NCBI GenBank assembly: GCA_963556255.1 | Contig: OY744604.1 | Coordinates: forward strand, 73,386,279-73,450,278 | Origin: Allolobophora icterica | Taxonomy: Eukaryota; Annelida; Clitellata; Crassiclitellata; Lumbricidae | DNA length: 64,000 bases | Reading direction: 5' to 3' | Shown: piece after piece, positions 1 through 64,000 of the stretch | Numbering within the stretch: the first letter of the stretch is position 1 | Layout: the number at the start of each line of letters is the position of its first letter | Made by a program: the position numbers and the translations under genes | The notes under the pieces: generated by a model | Seen by the model: only the letters and a program-made list of their open reading frames with translations | Database searches by the model: none | Told to the model about the DNA's origin: nothing

Positions 1-283
1 GGATATCGTTGTAGTGTTTTGGCAAATTCAGTTAACGTTGCTTAAAGAAAACATTTAGACGCGCCAACTTTGAGATCTCTGTAGCAACTGGCGAGTCGTT
101 GTTTAGATGCACAAAACAAAGTTGATTATGGCAATCTACTCAATTGAAAACACTTTTAATAAAATTACTAATCTGTCTATTACCTTATCTTTTAAAATAA
201 CTAATACAAAACTAATACTTATTTACTTAAGTGTTTACTGATTGTAACTGCAATTTTAACAGAACTTTAATAAAAGCGCCACT

Positions 284-880
284 CTAAGATTCAGTGGTCC
301 TCAAGTCCCAGTAGCAAATAAAATGGACTTTCCGAAACAAAGAAAAAAGACTGAGGAACTTAGTTAGCAATTCCTGAGGAAGGCAGATCCGATTAGAGGA
401 GGCAACATAAGCAAAGCTTCTAGATTGTGCAATGACCCCGCGCATACAGGGTACAACCAGAAGGCTGTTGGCGGCCGAGCGGAGAGTGGACCGACCAGGG
501 AGTGAAGAGACCGACGTACAAAATGTCCTAAAGAAGGAAGGAGCCACCCTGACAAAACAGTGTTGAGCAAAAGAGTTAGATTTTGAACTGGATGTGTTGG
601 GGCACAGGAAGCCAGTGTAGGGAGTCCCGATTGAAGGTTGATATTTGGGCAAACTGCGGGAGACCACCAATAAGGCGGGCATCAGTGTAAATTATTGCCT
701 AGAGCTTCTAAAGGTTTAGTGAGGAGAGACCATCGTTTATAGTGTTGCCAAAGTAGACTCTAGTAGAGATCAGCAAATGGACGAGAGTGGTGTCCGCGTG
801 AGCGGAGAGCGAGTGACGGATGGTGATGAGTTGAAGTAGGTGAAAAAGATGTAACGATTTTGTCGTCACAACGTCTCTAT
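284..880 (-). mobile_element. LINE fragment, end of reverse transcriptase ORF
   Basis: Minus-strand reading, broken by frame changes, resembles the C-terminal part of CR1/L2-like non-LTR retrotransposon polyproteins. From high to low coordinates it shows a segment like IRHSLSxHADTTLVHLLIS, then LHWLPVPQHIQFKI, then GRSTLRSA and a CMRGVIAQSRSFAYVASS stretch, in the order known for these elements. No catalytic domain remains, so it is a 5'-truncated, degenerate copy. I cannot name the family. Confidence 0.6.
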
Positions 881-1630
881 ATGCACTGTTTCCACTTATA
901 TATATATGCGCTATAGGAAGAGACATTACGTAATGGCAATTTTTAGTTCATAGCTATTTTTAGACCGCTGTCTTGCGCAGAGTAGTGTCGTGCGCAGAAG
1001 AAGGTTTTGTTGCTGCCGTGAAGGACTGGAAGTTTGATGTCTGTTTTCGATTTAATTTCTTAGCTTAAGATAATCGAAAATTCTGAGTCTTAGGGTGATC
1101 AAATGTTGGTTTGGTATCCTTGTCACAATATGTCATAACTTTTGTCCGTAGAGTACTGCGATAATTGCCCATTTGAAATGTGTAAGTGAGAGCCCTGTCC
1201 CTTGTCACATGTCTTACTTGAGAGAAGCGATCGCCATCTTAAGTCACTTGATGTTTTGTAAGATTTAGGTCGAATATCGATGTAAAATCCTGTTTCGGAG
1301 CATAAGAATCGTACGCTATTTGTGATCTCTTTCTGCCTAGATAAATTGTTGCCATAAGGAGATTAGAACTCATAGGATTTGATCTTTGTTAAGTATTGAC
1401 TTTGTGCTTTATGTTGGTTGATGTGTGTAATAGTGCCATTGCCTTTGGTATAGTTGTAGATCGGAGTTGCTACATAGTAAAGTAAGTTTAAATAGTTAAT
1501 TGAACTTGATACTGGTAGTATAGAAGTTCTCTGGACTGTGAGAAGAAATTCTTTGTTTTAACTCTGAAATGTACTGATATTTGTAATTTTAGTCAAATTG
1601 ACACTTTCTGTTTCATTTAAATCTTAATAC
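881..1630. other. no recognised feature
   Basis: AT-rich sequence without a convincing ORF, RNA gene or repeat. A pyrimidine-rich stretch ending in TTTTAG just before 1592 could be a splice acceptor ahead of the ORF at 1631, but nothing else supports it. Confidence 0.4.
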
Positions 1631-2497
<867 letters not shown>

Positions 2498-2499
2498 AG

Positions 2500-3180
2500 A
2501 TCGGGGACTTGGGAAGAATATTGGACGTGTGGAAACCTAACGAGTATAAAATCCATGCCAATTTTGGCGAGTTGGGCTCGATCACCAAGCCACCGGACGA
2601 ATTGGGTGTTTTCGGAATTAAGGTGGAGACGGTTAGATGATATCCAAAGGTCTAGCTCCGTGGTGGCCTAAAAATTCCTCGCGACCAGTACAGCAGCTGC
2701 GTTGTCTGGGCCATGAATAAAGGCTTAGGTGTCGTCGGCATATTGGTGAGCCAAGACCCTCTTGAGAGTTACTAGGCCTAAGTATTGCTGTTAAACAAGC
2801 GGTATGAAGTAAATGGAGGAGAGGTGCCTGAACCGAGCCTTGAGGTAAGACATATAGCAGTGCTGTCCAACATTTTTCACGCCGTTGGCCACCGAAAACA
2901 CCCGGTTAAAAGCGGCGTACACGCGGTCCGTATCGTTCAGACTCGATCGTACATCAGAAGGATGGGACTGATGCAGTGACGCAGGTGAAAGCGACTCACG
3001 AACAAAACACTTTCTAAACGAACAAATTCTTGACAAACACGACAACAAGTCCGGCTCACAGAACCAGCACCAGAAAACTCCAACATATCCGATAATACTG
3101 AGCAAGTTCTGCTTTTAAGCGATATAATCCGTCGAAATGACGAAGAAGTCGATCAGCAACCGACACGCCGTTGACATGCG
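2500..3180. other. no recognised gene
   Basis: Open frames on both strands are short and unlike known proteins. The right part may belong to the same LINE copy annotated at 3185-3880, since minus-strand frames continue towards it, but I see no motif. Confidence 0.35.
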
Positions 3181-3184
3181 CAGT

Positions 3185-3880
3185 CTAAATTATGTGTGCA
3201 TCTCCCGGAGGCGTTGGATCCAGATGAGAGGGTCCACAGGATCGCGGGAGCGGCTTTACCTGCGTTTCAGCTACCTCCGTCCCTTTGTATGCTGCGGCAA
3301 TCAGAGTCGAACCAGGGCACAAGTGGTCGGCGGCGATATTGTTGTAAACGAGAAGGTTATGGTTTGACATGGAAAGAGGTAACACTATAGGGTTACAGAT
3401 GCTGCAGTTCTCAAACGTAATGACGACATCGAGCCAGTCCCGGAGCACATGAGTATGCTCGGCAACGTGTTGGATGAGTCTAAACTGAGAGAGAAGATCC
3501 ACGAAGCGAGGGATTTTCCGGATGGATGTTGAGGTCCCCGGTGAAAATCAGTTGGCTTAGGGTGGTGGAGAAGATTTCGCTACTTGCAGAAAACTCGGGG
3601 TAGAGAGCTGGAGAGAAGGGAGAGGAGCCGGTAGATGGCGAAGACAGTGAATGACCCTCCGGAGGACGAGCAGGAGAAACTGAGGAGCTGGATGGTGGTG
3701 AACGAGAGGGGAGGAGGGATCTATTTAATTCGAAGATGGTCGCGATAAAAGACAGCAATGCCCCCGCAGTTCTGCGCCAGTGGATCAGATGAGGTGTCGA
3801 GTCAATGAGGAGCATCCAGGAACGAGAAACCCGAGGGTGTGGCACATCGAACGGAGATGTCGGATGAGGTAGAGGATGTC
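3185..3880 (-). mobile_element. LINE fragment, endonuclease domain
   Basis: Two overlapping minus-strand frames together give the apurinic-type endonuclease region of a CR1/L2-like LINE: a GGIAVFYRDHL-like stretch near 3755, LIFTGDLNIHPENP near 3545 (the conserved GDLN motif), FRLIQHVAEHTHVLRDWLDVVIT near 3450, and a degraded SDH motif (SNHNLLVYNN) near 3360. The shift between frames near 3500 shows it is inactive. The nearby complete LINE at 23190 has the same motifs, but the sequences are not close. Confidence 0.7.
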
Positions 3881-3889
3881 GATGTTACT

Positions 3890-4090
3890 TGCCTTCTTAT
3901 TGTGTACTATCTATCTACCTAGTTTCTTGCCAATTACATCATTACCTAGTTACTTGTTTAAAAGGTGATTTATTTTCCATATTTACTTACACTCCTGCCT
4001 ATCTATCTACCTTAAATCATCGTACGTATCTACTCACCTACCTACTCACCTACCTCCATACCTCCCAAGCTACATGAGTGACTAACAATC
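3890..4090. repeat. degenerate CTAC/CTAT-type repeat
   Basis: Imperfect tetranucleotide runs of the CTAC, CTAT and CTTA type. A matching tract occurs at 48010-48150, in the duplicated flank described for 3950-4850. Confidence 0.6.
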
Positions 4091-4850
4091 TAATGACTAA
4101 CTTATTTACATACATATTTCTGATTAAAATTCTCACCGACGTAGACAAACTTACCTACCTGCTTAACATGCAAACTAGCGGCAACTATATACGTCGTCTT
4201 ATTGGCAACTTTTAAGGTTGAAACGGGAGGTCATTAGTTTAAAATAGATTAGATGTGCAGAGGATCAAGTGGTGTCTCTGATCCTTTGACGCCCGATTTC
4301 AATCGGTCTTGTCATCAGCTGATGTTTCATACATTATGATAACCGCGGTGCAAAAGTTATTAGATTGGCTCAGATCAGATTAGAAATGAGTTATCACAAA
4401 GTCAAGTACAAGACGAGATTCAATATTTCAATATTGGTTTGGTAGTGTCTGATTAGGAATACGCATGCGTACTGAATATAGCTTTTACGCTCTGTCCCAG
4501 ATTTAGATGGCTGCATGTGCGTCGGTAAATTGCAGTGGTAAATCGGTTTTAACCTCCGCAAGCTATAGCTACCGCATTGCATCTATAGGGCGCTAATGGG
4601 AATTTCTATGTTTCCTAACACAAGTTAATCACATGGTTGGGTCACCAATTGCAGCTTTAATTCGGCACAGATCGAAGCCGGTATTGACGAATGTGCTAAT
4701 TTGAAGGTAGCCCGAAATGTTTTAACGCTACCAAAAAAGTGAGCACTGATTAAGAGCACTAGATAATACTAGTTTAGAGAGTCAACAAAGTTAAGAACGT
4801 CAAATAAACACCGGGCCAGATTCTGTTCCGCTGTATCGAGATTATCTGAT
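3950..4850 (-). repeat. relic 5' flank of a further receptor gene copy
   Basis: This segment is a diverged copy of 48000-49320, which lies just upstream of gene B's start codon at 47757. Shared landmarks in the same order: the CTAC repeat, ATTGGCAACTT, CGCATGCGTACTGAA versus CGCATACGTACTGAA, AGCTATAGCTAC, TAACACAAGTTAATCAC, GGGTCACCAATTGCAGCTT and GTGCTAATTTGAAGG. A receptor gene would be expected to start near 3.6 kb on the minus strand, but that place is occupied by LINE sequence and no signal-peptide exon is visible. Confidence 0.65.
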
Positions 4851-5585
4851 CAAATCAAACGGTAAAGCGCAAAAGTCATCCAGTTGTTGCTCCAAAGCTC
4901 AAACCACATTTAATTTCACACGTGCGTTGGGTGTGTTCAAATACTGATTCGTATTGTAGTTTACGTTTATCTGATATCTCTATTTTTAGCTGAGTGTTGA
5001 CGACCGATTGCAAAAATGCAATAATGTGCCCGTTGTTCATCATATTTGTTTGATTAAGCATTTGCCTTCGAAACGATAAAAATATTGAAATTTTTTAATG
5101 TTTTTATTGAAGGCATTGAAACGGTTCTGGTGTTGAAACTTACTATCCAGTGTTGCTTCGTTTTATCACTTATTCCATTCTAAAAATAGAATAGCTAACG
5201 AACTTAATGAACACTTTTATTACGCCAAAGAGGCAGAAGCAACAACCAAAGAAAACCCCAGAAAAAACTTAATACCGTTTAGTCCCTTAGAATCACGTTT
5301 TGTCGTAAATTTACTTGCATAATCGTAATGTCACTAGCCATCGATCCCACTTGCAGGCCAAATTACAATACGTAGTTCTTTACACAAACGAGCAATATGC
5401 TTCATAAACAGAACTATTGTTAACAAAGTTCGCCTAGCCATTCGGAACGAATTTGTAAACGGAATAGATTTCGCACGTAGGTAATGCGAAGTTGCATCCT
5501 GGCAACACAAGTGGGCGTTGTTGGAACGTTTTTGTTGCCGGATAGTATTTCGCATGACACCGGCTTGGTCGTCAGGTACATTCCA

Positions 5586-5903
5586 TCAGGGCTGTAGTGG
5601 TAAAATTAGAGGTGAGTACACGCTACCGGTGAGAAGCGGCGTCACTAGGGCCGTAACAAATTTTGATGACTTTTTTTAGGAATTCGTCTCAGAAAATTTA
5701 TGACCTTTTAGCAATTGTCAGAAAATTTTATGACTTTTAGTAATTCGTCCCTGAAAAAGTTTATGACCTTTTTTTAGTCATTCGCCCTCAAAACCTTAAA
5801 TTCCCTTTCTTTTTTGTGGACATTTCATTGGTCAATGGCTATGCGGTCTCTAGAGAGGTAAGTATACGCTGTATACCCGCGTATACCCTCGACTACAGCC
5901 CTG
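5586..5903. mobile_element. MITE with terminal inverted repeats CAGGGCTGTAGT
   Basis: Begins CAGGGCTGTAGT and ends ACTACAGCCCTG, the start and its reverse complement. The interior holds repeated blocks of the type GAAAATTTATGACTTTTAG. No 8-bp target duplication is seen because its right end abuts a fragment of another MITE. A related interior occurs near 45640-45770. Confidence 0.6.
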
Positions 5904-6024
5904 TTTTGAACTGTTTTCTGAATTTACTGAGACCCATCCCAACCCCCAATCCCGTTTTTCTCGGGATTTTAGCCCGCCCATAATTGTTCCGTTCCGGAAC
6001 CTTTTTTTCTAGAAAAAAGCACTG
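5904..6024. mobile_element. right-end fragment of a hAT-like MITE (GTTCCGGAACC family)
   Basis: Closely matches the right half of the complete copy at 58586-58853: CCCGTTTTTCTCG, TTTTAGCCCGCCCATAATTGTT, GTTCCGGAACC and the terminal GAAAAAAGCACTG. The left half is missing. Confidence 0.65.
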
Positions 6025-7200
6025 GATGACGCATTTAATTTTTCCAATTGCAGTACCTCTAGACATACTACATCAAATATGGTTACCAAAAAACTCTCAG
6101 AAAACCGAGTTGCTCAGCATAATATTTTTAGGTTTATTGTTAAAATTGAACTATTGAAGGTTGTGTTTTGAAAAAGTATTTCACAGACTGATTACGCGTG
6201 CTTGTGCAGGTGAGTTAACTTCAACGTCGAAACTAAACAGGAGTACCCATTATATAGGCCTGGTCTATATCTCAGAGCAAGAACAGGTGCCTCCCTGATT
6301 CTCCTTCCGGGCCCTATCTTTAATATCCAGGACTTGGACATGAACTTCTATGGTCTGGGCCCAGACTCTCCGGCGAAGAGTCTCTGTATAACCACGAGAC
6401 CCCGCAGTCTTCAACATCCTGGAGAAGCATTCTAAGCATGATGTGTTGGAACCTGATCGCCCCAGATCGGAACGAAAACTGGCGTTCGTTGCAGCATCTT
6501 CGCCACGCTTTCACAAGTCTTCCATCCGTTCAACCCGTTTCTCCTTAATCTTTGCAACTTTTCGGATTCCTTAGACAGTTATTGGGATGTCAGTTTAAAC
6601 GTTGTCAATCGGATAAGTCGGATAAGTCGGAGGTAAAGGAAATTACTGTACGTTGCATTCGTTACGATATGTTAGATACTGAAGAGGTTTAAGGCAAGAG
6701 TGATGCGAAGATGATTTGGAATTGTATCGACAACAGTGCTAATGGGCTAGATAAAGTTGATTTGGGCTACGTTGCAGCTAAGTTAAACACACTAGATAAG
6801 ATGTCATGCAGGAAGATATCTGAGACACTTGTACAGAACACAATAATCAACAAATGATCTGTCCATGTAATAACACCACCAAACTCGAGGAATTTTATTT
6901 TAACTTAGATTAAATTTTCACTGCATGAAAATTTCTAAATCAAACCAAATTTATTTATGAAACCATCATGACTGATTAGCGACGCGTATATATACAAAAA
7001 TAAAACAGTCCAGCTCATAAAGAAATCAGCATAGGCCTACATATTTAACTTATATTCATACAATAATTCCGACAATAATAAAATATTTGTAAACGTTCTA
7101 ACAATGAGGCTGATTATGTTGGCGAATAAATTTGGAAGAACAGTCATAAGATAGGACACAACACCACACTGTAAGTAGGAAGAATATCAGGCGGCAAAAT
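6025..7200. other. no recognised feature
   Basis: AT-rich DNA. One minus-strand frame at 6320-6514 (64 codons) has no family resemblance and is probably chance. No RNA gene or clear repeat was seen. Confidence 0.4.
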
Positions 7201-7204
7201 ATCG

Positions 7205-7420
7205 TATTTAAAATTTATAAAGCATCCAACGCATATATTCAGAGGCGCTGTCAGCACGCAAGCCCCGGGGAAACAGAAATGCCTTTATGGAACGAGAGAC
7301 CAGTGGGAAGAAACCAGTCATTAGTTCAGCTCTGTATGGGGCAGGAAGGTATTCCAGATCGAGAGACCAACTACAGCAAACGCAAAGGATAGACCATTCA
7401 TCCACTTTGCCGTAACGCTA
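7205..7420 (-). mobile_element. LINE 3'-end fragment
   Basis: On the minus strand the segment carries an AGCGCCTCTGAATA...TTTATAAATTT tail, like the LINE tails at 37970-38280 and 39940-40000. Upstream is a short coding remnant containing CSWSLDLEYLPAPYRAEL. Severely 5'-truncated. Confidence 0.5.
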
Positions 7421-7803
7421 AAGAAAATGAATGCGCAAATATTTCATATCCATGGCTTCCTCTCTGTTATATAATAATATTCCAGATACTGCTCCTCTTT
7501 CATTAGGCATACTTATTTGAATAAAATAACCACGATAAAATTAAGACATGATTTGACACTAGATAAACCGTATTAAGCTTAAAATGATTTTTCATTGAAT
7601 GCTGATGATCATAACCAGTAACTTTTATACAAATACACAATGTCAAAGATTAATAAAACCTTGAAAGCCATGTACAGGTAGTTTAGAATCCTCTTCGACC
7701 TACAGTATGTCAACGCCTTACAGCATTTTCTATCTCTGGCGATGTAGTGTAGCTTTTTTCCTTAAGGTCATGCTAAGCTTAATATGGAGATTTAATTGTA
7801 GCT

Positions 7804-7904
7804 CTAGATGTCCAGAGTGTCATAGACAGGCGAATTTTCGATTCCAGTTGCTTGCGTGTCCAAGTTATCGTATACAGGAGGCAATTGATCTGTGTTTCGT
7901 TGAC
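7804..7904 (-). CDS. gene A exon 10: cytoplasmic tail with two YxxL motifs
   Basis: Acceptor AG at 7906-7905; the exon opens in phase 1, completing GGT (Gly) with the last base of the TM exon, and ends at TAG 7806-7804. It encodes about 32 residues: GQRNTDQ, then LPPVYDNL, twelve further residues, then YDTLDI and stop. Two YxxL motifs 16 residues apart (Tyr to Tyr) resemble an immunoreceptor tyrosine-based activation motif with a long spacer (classical spacing 10-12). PPVY is also a PPxY motif, known to bind WW domains. Placement directly after a basic stop-transfer sequence (RRCK) supports a cytoplasmic location. Signalling is inferred from motif only. Confidence 0.78.
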
Positions 7905-8030
7905 CTACAGAGAACAAAGTCTTAGCTTAAGTTTTGTTTAAATAAACGTGGTTAAATTATTCGCGTCAAGATTAAAGCTGCACCACTAATACTGTAAAAG
8001 AAATACCGCATGTTCTTTTAGCGGTGGCTG

Positions 8031-8262
8031 TGGGGCGTGGTGGCTCAGTGGTAAGTTCGGCGCCTTGTGACCGGAGGGTTGCAGGTTCGAATCCCACTCT
8101 AGCCGCTGCGTACGGACCTTGGGCAAGTCCTTCACTCGCAATTGCTCGTGGCGCTTCGGCGTGAAAATTCCGGCACAGTATCAATGCTGTAGTCGGGAGC
8201 GTCTCTGAGTAGTAGTTGACTTCGAGAGGCGCTATAGAAATATCCGGAATAAATAAAATTCC
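8031..8262 (+). mobile_element. tRNA-derived SINE (family 1), copy 1
   Basis: tRNA-like head with A-box TGGCTCAGTGG and B-box GGTTCGAATCC, an unrelated body, and a 3' tail GGAGCGTCTCTGAGTAG...GAGGCGCTATAGAAATA ending in a (AATA)-type run. It is nearly identical to the copy at 27293-27521, so the family was active recently. The tail resembles that of the LINE at 22900-26550. It is not a functional tRNA gene: the head is followed by SINE body and folds only in part. Confidence 0.88.
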
Positions 8263-9125
8263 ATTCTTGACGATTTCCATAGTATTCTAAACAGCCATGT
8301 TTGACGCGATCCTCATTCCATAACGCGAATGTCTTGCGGCCGCTGATTTTATACCTCAGACAGGCCTATGATAGATGACTACCAGCAATCACAACTGAAT
8401 TTCGGCTCGGAACTTTTAAAATAAAATGAGGTGTCATAATTTTGTTAGCGCGATGGAGTATTGATTGTTATTCTTAACATGAACTACGCAGGTTCGATCC
8501 TATTTTTTTCATGGAAATTATGATTTACTTTTTCCTCTATGTATATTTTGTGGCAAAGAAAGGTGATAATAATATTATGTATGATTCTGCCTATTTTCTT
8601 TTGTTTCGGCATTACTGTAGGAGACACGTTTCTTTCGAGATGAGTGCAAACAAGTGATAATTGATATGCATACGTCTGAGACAAAATTTATAATTTCACA
8701 TCAAACAATTGATTGTCTGGGCCTAAAAATAACGTGTATCATTCAAGCTCAGTGTAGGCATATTAAAGGGAGCAACATAGTAAATAAACAATAGGGCCTA
8801 TGTCGAGAGGCTGCAGCTCAGCCAGCACACGCACATTAGGACAGTTATATCCCAACGTTTTCCAATATGTAGTCCCAAGGTACATGCTGCTAATGTATCA
8901 CTAAAATTCTGCTATTAAACTGGTCTAGCCAACAGTTACGGCATAAGTCGAATGTATGGAAAAACTATCATGATTCTACCACCCGAGCTTTCCAAGAATG
9001 GAGTATGGACTATGGACCAACGGATGACTATACGTTGCTGCTGAAGATTATCTTTCTGTGATTAGGGCTCCCCTAGCGCAGCATTTATAAATGTAGCATT
9101 GAGAAATTTTTAAGATTTACATTAC

Positions 9126-9254
9126 CTTCTTCTCGTGATATTTCTTTACATCGGCGTACTATGAAAAATATTGCAACTCCGATGTAACCAAGAACGCAAA
9201 TCGTCGAAATCATGGCGATAGGGCCTATTGCATCATGTTGGTCATACGGTGCTG
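9126..9254 (-). CDS. gene A exon 9: transmembrane segment
   Basis: Phase 1-1 exon of 129 nt, the same length as gene C's TM exon at 55335-55463. Acceptor TTAG before 9254, donor GTAATG after 9126. It encodes a short juxtamembrane stretch (PYDQHDAIG), about 24 hydrophobic residues containing GYIGVAIFFIV, and a basic stop-transfer RRCKE. The core GYIG(V/I)AIF(F/W)IVRR is shared with gene C. No charged residue lies in the span, so pairing with an adaptor through membrane charges is not suggested. Confidence 0.85.
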
Positions 9255-9713
9255 CTAAGATAAAAAGTCATCAATTAATACTATGTCATCATAATTGGAT
9301 GTGTGTCGCAACATTATGGTAACTTTGGGTAATAAGGCCCTGGCGGTTATTAGGCCCATAACGTTAAACTTGAATTATCCTTGAATCTATTAGCTAGATG
9401 TCACTAGAGTTGTATTCTGGTGACCTGCCTTTACCTGTGAAATAGTTTACCTGCGTAGACGTTTTCATTTTCGTTGACATCTTTGAATTGTGCAGAGTGT
9501 AAGATTTTTGTAAGCATTTATTTCGTGATTATCGTATTTTCGTATGTATTATACCTTAATTAATCCTGACTCACGTAACGCATGCAAGTTGATATAATCA
9601 TATTCGTAAACAAAGAATAACGGCAAGACTATTATATAGGCTGACAAACTTAGTAGGCATTTAAGAATTTTCTGGATTGGTGTGTTTATGGCATGGCAGT
9701 GAGGATAATAAGG

Positions 9714-9902
9714 CAGTGCATATTTTAACTGTATAACTAGTCGGACAAATGTCCCAATAGTTTTAAGATTTGTTCCAGTAGTTTGGGTGATTTGTACCTG
9801 GTAAAATGGCTAAAACGGGCTCCATTTGCAAGCAAATGCTCTAAAATGCATTGTCGTGGCCAACTTTCTCCCAGTAGCCCAAATCCGTTAAAATGTCCAC
9901 TG
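9714..9902. mobile_element. short hAT-type MITE with 8-bp target duplication
   Basis: 189 bp. Left end CAGTGCATATTTTAAC and right end GTTAAAATGTCCACTG are imperfect inverted repeats. Flanked by perfect 8-bp direct repeats TAATAAGG at 9706-9713 and 9903-9910, the target-site length of hAT elements. No coding capacity. Confidence 0.8.
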
Positions 9903-9950
9903 TAATAAGGCCCATCTTAGTAGGCATTTAAGAATTAGAGCCTTATTACT

Positions 9951-10075
9951 AGGGCTGTGCCGACTATTCGCTTCGGGGCTGAATAGTGGGCCAAATAGCT
10001 ATTCGGTGTTCGGCCGAATAGTAGCGGTCGGACCGAATACGAATAGCAGCCTCATATGCTTCTGCATACATGCGG
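9951..10075. mobile_element. fragment of a hAT-like element with CGAATAG repeats
   Basis: Starts CTAGGGCTGTGCCGACTATTCG, then alternates AATAG, CTATTCG and CGAATA blocks. This pattern is typical of termini of some hAT-type MITEs. The other end is not visible. Confidence 0.4.
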
Positions 10076-10324
10076 CTGCTATAGAGAGTGGGAGTGAACG
10101 TTAAGTAAGTGACAATTTCTAAGTTTAGTTAAATTAGTCTCTGGTAGACTCGCTCGAGGCGCCGAGTCTACGGTCTAAGTGCCATGCACTCGGCGTTGAA
10201 CCATTTTGAGAGTAGATGTAGATCAGATCAGACTACTTAGCTAGTTAACTAGCACACACAATAATTAACAATTGGTAGTCAGATAGGCACGCAGTCTACG
10301 CTTAAATTGGTGTATATTGTTAAG

Positions 10325-12000
10325 GCATCGTATGTCATGGGGAACGCCTATAATTGCAAGTTTTGTGAATAATATCATGTGAATCACATTGTCAAAGGCT
10401 TTAGCAATGTCAATAACAAACCAAGTGCATATTCATTGTGGCCAATGGCAGCAGAGAAATTATACTGAATTTTTAATAATGACATCATAGTAGAATGGCC
10501 AGTTTGGAATCCGTGTTGGGATGTTTAAATAATGTTCTTTTTGCTTATGTAATCATATAGACGGGTATACATTACTTTTGAAAGTAGTTTAGAAAAATAT
10601 GGTAGAATAGATATCGGTCTATTATTTGGAACGTCCTCTCGCCGGCCTTGTTTGAAAATAGGAATAACTTTTGCCCTCTATAACCCTAAGGGGGCATTTC
10701 CTGTTTGCAGTTAATAATAGTTGATAAGGGAACAGCAATGTGAGTAAGATCTGGGTCAACCAGACTAGGGTTGATCTCATCATGTCCTGTACTATGGGTA
10801 ATTTTCAATGTTTGACAGCAGCATTACCTCGGCCGATCTTGTTGGATGAACTGCAAAGGAATTCAGGCTTGTGGGGTTTAAGTATGTGGTAGCTGTTCTA
10901 TCTATAAGTTCTTGGGCTACGCCAGTGAAATTATTATTGAACCTTTCAGCAATCTGTTCTCCATAAGTTAATTTAGTATCGGTTGAAATTAGACATTCTC
11001 TCGATGTGTCTGATCTTTTGTCATTTATTATTGTTTTAATGATTTGCCAGGTTTGTTTAAGGTCGTTACTACACAAGAGAAATTGTTGTTCGTAATAGCT
11101 CTGCTCAGTCTTTTTTCGAAGTGTTTTAAACTTGTTTGTATGTTATAAACACGTTTTTTTCCCAAGCGTGGCAGATTTAATTAACTTTTTATGCAATTTG
11201 AGTTTAGTTCTTTTCTGCATTATTCAAAGAGGGCAGGTGTCATCCAAGGTTTTAAATGTCTTAGAGGGTTAAAGATTTTATAAGTTTTAACGGAAAGGCA
11301 GTATCAAATATGAACTTAAACTCGGTGAAAAAGTTGTTTTCAACATTATCTGGATCAACACTAGAATCGAAATCTACAATGAAGGACCAGTCATTTTGGG
11401 CCAATAAATCACTTTTAAAGAGAATTCTGCCCAGTGATGGGCACTACACTTTTTAAGTTAAACTAAAACTATTTTCCAATAAAAAAATAGTGTAATTAAA
11501 AGTTGGCAACTGGAAATATTAACTAAACTAAAAAGTAGCTACACTTTTTCCAACTTTTTTTCCAACTTTTACGACAAACATTTTCACAATAGCACACATT
11601 GAATGAACTGTAATAATGCAGCGCGTCAATGAAGATTTCACCTTCAAACTATGCAATGTGTACTGTTCTAGCATACAGTCACAGTAGTGTATGAATTTTA
11701 AAACACAGGCTGTTAAGGCTAAGTAAACGTTGCGTTGAGTTGTTGACAGTGTTCAATGTTCATTGCGGAAAAATATTTGCATATTGCTGATTTTTTTAGT
11801 TAGCAACCAAATTTTTTTAGTTAAACTATGGTTCTAACTGAACTTTTTTAGTTAAACTTCATCCTTAGCTAAAACATTTTAGTTAAACTACAAGTTAGCA
11901 ACTTTTTAGTTAACTATTACCCATCACTGATTCTGCCAAATCGCTTTTGGACACTCGAAGATACTACATTACCGTAACCACGCCGAAGAAGACTATTCAA
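10325..12000 (-). mobile_element. degenerate LINE fragment, split by a MITE
   Basis: Minus-strand frames show in order a DNVENNFFTEFKFIFDTAFPLK stretch (about 11330), a LKQTWQIIKTIINDK and AERFNNNFTGVA stretch (11076-10900), then NNRPISILPYFSKLLSKVMYTRL (about 10600) and IDIAKAFDNVIH (about 10390). The last two are fingers and motif A of a non-LTR reverse transcriptase. Several frameshifts and stops make it inactive. The MITE at 11432-11929 sits inside it, with LINE sequence resuming on both sides. The family differs from the LINE at 23190. Confidence 0.75.
11432..11929. mobile_element. hAT-type MITE, 498 bp, with perfect 8-bp target duplication
   Basis: Ends CAGTGATGGG and CCCATCACTG; interior rich in TTTAGTTAAACT-type repeats near both ends. 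Flanked by ATTCTGCC at 11424-11431 and 11930-11937. Inserted into a LINE fragment, so it is the younger of the two. A right-half fragment of the same family is at 33488-33768. Confidence 0.88.
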
Positions 12001-12474
12001 TCACTTAGCCCAAAATTTACGGCATTGGATATGGGACCCATGTCCTGTTTAGAGCTCTGCGTTGCTGGTTTATAACATTTATTTAACGACGCCGTCATAT
12101 CGAAGATGATTGACGTCGAGTTGCTGGTGATATTCGGTCAGTATAACTATCGTCAATGGATTTCAAAATAAGGGTTTTACTTGTTTCTTGTTATGTTCAT
12201 CATGAGCTTCGTTTCGATTTCCTAAAATGACATTTAATCTATGTGTAACTGAATTTTTATCCCGCTCGTTAAATTAATCTTACAATTAGTAAATAAATTA
12301 TGAGTTTAACAGCTAGTTCCTCTAAGCAGCTAACGTTCCTGTCTAGACGGATTCTGCCCAGATAACTCATACTAAGACGCTACACAGTCGTTTAAGGGCC
12401 TTAACATGCGTGCAATATACTTAACCGCCGTACAATGTTTTAATGTACAATTAACATTTTAAAATAGTACTTAC

Positions 12475-12792
12475 CCAAAACTGTGACGACTGAACTCAAG
12501 GAGGCAAGGCTGACATCAATGCATGTGTAGACACCGGCCTGGTCCAGATCAGCATAATATATCACCAGATTGCAGACTCCTGGTCCACCTTTTTCAACAA
12601 AATTCTTGTAATAATATGCGGAGTTGACGACGCAGAAAGATGCAATAACTGTGGTATTTTCCTCCGTTCCATCTCTGCTGAGAGTCCAACTCGGAAGGTA
12701 ACCGGTGGCATTACTTGTGCAGTCCAGTTGTACTCGATTGCCAACGTCTACGGTGAAGTTCTTTGGTGCATTTGTTATGGCGCTACGTGCAA
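12475..12792 (-). CDS. gene A exon 8: Ig domain 1
   Basis: Phase 1-1 exon of 318 nt with acceptor CTAG before 12792 and donor GTAAGT after 12475. It encodes one Ig domain: LDC (B strand), SWTLSRDG (C strand Trp), and AGVYTC (F strand, the GxYxC signature). Two further cysteines, ASFC and GVC, are kept in all three paralogues and may form a second disulfide. Genes B and C have the same exon at 34078-34395 and 61515-61829. Framework blocks are nearly invariant, while the stretches before LDC and after FCVVNS differ. Only this copy has a canonical GT donor. Confidence 0.88.
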
Positions 12793-12949
12793 CTAGAAAG
12801 AGCTCTCAATAATATGATAACAAGTAATAGGCTTTAGGCCTATACAACGATAAGAAAAGTGAAATGAAAATGATAAACATGCTGATTCCTGTTATTAGCA
12901 TGTGTCTAATGTAGGTGAAGCAAGACCGGTTGATAACTTAAAACAGAAA

Positions 12950-13540
12950 TTCGATGATGGCTGGGCATTCCAAATCTCTGACACGTGGAGCTGCGCAGAA
13001 TATTCGTATTTACTTATCTTTGGACCCGAAAATCCTGACCCGTGCATACACATATCCGCCTACTCTTTATCTCACACTTTCAACTTCGACTCGCCTGTTC
13101 GCTATCTTGACGTCACCTTTGATCAACTCCCCTCCTATCTAATCGCATCTTCAACCTCTGGTGCACCTGCTTCATGCACATTCGTGACCTTCGCGGAATT
13201 CGACCAAAATTTAGGAAGACCGGCAAGTAAAGAATTACAGTAGTCGATGCAGAAGCAAATAATGGCGTAGACTATGGTAGTGAAAGCAGATGAAAAGACA
13301 GATCTACTGGTGGCTCTTAGGCGCCTAATGCGGTAATAGTAGGACCAATAATGTTCATTGCGACCTTGATTACTGTAATTCCTCTTTTCTCAACCTCGAA
13401 TCCACCCAAATTAAGCGTCTACAACTCATCCAAAACTCGTTAGCCAGAGTTGCTACCAGAACACCCAAGCATCGTCATATCACTCCGGTCCTTATATCAC
13501 TCCACTGGCTGAAAATCTCTGAGCACATCCATTGAGCATG
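12950..13540 (+). mobile_element. LINE fragment, end of reverse transcriptase region
   Basis: Plus-strand frames with shifts read VRYLDVTFD (about 13100), FMHIRDLRGIRP (about 13170), then LDYCNSSFLNLES and RLQLIQNSLARVATRTPKHRHIT (13380-13490) and LHWLKIS (about 13510). This is the standard order after motif D/E in L2-like LINEs. The ORF starting at 12902 overlaps it and is not a separate gene. Confidence 0.72.
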
Positions 13541-14152
13541 TACTAAAAGTGACTGAGAACCAATGCAGTTCGTCGTTAAACTATTAAAGTTAATTAGTTT
13601 AAAGTTGGTTAAAGCTGAGTAATAGGGTAGTAAGGTATACAAAACGTTGTGAAATTGTTGTCATTACGTTTATGGTAGCCTTAACGAGACCCAATACAAA
13701 GGTATTTCATTGTAATAACGAAAGACATTAATTAGGTTGCTTTGTGGCATTAACACTATTGCCTTACAATTTAAGAGATTATGACTTTGTTATTGGCCGT
13801 GTTGCTAATAGACCGAGTTACGTAACCGCATCTTGGATTAGTTTTAAGCATGTGGTGCTGTAATATGGTGTGTTGAACTTGGGTTTATGTACTTCATCGT
13901 ACGTATTTAGCTGGCTATCCGTAAACTCAGGCTGTGACGAAACAGCCAGTCTGACATTCTGAAACTGTCTTATTGACATTTTACTTATTAAATAAAAAAA
14001 AGAAAGTAACTCATGCCAATACTATTCCTTATTTCTTTAAGCACAGCTGAAAATAAACATAGTATCATCCATCTTAACCAGATTAAAATAATTAAAGACT
14101 AAAATGTACGGCAAATTTAGGCAACCAAATAGAAAATTATTGACAGGCATAC

Positions 14153-14318
14153 CTAATGGATTGACCTGGTATTTTACGTTGAATCCAGTTCCAGAGAGCG
14201 CAGAGTTGGTTTAGAAATATAAGCGAACAAGGCTACACAGCGTATAGGAAATCAATGGTGGTAAAGTATTGCCGCGATAGTAACGATAGCCATAGCTCGT
14301 GTTACTAGCGCAATCAAT
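14153..14318 (-). pseudogene. gene A exon 7: second half of CUB3, interrupted by a stop codon
   Basis: Phase 0 to 1 exon of 166 nt, same length as the copies at 35218-35383 and 63777-63942. It encodes IDCASN, the conserved [13 protein letters not shown], and [11 protein letters not shown]. The codon after RLYF is TAA (14213-14211); gene C has TAT (Tyr) there and gene B a sense codon. Acceptor TTTCAG and donor GTATGC are intact, so the damage is limited to one substitution. Confidence 0.85.
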
Positions 14319-15173
14319 CTGAAATCAGAGGCATGCGGCACAAGCTAGAAACCCTACATGAGACCCTATTCTGGTAAAGGACAAATAGGATTTTTTTTGT
14401 AGCCTTTGTATTGGTTGTGAGTTTTGTCTATGGTTTTGATCATAGACAAATTTTGTCTTTGGTTTTGACCATAGCGCCGTATATCCCGCATAACGGAGCC
14501 CAACGATAGACATAGCGTTGGAGAAATACATTCTAGACGGGACTCATGGACTTCACAGTCACCGCTATGATCTCACTAACACCTGTCACTTGCTGTGAGA
14601 ACCACTGGTAACTTCAGAATGCCACATCATTTATCGGTAAATCTTCACTGGCTGGAAGCCGATGCAAATTACGCGCTGAAAGAAATCTATACGTCTTACA
14701 TGTATGTCTCGTCAAATCAATGCGATCTATTATGATCCGTTCTATTGATTTCTTATGCTCCCTAACTACGTTTCGTACGGCATCAATCGAAGGTTGTTTC
14801 AGCTTTAATTGTAGTAAAAGATCTGTTGGAAATGATTGGTTGAAGCCTGAGAGATTACAAAAACAAGAAGGTAGGCTATGGTGGATAACGAAGGTGAGAC
14901 ACACCAGTTTTGGTTCAGAGCTGAATGCCACTAAAAACAGAACATGATTGTGCACACTGAACTAGGCAGCAAACGCAAATTATTAGACCAGTTTTGCATA
15001 GAAGTCCACAATCAACTATCATGCTCTAATAATCTTGAAAGATATTTATGCATATTATACGTACCTACATACATATATACATATGTACACAAGTATACAC
15101 ATAATAGGTAGCCTACACGATTAAATATAAATCTATACCCAACTATCATGATATAAAATTCTAAAACACAAAC

Positions 15174-15352
15174 CTCGACATAATCTCCGTTTGAGCTGTC
15201 GATAAAAGGTTCGAGGTCGAATGACTGGAAATCCAAGCCTACTGAGCTGACAGGATACAGGTAGTAATAGCAGGACATGTTGTTGTACTTATTAGGAAAA
15301 TTTGGAGACGTGATGATTCCGGATAGACCAGCGTAATTTGACTTGCCGCATC
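15174..15352 (-). CDS. gene A exon 6: first half of CUB3
   Basis: Phase 1 to 0 exon of 179 nt. It encodes [19 protein letters not shown], the first CUB strand with the hallmark SPNxP, then SCYYYLYPVSS and FDLEPF followed by GDYVE. The last matches the CUB consensus F.L....YDYVEI when joined to IDC of the next exon. Donor GTTTGT after 15174, acceptor ATTAG before 15352. The copy in gene B is 35885-36063. Confidence 0.87.
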
Positions 15353-15762
15353 CTAATATAAAATTTCACAAATTATTTAGCAACGTGCATTTGTGATGTT
15401 TCTATCGTCTTCCAATGCCATGCAGTATTTATTTTTCTTGTGTTGTTTCATTTGAAGCACTTACTGCGCCCCTTAAAGTCAATAACTGTTCATCTGATGA
15501 GCGTTTGAATGTAGTGATTAATAAGGAATCTTGGAAAAGTCAGAGTAAAATAGTAAGTCTTAACAAATGACTTAAATATTGATAATCAATCTAAAATTAA
15601 AATTAAATTCAGAACACTAGGACTATAGATTCTTTTAAAAGCCGTCAAAGATTAATTTTTTCTCTACATCGTTTGGTAAACTGATTTCCCACACTAATGT
15701 GGATTTTTGTTACATCAATGTAGCATGTGCCGACATACATTAATGTAGAAGACCGAGTCATC

Positions 15763-17540
15763 CAGCGTCGGACTGGCTTGCCAAAGCGGCCCGGGAAATT
15801 TGGTCGTGGGCGGCCCACGTTATCGAGCGCCGGACTTTGCGGCCGAAGGCACGAAACCTCTTAGGATAAAGGACCTGGGTGGTGCCTGCCAATGCTTTTT
15901 GTAGCAATTAACACGGATGAACTTTTAGTTGTTAATGGGTCAAATGGCATAATATTGTTAAATAAATATTAAAAGATTAAGAAATTAACACATAGGCCTA
16001 TGCATTTTAATTTGTCATGTGTCGTAAATTCGTAATTAGGCCTATGTTTGGAACCAACTTTTACATTAGGCCTATGTAGTGCACTGTGCACAGTTTAGTT
16101 TATTTCAAAACTTATTAGGGCCTATCATGATACAATTAGTAGACACAACTTCACACAAGCACTTAGTATTGCAGTGTTTTCATCGTATCACAAGTTGACG
16201 CCAAAACATCAACGATTTCATTATTATTCATTCTGAGAAGAAGGTCCTCTTCGCAAGCCATCAGCATGAAAGACTAAATTTCATTGACTTAGCAAATTTA
16301 TTAATCTGTTCAAAATGTATTTCAATTTCGAAAATCATAAGCAACTTGTGATGAGCATAATGTCAAAACGAATTTTTAAGTCAAAACCAAATTTGAAAAA
16401 GCCATGAACTATGCACATTATATTTAAGGAGAACGCGGTAACAACAAACAATACGTTTTCGTCAAGATTTGCTGTGCCTGTTTTCTGCTATTAGGACTGT
16501 TCACTTTATATATAGATTCACATTGCATGGCGTTTTCTGTTGTTTAAGTGTCAAATAGCAAATTATTTTTTAAGTTTTAAAACTTTCCCATTTTCTTGCA
16601 AAGTCCAATAAATCCCTTTGCAGGCGCAGCTGCTCTTTTGTTACACTGTAATCAAAGTTTTCTGAGCAACTCACAGGTGCTATGCGTAGTCCAGCACTGG
16701 AAATCCTTATCGAAATTTCTGCAACATTGTATGGATTTAAACAAGACAAATCAGCATAAAGATTGCCGTGCTCAGAGAATCTCTGTTTCAAACTACTATA
16801 ATAACTTGATCCATTACAATGTTGTGAGCATTTACTCGAAATTTATCTTCGCATTTTCATTTGGCTGGTCTTTAGCAGATTCTCCCTGGCAATTTCTTTT
16901 TCGATCCAATTCTTTTCTGTTTAAATGTCGAGATTTCTTTTATCTAGTTCACTGTTAGCAAGTTCTGAAAAATGTGTAGGCCCTAGCTGCTTCAAAAATG
17001 ACATGAAAGTTTGATGTATTTGGCTTAATTCATTGATAGTATCTTGAATCATCTTGTAGGCTCGTAGGATGTCCATGCCGTTTATTTGCAAATATTAAGA
17101 TAACGGAGTTTTGTGTTCAAACACTTTCAAAAACAATACATATAGGGCCTAGTGCTGTCAAAATAAATTCAAAACTTGTCAAGAAACGCAGGAGAGTTTT
17201 CGCTCTGTTCCGGACTTCATTATTAAATTTGTTTGACTCAGAAATATCATGAAATGTTGTAGCATGTCTATGTCCAAGAAATCGATAACTTCTGTTTGTT
17301 TAATTAACGGTAAGTTAAAGTGAATATTGCACGTAGCCACACGTTTCACGTTGCAGTGCAAGTTTCTTGGTAACAACCATGCACGGCCAATATTTCATTA
17401 TTTGTGACACTAGAATTAAGAATTAGAATATATTTGTTAATCATATATATTTTCGTTTCTGGAGCGGCCGGACCAGTCCAAGCCTGGACGACCGGCCCAC
17501 CGGGAATTTCCCGGTGTCCCGGTGGGCCAGTCCAAGCCTG
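15763..17540 (-). mobile_element. hAT transposon remnant, 1.78 kb, with 8-bp target duplication
   Basis: Left end CAGCGTCGGACTGGC; the right end read inward is CAGGCTTGGACTGGC. Perfect 8-bp direct repeats GAGTCATC flank it at 15755-15762 and 17541-17548. Inside, the minus strand at 16791-16570 encodes a fragment with RFSEHGNLYADLSCLNP and LQRDLLDFARKWESF that resembles the late part of hAT transposases. The rest of the transposase is lost or unreadable, so it is non-autonomous. It lies in gene A's intron between CUB3 and CUB2. Confidence 0.8.
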
Positions 17541-17553
17541 GAGTCATCTATGG

Positions 17554-17904
17554 CAGTGGTTCTTAAACTTTTTCAAGCTAGGGACCGGCAACACGTGTAT
17601 GCTGCTTTTCGCGGACCACTAATGGCAAGCGCGGGATCGGAATCTGAGGATACGCACATAAAATATGGGGGATTCCAGGGTTTTTCTGCTAAAGTTGCTA
17701 AACCAAACAAAATTGATTTTTACTATGTACATTATCATGATGTGGTTCACAGTTTCACATTAATTCTGAAGTATTTTTCATATGTCATTAATGTTTTATC
17801 CAAAAGTTAAAAAATTATGAATTTTTAAGGACTGTTTCACGGACCGGTGACCAGAGCTCCGCGGACCGGCGCCGGTCCGCGGACCACCACTTTAAGAACC
17901 ACTG
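17554..17904. mobile_element. hAT-type MITE CAGTGGTTCTTAAACT, 351 bp
   Basis: Ends CAGTGGTTCTTAAACTTTTT and CTTTAAGAACCACTG. Perfect 8-bp repeats ATCTATGG lie at 17546-17553 and 17905-17912. The left repeat overlaps the target duplication of the neighbouring hAT element, so the two inserted within a few bases of each other. The plus ORF at 17514-17810 is not a gene. Confidence 0.9.
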
Positions 17905-18108
17905 ATCTATGGCAATTGTACAGAGACATCGACACATTGACGATGTTCCAGACCTGAAAAGTTAAGTCGGTACCTCTACACCCAATTTTTATATGTGAAA
18001 TAATGGTGAATTACAGGAGATCTCGAGAAAGAAGTGAATGAAACGAATTCCTATTCTAGCCATGCTGTAATAATCTTGAATTCTTATTCTAAAGCTGCAT
18101 AGTCATAC

Positions 18109-18271
18109 CATCTGGAGTAACGGAGTACTGAAGAATAAATCCGGTGAAGTCATTTGAGTAGTGTGTATGGTACCACATGAGCACTTTATTGCAATTGCTG
18201 ATGTAAGTTGGCTTTGGTAGAGTTGAACCACAGTATTTTGGCAATATGTAGCTGGAATTATCGCAACTGAT
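18109..18271 (-). CDS. gene A exon 5: second half of CUB2
   Basis: Phase 0 to 1 exon of 163 nt with acceptor TATAG and donor GTATGA. It encodes [21 protein letters not shown], containing the conserved YCG of CUB domains, then SNCNKVLMWYH and GFILQYSVTP. The first 30 codons are nearly the same as in gene B (38457-38619); the following segment up to GF differs at many positions. Confidence 0.87.
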
Positions 18272-18539
18272 CTATACACAACAAGCATTGAAGCTTATAA
18301 TTAAAAATGGATAGACGCTTTTAATAATGGTAAAGAATAAATGTCACACATTAGTTTTCTCGAACATTATACTATTACAGAATTGCATAATAACCGACGT
18401 GTGTATTGTCTAACAGTCTCGACGGCATATTGCGTTGAAGTTGTGATAAGAAAGAGGTTGGAAAGTAAATACATTTTGGACAATATTTCTAAATACACCT
18501 CAAAAAAGCGAAATATTACTCAACTACTCAATTCCTCAC

Positions 18540-18715
18540 CTGAACCCAGTCTTGTTGGCAATTTGAATCCAAATTGAATGCTTGGAAATTCAATGTAAAT
18601 GAACTAGACGTTGATGCCCAAATTGAATACGTACAATTCTCACTATAGTAATTATAAGGGTAGTTTGGCGATGATATAGTTCCAAACGATGCGGTGAATA
18701 CGGTGTTACCACAAT
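18540..18715 (-). CDS. gene A exon 4: first half of CUB2
   Basis: Phase 1 to 0 exon of 176 nt, acceptor TGCAG, donor GTGAGG. It encodes [46 protein letters not shown] and DWVQ, a typical first CUB half with C1-C2 and the FxxFxLD strand. Gene B's copy (39144-39331) is 12 nt longer. Confidence 0.87.
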
Positions 18716-18779
18716 CTGCAAACGGTCACAATTACAAAATGTCAGTGGCAAGATAGCTTGGACAGCCATTTAAGGAAAA

Positions 18780-20690
18780 ACCATCCAAATCTCCTGTATA
18801 AAATTATGTCGATAGGCCTACTCTACTTCAAAAGAACTGAAATCTTCAGCTACCTTTTTAGTTTACCTGTCCAATAATTTATATGTAACCTAAAAATACA
18901 GCTCCGTGTAGCAAATCTCACTTCATCGATTCAATTCTCTTTGTAACTTGCATTAGTTAAGACAAAGGGGTCATTACCCAACGCTGCTTGATTTCGCTGG
19001 CCTCATTAAACTTCATGCCGCAACCTGTATTCAGAAGACGTATTCCGCAACTTATATATAGAGAAAAATTTACCTATTTGCCTATGATTGGCTTTTCACT
19101 ATAGAGAAAGCCAAAAACTCTATTTGGAACATTGTAAGACCATCGCATGGTCTTCGTTTCAAGTGATTGAACCTTCGTTGTCAAATATTAATATCTCGGT
19201 ATCTGTGTGGGATAGAGAAATTCTCAGCCCAAGATAGGTTCGTCGGGGTTGTGAAAATCCAACAGAGTCATAATCATCATCACATGACCACCGCATGACC
19301 TTTGCATGACTTCGTAGTTGCAGGTCACCTGACCTGCTATGGTTATTCTGAGATTCGGCACGAAAAACAACTGTTAGAATGATGCTCTGGGTGCCTATTT
19401 TATGGTTCTGAAGGTCAAGGAATCCAAGAAAGTTATGCGCAGCACAGTGCGACAATCGCATGACTTTCTAGTTCAAGGTCAGTTGACCTGCAATTATAGG
19501 CCTATACTTGTTTACTCGGAAACTGCAAGCGATAAAATTGTGATTCTGGTCTTTGTTTTGTGGAAGGATTACAGCAGTTTGCTTCTAAAATTAGATTAGC
19601 CAATCTACTATTGGATTCCCAGAAGAAGAAAAACGGTACAGAAAACTTTAAAGGAAAATCGACTACCCTTAAGCATCAAGGTCATTTGAACTGTTTCACA
19701 CTAATTGACCTGTTACTTGATAAAATAGATCACAGAGTGTAATTACAGCAGAGAGGCAGACATAGGACTTCCGGATTCCTTGGAAAAGAAAATCCGAGAC
19801 AAGACACCGAGATCGACTTTCTAAAACTCATGTTGGTGGAGATCTTAATTGTCACTTGGAACGTCACTGCGACTGACGTCCCATGATCCGTGGAATATAA
19901 TTAACGCAGTGTCAAGCATGGGCTTTTCAAATTACATGTGATTGAATACCTTATTGTGGACACCGATATCGTGTTTCATAGACTTATAGCCGTGGAAATA
20001 CAAATGGTCACCTCAAAGGTCACGGTGAATGACATATCACTTCCTACGCAAGAAATAATTGCCAAAGGGTGCAAAATATGTTTTGCGAATTCCTCGCTCC
20101 AGAAAATCATAACTTGACTGAAATATCTTCGTTTTAAGAAAGATACTTCAAAAAGCAACTGATCCAATGCAATGTCAGCCGTGACGTCAATCTTTTACGA
20201 CAAGTTACACGGCGTCGCGCAAGAGTAGGCCTACATTATGAAACGGAAACTTTCAGGGAAAACATTTAGAAGAAAAGGTCTCCAAAGGAATTTTTAAAAT
20301 CTCGTTCCGCTTAAAAGTTATTGGTGAAAACCAGCTTTATTGGGTTGAATTTTTTATGAAGGGTTTTACAAAAGAAAACTTTTCCAGTCAAATTGCAAGC
20401 AATGACAAGAAGTGACAAAAAACAGGAAATTATCGCTCCGAAATGTATCCCGTAATCAAGGAATTTAATAAAGCGTGTGTTAAGGAACGCTCAAAATGGA
20501 TGCACACATGACTATTTAACTGAACAAGATAGGTTCAACTTAAGTAGGATGATGTTTGAAACGGTAGGATATGCATTTGTAATGGACGACTGTTCCAAGA
20601 GGACGGTCCAACATAGGGCAAAGCACCATTCACAGGATTTGCTGTGCGGAAGAGCAGCACCTGGAACATGCAACCTGGTCTGACCGCCGA
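18780..20690. other. intron of gene A without recognised feature
   Basis: Several short frames on both strands (for example 19159-19461 minus and 20477-20683 plus) show no family motif. No inverted-repeat element or RNA gene was found by eye. Confidence 0.35.
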
Positions 20691-21120
20691 TCAGACTGAA
20701 TCAATTCCGAAACAAAGGGCTGGTCTGTATCCAAAAGTGAGACCAGTTCCATCGTATTCAAAAATAATACTCAAAGAAAAACGTTTCATGTGGGAGGAAC
20801 TGTAGGGGGTCTATTGGTTGTCTGTGCTAAAGCTCATCTAGTTTGAGATCTTGATGCTTGTGTGTAATTGTCTTGCAGGCTGTGCTCCATCTCACTGAAG
20901 GAGCTTCACGTCTCTTCCATCACAGGTCACAGAATTTTTCTCTCTGATGTTTGTCATAGAACCCGCCGGTTATTCCAGCCACTGTACACTGTGTACAGGA
21001 AATGAAATATGATTCCAGGAACGACGCATATAGCTGAGTGTTATCAGCATACTGATATGCTGCAACCCCACCTCAAAAATAAAGGATCAGGTTCAAATCA
21101 GCTGTGTACAGGATACAGAT
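20690..21120 (-). mobile_element. degenerate LINE reverse-transcriptase fragment
   Basis: Minus strand near 21110-21030 reads LYTADLNLIL, then a stop, then YQYADNTQLYASFLE, the C-motif region of a LINE RT with YADN in place of YADD. A homologous, longer remnant lies at the matching place in gene B (39880-41090), so the insertion predates the A/B duplication. Confidence 0.65.
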
Positions 21121-21711
21121 TAGGAGTTTTAAGATGAGACTGGTATTTGCAACCGACTTAATCCAATCAATGCAAACAAAAGAGATAGCTTTAGTTGCAC
21201 ATTCAATATCCTCCTAGCGCTAAGCAAGCTAGTGCAATATTTTTCGCGCTTACCTGAAGTAACACTACTGATTACATGGCAAAGGTTTGGATTACTTGGA
21301 TTACTTGACCACTAGTTGCGCAAGCAAAGTTGAGAAAAGACTGGAGTTCATGGTCGAGTTGCAAGAACGGAATTGCAGTAATCAAGGCCCTACACGATGA
21401 ACTAATTGACGACGTTCGCTGTGGCGTTAGGAAACAGGCTGCAACAGACTAGCTGTTAGCAGTAGGAGCTGCAGAGTTCACAAGAAAATTCTCTCGTCAA
21501 AAACACTCTCGGATTGCGAAACACTGTTTTAGCCATTCTTTGTCAGTCTCTGCCAACGCCTGGAGTAAATTTGTCTAGACGTATGTGCCTCGTCTTTAGC
21601 CTAGACCAATAATATTGAACATCTAATGCACAAATTACGTCGTCTTAAATCAAGGAATCGCTGCTTTGGCAACTCTTTCTCCGCTTTTTGCCAAGACACA
21701 GTGTACTTTAT

Positions 21712-21995
21712 GGCCCAGTTAGCTACATCGGTAAGACCGTTGGCTTCGCGTCTCATGCGACTCTGTGTTAGAGAGCATGCGGACCGCAGTTCGCTTCCCG
21801 AAGGTGGCTTATTTAAGAGATTTTAAAAAATCTCGGGCTAGCACGGTCCCAACACGGGGACCTTAAATGGCGTGGCACCCATTAAAACGGGCAAGCGGTG
21901 GTGATTGATCTCACCCGATCATTTCATTGAAAAATGAGCAGGGTCGAGGCCATATACGGTCTCTATAGAAAATCGCGAACATTTACATTTACATT
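21712..21995 (+). mobile_element. tRNA-derived SINE (family 2), complete copy
   Basis: Head with TAGCTACATCGGTAAG (A-box region) and AGTTCGCTTCC (B-box), body with GGTGGCTTATTTAAGAGATTT, CACGGTCC and CGAGGCCATA, and a tail of ACATTTACATTTACATT. The same sequence, split by a DNA transposon, is at 45451-47095. The overlapping ORF 21626-21826 is not a gene. Confidence 0.7.
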
Positions 21996-22041
21996 ACATG
22001 TTCAGCCTAAACCATCTAACTCAAAAATTAAGGCGTCTTAC

Positions 22042-22213
22042 CTCTGGTGCTAACTTGATACTGAACTCTGAAACCTATTGTTGAAAAAGAATGGTAGGAG
22101 TCGGAATAAAAATATAATCGCCCATAGCTGCACCAAGGAATCGATATCGGTGGAATATTAGAATTCCAGTAATATATCTTTTGGACGAAGCTGCTGTTGC
22201 TTTGACAAGTGAT
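22042..22213 (-). CDS. gene A exon 3: second half of CUB1
   Basis: Phase 0 to 1 exon of 172 nt, acceptor TACAG, donor GTAAGA. It encodes [34 protein letters not shown] and GFRVQYQVSTR, the C3-C4 half of a CUB. The copy in gene B is 41827-41998 with the same length. Confidence 0.86.
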
Positions 22214-22384
22214 CTGTATAAAGGCAAAAACACCACTACTTCACTGAGCTATAATAATAGAACATATAAATGTTCTATTATTATACGCAATAACGGCAGG
22301 AGAGAACGCAGTTCCTGAGTTAAACCGCCAGTCCCTCCTTTCATCCCTACCAATGCCTACCATCTTCGGGTATGGGGCTTTTGG

Positions 22385-22600
22385 CTGAGCAACGATGCTG
22401 AATTGTCATGGGCTCCGGTGCATTTCATCTTCCTGTACTAAATGTTTCTCCGATGCTCAAACTCTATTTATTTTCTAAAACTCACTATATCTCGATGGCT
22501 TCAAGGTTCTTGATATGTAATTGTTCTTCACCTGGTGACTCACTAACTTCGCCTTTGATATTCATTTCTGTGACTGCGCGGTTTAAAATTGTTCGTATTA
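22385..22600 (+). mobile_element. LINE 3'-end fragment shared with gene B
   Basis: Contains TTTCTCCGATGCTCAAACTC and GGCTTCAAGGTTCTTGATAT, also found at 42110-42300 (gene B, same intron) and, in related form, at 33810-33975 and 61140-61400. In the 61-kb copy the reading PKEWNRLPMFVRCSNSFWSF identifies it as the C-terminus of a CR1-like LINE ORF. Confidence 0.6.
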
Positions 22601-22709
22601 ATAATAATTACATTTATAATAGCATTAAATGTTTCATGGTTTGACGACACTAAGTAATCGTGCCATTTATATTCCACGTCACTGCTGGAAATAGGACTAT
22701 AATAGTGTT

Positions 22710-22850
22710 GGGTCAGTTTTGTGGATCACGGTAATTGGTTGGTTAGAGCATTCACCTTGTAGCGCGAAACACGGGTTGGAGCCTCCTCGAGACATTACTG
22801 TGAATGGAACTTCAACGAGTCCTTCATTCACATATGTGTGGCGCCTCGTT
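22710..22850 (+). mobile_element. tRNA-derived SINE head, third family
   Basis: TTGGTTGGTTAGAGCATTC resembles an A-box and CGGGTTGGAGCCTCC a B-box, with about 30 nt between, followed by a body with CACATATGTGTGGCGCC. It lies just ahead of the large LINE. Only one copy was found, so the call is tentative. Confidence 0.45.
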
Positions 22851-22899
22851 GCGTGAGAACTCTAGTCCGCTGCGGTTTCTTACTATTATTAGGTTTTCT

Positions 22900-25800
22900 T
22901 GAATTTATAACTATATCTCTATAAATGCGACTGGATATCATCTCCAGATGAATTTTTAGAATCTGAATCTCGTAGTTTTGTTTGATAGTCGTCTCGGACT
23001 TGTAGACTTTTGGAGTTTTATATATGCGTTTGGCGTTTTACGCCCGTTTAATCTCGTGGTTGCACTGCCAACAACCCCTCTACTCTCATCGTTGCATCGT
23101 CAACAGCCTCTACCTAATAAGTTCAGATTTTGTCACGTTGTTTCTTTTCAACGACTGGATTAACTATATAGTTTTGAGGTTGACAGTGAGTGAACTACCT
23201 TATGCCTTTAAACGGAATACTAATGGATGTACCGCCAACGCCAACTTTCACGTATACGTCTGAGCAGATTCGTTCGTATTATTCTCTCACTCATCATGTT
23301 TGCCGTCGAACAAGGAAAGTTCTTTTCCAATTTCGACTATGGCGGCCTGCGTCAGCCCGTGCTCGGGACTCATTTCCTCCTCTACCACCGGTTTCTGCTG
23401 CTGCTGTCCGACTGCGGGATGGGGCTGATTCGGTGCCTACACCATCGTCGACGTGCACCTTGTCGTCGTCGTCAGCTTCTTCTCTGACAAAGTCTTCGTC
23501 TTCCAGTCGAGATAGCGTCCGGCTGCGGGACGGGGTTGATTTGGCGCTTACACCATCGTCGACGTGCACCTCGTCGTCGTCGTCAGCTTCTTCTCCGACC
23601 AAGTCTTCGTCTTCCAGTCGAGATAGCGTCCGCCTTGCCACTTGGAATATTCGCTCCTTGCGGAAAAAATACGTTACTATTGCAGATACGATACTCTCTA
23701 ATGATCTTGACTTCCTATTGGTTACTGAATCGTGGCACCATTCCTCAATGGATGTAGCCCTGCGCCGGTCCTCGCCGCCGGGCTACTCTTTCGTCGACCG
23801 TCCTAGGAACGCCGTTTCAGATGAGGATTCTCGGGGTGGTGGCATCGTCATATACCACCGGGCGGTCCTGCCTCTTCGACCGGTTGTCATATCTACTCTT
23901 CCAACAACCTTTGAGGTCTTGGCTGTCACGGCGTCGTCGTCCTGTGGCCCTATGACGATCCTTGTCATCTATCGTCCAGGCTCCGAACCACCAACAACGA
24001 CATTCTTCAGTGAATTCACCACGCTGCTCGAGCAGTTTGCTCTCTACAACTCTCAGTTGGTCATTGCTGGTGACCTTAACATCCATCTTGAAGATCCAGA
24101 AATCCCTGCGACTGCTGAGTTCACAGCCATCATGGAGCAGTTTGGTTTGACGCAGCATGTTGCTGAATCGACACATCAACTGGGTGGGTGGCTTGATGTG
24201 CTCATAACCCGAGACGACTGCCAACTGCTGGACCTGAGTGTCCAACCTCCGACTATCTCAGACCACGGCCTCGTCGTTGCTTCAGTGCCGTTTTTTCACC
24301 CGGTTCCAACGCATGCCGAGGGACAATATCGTGACTGGCGGAAGCTGGACCGTGATTCCTTCCGTGAGGCTTTACTTCGAGTTCCTGCCTTTGCTGATCC
24401 GTCAACCTTAGCCGAAGCATCAACTGTCGATCTTTTCACCCTATATGAGACCACCATGACGGATCTTGTTAACACCTTACTTCCATCACACACAGCTAGA
24501 ACGCGCCAGTCTGCTCTCACACCGTGGTTCGATGCCGAGTGTCGTTCATTTCGGCGCCATGCTCGTCGTCTGGAGAGGCGTTACAGGCGCACTAAGCTGC
24601 CTGCTGACCGCGCTGCCTGGGTGCAATATGTCCGCGAGATGCATCGGCAGTACAGACGGAAAGAGCAGGCCTACTGGGAACACAAGATCGCTTGCCACTC
24701 GAGGGATCCTAAGAGGCTCTGGTCGACCTTAAATGACCTCCTTGGCCGTGCTCGACCTGCTGGACGCTCAGCTACACCACTCTTCTCGCCAGATACCTTT
24801 CTCGAGGCATTTACTGCGAAAGTAAATTCTGTCCGAGAGACCACTGCCGGTTCTCCTCCGCCGGTCTATACACCGACTAACTGTGAACTTTCCGCCCTGG
24901 ATCCAATCTCAAGTCAGGATTTACGACGAGTCATCTTAGCTTCTGCGCCTAAGACATGCGATTTGGACCCGCTTCCTACATCTCTTCTTCAAGAATTCGT
25001 GGATATTTTACTCCCTTTCCTGACGGTCCTCTGCAACAGCTCCCTTCGTGAGGGCATCCTGCCTGTCTCACAGAAAAGATCCATCCTCATCCCGGTGCCT
25101 AAACGCGAGGGATTGGATTTGGCTGACCCTAATAACTTTAGGCCTATAGCTAATGTGTCTTTTATCTCTAAAATTATTGAAAAGGTAGTAGCTACTCAGC
25201 TTACTGTCCACCTTGATAAGAATGACCTTTTACCAACTTACCAGTCGGGCTTTCGAAAAGGTCACTCTACTGAGACCTTGTTGGTACGCCTCCTCTCGGA
25301 CATTTATGGGGCCATTGATAAGTCACAGGTTACTCTATTGGCACTGTTCGATGTAAGCGCTGCATTCGATACAGTTGATCATACTATTCTTTTGACACGC
25401 CTCTCTACCTCTTATGGTCTCTCTGGAAATTTTCTTGGCTGGCTTACCTCATACCTTCAGGACCGCTCTTGCATTGTGGCTTGTGGGTCTGCTAGGTCAC
25501 CCTGGGTTCCTGCTCCATTTGGCCTGCCCCAGGGCTCTGTTTTGGGTCCCCTATTGTACATACTCTATACTGCTGACCTTGGTCCCCTCTTGGCGGCCAG
25601 TGCAGTCTTAAGTCAGTCCTACGCGGATGACCTCCAAGCGTATGTCCACTGCTCACCATTGGCTGCTGCTGCTGCAGTTCGAGAGATCGCCCGAGTCGTG
25701 GGGAATTTGGAGGCCTGGATGTCCTCAAACCGTCTACGGTTAAACCCGGCAAAGACCCAATATATCTGGTTTGGTACGCGCCAACAGCTTGCAAAAATTA

Positions 25801-26550
25801 ACCTTGAGGGTCTGGCACTTGAATTTCCCTGGGTTTCATTTGCCTCCTCAGTACGGGATCTTGGTGTAATTCTGGATCAAGAGCTCACATTCATGCGACA
25901 TATTAATTTGCTTTGTCGGGACTCTTATTATCAACTTCGTCAGTTAAGGGTAGTCTCCCGTACTCTGACGCAGGCAGCTGCTTCTACCCTTGTCCATGCG
26001 TTTGTGGTTTCCCGTCTGGACTACTGTAGCGCTCTTTACGCTGGCCTCCCAGCTGCCCGCCTTGGGTGTTTGGACCGGGTTTTGCGTGCAGCCGCACGTC
26101 TTATTGGTCGCATCCCCAGATTTGGCCAGGTTTCTCTTTATATGCGGGATGTTCTGCACTGGCTCCCTTTCCCGCTGCGGATCGCCTATAGGGTCTCTGC
26201 ACTGGTTAGGCGTTGTCTAGAGGGACTTGCTCCCCCATACCTGCGGGAGTTGTGTCGCTCTACCTCGGGGGTCTTGCGGAGATCTGCTCTTCGCTCGGCT
26301 GACCAGGCCGAGCTATTGGTCCCCCGCACGCGGACAGCCATTATGCAGCGACGTTCTTTTTCGGTCGCTGGACCTGCAACCTGGAATGGCCTTCCTGTTG
26401 CACTTCGCCTGGTCCCTATGACTCACTCTACCTTGTTTCTTGCAAACTTAAAAACTACTCTCTTTAGCCGTGGTTGGACTAGGAGCGCTCCTGAGTAGAT
26501 AACCTTGAAGGGGCGCTATATAAAAGCTCATTAATAATAATAATAATAAT
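22900..26550 (+). mobile_element. nearly full-length CR1/L2-like non-LTR retrotransposon
   Basis: Includes an uninterrupted endonuclease-RT ORF (23190-26498), a short 3' UTR with GGGGCGCTATATAAAAGC and a terminal (TAA)n at about 26530-26550. The 5' boundary is uncertain; about 290 bp upstream of the ATG may be 5' UTR. It is inserted in plus orientation in gene A's CUB1 intron (gene on minus). A diverged tail of this or a related family is at 33140-33200. Confidence 0.82.
23190..26498 (+). CDS. LINE ORF2-type endonuclease-reverse transcriptase, 1102 aa
   Basis: A single open frame. Residues about 75-150 contain two near-identical 37-residue Ser-rich repeats (SSSSASS, SSSSSRDSVRL). The apurinic-type endonuclease follows (about 150-370): LATWNIRSL, LLVTESWH, GGIVIYHR, IAGDLNIH and ISDHGLVV. 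Reverse transcriptase (about 590-860): NFRPIANVSFISKIIEKVV, YQSGFRKGHSTETLL, LFDVSAAFDTVDH (motif A), GLPQGSVLGPLL (motif B) and SYADDLQAY (motif C). The C-terminal part has SRLDYCSALYAGLP and LHWLPFPLRI. No stop or frameshift was seen and the catalytic motifs are present, so it may be active or recently active. No separate ORF1 was found upstream. Confidence 0.9.
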   Translation: MNYLMPLNGILMDVPPTPTFTYTSEQIRSYYSLTHHVCRRTRKVLFQFRLWRPASARARDSFPPLPPVSAAAVRLRDGADSVPTPSSTCTLSSSSASSLTKSSSSSRDSVRLRDGVDLALTPSSTCTSSSSSASSPTKSSSSSRDSVRLATWNIRSLRKKYVTIADTILSNDLDFLLVTESWHHSSMDVALRRSSPPGYSFVDRPRNAVSDEDSRGGGIVIYHRAVLPLRPVVISTLPTTFEVLAVTASSSCGPMTILVIYRPGSEPPTTTFFSEFTTLLEQFALYNSQLVIAGDLNIHLEDPEIPATAEFTAIMEQFGLTQHVAESTHQLGGWLDVLITRDDCQLLDLSVQPPTISDHGLVVASVPFFHPVPTHAEGQYRDWRKLDRDSFREALLRVPAFADPSTLAEASTVDLFTLYETTMTDLVNTLLPSHTARTRQSALTPWFDAECRSFRRHARRLERRYRRTKLPADRAAWVQYVREMHRQYRRKEQAYWEHKIACHSRDPKRLWSTLNDLLGRARPAGRSATPLFSPDTFLEAFTAKVNSVRETTAGSPPPVYTPTNCELSALDPISSQDLRRVILASAPKTCDLDPLPTSLLQEFVDILLPFLTVLCNSSLREGILPVSQKRSILIPVPKREGLDLADPNNFRPIANVSFISKIIEKVVATQLTVHLDKNDLLPTYQSGFRKGHSTETLLVRLLSDIYGAIDKSQVTLLALFDVSAAFDTVDHTILLTRLSTSYGLSGNFLGWLTSYLQDRSCIVACGSARSPWVPAPFGLPQGSVLGPLLYILYTADLGPLLAASAVLSQSYADDLQAYVHCSPLAAAAAVREIARVVGNLEAWMSSNRLRLNPAKTQYIWFGTRQQLAKINLEGLALEFPWVSFASSVRDLGVILDQELTFMRHINLLCRDSYYQLRQLRVVSRTLTQAAASTLVHAFVVSRLDYCSALYAGLPAARLGCLDRVLRAAARLIGRIPRFGQVSLYMRDVLHWLPFPLRIAYRVSALVRRCLEGLAPPYLRELCRSTSGVLRRSALRSADQAELLVPRTRTAIMQRRSFSVAGPATWNGLPVALRLVPMTHSTLFLANLKTTLFSRGWTRSAPE

Positions 26551-26723
26551 TGATTTGCGCCATTGACTGATGCGTGGTTACTAAGTAGTGGTGCTTAATA
26601 AATGCAAAATGGTGATAGTATTATTAGTGTTTTTGTTATTGTTGTTCTGCAATAAATTATATTGCTTTGACTGCCACGCTTATGGTAAACTTAAGAAGAG
26701 GTATTGTAAATATTTGCACTTGC

Positions 26724-26896
26724 CGACACATAATCTGATGAAGATCGGTCCAATTCAAAAGTCTCGAAGCTTAACGTTATCGAACTGACGGCTGAGAGCG
26801 AAATCGTGTATGTACACTGGGAATTGCTGTTATAGACATTCGGGTAGTTTGGAGACATAAAAACACCGTAGGTCGAGGTGTAAGTGCCTCCGCAAC
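26724..26896 (-). CDS. gene A exon 2: first half of CUB1
   Basis: Phase 1 to 0 exon of 173 nt, acceptor CATAG before 26896. It encodes [38 protein letters not shown] and DYVS. By alignment with gene B (donor GTAAGT at 44973), the donor here is GCAAGT (26723-26718), a GC-AG intron. An alternative GT lies a few bases inside the exon but would break the phase. All cysteines expected of the first CUB half are present. Confidence 0.85.
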
Positions 26897-27292
26897 CTAT
26901 GGAATACACACGCTATTAAAATAATTGTGACCGTTAAGTATAAAATTCTCTTTCGCTTTCAAAAGAAGCCCAGTGCTAAAGGTTGTATCTGACTGACCCC
27001 GGATTTCAATGAGATACTAAGTTGAAAGCATAGCCCAGCCTTATTGAGACACGTAGGTGATTGATTTAGCGTCAGCCTTGCAATGTGGATTGTATGAGTT
27101 GGAACAAGCATTGTTTGCCATTGCATTGCGGCTCTTAAAATGCACATAAAATAGTCTTGCTTCAAAATGCTTCATTCTGTGCATAAACTGTTTAAAATTT
27201 AAGAAACCGTTAAGTTAACCACTCCGTTGAGATAAAGATAACAGAAGCATTGTTAATGACATCATTTTATTAGACTCGGTATATAATAATAT

Positions 27293-27521
27293 GTGGGGCG
27301 TGGTGGCTCAGTGGTAAGTTCGGCGCCTTGTGACCGGAGGGTTGCAGGTTCGAATCCCACTCTAGCCGCTGCGTACGGACCTTGAGCAAGTCCTTCACTC
27401 GCAATTGCTCGTGGCGCTTCGGCGTGAAAATTCCGGCACAGTATTAATGCTGTAGTCGGGAGCGCCTCTGAGTAGTAGTTGACTTTGAGAGGCGCTATAG
27501 AAATATTCGGAATATAAAAAA
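27293..27521 (+). mobile_element. tRNA-derived SINE (family 1), copy 2
   Basis: Nearly identical to 8031-8262: same A-box TGGCTCAGTGG, B-box GGTTCGAATCC and GAGGCGCTATAGAAATAT tail. Flanked by direct repeats ATATAATAAT at 27281-27290 and 27522-27531, consistent with target-primed insertion. Confidence 0.9.
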
Positions 27522-27860
27522 ATATAATAATAATTTGTTCTTTAATTATGCGCCGGCAAACGCACTGCAGAGAGCGGCGACGTCTTGTGATCATCCCCAA
27601 ACTGTGTACAAGTCAGTGGCATAGGCCTACACGTATTTCGCTAGGGAGCGTAAGCTGCATAACAATTTCGAAACACCTCTCTGCCCTCTCACCTCGGCAG
27701 AGATTGTAAACCCCTTGTCTGGGTTGACAATCCTTCACACTAACCTCAGGATTACGCGCAATCTTTGATTACAATATAAATTCTGTTCATGATTTGGCTG
27801 AAGTATGGTTAGCACGCAAGAAATTATGAAAAATCGTATTGGCTGAATAAAAGCTTAGAC

Positions 27861-28419
27861 CAGAGTTTCCCAGCCTTTTTTGGCCAGGGAACCCTTCTCA
27901 TCTTTATTTATTACTAGCTGGTTTATCCGGCGTTGCCCGGAGTTATAACTTTCAATCCCTGCACCCCCACTACCCACCACCACCTACCATCCACCATAAT
28001 CCCAGAACCTTTAAATTTTCCTCATTGAGTCAGCGCAAAGTTGGGTTTTTATACCAGCAATTAAATTATGTTCGGATTCGTTTCGTCGAGGTAACGATAA
28101 CAAAGATGGCTTCGTCCCCATTCATACTTACAGCTCTAACTTACATAGGTCCTCTATAATATTATTCTATTTAATTACTGGATAGCTTAAGGGTACTGAA
28201 ATTTAAGATTAACGCTCAATAGGAGCAAAATACAAAAGAGACGACTGACGGCAGTTTTAAACTTTATAAAACTGTTGTGTATTTTTAAAAACTGATTGGA
28301 ATGTTTTATTCCAATGAAATTTCTCAATGAATATTCGTTTAAACTACAACGTTTCACGGAACCCTTGTGATCAGCCCGCGAAACCCTTGGGTTCCGCGGA
28401 ACCACTTTGGGAAACGCTG
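27861..28419. mobile_element. hAT-type MITE CAGAGTTTCCCA, 559 bp
   Basis: Ends CAGAGTTTCCCAGCC and GGGAAACGCTG, with inner arms GGCCAGGGAACCC and GGGTTCCGCGGAACC. Perfect 8-bp repeats GCTTAGAC lie at 27853-27860 and 28420-28427. In gene A's first intron. The minus ORF 28187-28450 is not a gene. Confidence 0.88.
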
Positions 28420-28549
28420 GCTTAGACGGAGGTAATAAAAGGTTCAGCAATTAATTTCATTTTTTCAGCGTTTCCGATCATGTGGGCCATATTTTGAACA
28501 TTTACAAATGCTTGACATATAGATGAATGGATTAACTTGTGCTACTCAC

Positions 28550-28625
28550 TTTGAGCCTCGATTTTACCAATAGTAGAGGCAAGATGCAAAATTGAACAAA
28601 GGAGGGTCCATTTATCGAATGTCAT
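28550..28625 (-). CDS. gene A exon 1: signal peptide
   Basis: ATG at 28625-28623, followed by MTFDKWTLLCSILHLASTIG and KIEAQ, ending in phase 1 at a GTGAGT donor. Short polar start, hydrophobic core and a small-residue end (IEAQ) fit a cleaved secretory signal. The start was chosen because the paralogous exon at 47757-47679 begins with the same M(T/A)FDKWTLL and both lack an upstream in-frame extension of similar sequence. Confidence 0.82.
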
Positions 28626-28629
28626 CGTT

Positions 28630-30440
28630 TTGGAGATAATTCTAAAAACGTAAACAAAAAGTTAAAATAAATAGATACAATTGTAATAGCTGAAATGTGT
28701 CACAATAGTTTCCGAAGTACTATAACTCTGCATTCTAAGACTTATTCCCTCCGGTAAGGTAACTTGATTAGGCATTATAAGTTATTTTAGCCAGCAGTTA
28801 GGCCTATTAGAGTAACTTTGTGTTCGAGGTAGCCTACCTCTTAATTGCGAGGACATTTCTATGAACCTGAATCATATCGTAAATGTCTTATGCGGAAAAA
28901 TACAACACAAACTCAATATCAGTACGACATTTTAGATCTACCTATATACTTGTTGCCGAATCGTTGTAGTAAAGATTGTTGTACTGCAGCACCAACGAAA
29001 AGTTTGGATAGCAACCAATATTAGACTGATTTCTAATCTCGTGCAAGCCTAGAACTTGCCAAGGTAGCATAGTCAAGTACCTGAAGAACATAACTAAACT
29101 GATTACGCGAGATCTTACACCCCTGCCTACGGAAGCAAACACGCGCACACTCACACACACAATATTTCAATCAGGAATTTAGTAGACTATAGACCTAATC
29201 GAGTAAATTCCTGATTGAAAAATTATCAGTTTTATACTACTAAATACATACTTCAACTGCGCAGGTGTCTAATGCACAAAGCATCAACCGATGGCACACC
29301 AAAACCAAGCCGTATTCAGGTCAATATCCAGAAGATCAGTCCGTTTCACTAAGCTATTTGCAATCTTCAAGAGCGTCTTGACAATATATGCGATTTTAAA
29401 AACATTCTAGCTATCAGAAGTCTTACGAATCTCTTAACCATAAGTTATCCTAGGCCTATATTAATGATGCCTAACTTCGGTACTTCGATATTTAAGCTGT
29501 GTCACTTATCAGATTTATCCTCTAACGCACGCATATAAATTCACTATCTAATGTGTTCGACCGATCAAGGTATGAGCATTTTAAGATTGACATGTAGGCC
29601 TACATCAAGTGAACTTAACTACACAAGCTTACACTGCAACTCTTTGTAACACACCCATCAGCTTAAGAGAAGCTTGTGGTTGTTGGTATAATTAAGCATT
29701 TATCAAGCTCTGTTATCTAATAAGCAATCATTAATGTGGGGCGCTGAGCAATTGTGAGTTAGGGATTTGCTCAAGGTCCTACACAGTGACCATCTCAGAC
29801 TCAGATTCGTACCCCGCGTTGCAACGCGAGCGCTCTCAACAATCGACCGAGTGTCCTGCAATAGGCAATTTTGTGCAACGGTTTTGACTTGGTGAAAATC
29901 GGAGATGAGACAGAGCGACGGATAGCCCTATCACAGAGTATATTTAGGTATGTAAGGTAATTATGGAAGCTAGATAAGTTTCTAGACATTGAGGCGTCTT
30001 AGAAGCTAGGAATTTGAAATAGGATGAGAGAGATATAGGCCCTATTGCTGGTATATAAGCAATGCAAACTCTAGATATAATTATATAATGGGCGTAAGGC
30101 AGATCATGGCAATGCAGAATAGGGAACAAGGTGACCGATTAACCCACAGACCAGAGTCCGGAGGAATAAGCACAAAGGCTCCAGAGGCTGGATGACCTAG
30201 ACTCTAGGTTTTACCTCTTGTCCATGTGATGGTAGGATCTATTCTAAACAAAGAACTACCATTAAAACCCTTATAGGGTCACGATATTTCTCAACCGATT
30301 TTGGTCACCGGGGGGTAAAAAAATACCCCAACTGTGATTCGCATGATTCCTATGATAAACTCCGATTTTCAAGTATAAAACTAAAAAAAGTTATTTATAG
30401 AAGGTACTGACATTATTGTTTTAATCTATGGAGCACAGGC
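28630..30440. other. 5' flank of gene A, intergenic
   Basis: Presumed promoter region of gene A, but no TATA box or other site can be defended. A SINE-like remnant (GGTACGAATCTGAG read on the minus strand) lies near 29730-29840. An AT-rich direct repeat of GTAAATTCCTGATTGAAA type occurs near 29170-29220. Otherwise nothing recognised. Confidence 0.35.
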
Positions 30441-30471
30441 TATTGCTGACGTCATTGTTTACTGTGTAGTA

Positions 30472-30675
30472 ATGTATGCAGAACAACCGGCACCTAGTCG
30501 GTGCGCAACAAATCCAGCGAAGAAACGTGGTCGATGCCACTCGTGTCCACGTTAAGACGACAAGAAATGTGAACACAAATGCACTAAGTGCAACAGTTTC
30601 GTGTGCGGAAAGCATGCAGTCAAAACACTTGCATATTCCTGCTTATCCTGCCCACTTTCCCTCTCTGCAGATGCA
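30472..30675 (+). pseudogene. remnant of a piggyBac-type transposase C-terminus
   Basis: One frame reads KKRGRCHSCPR, a stop, then DDKKCEHKCTKCNSFVCGKH. The spacing CxxC...CxxxCxxC...CxxH is like the cysteine-rich domain that ends piggyBac-family transposases. The in-frame TAA and loss of the catalytic part make it a remnant. CCCTTATAGGG near 30269 could be a trace of a terminus but is not supported by a second end. Confidence 0.45.
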
Positions 30676-30889
30676 GAATGACTGTTCAGTAAATGCTGAA
30701 CGGTACCGTTTGTGTTCATTGTAATATCATTGAGTTTATAATGTCATAATTTAGCAGAACTTCATTTATTCATCCTATATTGGGCAATATTAGATTAGAT
30801 TACCATTACTCCGATTAGATTAGAATAAATCAGAGTAGCTTATCTAAGTTAGGTGAAATTCTGTTACAATAGAAATTACTATTAAACGC

Positions 30890-31112
30890 ATACAATCAAT
30901 GTTATGCATCAGTGTTCTCGAACATATAATATGCAATAATTGAATATAATCGACGTTTGCATTGTCTCACAATCTCAACAGATTGTTGCATTGAAGTTTT
31001 ATTTTGTGATTGAAAAGAGGTTTAAAAGTAATTATATTTTAAATTGTATAACTAGGCATATCTTACAAAGACGAAACATTATTTAATTTATCACCTGAAC
31101 TCAGTCTCGTAC
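30890..31112 (-). pseudogene. relic of a receptor gene: CUB2 intron and exon end
   Basis: Matches the intron next to CUB2a in gene A (18350-18540) and gene B (38945-39144): ATTGTCTCAC, ATTGCATTGAAGTT, CATATCTTACAAA and then TCACCTGAACTCAGTCTCGT, which is the CUB2a exon's 3' end plus donor. The rest of the exon is missing; the match stops at about 31110. This is a scrap of a further gene copy sitting between genes A and B. Confidence 0.65.
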
Positions 31113-31445
31113 TCTAATCGTTTGGAGGCCGCATCTCATTCTGCGAAAACACATTATGACAATGATATCTCAATGTTGTCCAACACATAGGCTAACCCTA
31201 AGATACGTGCTGCTAAGAACACGTCACCTTTCTGCGAAATCTGCGAATATGATAAAAGAAACGCTATTGTTTGACCTTTTGTAGAAGTTCTAACAACAAA
31301 ATGATTTTAACGACACTAAGTAATCGTGCCATTTATATTCCAGTCGATCGTTTAAGCTAATCTTTCAACGTGTATCATTCTAGCTTAAAGAATCAAGGAG
31401 CGGTCCACAAAAAACATGAGGCAACTAAACAATTCATATGAAGTA
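31113..31445 (-). pseudogene. rearrangement scar where gene B's Ig2/TM exons should be
   Basis: 31121-31260 resembles 55045-55160 (tail/TM intron of gene C): GAAAACACAT, AATGATATCTCAA, TTGTCCAACA and TGCTGCTAAGA. 31345-31430 resembles 54955-55030: GTCGATC, AACGTGTATGATTCTA and CATGAAGCAACTAAACAATTC. 31433 onward resembles 56700 onward: GAAGTACAACAGAA and ATTTTGTTCTCGTTGTTT. The pieces are out of order and the exons at 55335 and 56287 have no counterpart. Confidence 0.65.
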
Positions 31446-31989
31446 CAACAGAAGCTGAACATTTTGTTCTCGTTGTTTTGAAACGTAAAGTATCAGATTT
31501 ACAATATGAGGAATGCATCATACAACCAGATTGCTTTTTGGTATAGGACGTAGCATAAAGACACGAGCGATATCTAAGGAGTTAACTTATAGCCCCAGGA
31601 GCAGACCTGTTCCATATCAGGTTCATCTAATTCTTTGAACTATTCGTCTCTCAAAAATTCACTTCCTCACCTCCTCTATGCATGATAATGTAAACTCGAT
31701 CCGAAATATTCCGTTATTCAACGCTGCATTTGTCTACGCGAAGTAAAAACTAAAATTATCAAATTAGCCTAATATTTCTCAATCCTATTATAAAACACAC
31801 TCAGCAATCTTTATGAAACCATTATTAAAAGAGGACATTGTATAAAATTCAACAGGCTACATCAGGATTTCATACGTGAACTGCTTCTGAGTGCAATAAT
31901 TTATTTCCATAATACGGATTTGCTATAGGCCTAAGTATAGAGTCACATAAGCAGGCTACTGTCTAAGATTTAATCTTGAATATACTTAC

Positions 31990-32319
31990 ATAAAACGTTG
32001 TAAGGATAGGTAGATACTTTATAGCTGTATTCTGGAGTATTTGTTGCGTAATCTTTACGATTAACTGGAGCAGAAAAGGTCAGCTTGAATTCGTACGAAG
32101 GAACAACTTCAGGCTCAGCTGTGACATTGATGGAAGAGATGATTCTATTTGGCAGCGTGATGTTAGAAAAGGCAGATGACTTTCCGGTGGAATTCCAGGA
32201 ATAAAGCATCGGTAGAATGGGAGCAGGTGCAACGGAACCGTTAAATTTCACAGAATACTGAAACGTTAGCACGTCTCCTTTGACAACGTCCCACTCTTTG
32301 AAAATAGTGGAATACACAT
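31990..32319 (-). CDS. gene B exon 9: D domain, cysteine-free
   Basis: Phase 1-1 exon of 330 nt, acceptor TGTAG, donor GTAAGT. It encodes about 110 residues with no cysteine: [63 protein letters not shown]. Several N-glycosylation sequons (NGS, NST, NIT, NVT). Length and strand pattern would fit an Ig-like fold that has lost its disulfide, but I recognise no family. The paralogue in gene C (57223-57555) is almost identical in the core and differs at both ends. Confidence 0.8.
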
Positions 32320-35300
32320 CTACATAATAACATAATGTAGGCCTATATTTAGCATGCTTCTAAATTGTCGAGGTCAATTAGATATTGTACAAATATGATT
32401 ATTCTTATTAGTTACATAACAACAATACGGAATAAAATTACGATTGAGGAAATAATATCACCAAGAACCATGGTTACGTATCCCGTATAATAGTAGTTCG
32501 ACAGTATGGTCTCTTTCACTAAGTGAACCATTGTGCCCCCTCCAGTCCATGCTAGATATACGAACATAAATATGCAAAATACACACACGCGCGCCTAGTT
32601 TTATTGGACTGATCTACTGAACATTGACCTCACTACAGCTCTTGCTTTTGATGTGCTATCGCTTGATGTATTGTGAATTAGATATCGTCGACTTAAACGT
32701 TTCGCATTTATAAAATAATGATAAATGTAACATATATGTAAAAGAGCAGACTGTCAAACACGTCTTTCGGCACCTTGTAAAATTTATAGGAGTCATCCAC
32801 ATTCTTACATACTGCCAACAGCGGCGACTGTGCATATTTAACATTACGAATGCAAGACTAGGTTCTTGAATGTATCGTTCTGTCGCGCGGAACACATTTC
32901 AATTCTTAAGCTAAAGAAAATGGCTCAACTCTTATACTGACTTTTAGACCAACTGAATCCCAATGAATTAATAGAAAACTGAGAGGGAATCTACAAAGAA
33001 AATTATGAGAGAATGCGAAAAGCATACAATAACGGTATGACACTTAGTTGAGTTAGAGCAGATACATGGATCTTGTTGTGAGATTTACAAGCGCTCTGAA
33101 TGAAGAACTTAATAAATACATGCACACATACATAATGGACTTGGGTCGGGAGCGCCACTGAGTAGATTTCCTGAAGGGGCGCCATATAAGTTTATTGTAG
33201 ATAGATAGTGCAATGCATGCATATATCAATGCATATGTACATGTCATGCATACACACTCGCTCATCTACCCATTCATCCATCCAACGATCCATCGATCAA
33301 TCCATCCATCCATCCAACCATCGATCCAATCATGCATTGGCTTTCTGTACAAGTCAGACTAAGTTTCAAGCTGTTTTTTCTTGCCTATTAAACCCTCACA
33401 ACGAACGCTCCTATGGGGGTCCACAGAGTAGTGGTAACATTACTGAAGAGCAGTAGGTAGCGGGATCGCTTCCCGCAACCCTCTCAAAGGTCCACTGTAA
33501 GTAGTGGATGAATTTGAAAACACAGGCTGTAAGTGCTAAAACCATGCAGTGTTAAATGTTTTTTGTTGTTGACAGTGTTCAATGTTCATTGTGGAAAAAT
33601 AGTTGCATATTGCTGATTTTTTAGTAATATTTTTAGTTAGCAACTAAAATTGTTTAGTTAAACTATGGTTCAAACTAAACTATTTTTTAAGTTAAACTTC
33701 ATCCTTAACTAAAAAAGTTTAGTTAAACTAAAAGTCAGCAACTTTTAGTTAACTATTGCCCATGACTGGGTACCGACAACAAATCTTAATCCGTTTTTTG
33801 ATCTCTTCTTCTTTTTTAAAGAAACGCCTCAATACCCATTAGGCCTACTTCTCACTGGCTTTCAAACATTTGGATATCTAATTGCTTCATCTGGCGACTA
33901 TCTAACCACGACTCCGTTTCGCATTTCTCTGTTGCCTTGCGCGTTACACTTTTTGTAATAATAATTTTAAATAATACATACATGCATGTATCCATCCACA
34001 CATAGATAAACACACACACACACACACACACACATCTACATACATAGAAACAGCGAACATTAAGCGTTAACACTTGCCCACAATTGAGACGACCGAACTA
34101 AAAGAGGCGAGGCCGACGTCAATGCACTTGTAGACACCGGCCTGCAGCAGAGTAACACTATATATCACTAGGTTGCAGACTCCAGGTCCATCCTTAATAA
34201 CAGAATACTTTGAAGTATATGCGGAGTTGACGAGGCAAAAGGATGCAATGACTGTGGTGTTTTCCTCCGATCCATCTCTGCTCAGAGTCCAACTTGGAAG
34301 GTGACCAGTTGCATTACTTGTGCAGTCCAGTTGTACCCGATAGCCAACGTATGCGGCGGTGTTCTTTGGTTTATTTGTTATGGCGCTATAGGGAACTACA
34401 AAGCCAAAAGATACTGTTGAAATGAACAAAAGAGACAGGCTGTACTTTAATGCATGTGTGCCATTTCATAATTTAAACAGGACTTTTTAAAACGATAAAA
34501 AGTGAAGTAAAATAATAACTTGCTGATTCCTGTTACTATCATATGTCTAACATGGATGATCCAAGACCAACTAGTATATTGCAACTCGTTTACATTGGGA
34601 AAGAATTCAGTTGGAGTGAAGGCTTTGCTTTTGAAATCTACTGTCGATCGTATGGCTTTTAAGGTTTACTAGTTTAAAGTTGACTTAAACTGAGCATTAC
34701 ATGTAAGGCAAATAAAAGGTTGCAAGTGTTACGTTGACTTTGTAAACGAGGCCTAATATAGAATTATTTAATTGTAATAGAGAAAGGCTTAGGTTGTCTT
34801 GTGACCTTAACACTGTGAGATGCGTAGTTCTTACTTAGTATTTGATACGAAATGTGCAGATACGTGGGATTAAGCAACGCTGGTTCTCTATGATCGCATC
34901 AAGATAGGAGGTTCTTACTTCCTGCCAAGGTGTAAGACCACTAATACATGCAGAAACTGCATCTAACTCAAAACGGCCAAATTTTCAGTTACGTGGTTCT
35001 TTCTTATGAGGGCAGAACAGACGTTAACGATTGATCTAGTCTGTATCGAACCGTGTTCGTCCGTGTCGCTTAGTAGTACTGACTAGTGAGAATTAAGCAC
35101 ACGACAGCACCGCAGTTACCTTAATATCTCTATTGGTAACAACACAATAATCATAATAAAAGGTTTAAATGTAAAGTAAATTTAAGCAATAAACTTGGAC
35201 ATAATTGAAAGGCATACCTAATGGATTGACCTGGTATTTCACGTTGAATCCAGCTCCAGAAAGAGCACTGTTAGCATTGAACAATATTTGGACATGGGTG

Positions 35301-38300
35301 CATTTTTCATAGGAAATCAATGGTGGTAACGTGTTTCCGCGATAGTAACGAAAGCCATAACTGGAATTAGTATAGCACTCAATCTGAAAACACAGACAAT
35401 CGTCACAAGCTAGAAACCCTAAAGGAAACACTATTCTGTTAAAGATGCATGGTGCTGTTTTTATGTTATAGAGTGGTAGTGAGCTTTGTAAATGGTTTTG
35501 ACCATAGCTCTGTTCACCAGGACAACGGAACTCAACGCTAGTTCTAGTGTTGAAGACATTCATTCATGCCAGTCACAAAGAAACTTCCCAGTCACCCCTG
35601 TAATCTCACCAACAACTATCATTACTACTGAAACGCAGTTGTAAATACAGCCACATCTTTACAGGCAAAGTTCGTCATCTTTACTGGCTGCTAGATGATG
35701 CAAGAAACCTATACTTTATACACATGTAGTATGTCTCGCCACGTCAGCGGGGAACCTTCAATCCAATCGAATCTATTGACTTTTATTGCGCCGTTGTTAT
35801 AAAGCGTATAAGGGTTCAACCGATGGTCGTTTCAACTGAAGGTTTTAACTAACTAACACGAGATATCAATCTGAAAAGACGAACCCGGACTAAATCTCCG
35901 TTTGCTACGTCGATAAAAGGCTCGAGATCGAATGACTGGAACTCCAAGGATACAGAGCTCACAAGATACAGGTTGTAATAGCAGGATACATCGTTGTACC
36001 CTTTAGGGTAATTTGGAGACGTGATAATTCCGGATAACCCTGCGTAACTTAATTTTCCGCATCCTAAAATAATAACGCATAATTAGTTGACAGGTGCATT
36101 TTATGTTTATGTCGTCTTCCAATACAAGAGTATTTATCTATGCATTTAAAGCAATTACAACTACGCTACAGGTAAGTAAATCATCGTTTGGATTGCGCAT
36201 AAATGCTCAATGTGGATCAAAAAGGAATAATGAAAAAGCAAGGGGTCGTCCATTAATTATGTCAACAAATTTTAGGCAGTTTTTGACCCTTCCCTCCCCC
36301 TTGTCAACAACTGTCAAACATTCATGGACCCCTAACAAAATTATGTCAAACAATCTTACCCCCCTAATATCTCCATCGAAAAGAAACTCGAAATATTAGA
36401 TTTCAGAAAAGAACCCAGGATATTCGCATTTAAGAGATTATGAAGTGCATAATAATTATCTGGGAACAACCCCCAAAAAAATTTTAAACGAAGAAAATAT
36501 CGCATTTGATTAAATTACAAACAACAAGGAAATAGATCACTCATAAAGACTTTCCGAATCTATGGTTGCTTGTTGATTAAATTATTGTTGACGTCAATTT
36601 GCCTTGAACCCCCTCCTCCCCTGTCAAGAACTGTCAAACTTTTTCAAACCCCTCCCTCCCCCATTTTGTTGACATAATTAATGGACGACCCCAAGGGTAA
36701 AATAGTCGTAAGCGTAATCTCTAAAATTCTAAAGCCTCACACGAAGGTCAAACGCAGGTGCCAGCCTATTCACGAGCGTTGCGTTAAATCACTGGGGATT
36801 TTCAAATGGGTAGTCCAAAGGAGGTCCGGTACCGGTTACCAAGTGGTGCCAGATCAAGAGGGGAGCCAGAGCAGCTGCTTAGGTTGGTGTCGTTTATGGC
36901 GTAAATAACTGAAAGGCGGAGGATCAGATGAGTCAGGGTAGAAGTTTCTGAAAAAGAAAGACTTAAGATTTGTGTGGAAAGCCCGGAGGTGATAGATACA
37001 GGTGCATGAGGTGGAGGATTGGGGACGGGTTCCAATGATGATGGAAAAACCGACACTGGTGGCGATCCTTTTTGACAGGTGGGGGGCACGGGACACTTTG
37101 AACTGATCTGGTAAAAAGACGCTAAAAAATTGGTTGACCTATTTTTGGTGTTTCTTCAAAAGTTGGGGGACAACACCGTATACTGTGCCCCACTCGTAAA
37201 GGTGGGAGTCTTGTCCCCCTCGACCCCCGGGATCGCCGCCCATGAGAACCAAGAATCTGCAGAACTCAGAGTGGAGATCGTTCCAGAGGCATTGTGCTGT
37301 GCTGGATATGGCTCGGTTGGAGAACTTGAGATGAGTAGTGACCGGGTGTCGATATACAGCGAGATAGGAGGAGGATCGGGAGGAGCGGGTTACCTGGACG
37401 GTGAAGAGATCACGGAGGTACTTGGGCTGGGAATATTGTAGGGACTTGTAGGTTAGTGAAAGGACTTTGAAGTGGATTCACCCTGGAATTTTTGCCAACA
37501 GAGTGATTTGAGGATGGGAGTTATATGAAGATGTTTGGGCTTTCTAGTGACAGCTCTGGCTAGTTAATTTTGGATGAGTTGGAGACGCTTTATTTAGGTG
37601 GATACAAGGTTGAGGAAGAGGGAATCGCAGATCGTCGATAAAGTGTTCAAATGCGGGTTTCAGTTTAAAGTAGTGTGTATTTGGCAAGGTCCCAAGGTGC
37701 TTATAAATCAAATTGAGAACATCCTAGAAACGACTCTTAGAAGCTGTCGATTATATGATCAATATCTTTTGTTAAGTCGAGTTTTCACACTTTTGCTGAT
37801 GTTTTTGTAACAATGTATCGGAATTCAATGCCATAGACAACCGCGTCGTGTATAGCACTTGCTGCACAGACGTCGACAAATTTGTGATGCTATAGACCTG
37901 GACATCAGTTGTTGTTCCTAAGAATATACTTTCACACCATTATCTGTCCTAATTTTATATGGTATGGTATGATATGGTATCTGGGAATTTATAAGGCGCC
38001 TCTCACAGTGCGAACTATTCAGAGGCGCTCTCATTGTGTGAGCCTCGTGGAAACAGAAGACGTTAAACGATGAACAACAGAGAGAAAACCTAGTAAGTAG
38101 GGTCCCACGTAGTACCAAGGGAAGGAAGTTCCATAGAGATGGCCCACGACAGCGAAAGAGCGAGACTGAGCCAGGGCAGACCTCACCCGGGGAACAAACA
38201 GATCAAGCCGATTCAGAGAACGTAGGGGTCGATGAGAAGAAGCATCAGGTCACAAAGGTAGGCTGGAGCTAAGTAAAACTCTGTCCGAGTTTTATAATTT

Positions 38301-41300
38301 GAACTCAATTCAATAGCAGATTTAGCTTCATGTTGATACATGAAGTGAAATACATGAGATGTCGAGATAGAAATGGATGCAACTTATTCTTGTTCTAGCA
38401 TAAATTATCCGTAAAACAGCGTAAACATAGTTAGGCCTACATGTACATAGTCATACCGTTTGGAGTAACGGAGTACTGAAGACTAAATCCGCTGAAGACA
38501 TTTGAATTGTCCGTATGGAACCATATCAGCACTTTATTGCATTTGCTGATGTAAACTGGCTTTGGTAGAGTTGAACCACAGTATTTTGGCAATATGTAAC
38601 TTGAATTGTCGCATCTGATCTATACACAGCATACATCTAATCTTATAATTTCAAAAATGATCAAAGTCTAACTGACAATCAGAGCATTCTGGTTGTTTCC
38701 CCATCGCGCACTTCCACAATGCAATATGGAAGTTTTCCAGTGGTTGACCCACATGTATTGAAAGTCTTCCATGCAAATCTGCGACAAGAGCTGCTCCCTT
38801 TTTATGCCACTAGTTCGAAAGCGGTTGAAGATCATTTTATTCTATCGAGGTCTTGTCTGATGAGTTTTTCTCGGAGAGACGTTATAGAAATAAGTAGGCC
38901 TACTTACAATTACAATCACACTTTCAATTAGACGTGTACAATCAATGTCATACAGTAGCCCTAGGCCTAGTGTTCTTGAAGTAAGCTTATGCCATAATTG
39001 GCGTTTCCATATTCTCGCGGAAATGTTGCATTGAAGTTGAAAGTTGTAGTAGGAAATCCGATTTTCACTTAGGAAAGAAATTATAATTTGAATTTTTTAA
39101 CTGCGTATATCTTACAAAAACGCAATATTATTTAGTTCCTCACCTGAACCCAGTCATGGGTGCAATCTGATTCCAAGCTAAATGCTTGGAAAGTCAACGT
39201 AAATGAACTGGTCTCTTGCGCCCAAATTGAATACGTACAATTCTCATTGTTGTTGTAATTTTGAGGGTAGTTCGGCGATGAAATATTACCAAACGATGAG
39301 GCAAACACGGCAAACACGGTATTACCACAGTCTGTAGACATTAATCATTAAAGAATTTCTGCAGTAAATTCTCTCTGGCAACCATTGAAGAAAAACGTTC
39401 TTCTCTGTTTCAGTTACAATTCTACTTGAAAAGAATATTAATGTTAAACAATCATTCTGGTTTACCTGCGAAATCCATAAAACCCCAAAATATTGTTCTG
39501 TTTTCATAAAAATCTCAGTTTATTATTTCAATGATCATCTCAGCCTGCACTAGATTAGAGAAACTGCTTCATTGTGCTGAACTCATAAAGTACGTTAGTA
39601 GTTTTGGCAAGAGAAAACTTGATCAATGAGCTGACAAGGAATGACAAAAAGAAAATTATCGCTCCAAAATCTATCTTGTTTCAAGCATTTTAAGAAATCG
39701 TTTGTTAAGGAACTCTCAAACTGGCTGCACAGATACCTTTCTGACTGATCTAGAAAAGTGCGACGTTTATAGATGGGATGAAAATGAAGTGTTCCGTATT
39801 GTCAATGGAAGCTGTATATAAATGCTATGGACGACTGTTCTATCAAGACTGTGCAACATATGCAAAGATCCTGCCCAATTCCATCAATTCCGGAACAAAA
39901 GGTTTCGTGAGACCTGTTCCATCGTTATCGTTACTGTGAATTTATAAAGCGCTAGTTCAATATAACTCGTCAGAGGCTCTCCAGATCTAAAAGCCACGAT
40001 AGAATAGAAGGATCTAAAGCGCTTGCGGAAAAGGGCCAAAGGAAGGCTGAAGAGTTCATCACTCAGGCTGCTGTGCAACTTATTCAAGCAGGATATAACA
40101 ACCATAGCGAAATTTTCTCATGCGACACAACCAGGAATGGGAGAAACTGAGAAGCACAGGTCCTTAAGGTAAGATGGAAAACAGCACGTAAGGAAATCAT
40201 ACTGTACATAATACATATTAAGACCTTAAAACTCGATGCGTTTATACAAAAGCAACTAATGCGGTTCCTCCAACATGAAATTGGCCCATACTTAGGAACA
40301 CCTCGAAACATGAATGTTAGCATTAGGGTTTTGGTGGCTTGACTTGTAAGCAAACTGCGTATTGTGCGAATCTAGGGCAGATAGTAATACCACGTTCCAC
40401 ACACATTCTTTATATGCTCAATGTCAATTCTTGGTCCAAGGTCACACACCCAGGTCATGCACAGTAGTGCCATCATGAAAGCAATGCTGCGCATTATGCA
40501 CGTTTCCGTGTAATTTGCAATGTGCCCACGAATCGAATGAACTGGGATTTTGTCAGAGTTGAGCTTGACGTGGTTGGGGGGACGTCTAGCACCAAGCACC
40601 GCCGATGTCTGAAGCATTTTTCCACTGATAAAATGGCCTTTGCAGCTGGGCCATGCCATATGCCTGAGTGTTATCGGCATTTTGATTAACAGCAAACCCG
40701 AAAAGGAAGGTTAGGTTGAAATTAGTGGTGGAGAAGATATAGAATGAGGGTCCTATGATGGGGTTATATTGGCAGCCCAATTGCGACCATGGACCAGTCA
40801 GACCATGTGGTATGAATGTGCCAGAAATAAGCACAGCTTCGATAATAGATTAATTCTTCACGGTGGTCATGCACTATGCCATCGTCAAAAGTGTCGTGAA
40901 CTGCACTCACGTAAAAAAATGTCGAGGAGAGTAACTTTTCCCCCCATCAATAGCCCCAGAGGTGTCAACAATAATGCGAGTTTAAACAATCGTCGAGGGT
41001 CGTCTTTGTCTCGTTCGATCACCTCCCAGTAGGCATACATGTCATTTTCTGCGAACACGTCATTCATTCGTATCCAATGTCCTCAGCATTGCATGTTTGT
41101 CTGAATCGTCATCTTGTTTTTCAAGCCGTCTGATTTCTCGACGTAGATCACAACAGACTCCGTCGAATCATGGAGTGAGAGGTCTCCCCCCGCGAATTCA
41201 CTGTTTAATGCGGAGGAGACAGTGACTCAGTGGCCGCATCGAAGACTCAAAGATGGTAAAGAGTTCGTATGAACAACGCCTTGCCTGTTCGACTGGTTTG

Positions 41301-44300
41301 CAGAGCGAATAACACACCTGCCCTAATCTATGAGAAAATGGAGATTGCATCACTTGCATAGTTAAAAGCGAACAACAATAATTCAATATCATCCAACAGA
41401 CGTTTATTGGATGTTATTCGCTGCGCAATCAAGCTGGCCACTGCAGCATTTCTGGCATTTTACCTAAAGTAAATGAAAACTTGGCAATATTGGCCACAAT
41501 TTTCGGAACACAGTTGAGAAGGACTGGAGCTCCGGGTCTAGCTTTATGGATGGAACAGCAGACTCTGCACGATAAACAAATGGACTATGATGACTACATC
41601 GTTAGTGACAGCATTAACTGTACCTGGCGCTGCTGATAAAATGTGGGGCTGCAAAATTCGCACAAGAATTCATACATAATTCTCTGAACAGAAGCAAGGA
41701 ATCGCTGCGTCAGCAATTCTTCCTCAGCCTTTGTCAATACCTTTGTACGCGTCAGGTGTTTTCCCAAGACAAATGAACTTCCTCGTCTGCCTAAAAACAT
41801 TTAACGCAAAGATTACGTTGTCTTACCTTTGGTGTTAACTTGATACTGCACTTTGAAACCTCTTGTTGAATAAGGCTGGGAGTTATCGGAAGTGAAAACT
41901 AATAGCCCAGAGCTGCACCAAGGAATCGATATCGGTGGAGTGTAAGAATGCCACATATAACTCTTTTGGACGAAGCTGCTGTTGCTTCCACAACGTATCT
42001 GTACAAGTAAAATTCTACATATGTATTAATTATTTTACTTAGCGATAATAATAAATATATACATAGTACAATAAAGGTTAGTCTCTTCTCCTTTCCTGCA
42101 ACCTATCATTTCTGGGTATGGAACTTTTGGCTGAGGCACGGTGTAGAACTGTCATCAGATCCCATGATTTCCATCGTGCTGTCCCAAGGAACCGACTACT
42201 AATATTTCTCCGATGCTGAAACTCTTTTCATAATCGCAAAACTCACTATTTCTCGCTGGCTTTAAAGTTCTTGATGTGTTGTGGAGTCGGGGGAGAGAGG
42301 TAATCCGAGACCAGAAATCAGATAAGGTTACAGAGATACTTTGGTGCTAAGCCAGAGTAAGACCGGAGGTCCAGAGTACGAATCTTAAGCTGAATTCGAC
42401 CTGTAGGAGGAGCCAGTGATCAATGTGATCAAACATAAAAAATATGAGGCGAGCGTGGAAGTGGGGTATTAATTTGGCTGAAGCATTTAAGACAGTCTGG
42501 AGGAAGTTAGACGGACTTTTGAAGGATGAATCCAGACAGAGTTGCAGCAATCAATTCTGGAGACGGTGAAGTCATGGACAGACCTTCGAATTCCTCTCAG
42601 CCGCCTGAAGTGAAAGTAAAGAAGAACGTTAGGTTGACAATGTGTTCAGAAACAGTAAACGTGCTGTCAATGACTACACCAAGATCACGGACAATTGAAA
42701 GGAACGTGAATGACGGGAATTTCTCAGCAAGATGATGGAAGTTCAGTTTGAGAAGCTCCTGGCGAATGCCGAACCACATAAGCTGTGTTTTAATTGGGTT
42801 CAGTGAGAGACGATTTGAAAACAGCCAAAGGTGTAAATCACGAGAAAGAGCACCAATGCGACCTGTTAATGCAATCTCGGCAGCGGTAGGGCCATGAACT
42901 AACGCCTGAACATCATCTGCATAGAGATGGCCTGTTGATAAGTGCCTGGCGAATATGGCTGAGATATCGGCCGTATATAAGAGGTAAAGAAGAGCACAGA
43001 GGGTTCTAGAGTCTCTACAGATGACGACCATTTGTGTACGATCGGTAAGGTAGGAACGGAACCAAAGAAGATAGGGCCTCGGATGCCACAAGAGGTCTCA
43101 ACGACGTTGCAGTGAGATGTCATGGTCTACCATATCAAAGGTAGGAGAGACATCAAAGAGAGTCAGCAGAGTGAGCTGAGACCTAACCATAGCAGAGTAA
43201 AATATGAAGAAATATGGAGAACAGGATCGTTTCAGTGAGTGATGACCCCTGTGACCTGATTGCCTGAAAGGTAGAAGACCTGATTGCTCAAGGTAAGGGA
43301 TTAGTCGCCGGCACGGCCGCCATCCGCCGCTTAGCCCTCAAGTCGAAAAAAACCCCTAAGCTATCGACTGCTAGCGACTTCGTTCACTTAATATCTTGCG
43401 GTTTCCGAGTTTCGAGGAGGACAGAAGCAACAGTTATTGCCTATAGGGTAAGTGTCAGTGCAAGATAGTATACAGGTCATGCAGTGGTTGCAAGTGCTAA
43501 TAGCGGCAGCATTGGAGTGTATGCAGCACTCGTTACCAACAGGATGAAACTTATTCAGTAGCACATACCCTGTGCTCGAGCAGCTCCTGGTGTTGGACTG
43601 CGCGAGGAAATCAAGAACTATCTGCGATACAACCCCGACGAACAAGATGAAGCTCTTGCTAAGAGTGTTCTCACTCAGAACCCTGTTCAATCCCGGTTGA
43701 GACCATGTTTTCGACCATGGAGCTGATATTGAATGGTGAAAAGGTCAACCATGGAGCTGATATTGAATGGTGAAAAGGTCAACCCTCGGCCATTTTAGAG
43801 CTAATTGGCTCTCATTCATCCATGACATTTATAAACTGTATTTTAATTTAACCACCACAAAGTGATTGCAGCGTGTTAAAGTTAAACTCCTTAGATCCTC
43901 ATAAATTGGCTTCGTTGCTGTTGATATCTATGTTTATTCAGTTATTTGTAGTGAGCTTGTAGTGAACTTAAACTTTCAACACCTGCTAATTGCTAGCTGG
44001 ATTTATCAACACTGAGTGGATTGCAGGCTGAACAATCACTGCAATGCAGCCTTGGACTAAGTCGCATTAAAAATGCCGCATTCCTTTTATAAACACTCAG
44101 ATGCGTCTGTCACCTTTCATAAATTCACATTAGGCCTAACATTTCACAGTCATCGAGCGGAGCCCATATTTACCCATTTTCCCATATTGGACTCGTGTGG
44201 AGCCCATATGGGTTCCATCTAATGACCAGGGATATAATGGCACTGTCAGTGGAGTATGCGGTAAATTGCATCATATTGTTGGATAATCAGGTATGTCTAC

Positions 44301-44700
44301 TCGATTACCTCAGAAGTCGATAGGAAGTCGCTAAGTCAGTCGATAAGTCTAAGCGACTTAGTCAGTCGATGAGCATGCGATCTAGTCGACTGAGTCGCTA
44401 AGTCAGTCGCTAATTCATCGTCAGTCGTTAAATTCTTAGCGACTGACTCCGGGTACTATAAGAGATAAATTGCAACGAAGCCAGTCGTTCAAGAGTCTTG
44501 GAAAGGAAGGACAGGATGAAAAGAGGTCGGTAGGATCCAAAGTAGGTTTCTTTAAAGTTGGGATACAAATTACCTTTCTATAATGTAAGGAAAACGATTG
44601 CCCGTTTTAGTAATGAGGACAGATGCCCTTCTAGGAGAGACATATTGTACAATTGCAGTAGAAACTAAACAATGTCTTCCATAATAATAATAATAATTAA

Positions 44701-44740
<40 letters not shown>

Positions 44741-44838
44741 TTTTTTTTTTTTTTTTTTTTTTTTGCCCCGAGGTATACAGGATCCCTCAGGGACTTCAAC
44801 ATTATTTACAGAGTAGATTTGTCCGGAATGGGCCCTAT

Positions 44839-44903
<65 letters not shown>

Positions 44904-47757
44904 GTGTAATATGCTGCTTGCAGTATCACGCTAACGGTTAACTTAATAAGAGGTATTGTAAATTTGTACTTACCATGACTGAATCTGCAGAAGATCTGTC
45001 CAGTTCAAAAGTCTCGAAGATTAACGCTATGGAGCTGATGGTCATGAGCGAAATCGTGTATGTACAGCCAGAACTCAGGTTATAGACATTCGGGTAGTTT
45101 GGAGACATAAAAACACCGTAGTCGCCGGTGTAGTTGCCTCCGCAACCTGTTGAATATACATGCAGGTAAATATTGTGAATAAAAGGTATTAAATTCTTTC
45201 CCGGTTTCATAAGAGTTCCACTTATTTTGTATCTGGCTGACATAAGATTCTGATGATACATTAGATTCAGAGAATGGGCCGCTACTTATGAGACACGGAA
45301 GGTGCTTGGCTTAGCGCAAGCCTTGCAATGTGGATTGTATGAGTTCGATCGTGCCTTTGATGGATCTTGTGTTGAACCATGAGCAATACCTTTACGCACA
45401 ATTGTTCAGTGCCATCGTCGACTATTGCTTTGCTATTAGGGCCTACGTATGTAGCTGGCCAGTAAGCTACATTGGTAAGAACATAGGCTGCGTCGCTTAC
45501 TCCTCTGTATAAGAGAGCACGAGGAGCGCGGTTCGCATCCCAATCACTGGCGTAAACTTGTCTAAAATATTGAGGGACTTGGGTCTTGACAATCAGCGAG
45601 TCTCCGAAACTTCACGTGTTACGTAATATGTGTGAAAGGCGGCGCTGTAGACGAAGGTTTACGCGGGTATACAGCGTGTACTCACCTCTAAAGAATGTAA
45701 TCTCACCTCTCAAAAATACATTTTGCATACTCATCTCTGGAGAGCATGTACTCACCTCCAGAACGTACTTTGACATAATCTTTTAATACTCTAGAGTTTA
45801 GACTATAACTTAAAGAAAATTTCAGTTTCAAATTTAATTATTTCTGTTTGGTTGACCTAGCGAGTTGTAAAGCAACTTTAAAGCTCTAACAGTGGATTTG
45901 CAGATTGAAAACCAGACGCGGTGGAAAGTATTGTAATTTGTAGTTTTGTGACTAATTTTGCATTGTTTGATTACTTTGTAATATTTTATTATATTTCAAT
46001 ATACAGCAATCTTTGTAATCATCGTTAGTTATTGCCAGTTTTATATTCAGTTAATCCAAAAAAAGCTGAACACAACATTTGTATTTAGCACATGGCCCAT
46101 CTTGGGTAGCTTGCTTCGGCTAAGAATCGCCGCATATCTTTTGATGTGAAGCAATACTTATACTTTAGCAATACTTATACTTTTCCATGCTATTAAAAAC
46201 CTTTTTGGGCCTATAAGCTTTGAGACCAAATGCCTAAAATGCGATTGCTTTTTGTTGTTTGTTTTCATATATGAACGCCACTGCCACTTGATGAAAAAAA
46301 TTTTGTTTTCAATAAATGTTCGCATAGTTGACGCATCAGAAATTGAGGAAATCCGCTATTTCTATAGCTTAAACGCTCACCAAATTGCTTCCATATTTCG
46401 ACCCACCTTCCCAAACCCATTCCCCTCAGTGATTCGGAAAACTAACCTGTAGCATGTACACTGGCGTAAACTTGTCCAAAATATTGAGGGAGGAATTTGG
46501 TTACTCATTCTACACTTGTTGTGGTAGGGTGTACACTGTACAGTTCATCTCAATTATTGGGGTTACGTGCCCCGGCTGCCCCCCCCCCCCAAGTCTACGC
46601 CTATGAGCATGTACCTCTAATATGACCGCTACAGCACTGATGAAATGGGTATGTTTAATTTAAAATGTATATTTGTTTCATATTGAAGATATTGAAGATA
46701 TAAATAAATCTTTGTGTTGAATGTGAATTTCTGATAGTAATTCAGTTCTCTGTTTCTGTTTTCTGTTTTTGAAGAATTTTATCTATACTGAACCACACTA
46801 ATTTAATATTTCAAGAAATTCTCGTGTAGGTTTTTTTCACGGGGGCAATGCCCCACCTCCTCAATTATTGGTGGGGCACGTGCCCCGGCTGATCCACCGA
46901 GTCTACGCCTATGCTCCCGATGGTGGCTTATTTCATAGATTTAAATCTTGGGCTAGTACGGTCCGTACACGGGACTTTAAAAGACGTGTCGCCTACTCAG
47001 ACGGGCAGCGGTGGTGGAGGACTTCACCCGATGAATACATTGACAAATAAGCGATCTCGAGGCCATACAGTTGATATATAAAATCGTGTACATGTAGATT
47101 TACATATGTAGCGGCGCTTGGTACATATACACAGAATAAAAATGCTTAATACTGACCCTAAACTATTCAAAATTTAAGAATCCGTAAGGTTCAGCAGTCC
47201 ACTGAGGTTCATTTGGTTGGTCTCAGTGTCTGAGGGCGAAGTAGAAGTCATCCCCTCGCCGCATGATCTTCCCACCGACGGAGGATCAGTTTCATAGCTG
47301 AGTTCGCTAGGTGGCGTAAGTTGAACAGAAATTAACAGAAACAGGGCAGAAAGACCTTTTTGAAATATCTTTCTGCCCTGTCGAAGATTTAAACCCCCGA
47401 CATCTGAGTTGATAATCCAACACGGTTGCCTCAAGACTTTTGTCATAATTCCGTTATTAAAACATATATTCTGTTCATGATCAGATTAAAGCATATTCAA
47501 TACAAAATGAACTAGGAAATATTTTTAGCCTGAATAACAGCAAAGTCGTTCTATTGACGATGTGTTTAAAATTATTTTAATTTATTCAGCGTTTACGGGC
47601 ATGTGGACAATATTTTGTATAGGGACCTATTGTTGAGCGATTAACGTGCAGACGTAGAGTTTAACTGGTGTCACTCACTTTGAGCGTCGATATTAACAAT
47701 ACCAGGCACAAGAAGAAACACAGCTGAATAAAGCAACGTCCATTTATCGAATGCCAT
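31990..47757 (-). CDS. gene B: SP-CUB1-CUB2-CUB3-Ig-D receptor lacking its membrane exons
   Basis: Nine exons on the minus strand: 47757-47679, 45146-44974, 41998-41827, 39331-39144, 38619-38457, 36063-35885, 35383-35218, 34395-34078 and 32319-31990. Together they give 1768 nt (589 codons plus one base) with no internal stop and compatible phases. Downstream, the Ig2, TM and tail exons found in gene C are absent. If the last donor is not used, translation continues CKYIQD and stops, giving a secreted protein of about 595 residues. Alternatively the gene is dead or spliced to gene A exons. Splice sites are by eye. Confidence 0.72.
32340..33135. other. intron of gene B without recognised feature
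   Basis: Homologous in parts to gene C 57935-58560 (for example CACATTTCAATTCTT and AATGAATTAATAGA), so it is retained duplicated intron. No gene. Confidence 0.5.
33140..33200 (+). mobile_element. severely truncated LINE 3' tail
   Basis: GGAGCGCCACTGAGTAGAT...GAAGGGGCGCCATATAAG matches the last 60 bp of the LINE ending at 26550. Nothing upstream of it matches, so it is a 5'-truncated insertion. Confidence 0.65.
33262..33340. repeat. ATCC/ATCG microsatellite
   Basis: Imperfect (CATC)n run, with a related tract at the matching intron position in gene C (58865-58935). Confidence 0.8.
33488..33768. mobile_element. right half of a hAT-type MITE
   Basis: Matches the right 240 bp of the complete MITE at 11432-11929 (GTTGACAGTGTTCAATGTTC, TTGCATATTGCTGATTTTTT, TTAGTTAACTATT), ending CCCATGACTG. 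The left end is absent. Confidence 0.75.
33810..33975 (+). mobile_element. LINE 3'-end fragment, same position as in gene C
   Basis: CACTGGCTTTCAAACATTTGG and TTGCGCGTTA...TTTGTAATAATA match 61290-61395 in gene C. Both lie between the Ig1 and D exons, so the insertion predates the B/C duplication. A (CA)n tract follows at 34011-34034. Confidence 0.6.
34078..34395 (-). CDS. gene B exon 8: Ig domain 1
   Basis: Phase 1-1, 318 nt. Acceptor TTGTAG; the donor aligned with gene A is GCAAGT (34077-34072), a GC-AG intron. It encodes [48 protein letters not shown] and AGVYKCIDV. Four conserved cysteines as in A and C. The differences cluster between GY and VQ, and in the [12 protein letters not shown] loop. 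Confidence 0.87.
35218..35383 (-). CDS. gene B exon 7: second half of CUB3
   Basis: Phase 0 to 1, 166 nt, acceptor TTTCAG, donor GTATGC. It encodes [28 protein letters not shown] and [11 protein letters not shown] with no stop, in contrast to gene A. Residues between SYEKC and NSAL are the most variable across A, B and C. Confidence 0.87.
35885..36063 (-). CDS. gene B exon 6: first half of CUB3
   Basis: Phase 1 to 0, 179 nt, acceptor TTTAG, donor GTTCGT. It encodes [39 protein letters not shown] and GDLVR. The final DLVR replaces DYVE of gene A, so one residue of the usual CUB strand is changed. Confidence 0.86.
36242..36692. mobile_element. MITE with GGGGTCGTCCATTAATTATGTCAAC-type inverted repeats
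   Basis: Starts GGGGTCGTCCATTAATTATG and ends with its reverse complement (CATAATTAATGGACGACCCC), followed inward by C-rich tracts on both sides. 451 bp. Target duplication not clear, so the superfamily is left open. It lies in gene B's CUB2-CUB3 intron. Confidence 0.85.
36770..37620 (-). mobile_element. L2-like LINE 3' fragment
   Basis: Minus-strand frames with shifts: [28 protein letters not shown] (about 37590-37510), [10 protein letters not shown] (about 37410), [33 protein letters not shown] (about 37370-37270) and a final [16 protein letters not shown] (about 36980). This is the usual C-terminal order of L2-like elements. Stops interrupt it. Confidence 0.78.
37970..38280 (-). mobile_element. 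LINE 3' tail fragment
   Basis: Minus strand contains AGCGCCTCTGAATAGTTCGCAC and GAGGCGCCTTATAAATTC, the tail type seen at 7205-7420 and 39940-40000. Confidence 0.5.
38457..38619 (-). CDS. gene B exon 5: second half of CUB2
   Basis: Phase 0 to 1, 163 nt, acceptor TATAG, donor GTATGA. It encodes [35 protein letters not shown] and [11 protein letters not shown]. Compared with gene A the first half is nearly unchanged, whereas HTDNSNVFS versus HTHYSNDFT is changed. Confidence 0.87.
39144..39331 (-). CDS. gene B exon 4: first half of CUB2
   Basis: Phase 1 to 0, 188 nt, acceptor TACAG, donor GTGAGG. It encodes [47 protein letters not shown] and DWVQ. Relative to gene A it has four extra codons: a 9-nt tandem duplication coding VFA, and one extra Asn. 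Confidence 0.86.
39880..41090 (-). mobile_element. degenerate LINE, reverse transcriptase and C-terminus
   Basis: Minus strand reads [27 protein letters not shown] (about 40740-40650, motif C degraded to NADN), [22 protein letters not shown] (about 40450-40390) and [17 protein letters not shown], ending in a GCGCTTTATAAATTC tail (about 39940). Counterpart of 20690-21120 in gene A. The ORF at 40834-40586 looks like a secreted domain at first sight but is this RT remnant. Confidence 0.7.
41827..41998 (-). CDS. gene B exon 3: second half of CUB1
   Basis: Phase 0 to 1, 172 nt, acceptor TACAG, donor GTAAGA. It encodes [31 protein letters not shown] and [11 protein letters not shown]. Same length as gene A's exon; the PPISIPWCS block is unchanged, with flanking residues altered. 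Confidence 0.86.
42110..42300 (+). mobile_element. LINE 3'-end fragment shared with gene A
   Basis: Matches 22385-22600 (TTTCTCCGATGCTGAAACTC, GGCTTTAAAGTTCTTGATGT) at the same intron position between CUB1a and CUB1b. Confidence 0.6.
42350..44590 (-). mobile_element. L2-like LINE, reverse transcriptase, split by an insertion
   Basis: Minus strand: [25 protein letters not shown] (44570-44480), then after the insert at about 43300-44455 [16 protein letters not shown] (about 43150), [25 protein letters not shown] (about 42920), [19 protein letters not shown] and [12 protein letters not shown]. Motif B is lost (a deletion between CRDSRTL and [10 protein letters not shown]), and frameshifts are present. 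Related to, but distinct from, the LINE at 23190. Confidence 0.78.
43300..44455. mobile_element. unidentified insertion with AGTCGCTAAGTCAGTCG repeats
   Basis: Interrupts the LINE reading frame, which resumes on both sides, so it is an insertion. The right 170 bp carries repeated and inverted AGTCGCTAAGTC and GACTTAGTCAGTCG blocks; the left has GATTAGTCGCC and TAGCGACTTCG. A 35-bp tandem duplication (CCATGGAGCTGATATTGAAT) lies at 43715-43785. No transposase and no clean target duplication. Confidence 0.5.
44683..44903. repeat. (ATT)n, poly-T and (TTA)n microsatellites
   Basis: (AAT)/(ATT) runs at about 44683-44740, a T run to 44763, then (TTA)n at 44840-44903. ORFs of poly-Ile or poly-Asn on either strand are artefacts of these repeats. 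May mark the 3' ends of LINE or SINE insertions. Confidence 0.95.
44974..45146 (-). CDS. gene B exon 2: first half of CUB1
   Basis: Phase 1 to 0, 173 nt, acceptor CAACAG, canonical donor GTAAGT. It encodes [49 protein letters not shown] replaces the more usual DYV at the end of the first CUB half. Confidence 0.86.
45545..46913. mobile_element. DNA transposon (MULE-like termini), 1.37 kb
   Basis: Left end CACTGGCGTAAACT; the right end read inward is CATAGGCGTAGACT. Imperfect target duplication ATCCCAAT / CTCCCGAT within a SINE. No transposase. A 160-bp stretch at 46160-46320 also occurs at 63013-63175. The terminal word CACGTGCCCCGGCT...GTCTACGCCTATG is shared with 49330-49380. Confidence 0.65.
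46460..46605. mobile_element. nested MITE with 9-bp target duplication
   Basis: Starts ACTGGCGTAAACTTG, ends GTCTACGCCTATG, the same termini as the 1.37-kb element that contains it. Flanked by perfect 9-bp repeats AGCATGTAC at 46451-46459 and 46606-46614; 8-10 bp is usual for MULE elements. 146 bp, no coding. Confidence 0.8.
47679..47757 (-). CDS. gene B exon 1: signal peptide
   Basis: ATG at 47757-47755, then [19 protein letters not shown] and IVNIDAQ, ending in phase 1 at a GTGAGT donor. Strong hydrophobic core and DAQ end fit a cleaved signal peptide. The homologous start in gene A (28625) supports the ATG choice. Confidence 0.84.
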
Positions 47758-47999
47758 CGTTTAGAAGACAATTCTGGAAACACAATAACATGCACACATC
47801 AACGTCTGTATAAGTTCTAGTCGCAACGAGGCTAGAACTTGTAAGAGTTAACACAGATGAATCAAAATATATGATTCATGACGTGTTTGGTCATAAGTGA
47901 GCTCTTGAACTGGCTCTTGAACTGGCCAGGTTGGTCGTTTAACGCATGCAAATACATAGAGTTTATTCCATAGAGCAGGACCAATGACATTCTCGCCCA

Positions 48000-49320
48000 C
48001 CTTACGTAAATCATCGTACCTACCTATTTATCTACCAACTTACATACCTACTTACCTCCCAAACTACCTACCAACCTACCAACCTAATGACTTACTTATT
48101 TACTTACACATACTGGAATCAAATTCTCACCTGCGCAGTCTTACTTACCTAGATGCTTAAGATGTAAACAATCGACAACAAACACGTCGAATTATTGGCA
48201 ACTTCTTAAGATTAAAACTGGATTCGATAGACTGTAATCTATTGAATTTGAAGAATCAGGCCTCATGAGAAATGGACCATCTAAATGATAATATACAAAG
48301 ACCTTCGCAACTGTCACGTTCTGTTCTGTACGCTTATATAATAATTATGCAAATATGCATGTGTCGCTTTTGGCTGTGAACAATTAATTAGTGGTTGAGG
48401 ACTTCAAAGGTAGGTCAAGGGTGAGAAAGATTTCAACATAAATGACGGCTTTGTTCTTGACTGGTTTAATGCATCACAAATCTGTTACCTGTCTCAGTCG
48501 TTAAAAGTGTATTTTATATGTATATACAAATATTTGGAAAGTAAAGTAACCAAACAATCGTATTCCGGTGTTTCCTACAGAAACTATCATATCGTACACA
48601 TTGACTGCATTGGTTGTTTCCTAGTTTATGTGATGACATAAGAAAACTTCAAATGGACTGCCCCAAAATATCACTGTGTTCTGCCTCTGATCCAATTACA
48701 GTCGTCGATTGATATACATACACTATAACTGCAACGCTACAGAAGTCATTACTTTACAGTAGACTAGATGTGTATTTAGAGGAATGTATGGTGTATTTGA
48801 CCCTTTGAATTATGTCCGGGGTTGTCAAACAGATCACAATATTGTCTACGATTTTACTTATGGCGATTTTCGATTGACGTTTTATAATTATATTATGATG
48901 AAGTACAAAAGTCATCAGATTGGCTCATTATCAGTTTACAGATGATTTATCCCCAGGTTAAGTACATGTACACCCGATTCGATATGGGTCTGGCAGTGTC
49001 TGATTAAGTATACGCATACGTACTGAAAAGAGCCTTATCGCGCTGTTCCAGATTTAACTGGCCGCATATCCATCCCTTCATGACCAGAGGTCAATTGGGT
49101 GTAAACTGCGAAAGCTATAGCTACAGCATTGTGTCTCTTGAGCGTCAATGCAAATTTCTGTATTACCTAACACAAGTTAATCACGTGTTTGGGTCACCAA
49201 TTGCAGCTTAAACAGGACACAAATGAAAACACTATCAAAGCCGATTTTGACGCTCGTGCTAATTTGAAGGCAGGCCGAAGTATGTTAGAGGTACACAAAA
49301 AGTAAGCCCTGATAAACACT
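48000..49320 (-). repeat. 5' flank of gene B, duplicated at 3950-4850
   Basis: Presumed regulatory region of gene B. It contains a CTAC repeat (48010-48150) and conserved blocks such as TAACACAAGTTAATCAC and GGGTCACCAATTGCAGCTT, kept in the 3950-4850 relic. A shorter relative (TGGGTCTGGCC, CGTACT, CAGATTTAACTG) occurs near 50640-50720. No defined promoter element. Confidence 0.55.
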
Positions 49321-49329
49321 ACAGTCAGT

Positions 49330-50130
49330 CTCAATTATTGGGGGCACGTGCCCCGGCTGCCCCCAGAGTCTACGCCTATGTGTTTATGCACTATTGAAGA
49401 ACAAATCTCAGGCCACATACAATGAACTGTTTGAGAAGTTATTTACGTTGAATGTAAATTTGAAGCCAGCTAGGACTATGTTTGATTTTGAATTGGCAGT
49501 TATAAACAGTTTAGAAAGAGCTTTTTTCCCGACAGTGAAATCAAAGGATGTTTCTTTAACCTGTCAGAATATCTACCGCAAGCTTCAGGAAACTGGTCTA
49601 CAACAACGCTACCAAGAAGACTCCGAATTTGCACTGACATTAAACTGATTCCGGCTATTGCATTTGTGCCATCGGACGACGCCGTTGGTGCCTTTGAGGA
49701 ATTGTCTGAAATACTGCCTCCAGAAAGTAGACCGGTTGCTGATGATTTCGAAGATGCATAGGAAGACCACAATGACGTGGACGACGACAACCTACTTATG
49801 CCATTGGGATGTGGAATATGTATCGAAGACCGGAAGACGAATTACCAAAAACAAACAATTCGGTTGAAGGCTGGCATAGATGTTTTCAGTCGAACGTCGG
49901 CAGTTTTCATGCAACCATTTGGAAGTTGAATGGATTTATTCCAAGAGAACAAGCATTACAACAAGTTCACTAAAGCCAATTTCTGGCTGGTCAACCATCA
50001 CAACCTCCACAGAAGAAGTACAATGCTGACTCCGATGCACGGATTCTGGCCGTCATTAGCAACTAGTCCTACAATGAGCACAATGTTCTTGACTATCTAC
50101 GTGAAATATCTCACCACAACCTTTCTTTTT
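49330..50130 (+). pseudogene. MULE transposase remnant, C-terminal half
   Basis: Plus-strand frames, after a terminus-like GTCTACGCCTATG at 49368-49380, read YNELFEKLFTLNVNLKP, MFDFELAVINSLERAFFP, QNIYRKLQETGLQQRYQED, then after a frameshift IPAIAFVPSDDAVGAFEEL, and finally NNSVEGWHRCFQSNVGSFH, IWKLNGFIPREQALQQ. This is the MULE transposase core and the downstream region found in many animal MULE/FLYWCH-type genes. At least two frameshifts and several stops make it dead. The ORFs at 49394, 49658 and 49930 are pieces of it. Confidence 0.72.
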
Positions 50131-50139
50131 AAGTTCAAA

Positions 50140-51100
50140 TCACTAATAAACAATAAACAGCATTTTCTGTTCCACATTAAGACTGTGACGTTGCATGGTT
50201 CTCTAATATATGTCTAATAAATTAATACATAAACTGTATGATTAATATAGGCTACATTATTTGTATATTTATATAATTAATATATCAGTATAGGGGGTTA
50301 CTGTCCGTTTTTTTGCATGGGCGTTATTGTCCCGAGGGTTATTGTCGGGAGTTTTTTTCCGGTGGTTATTGTGCGGGGGTTATTGTCGTAGAACCATTAT
50401 TACTGTGACGCTATAAAATGGAATAGATGCGCATCTAGAGGATTAAATAATGGCTCCGCTCCATTGGGGTTTAACTGGGCTTATGAACGAGATTATGATA
50501 CGGACCACTATTTCACTTTTCACGGCCATCGACTGGTGTTTTACACAATATCAATAAGGAACTTTAGTGGACATAAGATTATAATAGATGTGAATGGATG
50601 AGAATTATTTAACAAAAAATAATAATATCAGGGGATGTCGATGTGGGTCTGGCCAGAAGAGGAATACGTCTGCGTACTACCAGAGGCTTTGTCGTCATGT
50701 GTCAGATTTAACTGACAGAATTTATCCAGCAGCTTTTAGAAGTTGTTTTATATGTTATTGAAATATTTAACAGACAAACAGTGTGTTCTGTAGATTGTTA
50801 TCAACCTTATAGTAGAATCTGTAGAAAACACAACAGTACTTAATAGACGAACACCTCACGGTTAATAAACACTGTAGTATAATAGAAATCTCAAGGTAAA
50901 CATTTCCATGTCTCTTCCAACAGAAAAGTTTCCGAGAAATATTTAAATGTAGAATGTATTAAATGTGCTACGGAACTCGGATAGCCAAGGAGATCTTATG
51001 TTTGAATTGGAAAGTCGTTGTGCCTTAACGATATATGCAGCCATCTTATTAATTTCTTTAGCTCGTGTTGCTGTACCAATTGTGCGGAATAAGCTCTACT
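50140..51100. other. no recognised feature
   Basis: AT-rich DNA. 50300-50400 has repeated GGTTATTGTC words (GGGTTATTGTC, GGTTATTGTGC, GGGTTATTGTCG), a short degenerate tandem repeat. 50640-50720 resembles part of the gene B 5' flank. No gene seen. Confidence 0.4.
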
Positions 51101-51149
51101 CAAAATAAAGTTTCTTCTTCAGATTCTCTGCTTTCAGGCAAGTTCAAGC

Positions 51150-51730
51150 GACCGACGTCGCCACTTCTATCGATGTTGAGCCTCTTCCTTGAGTCTTCCG
51201 TATCACTCCTTCGTCATCCAATCCAACATAATCTGTTGGTCTTCTACCTGTCCTCCTCCGCTCAATTCTTCCCTCTATAACATTTCTTAGGAGAGCGTCC
51301 CTCACAGCTTGTGCCCGATCCGTTTCCTCGGCCTCTTTCTGAATGTGTGCATCAATGATCTTTCCTCTTCAATTCCTCCCATCATTTCTTCAATTGTTTT
51401 ATGTTCTGTCCAGCTGATCTTCTCTATTCCTCTCCAAATCCACGTCTCGAATTCCTCCAGTTTCTTGATGTCTTCTTTCCTCAGGCTCATGGTCAGTGTC
51501 TCTGATCCATAAAACACCACACTCCACACCAGTGTCTTTACCATTCTTTTCATCAGATTCTTGTTCATTTTTTTACTCTCAGTAGCTCTTTCCGTTTTGC
51601 AAATTCCTCTTTAACCAGTGCTATTCTTCTTTTAATTTCCTTACGGCATCTGGTATCTGTCGTGATCATGCTCCCTAGGTAGCAGGATTCTTTTTCTTGA
51701 TCTATTCCCTCTCCACCGATTTTTATTCTC
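51150..51730 (-). mobile_element. LINE fragment, RTE/craniofacial-development-like RT C-terminus
   Basis: Minus strand reads a GSMITTDTRCRKEIKRRI-like stretch, VWSVVFYGSETLTMSLRKEDIKKLEEFETWIWRGIEKISW and EEERSLMHTFRKRPRKRIGH. The YGSETLT...KKLEEFE.W..R...KISW pattern is typical of the C-terminal part of one widespread LINE group. A frameshift lies near 51600. Confidence 0.75.
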
Positions 51731-51990
51731 CTTTACTTAATTAAATAAAGTTTGAGATAGACATGCATCATTGTTATTTCTCAAATATAAGTGTAAATAT
51801 ACAAGGCGTTCTTCTAATATCCAAATCGTAAACGCATGCACATATTATGAAAACAATAATAGTACATTTCACATATTGTGATATTTTGATATTCGTGCGA
51901 TGGGATCAACAAGTGACTGAGGAACTTGAATGTACAAAAATGCAATTACGGTACTCTTGAATCTGTACATTTGATGATACCAAATCTCAG

Positions 51991-52043
51991 AAAATGAGAC
52001 TTTCTAACCGACTCGTATCGAGTCGGTTAGAAAGTCTCATTTT
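51991..52043. repeat. perfect 25-bp inverted repeat with 3-nt loop
   Basis: Arms 51991-52015 and 52019-52043 are exact reverse complements (AAAATGAGACTTTCTAACCG ... CGGTTAGAAAGTCTCATTTT) around TAT. Would form a hairpin or cruciform. No known element explains it. Confidence 0.95.
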
Positions 52044-52129
52044 ATTACTTTATTAGCCTACTTTATTAGCCAACGTCTTTTTGTCGTTTATTATGGGCTA
52101 TAATATAATGAAAAGACTGCCTTGTAAAC

Positions 52130-52310
52130 ATTTCAAATGGTGTGTGTTGCGATGATCTTGAACAAAACTCGGTCGACTGTAAAATGAGAGTAGTGGAAGA
52201 CTGAATCAACCTTATGGGGCTAGCGGGTATCGAATCAGCGGCCTTCTGATCTTCGTGCCAGCATGTCACCATTCAACCATCTCCCCGCCCTAGAAGTCAT
52301 ACTCGTAATC
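52130..52310 (-). mobile_element. tRNA-derived SINE, minus strand
   Basis: Minus strand starts GGGCGGGGAGATGGTTGAATGG (A-box region) and has GATTCGATACCCGC (B-box) about 50 nt on, followed by TAAGGTTGATTCAGTC. A relative is at 55840-55990. Confidence 0.6.
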
Positions 52311-52319
52311 GTTCAATCC

Positions 52320-53000
52320 AAACTCCTAATACGCTATTATAAAGCAGAGCGCTTTGCACCAGCTTATTCACGAGCATCACGTCGTGTCAGAGGGGTTGCT
52401 AGTGATGTCAAATGAAGATCCGCATCCGGTTGCCAGAGATCCCAAGAAGAAAGTCGTCTTGGCAGACGATACTAACGAAATAGCACGCAGTAGATAATTA
52501 ACTTTTTTAATACGCAGTCGAAAATTAACTTCGTAATCCTAATTGTAATCGTAATCTCCAATTTTCTAAAGCGCCACTGTAAAGCTGAGCGCAAAGCACC
52601 AGCTTATTCACGAGCGCTGCGACGTATCCGAGGGGTTGTCCAGAAATCGATGTCCGTTGGTGGTCCGAGTCCGGTTGCCTGAAAGACCAAAGAGAGGCAG
52701 AGCAGCTGTTACGGAGGGTTTCGTTGAGGACGAGATAGCTTGGAAGGCAGAGGATCAGATGGATTAGGAAAGGAAATCTTGAAGAGATGAGTTTTCAATT
52801 TGGAGTGGAAAGCCTGTGGGGTGATGAGTAGAGGAGCCTGAGATAGATGACGATGAGTGAATGGCGGTACTTTTTTAATACGCAGTCGAAAATTAACTTT
52901 TTTAACACGCAGTCGAAAATTAACTTTTTTAATTAACAGTTCAGCAGACAGTGAATTTATAACACGCATTGCTGTGTAGACATATTTGCTCGTTCTAAAA
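52320..53000 (-). mobile_element. two L2-like LINE 3' ends and a short tandem repeat
   Basis: 52320-52480 and 52560-52870 share CAGAGCGC...GCACCAGCTTATTCACGAGC; the second includes a coding remnant HSKLKTHLFKISFPNPSDPL on the minus strand. A 30-bp unit (TTTAATACGCAGTCGAAAAT) recurs at about 52505, 52870 and 52902. Confidence 0.6.
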
Positions 53001-53404
53001 GAACATTGTATATCCTGAGTTTACTACATGTTTTAACGTACCATTATATAAAGGACGTAGATCCAAACATCCCAATTGGCACAGATACCGCGATATCCTT
53101 AAAACTGTAGGCCTACGATAACCATGCGTCATTATCTCTCAAAAATCAAAATATATATAAATGTAAATATATGCGAGACATTCTTTTAATATCCAATTCA
53201 ATTCATAAACGCTTTTACGCATTTAAAAGATGACACTACTACATTTCACACGACAGCACCTTTGATGATGCATTGTCGCTGGCTTGACATTAGAGGGAAA
53301 GGTTGATTATTTTGGTGATATCAGGAACGAGAACAGAGGCACAATCTTTTAAAAGAGAGGTGGATATAAGATATGCTTCAAATTGGTTCCCAGGGAGATA
53401 ATTA

Positions 53405-54055
53405 TTATTCATTGAATGGTGATGACCATAAACAGTAACAGTTATAAAAATACAAAATCTCAAAGACCAATAAATTTTTAACCCATATACAGGAAGTTTA
53501 TAATCAGCACTTTACAAAATCTTCCATGTATGAAACCAGGGATGTCATTTGAAGGCAGAGAGCATTTGCACCCCTCTTGAATTTTGAAAAAAAAAACATT
53601 AAAAAGGAAACAAGGATGGAGAAAGAAAAGGAGGAAGAAGAAAGGGGTAAAAAAACGAAAAATATTATACTCAAATTCAGGTACGACATCAAACCTAATT
53701 ATATTAAGTGACAACATGCACATTGCAGCACACATCATGCAGCATTGGCTAACAGTTTTTCACATGTAGACTAAATACAAAACTTAACAAGCTGGCCAAG
53801 TTTTCCCGAAAAGATACTCAAATGACATCCCTGCCCCCCCCCCCTCCAGGAAAAAAGCTGAAATGACGTCCCTGTATGAAACTACACAAAATCAATTCAG
53901 TCAAGAATTGTTTTCCATTGAATGGTGATGATCACTAACAGCAACTGTTATACAAATATAGAATTTCAAAAGAAGAATTACAGTTTAAAACCAACAACAG
54001 GAAGTTAATAATCCACTATGTCAGCACCTTACAAAATCTTCTGTGCATGGATCCG
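53405..54055. repeat. duplicated segment downstream of gene C, copies flanking a MITE
   Basis: 53410-53528 and 53922-54045 are copies (CATTGAATGGTGATGA, CAGTAACAGTTAT, ACAGGAAGTT, CTTTACAAAATCTTC). A third copy follows gene A at 7588-7720. This is probably 3' UTR or 3' flank of the receptor unit, duplicated once in gene C. Confidence 0.65.
53537..53874. mobile_element. hAT-type MITE CAGGGATGTCATTTGA, 338 bp
   Basis: Ends CAGGGATGTCATTT and AAATGACGTCCCTG. Perfect 8-bp repeats TATGAAAC at 53529-53536 and 53875-53882. A second internal copy of the terminus (TCAAATGACATCCCTG) sits near the right end. The K/R-rich ORF at 53584-53769 is not a gene. Confidence 0.88.
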
Positions 54056-54182
54056 GTTTAAATGTTTGTGATCACATGCAATTGATATGTCTGAAATCCC
54101 GCATAGCTTAATGTACAGATCACTACCATTACATGGTGTCAGAGGCAGCGGGATAATATGATCCGTTATTCAAATGTCCAGA

Positions 54183-54325
54183 CTAGCATTCGTCTGCTGT
54201 CCCGGAACAGGATGGCGAAAGGACACGAATAGGAATATCATCGTTCGCAGGTGTTGGTGCTGAAATCGTCGTGTAAATATTTTCATGTCTCGTATCCTGA
54301 AAATCTTGATATGTGTTTCGCTGAT
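54183..54325 (-). CDS. gene C exon: cytoplasmic tail with YQDF and YTTI
   Basis: Acceptor CTGCAG before 54325, stop TAG at 54185-54183. It begins DQRNTYQDFQDTRHENIYTT, homologous to GQRNTDQ of gene A, and continues to a Cys-ending tail of 47 residues. Y-x-x-F, eight residues, Y-x-x-I has the spacing of an ITAM, but with Phe at the first +3 position. Bases just after the stop read, in another frame, SLDI and stop, matching TLDI-stop of gene A; one of the two tails has probably shifted frame. Confidence 0.75.
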
Positions 54326-57300
54326 CTGCAGCGAACAAAACATTTTAGTCAATGCAAATAGTGGGCTTTAAGTTTTTGGTACGCTCTTATGCGTGTTATG
54401 CATTCTTATGCGAAGAATGAATGATAAACTTGTCGTGCACGGATACAAACCACTACCACTGGTACTGTAAAAATACAGCATAATCTTTGAGTTTCGATCA
54501 TAGGCCTGTTCTCCACCCACTCATTAATGGTTATCTCTGAAAAGACTGGAAACAGCTACGTAGGACGCGATGCCCCTTCGACAACGCTGTTGCCTTACTA
54601 TTCAACGAGTGCCCAGCTTAGATACAGTAGACAACACTGGATTTCGGCTCTGGAATTGAAAAGGAAATGAACTGTCTTATTTTGTTAGCGCACGTAATAG
54701 GGCTTGTCAAATCGCTAGTCTTAAAGTGAAGTACGGTGGCGTCCACCTTTTTAACTGCTTTAGCTTCCGCAGTTAGGTTCAATATAGTTTCTGAGGCATA
54801 TTAAGATATAAATATATATCATTGAAAATGTCTTTTTAGTTTGGAATTACTGTAGGAGTCGCGTTTCTATCGAGTTAGTCGTAAACGAAAGTTTCACTCA
54901 TAGTCTACGTTTTGAAGCAAACGTCACAATATCACATGAAACGGTCGATCTTTAACAAGCTAATCTTCAACGTGTATGATTCTAACATAGAGTATTTAAG
55001 AGCGTACCACAAACCACATGAAGCAACTAAACAATTCGTCGGGAGGCCGCAGCTCAGCCAGCGAAAACACATCTGACAATGATATCTCAACGTTGTCCAA
55101 CATATGGCCCTAATGTGTGTGCTGCTAAGATAACACTACTTTTCTGCGAATAGGCTGGTCTTCCCAGTAGAAACTGTATGTTGAAGTTATAGTGAGAATG
55201 TCACACCTTTCCCATATGAGTTTCCCAAATGACAATAGGCTGTGGTTAACGATTACCTTTTTGCCAATAGGCTGACAACCCTAGAGCAGCTGTTGTGTAG
55301 CAATGAGATATTTTGAAGATGTAGGCTATATTACCTTCTTCTTTTAACATTCCTCGGCGTACTATCCAGAATATTGCTATTCCGATGTAACCAAAACCGA
55401 AAATCGCTACAAGCACTGCGAGGACGATTACGACGTCGTTTGAATCAGTTGTTTCAACTTGAACTGAGATAAAGAAAAACGACAAAACAAATAAAATTTA
55501 AAATTATTTTAACGTAACTGAATGAGTCAAACAACGTTTACTTAGGTTATTTGATAGTTGGAAGCATCTAAACATTGTTTAAAGCTTTCAAATACAATTG
55601 GAAACTGTAAACAACGGCCAGAAAACCTCTTCCAACTTTCGGTCGTTTGAACATTATAATAGTTATTTAATAATAATAAATCTGTTATTTAATTAAGCGC
55701 CTGCAACCGCACTGCGCTGTACAGTGAAAATACATATAGTAAAAACGGCAGCCATACATGTATACAGCAGAAACACATGATAACAGTTTTACAGGAGTCG
55801 AATATAACTGTTTAAGCGGCAGCCATACGGCGCCATTCATGGCCTACTATTCATTTAACCACCGCTGCCACCTAGCAAAAGGGGAGGCTGAATAAACCTT
55901 ACGGTGTCTACGGGGTTCGATCTTGGTACCTTCAGCTCTCCACGCCAGTGTGTTATGCATTACTCTACGGGTCTTTAGGCCAATTTGCACTGGCCTATAG
56001 ACGAAGAAAAACCTGTTTCGAGTCGACTACATAAGACTAGCCTTGATTTGATTGGCCCATCCAATAGTGTAAGACTACATCGATTCAAGATAAGATAAGA
56101 ACGAGTTTTCTTTTCTTTTACCTAGATCATATAAATGTAGCTTAGTTTATAATGTTCGAGTAGATGATGAAAACCGTGATCGTAATTCATATAGAAAAAC
56201 AAAGACACGATTCCTATGACCAAAGTAAACCTGCTGAACTAACACAGGTCAGAACCAAAATATTACATTTGTATCATACAACTTACTATAAAGAATTATC
56301 GACTTTGAGGCCCAGTAGGTTTTGTCTCGGATGACATTAGATGTATTGCAAGTGTATTCTCCGCTGTGTGTAACATGAAGGTAGTATCCATATGAACTGA
56401 TGCCATTAGTGTGATCCCGCCAATAGTAAGTGGGATAAGGATTGGAGACGACCGTGCACTGAAGTAATCCATTATAGGCAATGTAACCATTGTTATCACC
56501 GGTTATAGTCATGTTGCTTTCTTCCGGCCAATCTGCCATAAACCGAAAATGTCGCTTATTAAATAAAAACGCCGGAATTAATAAACTACATAACAATTAA
56601 GCGCTTGCCTACAATTAAATTTGTTTCTTTTTATCAACTGCTATTAATTTGAATTGTTCTTATTGGGGTTTCACAGAATTCTGTGATGTGTTGTTTTCAT
56701 TTGAAGTACAACAGAACTTGGACATTTTGTTCTCGTTGTTTCAAAACGTTGAGTATCAGATTTACAACAGCATTTTACAACTTGCTTATTTTGTCTTGCA
56801 CGTAGCATAAGGTCTTGGCCGGTATCTAATGAGTTAACTAATAGTCCCAGGGGCAGAACTGTTCCATATCAGGTCCCACATCACTCTTTGAACTATTCGT
56901 CTCTTAATTTCACTTCCTCACCTTCTCTATTCATGGTAATCTGAACTCTATCCGAAATGTTTCGTTATTCTACTCTACACTTCTCTACACGAAGTTAAAC
57001 TAAAATTATCAGATTATACTTCTAAATCCTATTATAAAACACGAGCAGAAAACTTTAGAAAACCAGATTATTAAAGAAGGGCATGTATTAAATTCAACAG
57101 GCTACATAAGGATTTCATAAGTAAACTGCTTCTGAGTGTAATATTTCTATAATGCGGGTTTGCTATAAGTAGAGAGTCACAAAAGCAGGCTATATCTAAG
57201 ATTTAATCTGGAATATACTTACATAAAACCCCGGTATATGAATCGGTAGTTTTTGTGTAGCTGTATACTGGAGCATTGGTTGCGTAATCTTTACGATTAA

Positions 57301-60300
57301 TTGGAGCAGAAAAGGTCAGCTTGAATCCATACGAAGGAACAACTTCAGGTTCAGCTGTGACATTGATGGAAGAGATGATGATATTTGGCAGCGTGATGTT
57401 AGAAATGGCAGATGACTTTCCTGTGGAATTCCAGGAATAAAGCATCGGCAGAATGGGAGCAGGTGCGACGGAACCGTTAAATTTCACATAATACTCAAAC
57501 GTTATTATGTCTCCTTTGACAAGCTGGTACTCTCTGATAACATTGGGAACCACATCTACAGAGTTACATAATGTATATACACATTATACAGGGTGGGCCA
57601 GCATAAATGCGCCAGTTTAGAAGCATATTATACAGGGCGGGCCAGCATAAATGCACCGACTTTGCATGCGTATAACTCCGCCAATTGTTGTAAGTTATTT
57701 ATACTCAATGTGTCAAATTAAAGATATTTCAATCTAGTATTAGCTTTGAAAAAGTCGAACTGGTACTAGTTTAAATTTCAGGGAAATGTTTGGAACTGCC
57801 ATAGCTATCATATTCAAAGCTAATACTAGAGTGAAATATCTTTAATTTGACACATTAAGTATAAATAACTTACAAAAATTGGCGGAGTAATATGCATGCA
57901 AAGTCGGGGCATTTATGCTTGCCCACCCTGTATCTAAACTGGCGCAGTTAATCAGATATTGTATAAACATAATTATTCATATCATTTAAATGACCAGAAC
58001 ATGTAATAAAACTGTGATTGAGGAAATGATTGTTGGCCAAGACTAGGTCAGGAAACTGTGATTGAGGAAATGATTGTTGGCCAAGACTAGGTCAGGACCT
58101 TAATTTCCCGAAGAATCACATTTACGTGTCACGAGATAATATGCGTTACACATTTATAAAATAATAATAAATGTAAGATCTATGTACAAGTGCAGCCGTA
58201 TCAAACACGCCTACTTGGAGATGCTCAATTTAAGTAAAGGAGTGACCCAAATTCTTCTATACCACCAACAGCGATAACTCTGCAGATTTAGCATAACGAA
58301 TGAAAGAGGGTAGCTTCTTAATTAAAGTTCTACATCCACGCAAATCACATTTCAATTCTTCAAGCCTACGACAATAGCTCAACGATTTTACTGACGTTTA
58401 AACCGACTGAGTACCAATGAATTAATAGAGAATTGAAAATGAAAATTGAAAAGAAAATCATGACAGAATGCGACAAGCGTACAAAAACGGTATGGCATTT
58501 AGTTGAGCTAGAGCATACATGGGCCCTAAATCTTGTTGTGAGCTACATAATCGCTCTACATGAAGTATCCTAATATATAAACATGCAGGGCTTTTTTCAG
58601 CCGGAACGCGCCGGTACGGCGTTCCGGCACCTTTTTCAGCTACTAAAAAATAATTTAGTTATTTTAATAATTAAAAGAATAATTTAGTTAATTTAATTTA
58701 ATTTCAGTGTTTTTGAACTGGTTTCAGTGTTTATTGAAACCCCTACCAACCCCCCAATCCCGTTTTTCTCGTGATTTTAGCCCGCCCATAATTGTTGCGT
58801 TCCGGCACCTATTGTTCCGTTCCGGAACCTTTTTTCCCAGAAAAAAAGCACTGTGTACATGCATACATACCCAAACATACGTCCATCCATCCATCAATTC
58901 ATCCATCCAACCATCGATCTATCCATCCATAAATCCAACTCTGCTCTGTCAGCTGCATTGGCTTACTCTATAATTCATAGTAAGTTTTAAGCTGGCTTGT
59001 CTTACCTATTATACCATGACAACGAATACTTTTGCCTACATTCAACCACTTCTCTCTCCTTATATTCCGCAAACAGTCTGCTATATTCCAGGGGCGGCGC
59101 CAGACACTTTTTGTAACCAGGGCATAGCCAGGGCAGTCATGCAAGTAACCAGGGCAGAGGGCGGCGATTCATGGCGAGCGTGGTAGCTGTTTTTCCTGAG
59201 ACATTCATTGTTTTGTAGGTTGTATATTTTTCAGCACTGGAGCGATGTTCTTCGGAGTACATGTGTTGGAGAAATGCGTTTGACTTGTTATCCGACCCAG
59301 TGCACCTGTTCCAGGCACGGAAACCACTGTGAATAAACACTTGATCCTTGCGTCGTTCTTGTGATTCTTGCCTGGTAGTCATGACAAAATGACGACAATA
59401 GAAGCAATAAGCAGAATCATTCACTTTTGAGTATTCCAACCAGCTATACAGCTGGTTGGAATACTCAAAAGTGAATGATTCTTCTTATATACAGTTGCTT
59501 TGGGCCATCATCCACTGACTGCGATAGATCACTTGGACCGGGTGCGACCGGGTGACAGGACTGAACTTGCACAGGTGGTCCTAGTACGTCATCAGCATGT
59601 TCATCGCCAAGCTCGCTATCTTTGTCACTTTCACTTAAATTAAAATCAATGTGAGAGTCCAAGGTTTGAAAGGATGCGTTGGCAACAGGACTATAGCTTC
59701 ATCTGTGGCCCCTTCGCATGTCAACTCCACGTATTGTGTGTCTACAACCGCCCAACGCAAAAGTATATCGATTTGTCATAGATAGGCTAGGCCTATTGTA
59801 TGGATAATTAATGCAGTGATAAGTTTATATGCGTGGAATGTATGGATGGGATGAACGGGCTCGAACCATATGTATTCATATTTATATGTGCTGCCGTGAC
59901 TGCAGTGACTGCAACTAAATGGCTACTTTTCAGTATGGATCCTCGTGTGCATTTGCAAGCTGCCATCCTGTGTGAACTATTTATGGCAGTGATTACAGAT
60001 TAATGGTTTCTCTCCAGTTAGAATCCTCATGTGTGTTTGCAACTTTGCAATTTGCGGTCATATCATTAGCCATTTTAACACATTTTAAATTCGCCTTATG
60101 TCACAAGCTTTTTTAGTGCATTTGCATTCAATTCAATTTCTTCAGTTCAATTCAACTTTATTGATCCGAATTCAATGCAAAAGTACAGTAGGCACCAATC
60201 GGAATGTAACACTTTCCGGATACAACATTGATTATAAGTTAAGCTAAATGGTATTTCTTCTCCACTCCAGTAATTGCAGTTAGATATATATGAGTACGTC

Positions 60301-63300
60301 TAAGTCCTGACAGCCACGTTGTCGTGGGGAATCTATATTATAGGTTGATACTGGTAGCTCTTTCAAGTTTCAAATGATATTTTTATTAATGAAATTAATT
60401 AATTCATTTTATGAATAGAATTGAAAATGCAGATTTGCGTTACTTTAGCAATTTTACGACTATTCTCACGCAATATGATGCCATAATCACGTACGGTACA
60501 TTCAGATTAAACCAATAAAGAATCGGGCGGCGACGCCGGGGTGTAGGACGTTGTTAGGCTGGCATTTCTATGCTTTGCTTTAAATTACTTACCGTCGTCG
60601 GAAGGTAAACGCGGGCGTTTCGGATTCGGTTTCTTCAGATACCGATCCATCCTAACGGTATCGATCACTCAAACTTTAAGAATTAAGTAGCAAGATTATC
60701 AAGATATCGAATAAAAAATAATTAAAAATTACGATGATCGATGATAATGGATAGATCGCGTTTGAGTGACGTCATTGTGTTGAATATTATGACGTTTTCG
60801 ACTGCGCAGACTCAGAGCGCGGACTTCGGACCCCGATATATATAAGAAGTCGTTGCTTCGGAAGGAGGGAACAGTAAGTAAGTAATGCTGTTGAGGCAAA
60901 GCAGGTCTTTACATTTACATTTAACTCACTCGATATAACGAATTATAGCGCCCATATTTTAATATTTTTCTAAGAATATAAAAAAATACTCTCCGAAAAA
61001 ATTCTGGGCAGGGTAAAAATACTGGCAGGGCAACGACCAGGGCAACGACCAGGGCAACGACTTTTTTACCAGGGCATATGCCCTGGCTCGCCCTGGTGTA
61101 GCGCCGCCTCTGCTATATTCTAATGTGGGACTTTTAGTCGAGCCTCGATTTTGCGCTGCCATGGGCTCTCGTGCATTACATGTAGTTGCCCCTTAAGGAA
61201 TGGAACCGACTACCAATGTTTGTCCGATGTTCTAACTCTTTCTGGTCCTTCAAAAATCGGCTCAAAGCTTACTTTATCTCGTTCACTTTCAAACATCTGG
61301 ATATATAACTGGTCTTCACCTGACGACTGACTAACCGCGCCTCTGATTCGCATTTCTGAGTGACCTTGCGCGTTAAAAATGTTTGTAATAATAGAAAATA
61401 ATACACATACACATACATCCATCCACATATAAATACTTGCAGACATATATACATACATACGCACGTTCATATCTATATACATACAAACAACGGACATTAA
61501 GCATTAACACTTGCCCACAATTGAGACGACTGAACTAAAGGAGGCGAGGCTGACATCAGTGCATGTGTAGACACCGGCCTCGGCCAGAGTAGCGCTATTT
61601 ATCACTAGGTTGCATACTCCAGGTCCACCTTCTTCAGCAGAATACTTTAAATACCCGGAGTTGACGACGCAGAAAGATGCAATGACTACGGTATTTTCTT
61701 CCATTCCATCTCTGCTCCAAGTCCAACTTGGCAGGTGACCAGTTGCATTACTTGTGCAGTAGAGTTTCACTTGACTGCCGCGGTAGGCGGCGATATTCTT
61801 TGGTGCATTTGTTATGGCGCTATGTGGAACTGCAAAGAACAAAGATGTTGTTCAGAAGAGTAAACCATACACGCTTTGCGTTAATAATGTAGCCATTTCA
61901 TAATTAAAACAGGCTTTTATAGGCCAAGACGATAAAAAAATTAGTAAAATTTAAAACATGCTGATTCACAGGAATCATGGAGGGATCGGAGAGAAAGGGA
62001 AGACCATGCAGGGAATGGCTACAGGACATCGAGGAATGGTGTGGAAGAGAGTAATCAACTGTGCAGTGGACACCTACAGGCTATCAGCCCATGGATCATG
62101 AAGAAGAAGAAGAAGAAGAAGAAGAAGAAGAAGAAGAAGAAGAAGATTCCTTTAATTATCATGTGTCTAATATAAATGATCCAAGAGCAGCTGATTGTTA
62201 AAACATAAATTTTTTAATAGTAGGTCATCATTCCAAATCTCTCACTATTATTTGATTCACTTAAAAAAATTAATGCATCGCATAAATGGCAACGCAGTCA
62301 TCTTTCATTTACATTGCAACAGAATTCAGGTTGATTGGAGGCTTTGCCTTTGAAAGGTGTCGATCCTTTGAAAGCTCAGTCCCTACTGGTCTTAAGTTGG
62401 TTGAAACTGAGCATTCTGTCGAGCTTGGACTATTGTAACTCTCTTATCGTAGGCCTGCCAATATTCTGCATGCGACAGCTTCAATCCGTCCTCAACTGTG
62501 CCAAAATTGTTGCTAATTAACCCAAATTCTCATGTTTCGAACTACTTGAGTGAGACGCTGCACTGCCTTCCAGTCTCGGAGAGCAGGACCTTCAAGATCC
62601 TCCTCGTGGGAAGAGCTTCGATAGTTGGTAGCCTGGTCAAGGCTGTGAAGCGTTGCTTTCAGCAACCTTCTGAGCCCTCTTCACGTACGACGATATAGTA
62701 GAAGTTTAACAAAAGACAGATAAGAAAGGATATTTTCTAGTGTTTGGAACACGTAGTTGTTCATGAGCAATATCATTAGCATTCATTTGCTCATATTGTG
62801 ACGATAATTTTCTGAACAGCATGAATTAATGACAGTGCACGTTTTCATCATCTTCATTCTTTTATTCCGAACACCTATCATTGAATAGCTACTGTTCATC
62901 TACTAAGTTGATGAGTAATAGGTTTTCAATAAATTAACTCATGTGATGATTTAAATTATAAAGCCAACATTGAAATGAAAACATAAAAAGTTTTAAATGA
63001 AATCATAGTTGTATACTTATACTTTTCCATGCTATTAAAAACCTTTTGGGCCTATCAGCTTTGAGACCAAATTGCCTAAAATGCGATTGCTTTTTGTTGT
63101 TTGTTTTCATATTATTATGAACGTTACTGCCACCTGATGAAAAAAACATTAATTTTTCAATAAATGTTGAATTAAATTTCGGCCTGCATACCCTACGCGT
63201 TTGGTAATAAGGCCCATATCATGGCATCAATGACAAATTTGATTTGTTAGTATGTAACCTTTAATTTCAGCGAAGTAATTAATCCAGTAGGCTAAGTTAT

Positions 63301-63942
63301 GTAACTACTGCCACACAATTTTCATTTGGAAACAGTTAAATAGCATAGCAGTAGCCTTTATCAAATTTGCTTTTTGTTGTTTGTTTTCATATTATTATGA
63401 ACGTTACTGCCACCTGATGAAAAAAACATTAATTTTTCAATAAATGTTGAATTAAATTTCGGCCTGCATACCCTACGCGTTTGGTAATAAGGCCCATATC
63501 ATGGCATCAATGACAAATTTGATTTGTTAGTATGTAACCTTTAATTTCAGCGAAGTAATTAATCCAGTAGGCTAAGTTATGTAACTACTGCCACACAATT
63601 TTCATTTGGAAACAGTTAAATAGCATAGCAGTAGCCTTTATCAAATTCGTTACGTGGGCTTTATTCACTGCAGTTACCTTAATATTTACCTTGGTAAGAG
63701 CAAAATAATCATTTTCAAAGGCTTAAATGTGAAGCAAATTTAAGCAATAAAATTGTAAAATAATTGAGAGGCATACCTAATGGATTAACTTGGTATTTTA
63801 CGCTGAATCCAGTTCCAGAGATCGCATTGTTAGTATAGAAATATAAGCGGACACGGCTGCACTTTGAATAGGAAATCAATGGCGGCAACGTGTTTCCGCG
63901 ATAGTAACTATAGGGATAACTGTAATTACTTTCGCAGTCAAT
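54183..63942 (-). CDS. gene C (partial): CUB3-Ig1-D-Ig2-TM-tail receptor
   Basis: Six exons on the minus strand: 63942-63777, 61829-61515, 57555-57223, 56532-56287, 55463-55335 and 54325-54183. They sum to 1332 nt, exactly 444 codons including the stop, all open. The signal peptide, CUB1, CUB2 and first half of CUB3 would lie beyond the right edge. This copy keeps the full membrane-proximal plan (D, Ig2, TM, tail) and is the reference for what A and B have lost. One donor (after Ig1) is GC. Predicted type I cell-surface protein; function unknown. Confidence 0.78.
55335..55463 (-). CDS. gene C exon: transmembrane segment
   Basis: Phase 1-1, 129 nt, acceptor TCTCAG, donor GTAATA. It encodes QVETTDSND, the span VVIVLAVLVAIFGFGYIGIA, then IFWIVRRGMLKEE. 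Clear single membrane helix with basic stop-transfer. Same length and core as gene A's 9126-9254. Confidence 0.87.
55840..55990 (-). mobile_element. tRNA-derived SINE, minus strand
   Basis: Minus strand: GTAGAGTAATGCATAACACAC (A-box region), CAAGATCGAACCCCG (B-box), then TAAGGTTTATTCAG, as in the SINE at 52130-52310. In gene C's TM-Ig2 intron. Confidence 0.6.
56287..56532 (-). CDS. gene C exon: Ig domain 2, membrane-proximal
   Basis: Phase 1-1, 246 nt, acceptor GGCAG, donor GTAAGT. 82 residues: WPEESNMTITG, LLQCTVVSNPYPTYYW, HSGEYTCNTSN. B-strand Cys, C-strand Trp and GEYTC make a short C2/I-type Ig domain. No counterpart remains in genes A or B. Confidence 0.86.
57223..57555 (-). CDS. gene C exon: D domain, cysteine-free
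   Basis: Phase 1-1, 333 nt, acceptor TGTAG, donor GTAAGT. The core [46 protein letters not shown] is almost the same as in gene B (31990-32319). The first ten and last ten residues differ. One codon longer than B. Confidence 0.8.
57634..57930. mobile_element. mariner-like foldback MITE with TA target
   Basis: About 120-bp inverted arms starting CAGGGCGGGCCAGCATAAAT and ending ATTTATGCTTGCCCACCCTG, flanked by TA at 57632-57633 and 57931-57932. The matching intron of gene B (around 32360) lacks it, giving an empty site. A short extra copy of the terminus (TACAGGGTGGGCCAGCATAA) lies at 57587-57610. Confidence 0.85.
58009..58096. repeat. 44-bp direct tandem duplication
   Basis: The unit containing TTGAGGAAATGATTGTTGGC and CAAGACTAGGTCAGGA occurs twice head to tail without visible differences. 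Intronic, no coding. Confidence 0.9.
58586..58853. mobile_element. hAT-like MITE (GTTCCGGAACC family), complete copy
   Basis: Begins CAGGGCTTTTTTC and ends GAAAAAAAGCACTG; inner GGTACGGCGTTCCGGCACC and GTTCCGGAACC. Flanks TAAACATG and TGTACATG agree at only 6 of 8 positions. The ORF at 58707-58973 is not a gene. Confidence 0.75.
58865..58935. repeat. ATCC-type microsatellite
   Basis: Imperfect (CATC)n run corresponding in position to 33262-33340 of gene B. Confidence 0.75.
59089..61112 (-). mobile_element. hAT transposon, 2.0 kb, perfect target duplication
   Basis: Left end CAGGGGCGGCGCCA; right end read inward CAGAGGCGGCGCTA. Perfect 8-bp repeats CTATATTC at 59081-59088 and 61113-61120. 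Near the left end the minus strand encodes the start of a transposase (59662-59137): an acidic N-terminus (SDKDSELGDEHADD), then after a break WLEYSKVNDSAYCFYCRHF and GFRAWNRC, a TTF-type zinc finger as in hAT/ZMYM-like proteins, and FLQHMYSEEH. The catalytic part is missing, so it is non-autonomous. The ends carry ACCAGGGCA-type repeats. Located in gene C's Ig1-D intron. Confidence 0.88.
59413..59482. repeat. perfect 33-bp inverted repeat with 4-nt loop
   Basis: Arms 59413-59445 and 59450-59482 are exact reverse complements (TTTTGAGTATTCCAACCAGC ... GCTGGTTGGAATACTCAAAA) around ATAC. It interrupts the hAT transposase frame, and one arm is the WLEYSKVNDS coding sequence, so the other arm is an inverted duplicate of it. 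Confidence 0.95.
61140..61400 (+). mobile_element. LINE C-terminus fragment
   Basis: Plus strand reads LPKEWNRLPMFVRCSNSFWS, then FKNRLKAYFISFTFKHLDI and stop, typical of the last residues of CR1-like ORFs. Corresponds to 33810-33975 in gene B. ORFs on the minus strand here are shadows. Confidence 0.68.
61515..61829 (-). CDS. gene C exon: Ig domain 1
   Basis: Phase 1-1, 315 nt (one codon shorter than A and B), acceptor TTGCAG, donor GCAAGT (61514-61509), a GC-AG intron. It encodes [58 protein letters not shown]. Four cysteines and Trp conserved; differences concentrate in AYRGSQ and in NSGYLKYSAEEG. Confidence 0.87.
61960..62145 (+). mobile_element. LINE 3' end with (AAG)n tail
   Basis: Plus strand reads MEGSERKGRPCREWLQDIEEW, a sequence type found at the end of some LINE ORFs (EGxRxRGRPRxxWxDDI). 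It is followed by a short 3' UTR and a pure (GAA)n run at 62101-62145, probably the element's tail. Confidence 0.65.
62330..62700 (+). mobile_element. LINE reverse-transcriptase C-terminal fragment
   Basis: Plus strand, with a frameshift near 62510: LSSLDYCNSLIVGLPIFCMRQ and LQSVLNCAKIV, then NYLSETLHCLPVSESRTFKILL. This is the LDYCNSL..GLP..LQ.VLN.A..I / LHWLPV..R..FKIL order of L2/CR1-like elements. Confidence 0.7.
63013..63175. repeat. dispersed repeat also present at 46160-46320
   Basis: TTATACTTTTCCATGCTATT, CTTTGAGACCAAA and GCGATTGCTTTTTGTTGTTT are shared with the DNA transposon at 45545-46913, suggesting another fragment of that family. Confidence 0.65.
63089..63648. repeat. 280-bp exact direct tandem duplication
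   Basis: 63089-63368 and 63369-63648 appear identical base for base over 280 bp. No coding. Either a very recent duplication or an assembly artefact. Confidence 0.9.
63777..63942 (-). CDS. gene C exon: second half of CUB3
   Basis: Phase 0 to 1, 166 nt, acceptor TTTCAG, donor GTATGC. It encodes [37 protein letters not shown] and [11 protein letters not shown] without a stop. The first exon half and the earlier exons must lie beyond the right edge of the window. Confidence 0.87.
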
Positions 63943-63983
63943 CTGAAAACACAGACAATCGTCACAAGCTAGAAACCCTAAAT

Positions 63984-64000
63984 CAGGGGTGGCGAACCTT
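63984..64000. mobile_element. start of a hAT-type element, cut by the window edge
   Basis: CAGGGGTGGCGAACCTT at the very end is a typical hAT-type terminus. Only 17 bp are visible. Confidence 0.45.

Follow-up and report, generated by a model that had tools for sequence, protein, structure and literature searches.

Tandem genes of the invertebrate immunoglobulin superfamily (IgSF) include the type I Alr genes of Hydractinia, whose ectodomain consists of Ig-like domains and in which we know of no CUB domains. The worm family described here shares with Alr its tandem type I IgSF genes and its ITAM/ITIM-type motifs, but differs by having three CUBs. Among vertebrate proteins, CDCP1 has three CUBs, one membrane span and a tyrosine tail, is not known to contain Ig domains and is encoded by a single gene; it shares the CUB number, the single span and the tyrosine tail with the worm family, and differs in its Ig domains and in being a single gene. 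In Botryllus schlosseri, the fester co-receptors (FcoR) are multigene type I receptors of one locus, with 53 loci reported, and they carry Ig domains and tails with ITIM, hemITAM or YxxI/L/V motifs, according to a paper that also names ITAM and ITIM for Hydractinia candidates (PMC12065747). The likeness to the worm family lies in multigene type I receptors with Ig domains and tyrosine-motif tails. By contrast, FcoR is composed of V-Ig, sushi and two C2-Ig domains, whereas the worm family has three CUBs, an Ig, a domain termed D, and a second Ig, with no sushi match. Botryllus, moreover, belongs to another phylum, and no fusion phenotype is known for the worm family. For tubeworms, the Paraescarpia genome paper reports expanded TLR and NLR families (PMC8476170). 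In titles and abstract openings of the open-licence literature, we found no description of a CUB-Ig-D-Ig family with ITAM tails. The preliminary description of this locus had recognized its architecture from no named family, and no match to one was made here.

Three copies of one exon set

The window, meaning the whole 64,000-nucleotide stretch analyzed, corresponds to G000:C3:73386279-73450278 of a chromosome-scale genome (1.118 Gb, 328 contigs). Its minus strand carries three copies of a single exon set, genes 1, 2 and 3, in the order SP, CUB1a, CUB1b, CUB2a, CUB2b, CUB3a, CUB3b, Ig1, D, Ig2, TM and tail. A phase-0 intron splits every CUB, and all other modules are phase 1-1. The preliminary description had proposed three minus-strand paralogues with one exon set and identical phases, and all of the exons that it named are present where it placed them. 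Protein identity between paralogous exons in the window is 65-81%, except for SP (56%) and the membrane exon (42%).

Gene 1 (28.6 to 7.8 kb) extends from SP to Ig1 and then to TM and tail. Its exons, all on the minus strand, are SP (signal peptide, 28550..28625), CUB1a (26724..26896, whose donor is GC when the exon is ended in phase 0 as in the other copies), CUB1b (22042..22213), CUB2a (18540..18715), CUB2b (18109..18271), CUB3a (15174..15352), CUB3b (14153..14318), Ig1 (12475..12792), TM (9126..9254) and the tail exon (7804..7904), position 7804 being the final base of the stop codon. The D and Ig2 exons are absent. CUB3b has one in-frame TAA, which lies upstream of the ITAM tail of this gene (YDNL-x12-YDTL). 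CUB3a and CUB3b together comprise 345 bases with phase 1 at both ends, and skipping the two together would therefore preserve the frame.

Gene 2 (47.8 to 32.0 kb), likewise on the minus strand, extends from SP to D: SP (47679..47757), CUB1a (44974..45146), CUB1b (41827..41998), CUB2a (39144..39331), CUB2b (38457..38619), CUB3a (35885..36063), CUB3b (35218..35383), Ig1 (34078..34395, with a GC donor) and D (31990..32319), the last exon found. The frame is open across these nine exons (589 codons). A tblastn search over the window found no Ig2, membrane or tail exon for this gene. Alignment of gene 2 with gene 3 stops at 31433 (gene 3 56696) and restarts at 31435 (gene 3 55037), indicating that approximately 1.66 kb containing Ig2 and TM was lost from gene 2 at a deletion junction (31433..31435) that joins the equivalents of gene 3 ~56696 and ~55037. 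After the junction, gene 2 31238-31118 matches gene 3 55150-55036 out of order, indicating that more than one rearrangement occurred. The product of gene 2, if made, would be secreted.

Gene 3 starts in the window with CUB3b at 63.9 kb (63777..63942, minus strand; position 63942 is the first base of the exon) and continues on the same strand with Ig1 (61515..61829, with a GC donor), D (57223..57555), Ig2 (56287..56532), TM (55335..55463) and, at 54.2 kb, the tail exon with its stop (54183..54325). SP to CUB3a lie beyond the window at G000:C3:73451026-73461015. With these exons the gene is complete, having 12 exons and 758 codons, no internal stop, one terminal stop and a hydropathy peak at residue ~679. 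Gene 3 is thus partial through the window edge only.

The surrounding array and its splice signals

The window sits within a head-to-tail array at C3:72.80-73.59 Mb. For gene models and a splice tally we joined the window to a further 200 kb, giving 264 kb in which the genes are head to tail and all on the minus strand. The neighbor of gene 3, gD, is a second complete gene (12 exons, 772 codons, one terminal stop). Gene gA is composed of CUB1, CUB2, TM and tail, is open from CUB1a to the tail and has no SP assigned; gB extends from CUB1a to the tail and is open through D, an exon for which no donor was found. Gene gC resembles gene 1, with no D or Ig2 found, and has a stop ahead of the membrane span. 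No acceptor was found for its membrane exon, and its CUB1a was not seen, a stretch of N lying at the expected place.

Allowing a slide of up to 6-7 codons, in-phase splice sites were present for 72 of 76 acceptors and 72 of 73 donors (gene 1 CUB1a having been given a GT alternative). At random places the corresponding figures were 23% for acceptors, 31% for donors, for which the rule was stricter, and 1.2% for an acceptor and a donor together with an open frame. GC is used by eight of the 72 donors, namely those of five Ig1 and three CUB1a exons. Nine membrane-exon matches were found in the 264 kb, and a readable tail follows eight of these. Extra TM/tail pairs in the array, at C3:73567-73568 kb and 73469 kb, may be alternative ends or relics.

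CUB and Ig domains

Profile searches bore out the CUB and Ig domains of the preliminary description. Gene 2 matches Pfam PF00431 in three CUB stretches (E=3.2e-46), with its Ig match below threshold, and gene 3 matches Pfam Ig_3 (1.2e-11; 45.4 bits against a cut-off of 30) in two stretches, Ig1 and Ig2. Several single Ig exons fall under the Pfam curated cut-off, and the AF2 model of Ig1 has a pLDDT of 46. Neither the gene 2 nor the gene 3 model has a Pfam sushi match at E<=1. The Ig1-D-Ig2-TM-tail half found nothing in the protein database at E<=1 among 4859 candidates, an absence that is weak evidence because the search relies on shared 5-residue words and similar length.

Cubilin- and tolloid-like proteins make up most of the CUB matches in the database. 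The best match, P0001, is a JGI metagenome protein of 900 aa that has the same A and B types of CUB as the worm genes. Two extra cysteines, at 'DW.(Q/E)I.C'-like and '..C...L.F'-like places, are present in all 12 CUBs taken from genes 1 and 2 and from P0001, six from each source, and neither occurs in any of 168 other CUBs from the database matches. In a tree of 62 CUB domains, which has few columns and an unsettled bootstrap, the 12 extra-cysteine CUBs group together at 99/92, joining P0001 to the worm genes, and types A and B split weakly (97/75, drawn open, and 92/36). The order of types is A-B-A in the genes here and A-B-A-B-A-B in P0001, which differs from them in its six CUBs, its low-complexity C-terminus and the lack of a listed Ig.

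Domain D

D contains no cysteines and has no Pfam Ig, NCBIfam or PDB-sequence match; its AF2 model has a pLDDT of 45. An hhalign comparison of D with Ig1 and Ig2 gave no signal and is uninformative, since Ig1 against Ig2 gave none either. The C13 relative reads VEGETVTMSYTVRY..VLNWTDSDG..SSISVTAERQVMRPYTCRISF, with a tryptophan and a Y.C (YTC) at Ig-like places, and its best Pfam match is the Sp38 Ig (E=0.088, under the cut-off). From this by-eye alignment, D is probably of Ig type, having lost its cysteines, and not a new fold.

Tyrosine-motif tails

We modeled ten tail matches and excluded two that were degenerate, leaving eight readable tails. The ITAM pattern, taken as Yxx[LI]-x(6-12)-Yxx[LI], is present in five of the eight; some tails were first detected through a tyrosine-motif or QRN-start screen, and the five fall into three related groups and so are not independent. 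No shuffle set among 20,000 reached five. The spacing is 9 in four tails and 12 in one. The five belong to gA and gB (both 9), gene 1 (12) and two membrane exons without an assigned gene, at 73591 kb and 73567 kb, the latter tail having no modeled acceptor. Within the window only the gene 1 tail fits the pattern. It is absent from the other three readable tails, those of gene 3, gC and gD, and hence from both complete genes: gene 3 has a single YTTI, and gC and gD have PPAY plus one YDTI or YDTL, with a YAHV in gD as well. Conservation is lowest in the tails (28% identity) and the membrane exons (35%). Collectively, these data uphold the proposal of a tandem type I receptor family with tyrosine tails, and on the strength of the motifs ITAM-type signaling is likely for part of the family.

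Relatives elsewhere in the genome

Searching the whole genome with D gave 26 matches from 93 candidates, all scored. The 14 strong matches (E<=3.1e-28, stop-free) are all on the minus strand at C3:72.795-73.551 Mb; the 12 weak matches (26-34% identity) are on C13 (ten), C9 (one) and C2 (one). For Ig1, with 150 of 412 candidates scored and totals that are accordingly lower bounds, there are at least 142 matches, of which at least 21 are strong (E<=2e-27; 20 stop-free) and all on the minus strand at C3:72.798-73.551 Mb. The other scored Ig1 matches have E-values of 1e-10 or weaker and identities of 26-43%, barring one fragment of a strong match, and among those scored the weaker ones are mostly at C13:45-53 Mb, with others on C2, C4, C9, C1 and elsewhere. 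Eleven of the 12 weak D matches have an Ig1-like match upstream on the same strand within 4.0 kb. Since D-like sequence lies downstream of Ig1-like sequence on other chromosomes, Ig-then-D looks like an older unit. As far as we looked, it is the CUB part that distinguishes the C3 array from other Ig-D places; the one C13 place read (5 kb) has an Ig1-like fragment (E=0.02), a D-like and an Ig2-like match.

For the CUB query we scored 150 of 1124 candidates. Among the matches listed, those beyond the array of the window are dense at C3:91.2-93.1, C8:67.7-68.7, C1:96.7-97.0 and C1:61.9 Mb. One 10 kb piece each of the C3:91.2-93.1 and C8:67.7-68.7 regions contains CUB exons, and exon queries found no Ig, D or tail there; these poly-CUB pieces gave one low-complexity TM match. 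The array piece at C3:91.8 Mb has alternating CUBs as in P0001, 46-66% identical to it in aligned pieces.

The same assembly yielded observations on mitochondrial and repeat sequences. On contig C328 the genes nad3-nad2-cox1-cox2-atp8-cox3, identified by eye, share one strand. Their order is the annelid ground plan and makes an annelid the very likely host. COX1 reads with 11 TGA codons, AGA is Ser and, by eye, AAA is Lys at conserved ND2 places, which argues against the echinoderm mitochondrial code. On C8, COX1-like pieces that contain TGA are suggestive of nuclear copies derived from the same kind of mitochondrion. A LINE protein search gave 49 matches, one weaker match being a fish protein (33%). 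No usable match came from a SINE pattern in viral and bacterial/archaeal collections or from the LINE in the viral collection.

Selection and alternative explanations

Mean dN/dS for ectodomain exons in the 264 kb is 0.18-0.44, with some dS values near saturation. Over all shared codons it is 0.48 for genes 1 and 2 (95% bootstrap 0.36-0.65), 0.50 for genes 1 and 3 (0.33-0.76) and 0.61 for genes 2 and 3 (0.41-0.93). These means, being below 1, indicate that purifying selection dominates and carry no trace of the positive selection that a recognition surface would be expected to show; nor is it shown by single-exon values for CUB1b (1.31, a value without an interval) or D (0.95, 0.48-2.17) of the window genes, among which SP is at 1.11 (0.39-6.09). 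The family had been called rapidly evolving, and this is apt for its turnover, given the deleted and missing exons and the copy number, but is not supported for its sequence. A gene 2 frame of 584 codons stayed open in 0 of 1000 simulations that introduced 0.1 changes per site.

The receptor reading of the family is strong. Within it we favor, with moderate confidence, a family of type I membrane receptors that evolves in tandem by birth and death and is putatively ITAM-type in part. The CUB/Ig ectodomain would bind a microbial, self or non-self ligand, and clustering would allow a Src-type kinase to phosphorylate the YxxL/I pairs of ITAM-type tails, which in turn could recruit a Syk-type tandem-SH2 kinase. 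Where a copy has a single YxxI/L or a PPxY, it may serve tuning or trafficking instead, and copies lacking a membrane exon, gene 2 among them, would yield secreted products, perhaps decoys. With phase 1 at both ends of whole modules, the reading frame can survive the loss or skipping of domains, which might generate receptor variety. From an ITAM-type receptor we infer a putative role in immunity or self-recognition. The absence of the ITAM pattern from both complete genes slightly lowers our confidence in the favored explanation.

An alternative that we consider unlikely is that these are non-immune adhesion or developmental receptors, acting for example in gamete, nerve or tissue recognition, whose YxxPhi and PPxY motifs would work not in ITAM signaling but in endocytosis and ubiquitin-linked turnover. 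Purifying selection, the single YxxI of gene 3, the PPAY of gC and gD and the largely cubilin- and tolloid-like database matches all fit such receptors. The numerous tandem copies with exon loss fit them poorly, as does a spacing of 9 that is kept in four ITAM tails despite a mean tail identity of 28%. It is quite improbable that the array is a graveyard of decaying genes, most of them pseudogenes, with the window holding relics. The stop in gene 1 CUB3b, the exons lost from genes 1 and 2, the gC membrane exon with a stop and no acceptor, the missing donor of gB D and the two degenerate tails would all be expected there; however, the frame is open across 12 exons in gene 3 and gD, from CUB1a through the tail in gA and from SP through D in gene 2, dN/dS is below 1, and 14 of 14 close D matches and 20 of the 21 close Ig1 matches among those scored are stop-free. 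Very improbable is a family of secreted CUB proteins (of mucus, cuticle or opsonin-like type) whose membrane forms are secondary. In its favor, P0001 shows six CUBs of this type and an N-terminus that by eye resembles a leader, its precomputed Pfam list contains no Ig, the C3:91.8 Mb CUBs resemble those of P0001 and gene 2 has no membrane exon found; against it, the complete genes have a membrane exon and tail, and eight of nine membrane-exon matches lead into a readable tail.

Annelids reject grafts according to older transplant work, and we know of no receptor family for this response. We raise as a tentative and rather doubtful extension that the C3 array could form an annelid-specific recognition system together with the related Ig-D genes (on C13, C2 and C9) and the arrays of poly-CUB genes (on C3 and C8). 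Such a system would comprise a large repertoire of CUB/Ig receptors with activating (ITAM) and other tails and secreted partners, diversified by frame-neutral domain loss, and would be a candidate basis of graft rejection and microbe discrimination. The family supplies defined exons and tails that are directly testable in coelomocytes, and an ITAM-tailed clustered family in this lineage would hint at a further origin of paired-receptor-like repertoires, built on other ectodomains.

Splice donors and duplications within the receptor array

Across the array of CUB/Ig receptor paralogues, GC replaced GT at 8 of the 72 modelled splice donors. These GC donors recurred at the same two exons, CUB1a and Ig1. 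In gene 3, a 280-base unit within the intron between CUB3b and Ig1 is perfectly duplicated in tandem (window 63087-63647). The sequence upstream of gene 2 (window 48007-49316) is repeated, with 73-76% identity, at window 4013-4753, and this copy, at 4 kb, lies some 9 kb upstream of the SP exon of the next array copy. Among the matches listed, no counterpart of this sequence was found upstream of gene 1.

Mobile and repeated elements

The CUB1a and CUB1b exons of gene 1 flank an open frame on the plus strand (window 23190-26498) that encodes a 1102-aa LINE protein with endonuclease and reverse transcriptase, 60-68% identical to its four closest database matches. Two SINE copies, judged tRNA-like by eye, are 97% identical to each other (window 8029-8259 and 27292-27523), and the palindrome TAGGCCTA is present in 23 copies in the whole window compared to 0.62 expected. 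Outside the window, the CUB3b-Ig1 intron of gD, a complete neighbouring gene, harbors large minus-strand frames (G000:C3:73485351-73496220) that are perhaps a Polinton-type transposon; by eye, one resembles an adenain-type protease.

Other sequences elsewhere in the assembly

A second COX1 match, without TGA and within a 721-aa frame, lies at G000:C257:6513-7808, on a contig that may be bacterial. Dense groups of CUB exons are present at G000:C3:91764001-91774000 and G000:C8:68564001-68574000, with 46-66% and 30-38% identity, respectively, in aligned pieces to P0001, a six-CUB metagenome protein. Finally, Ig1-like exons occur in very high number at 45-53 Mb of G000:C13, some of them followed by D-like exons.
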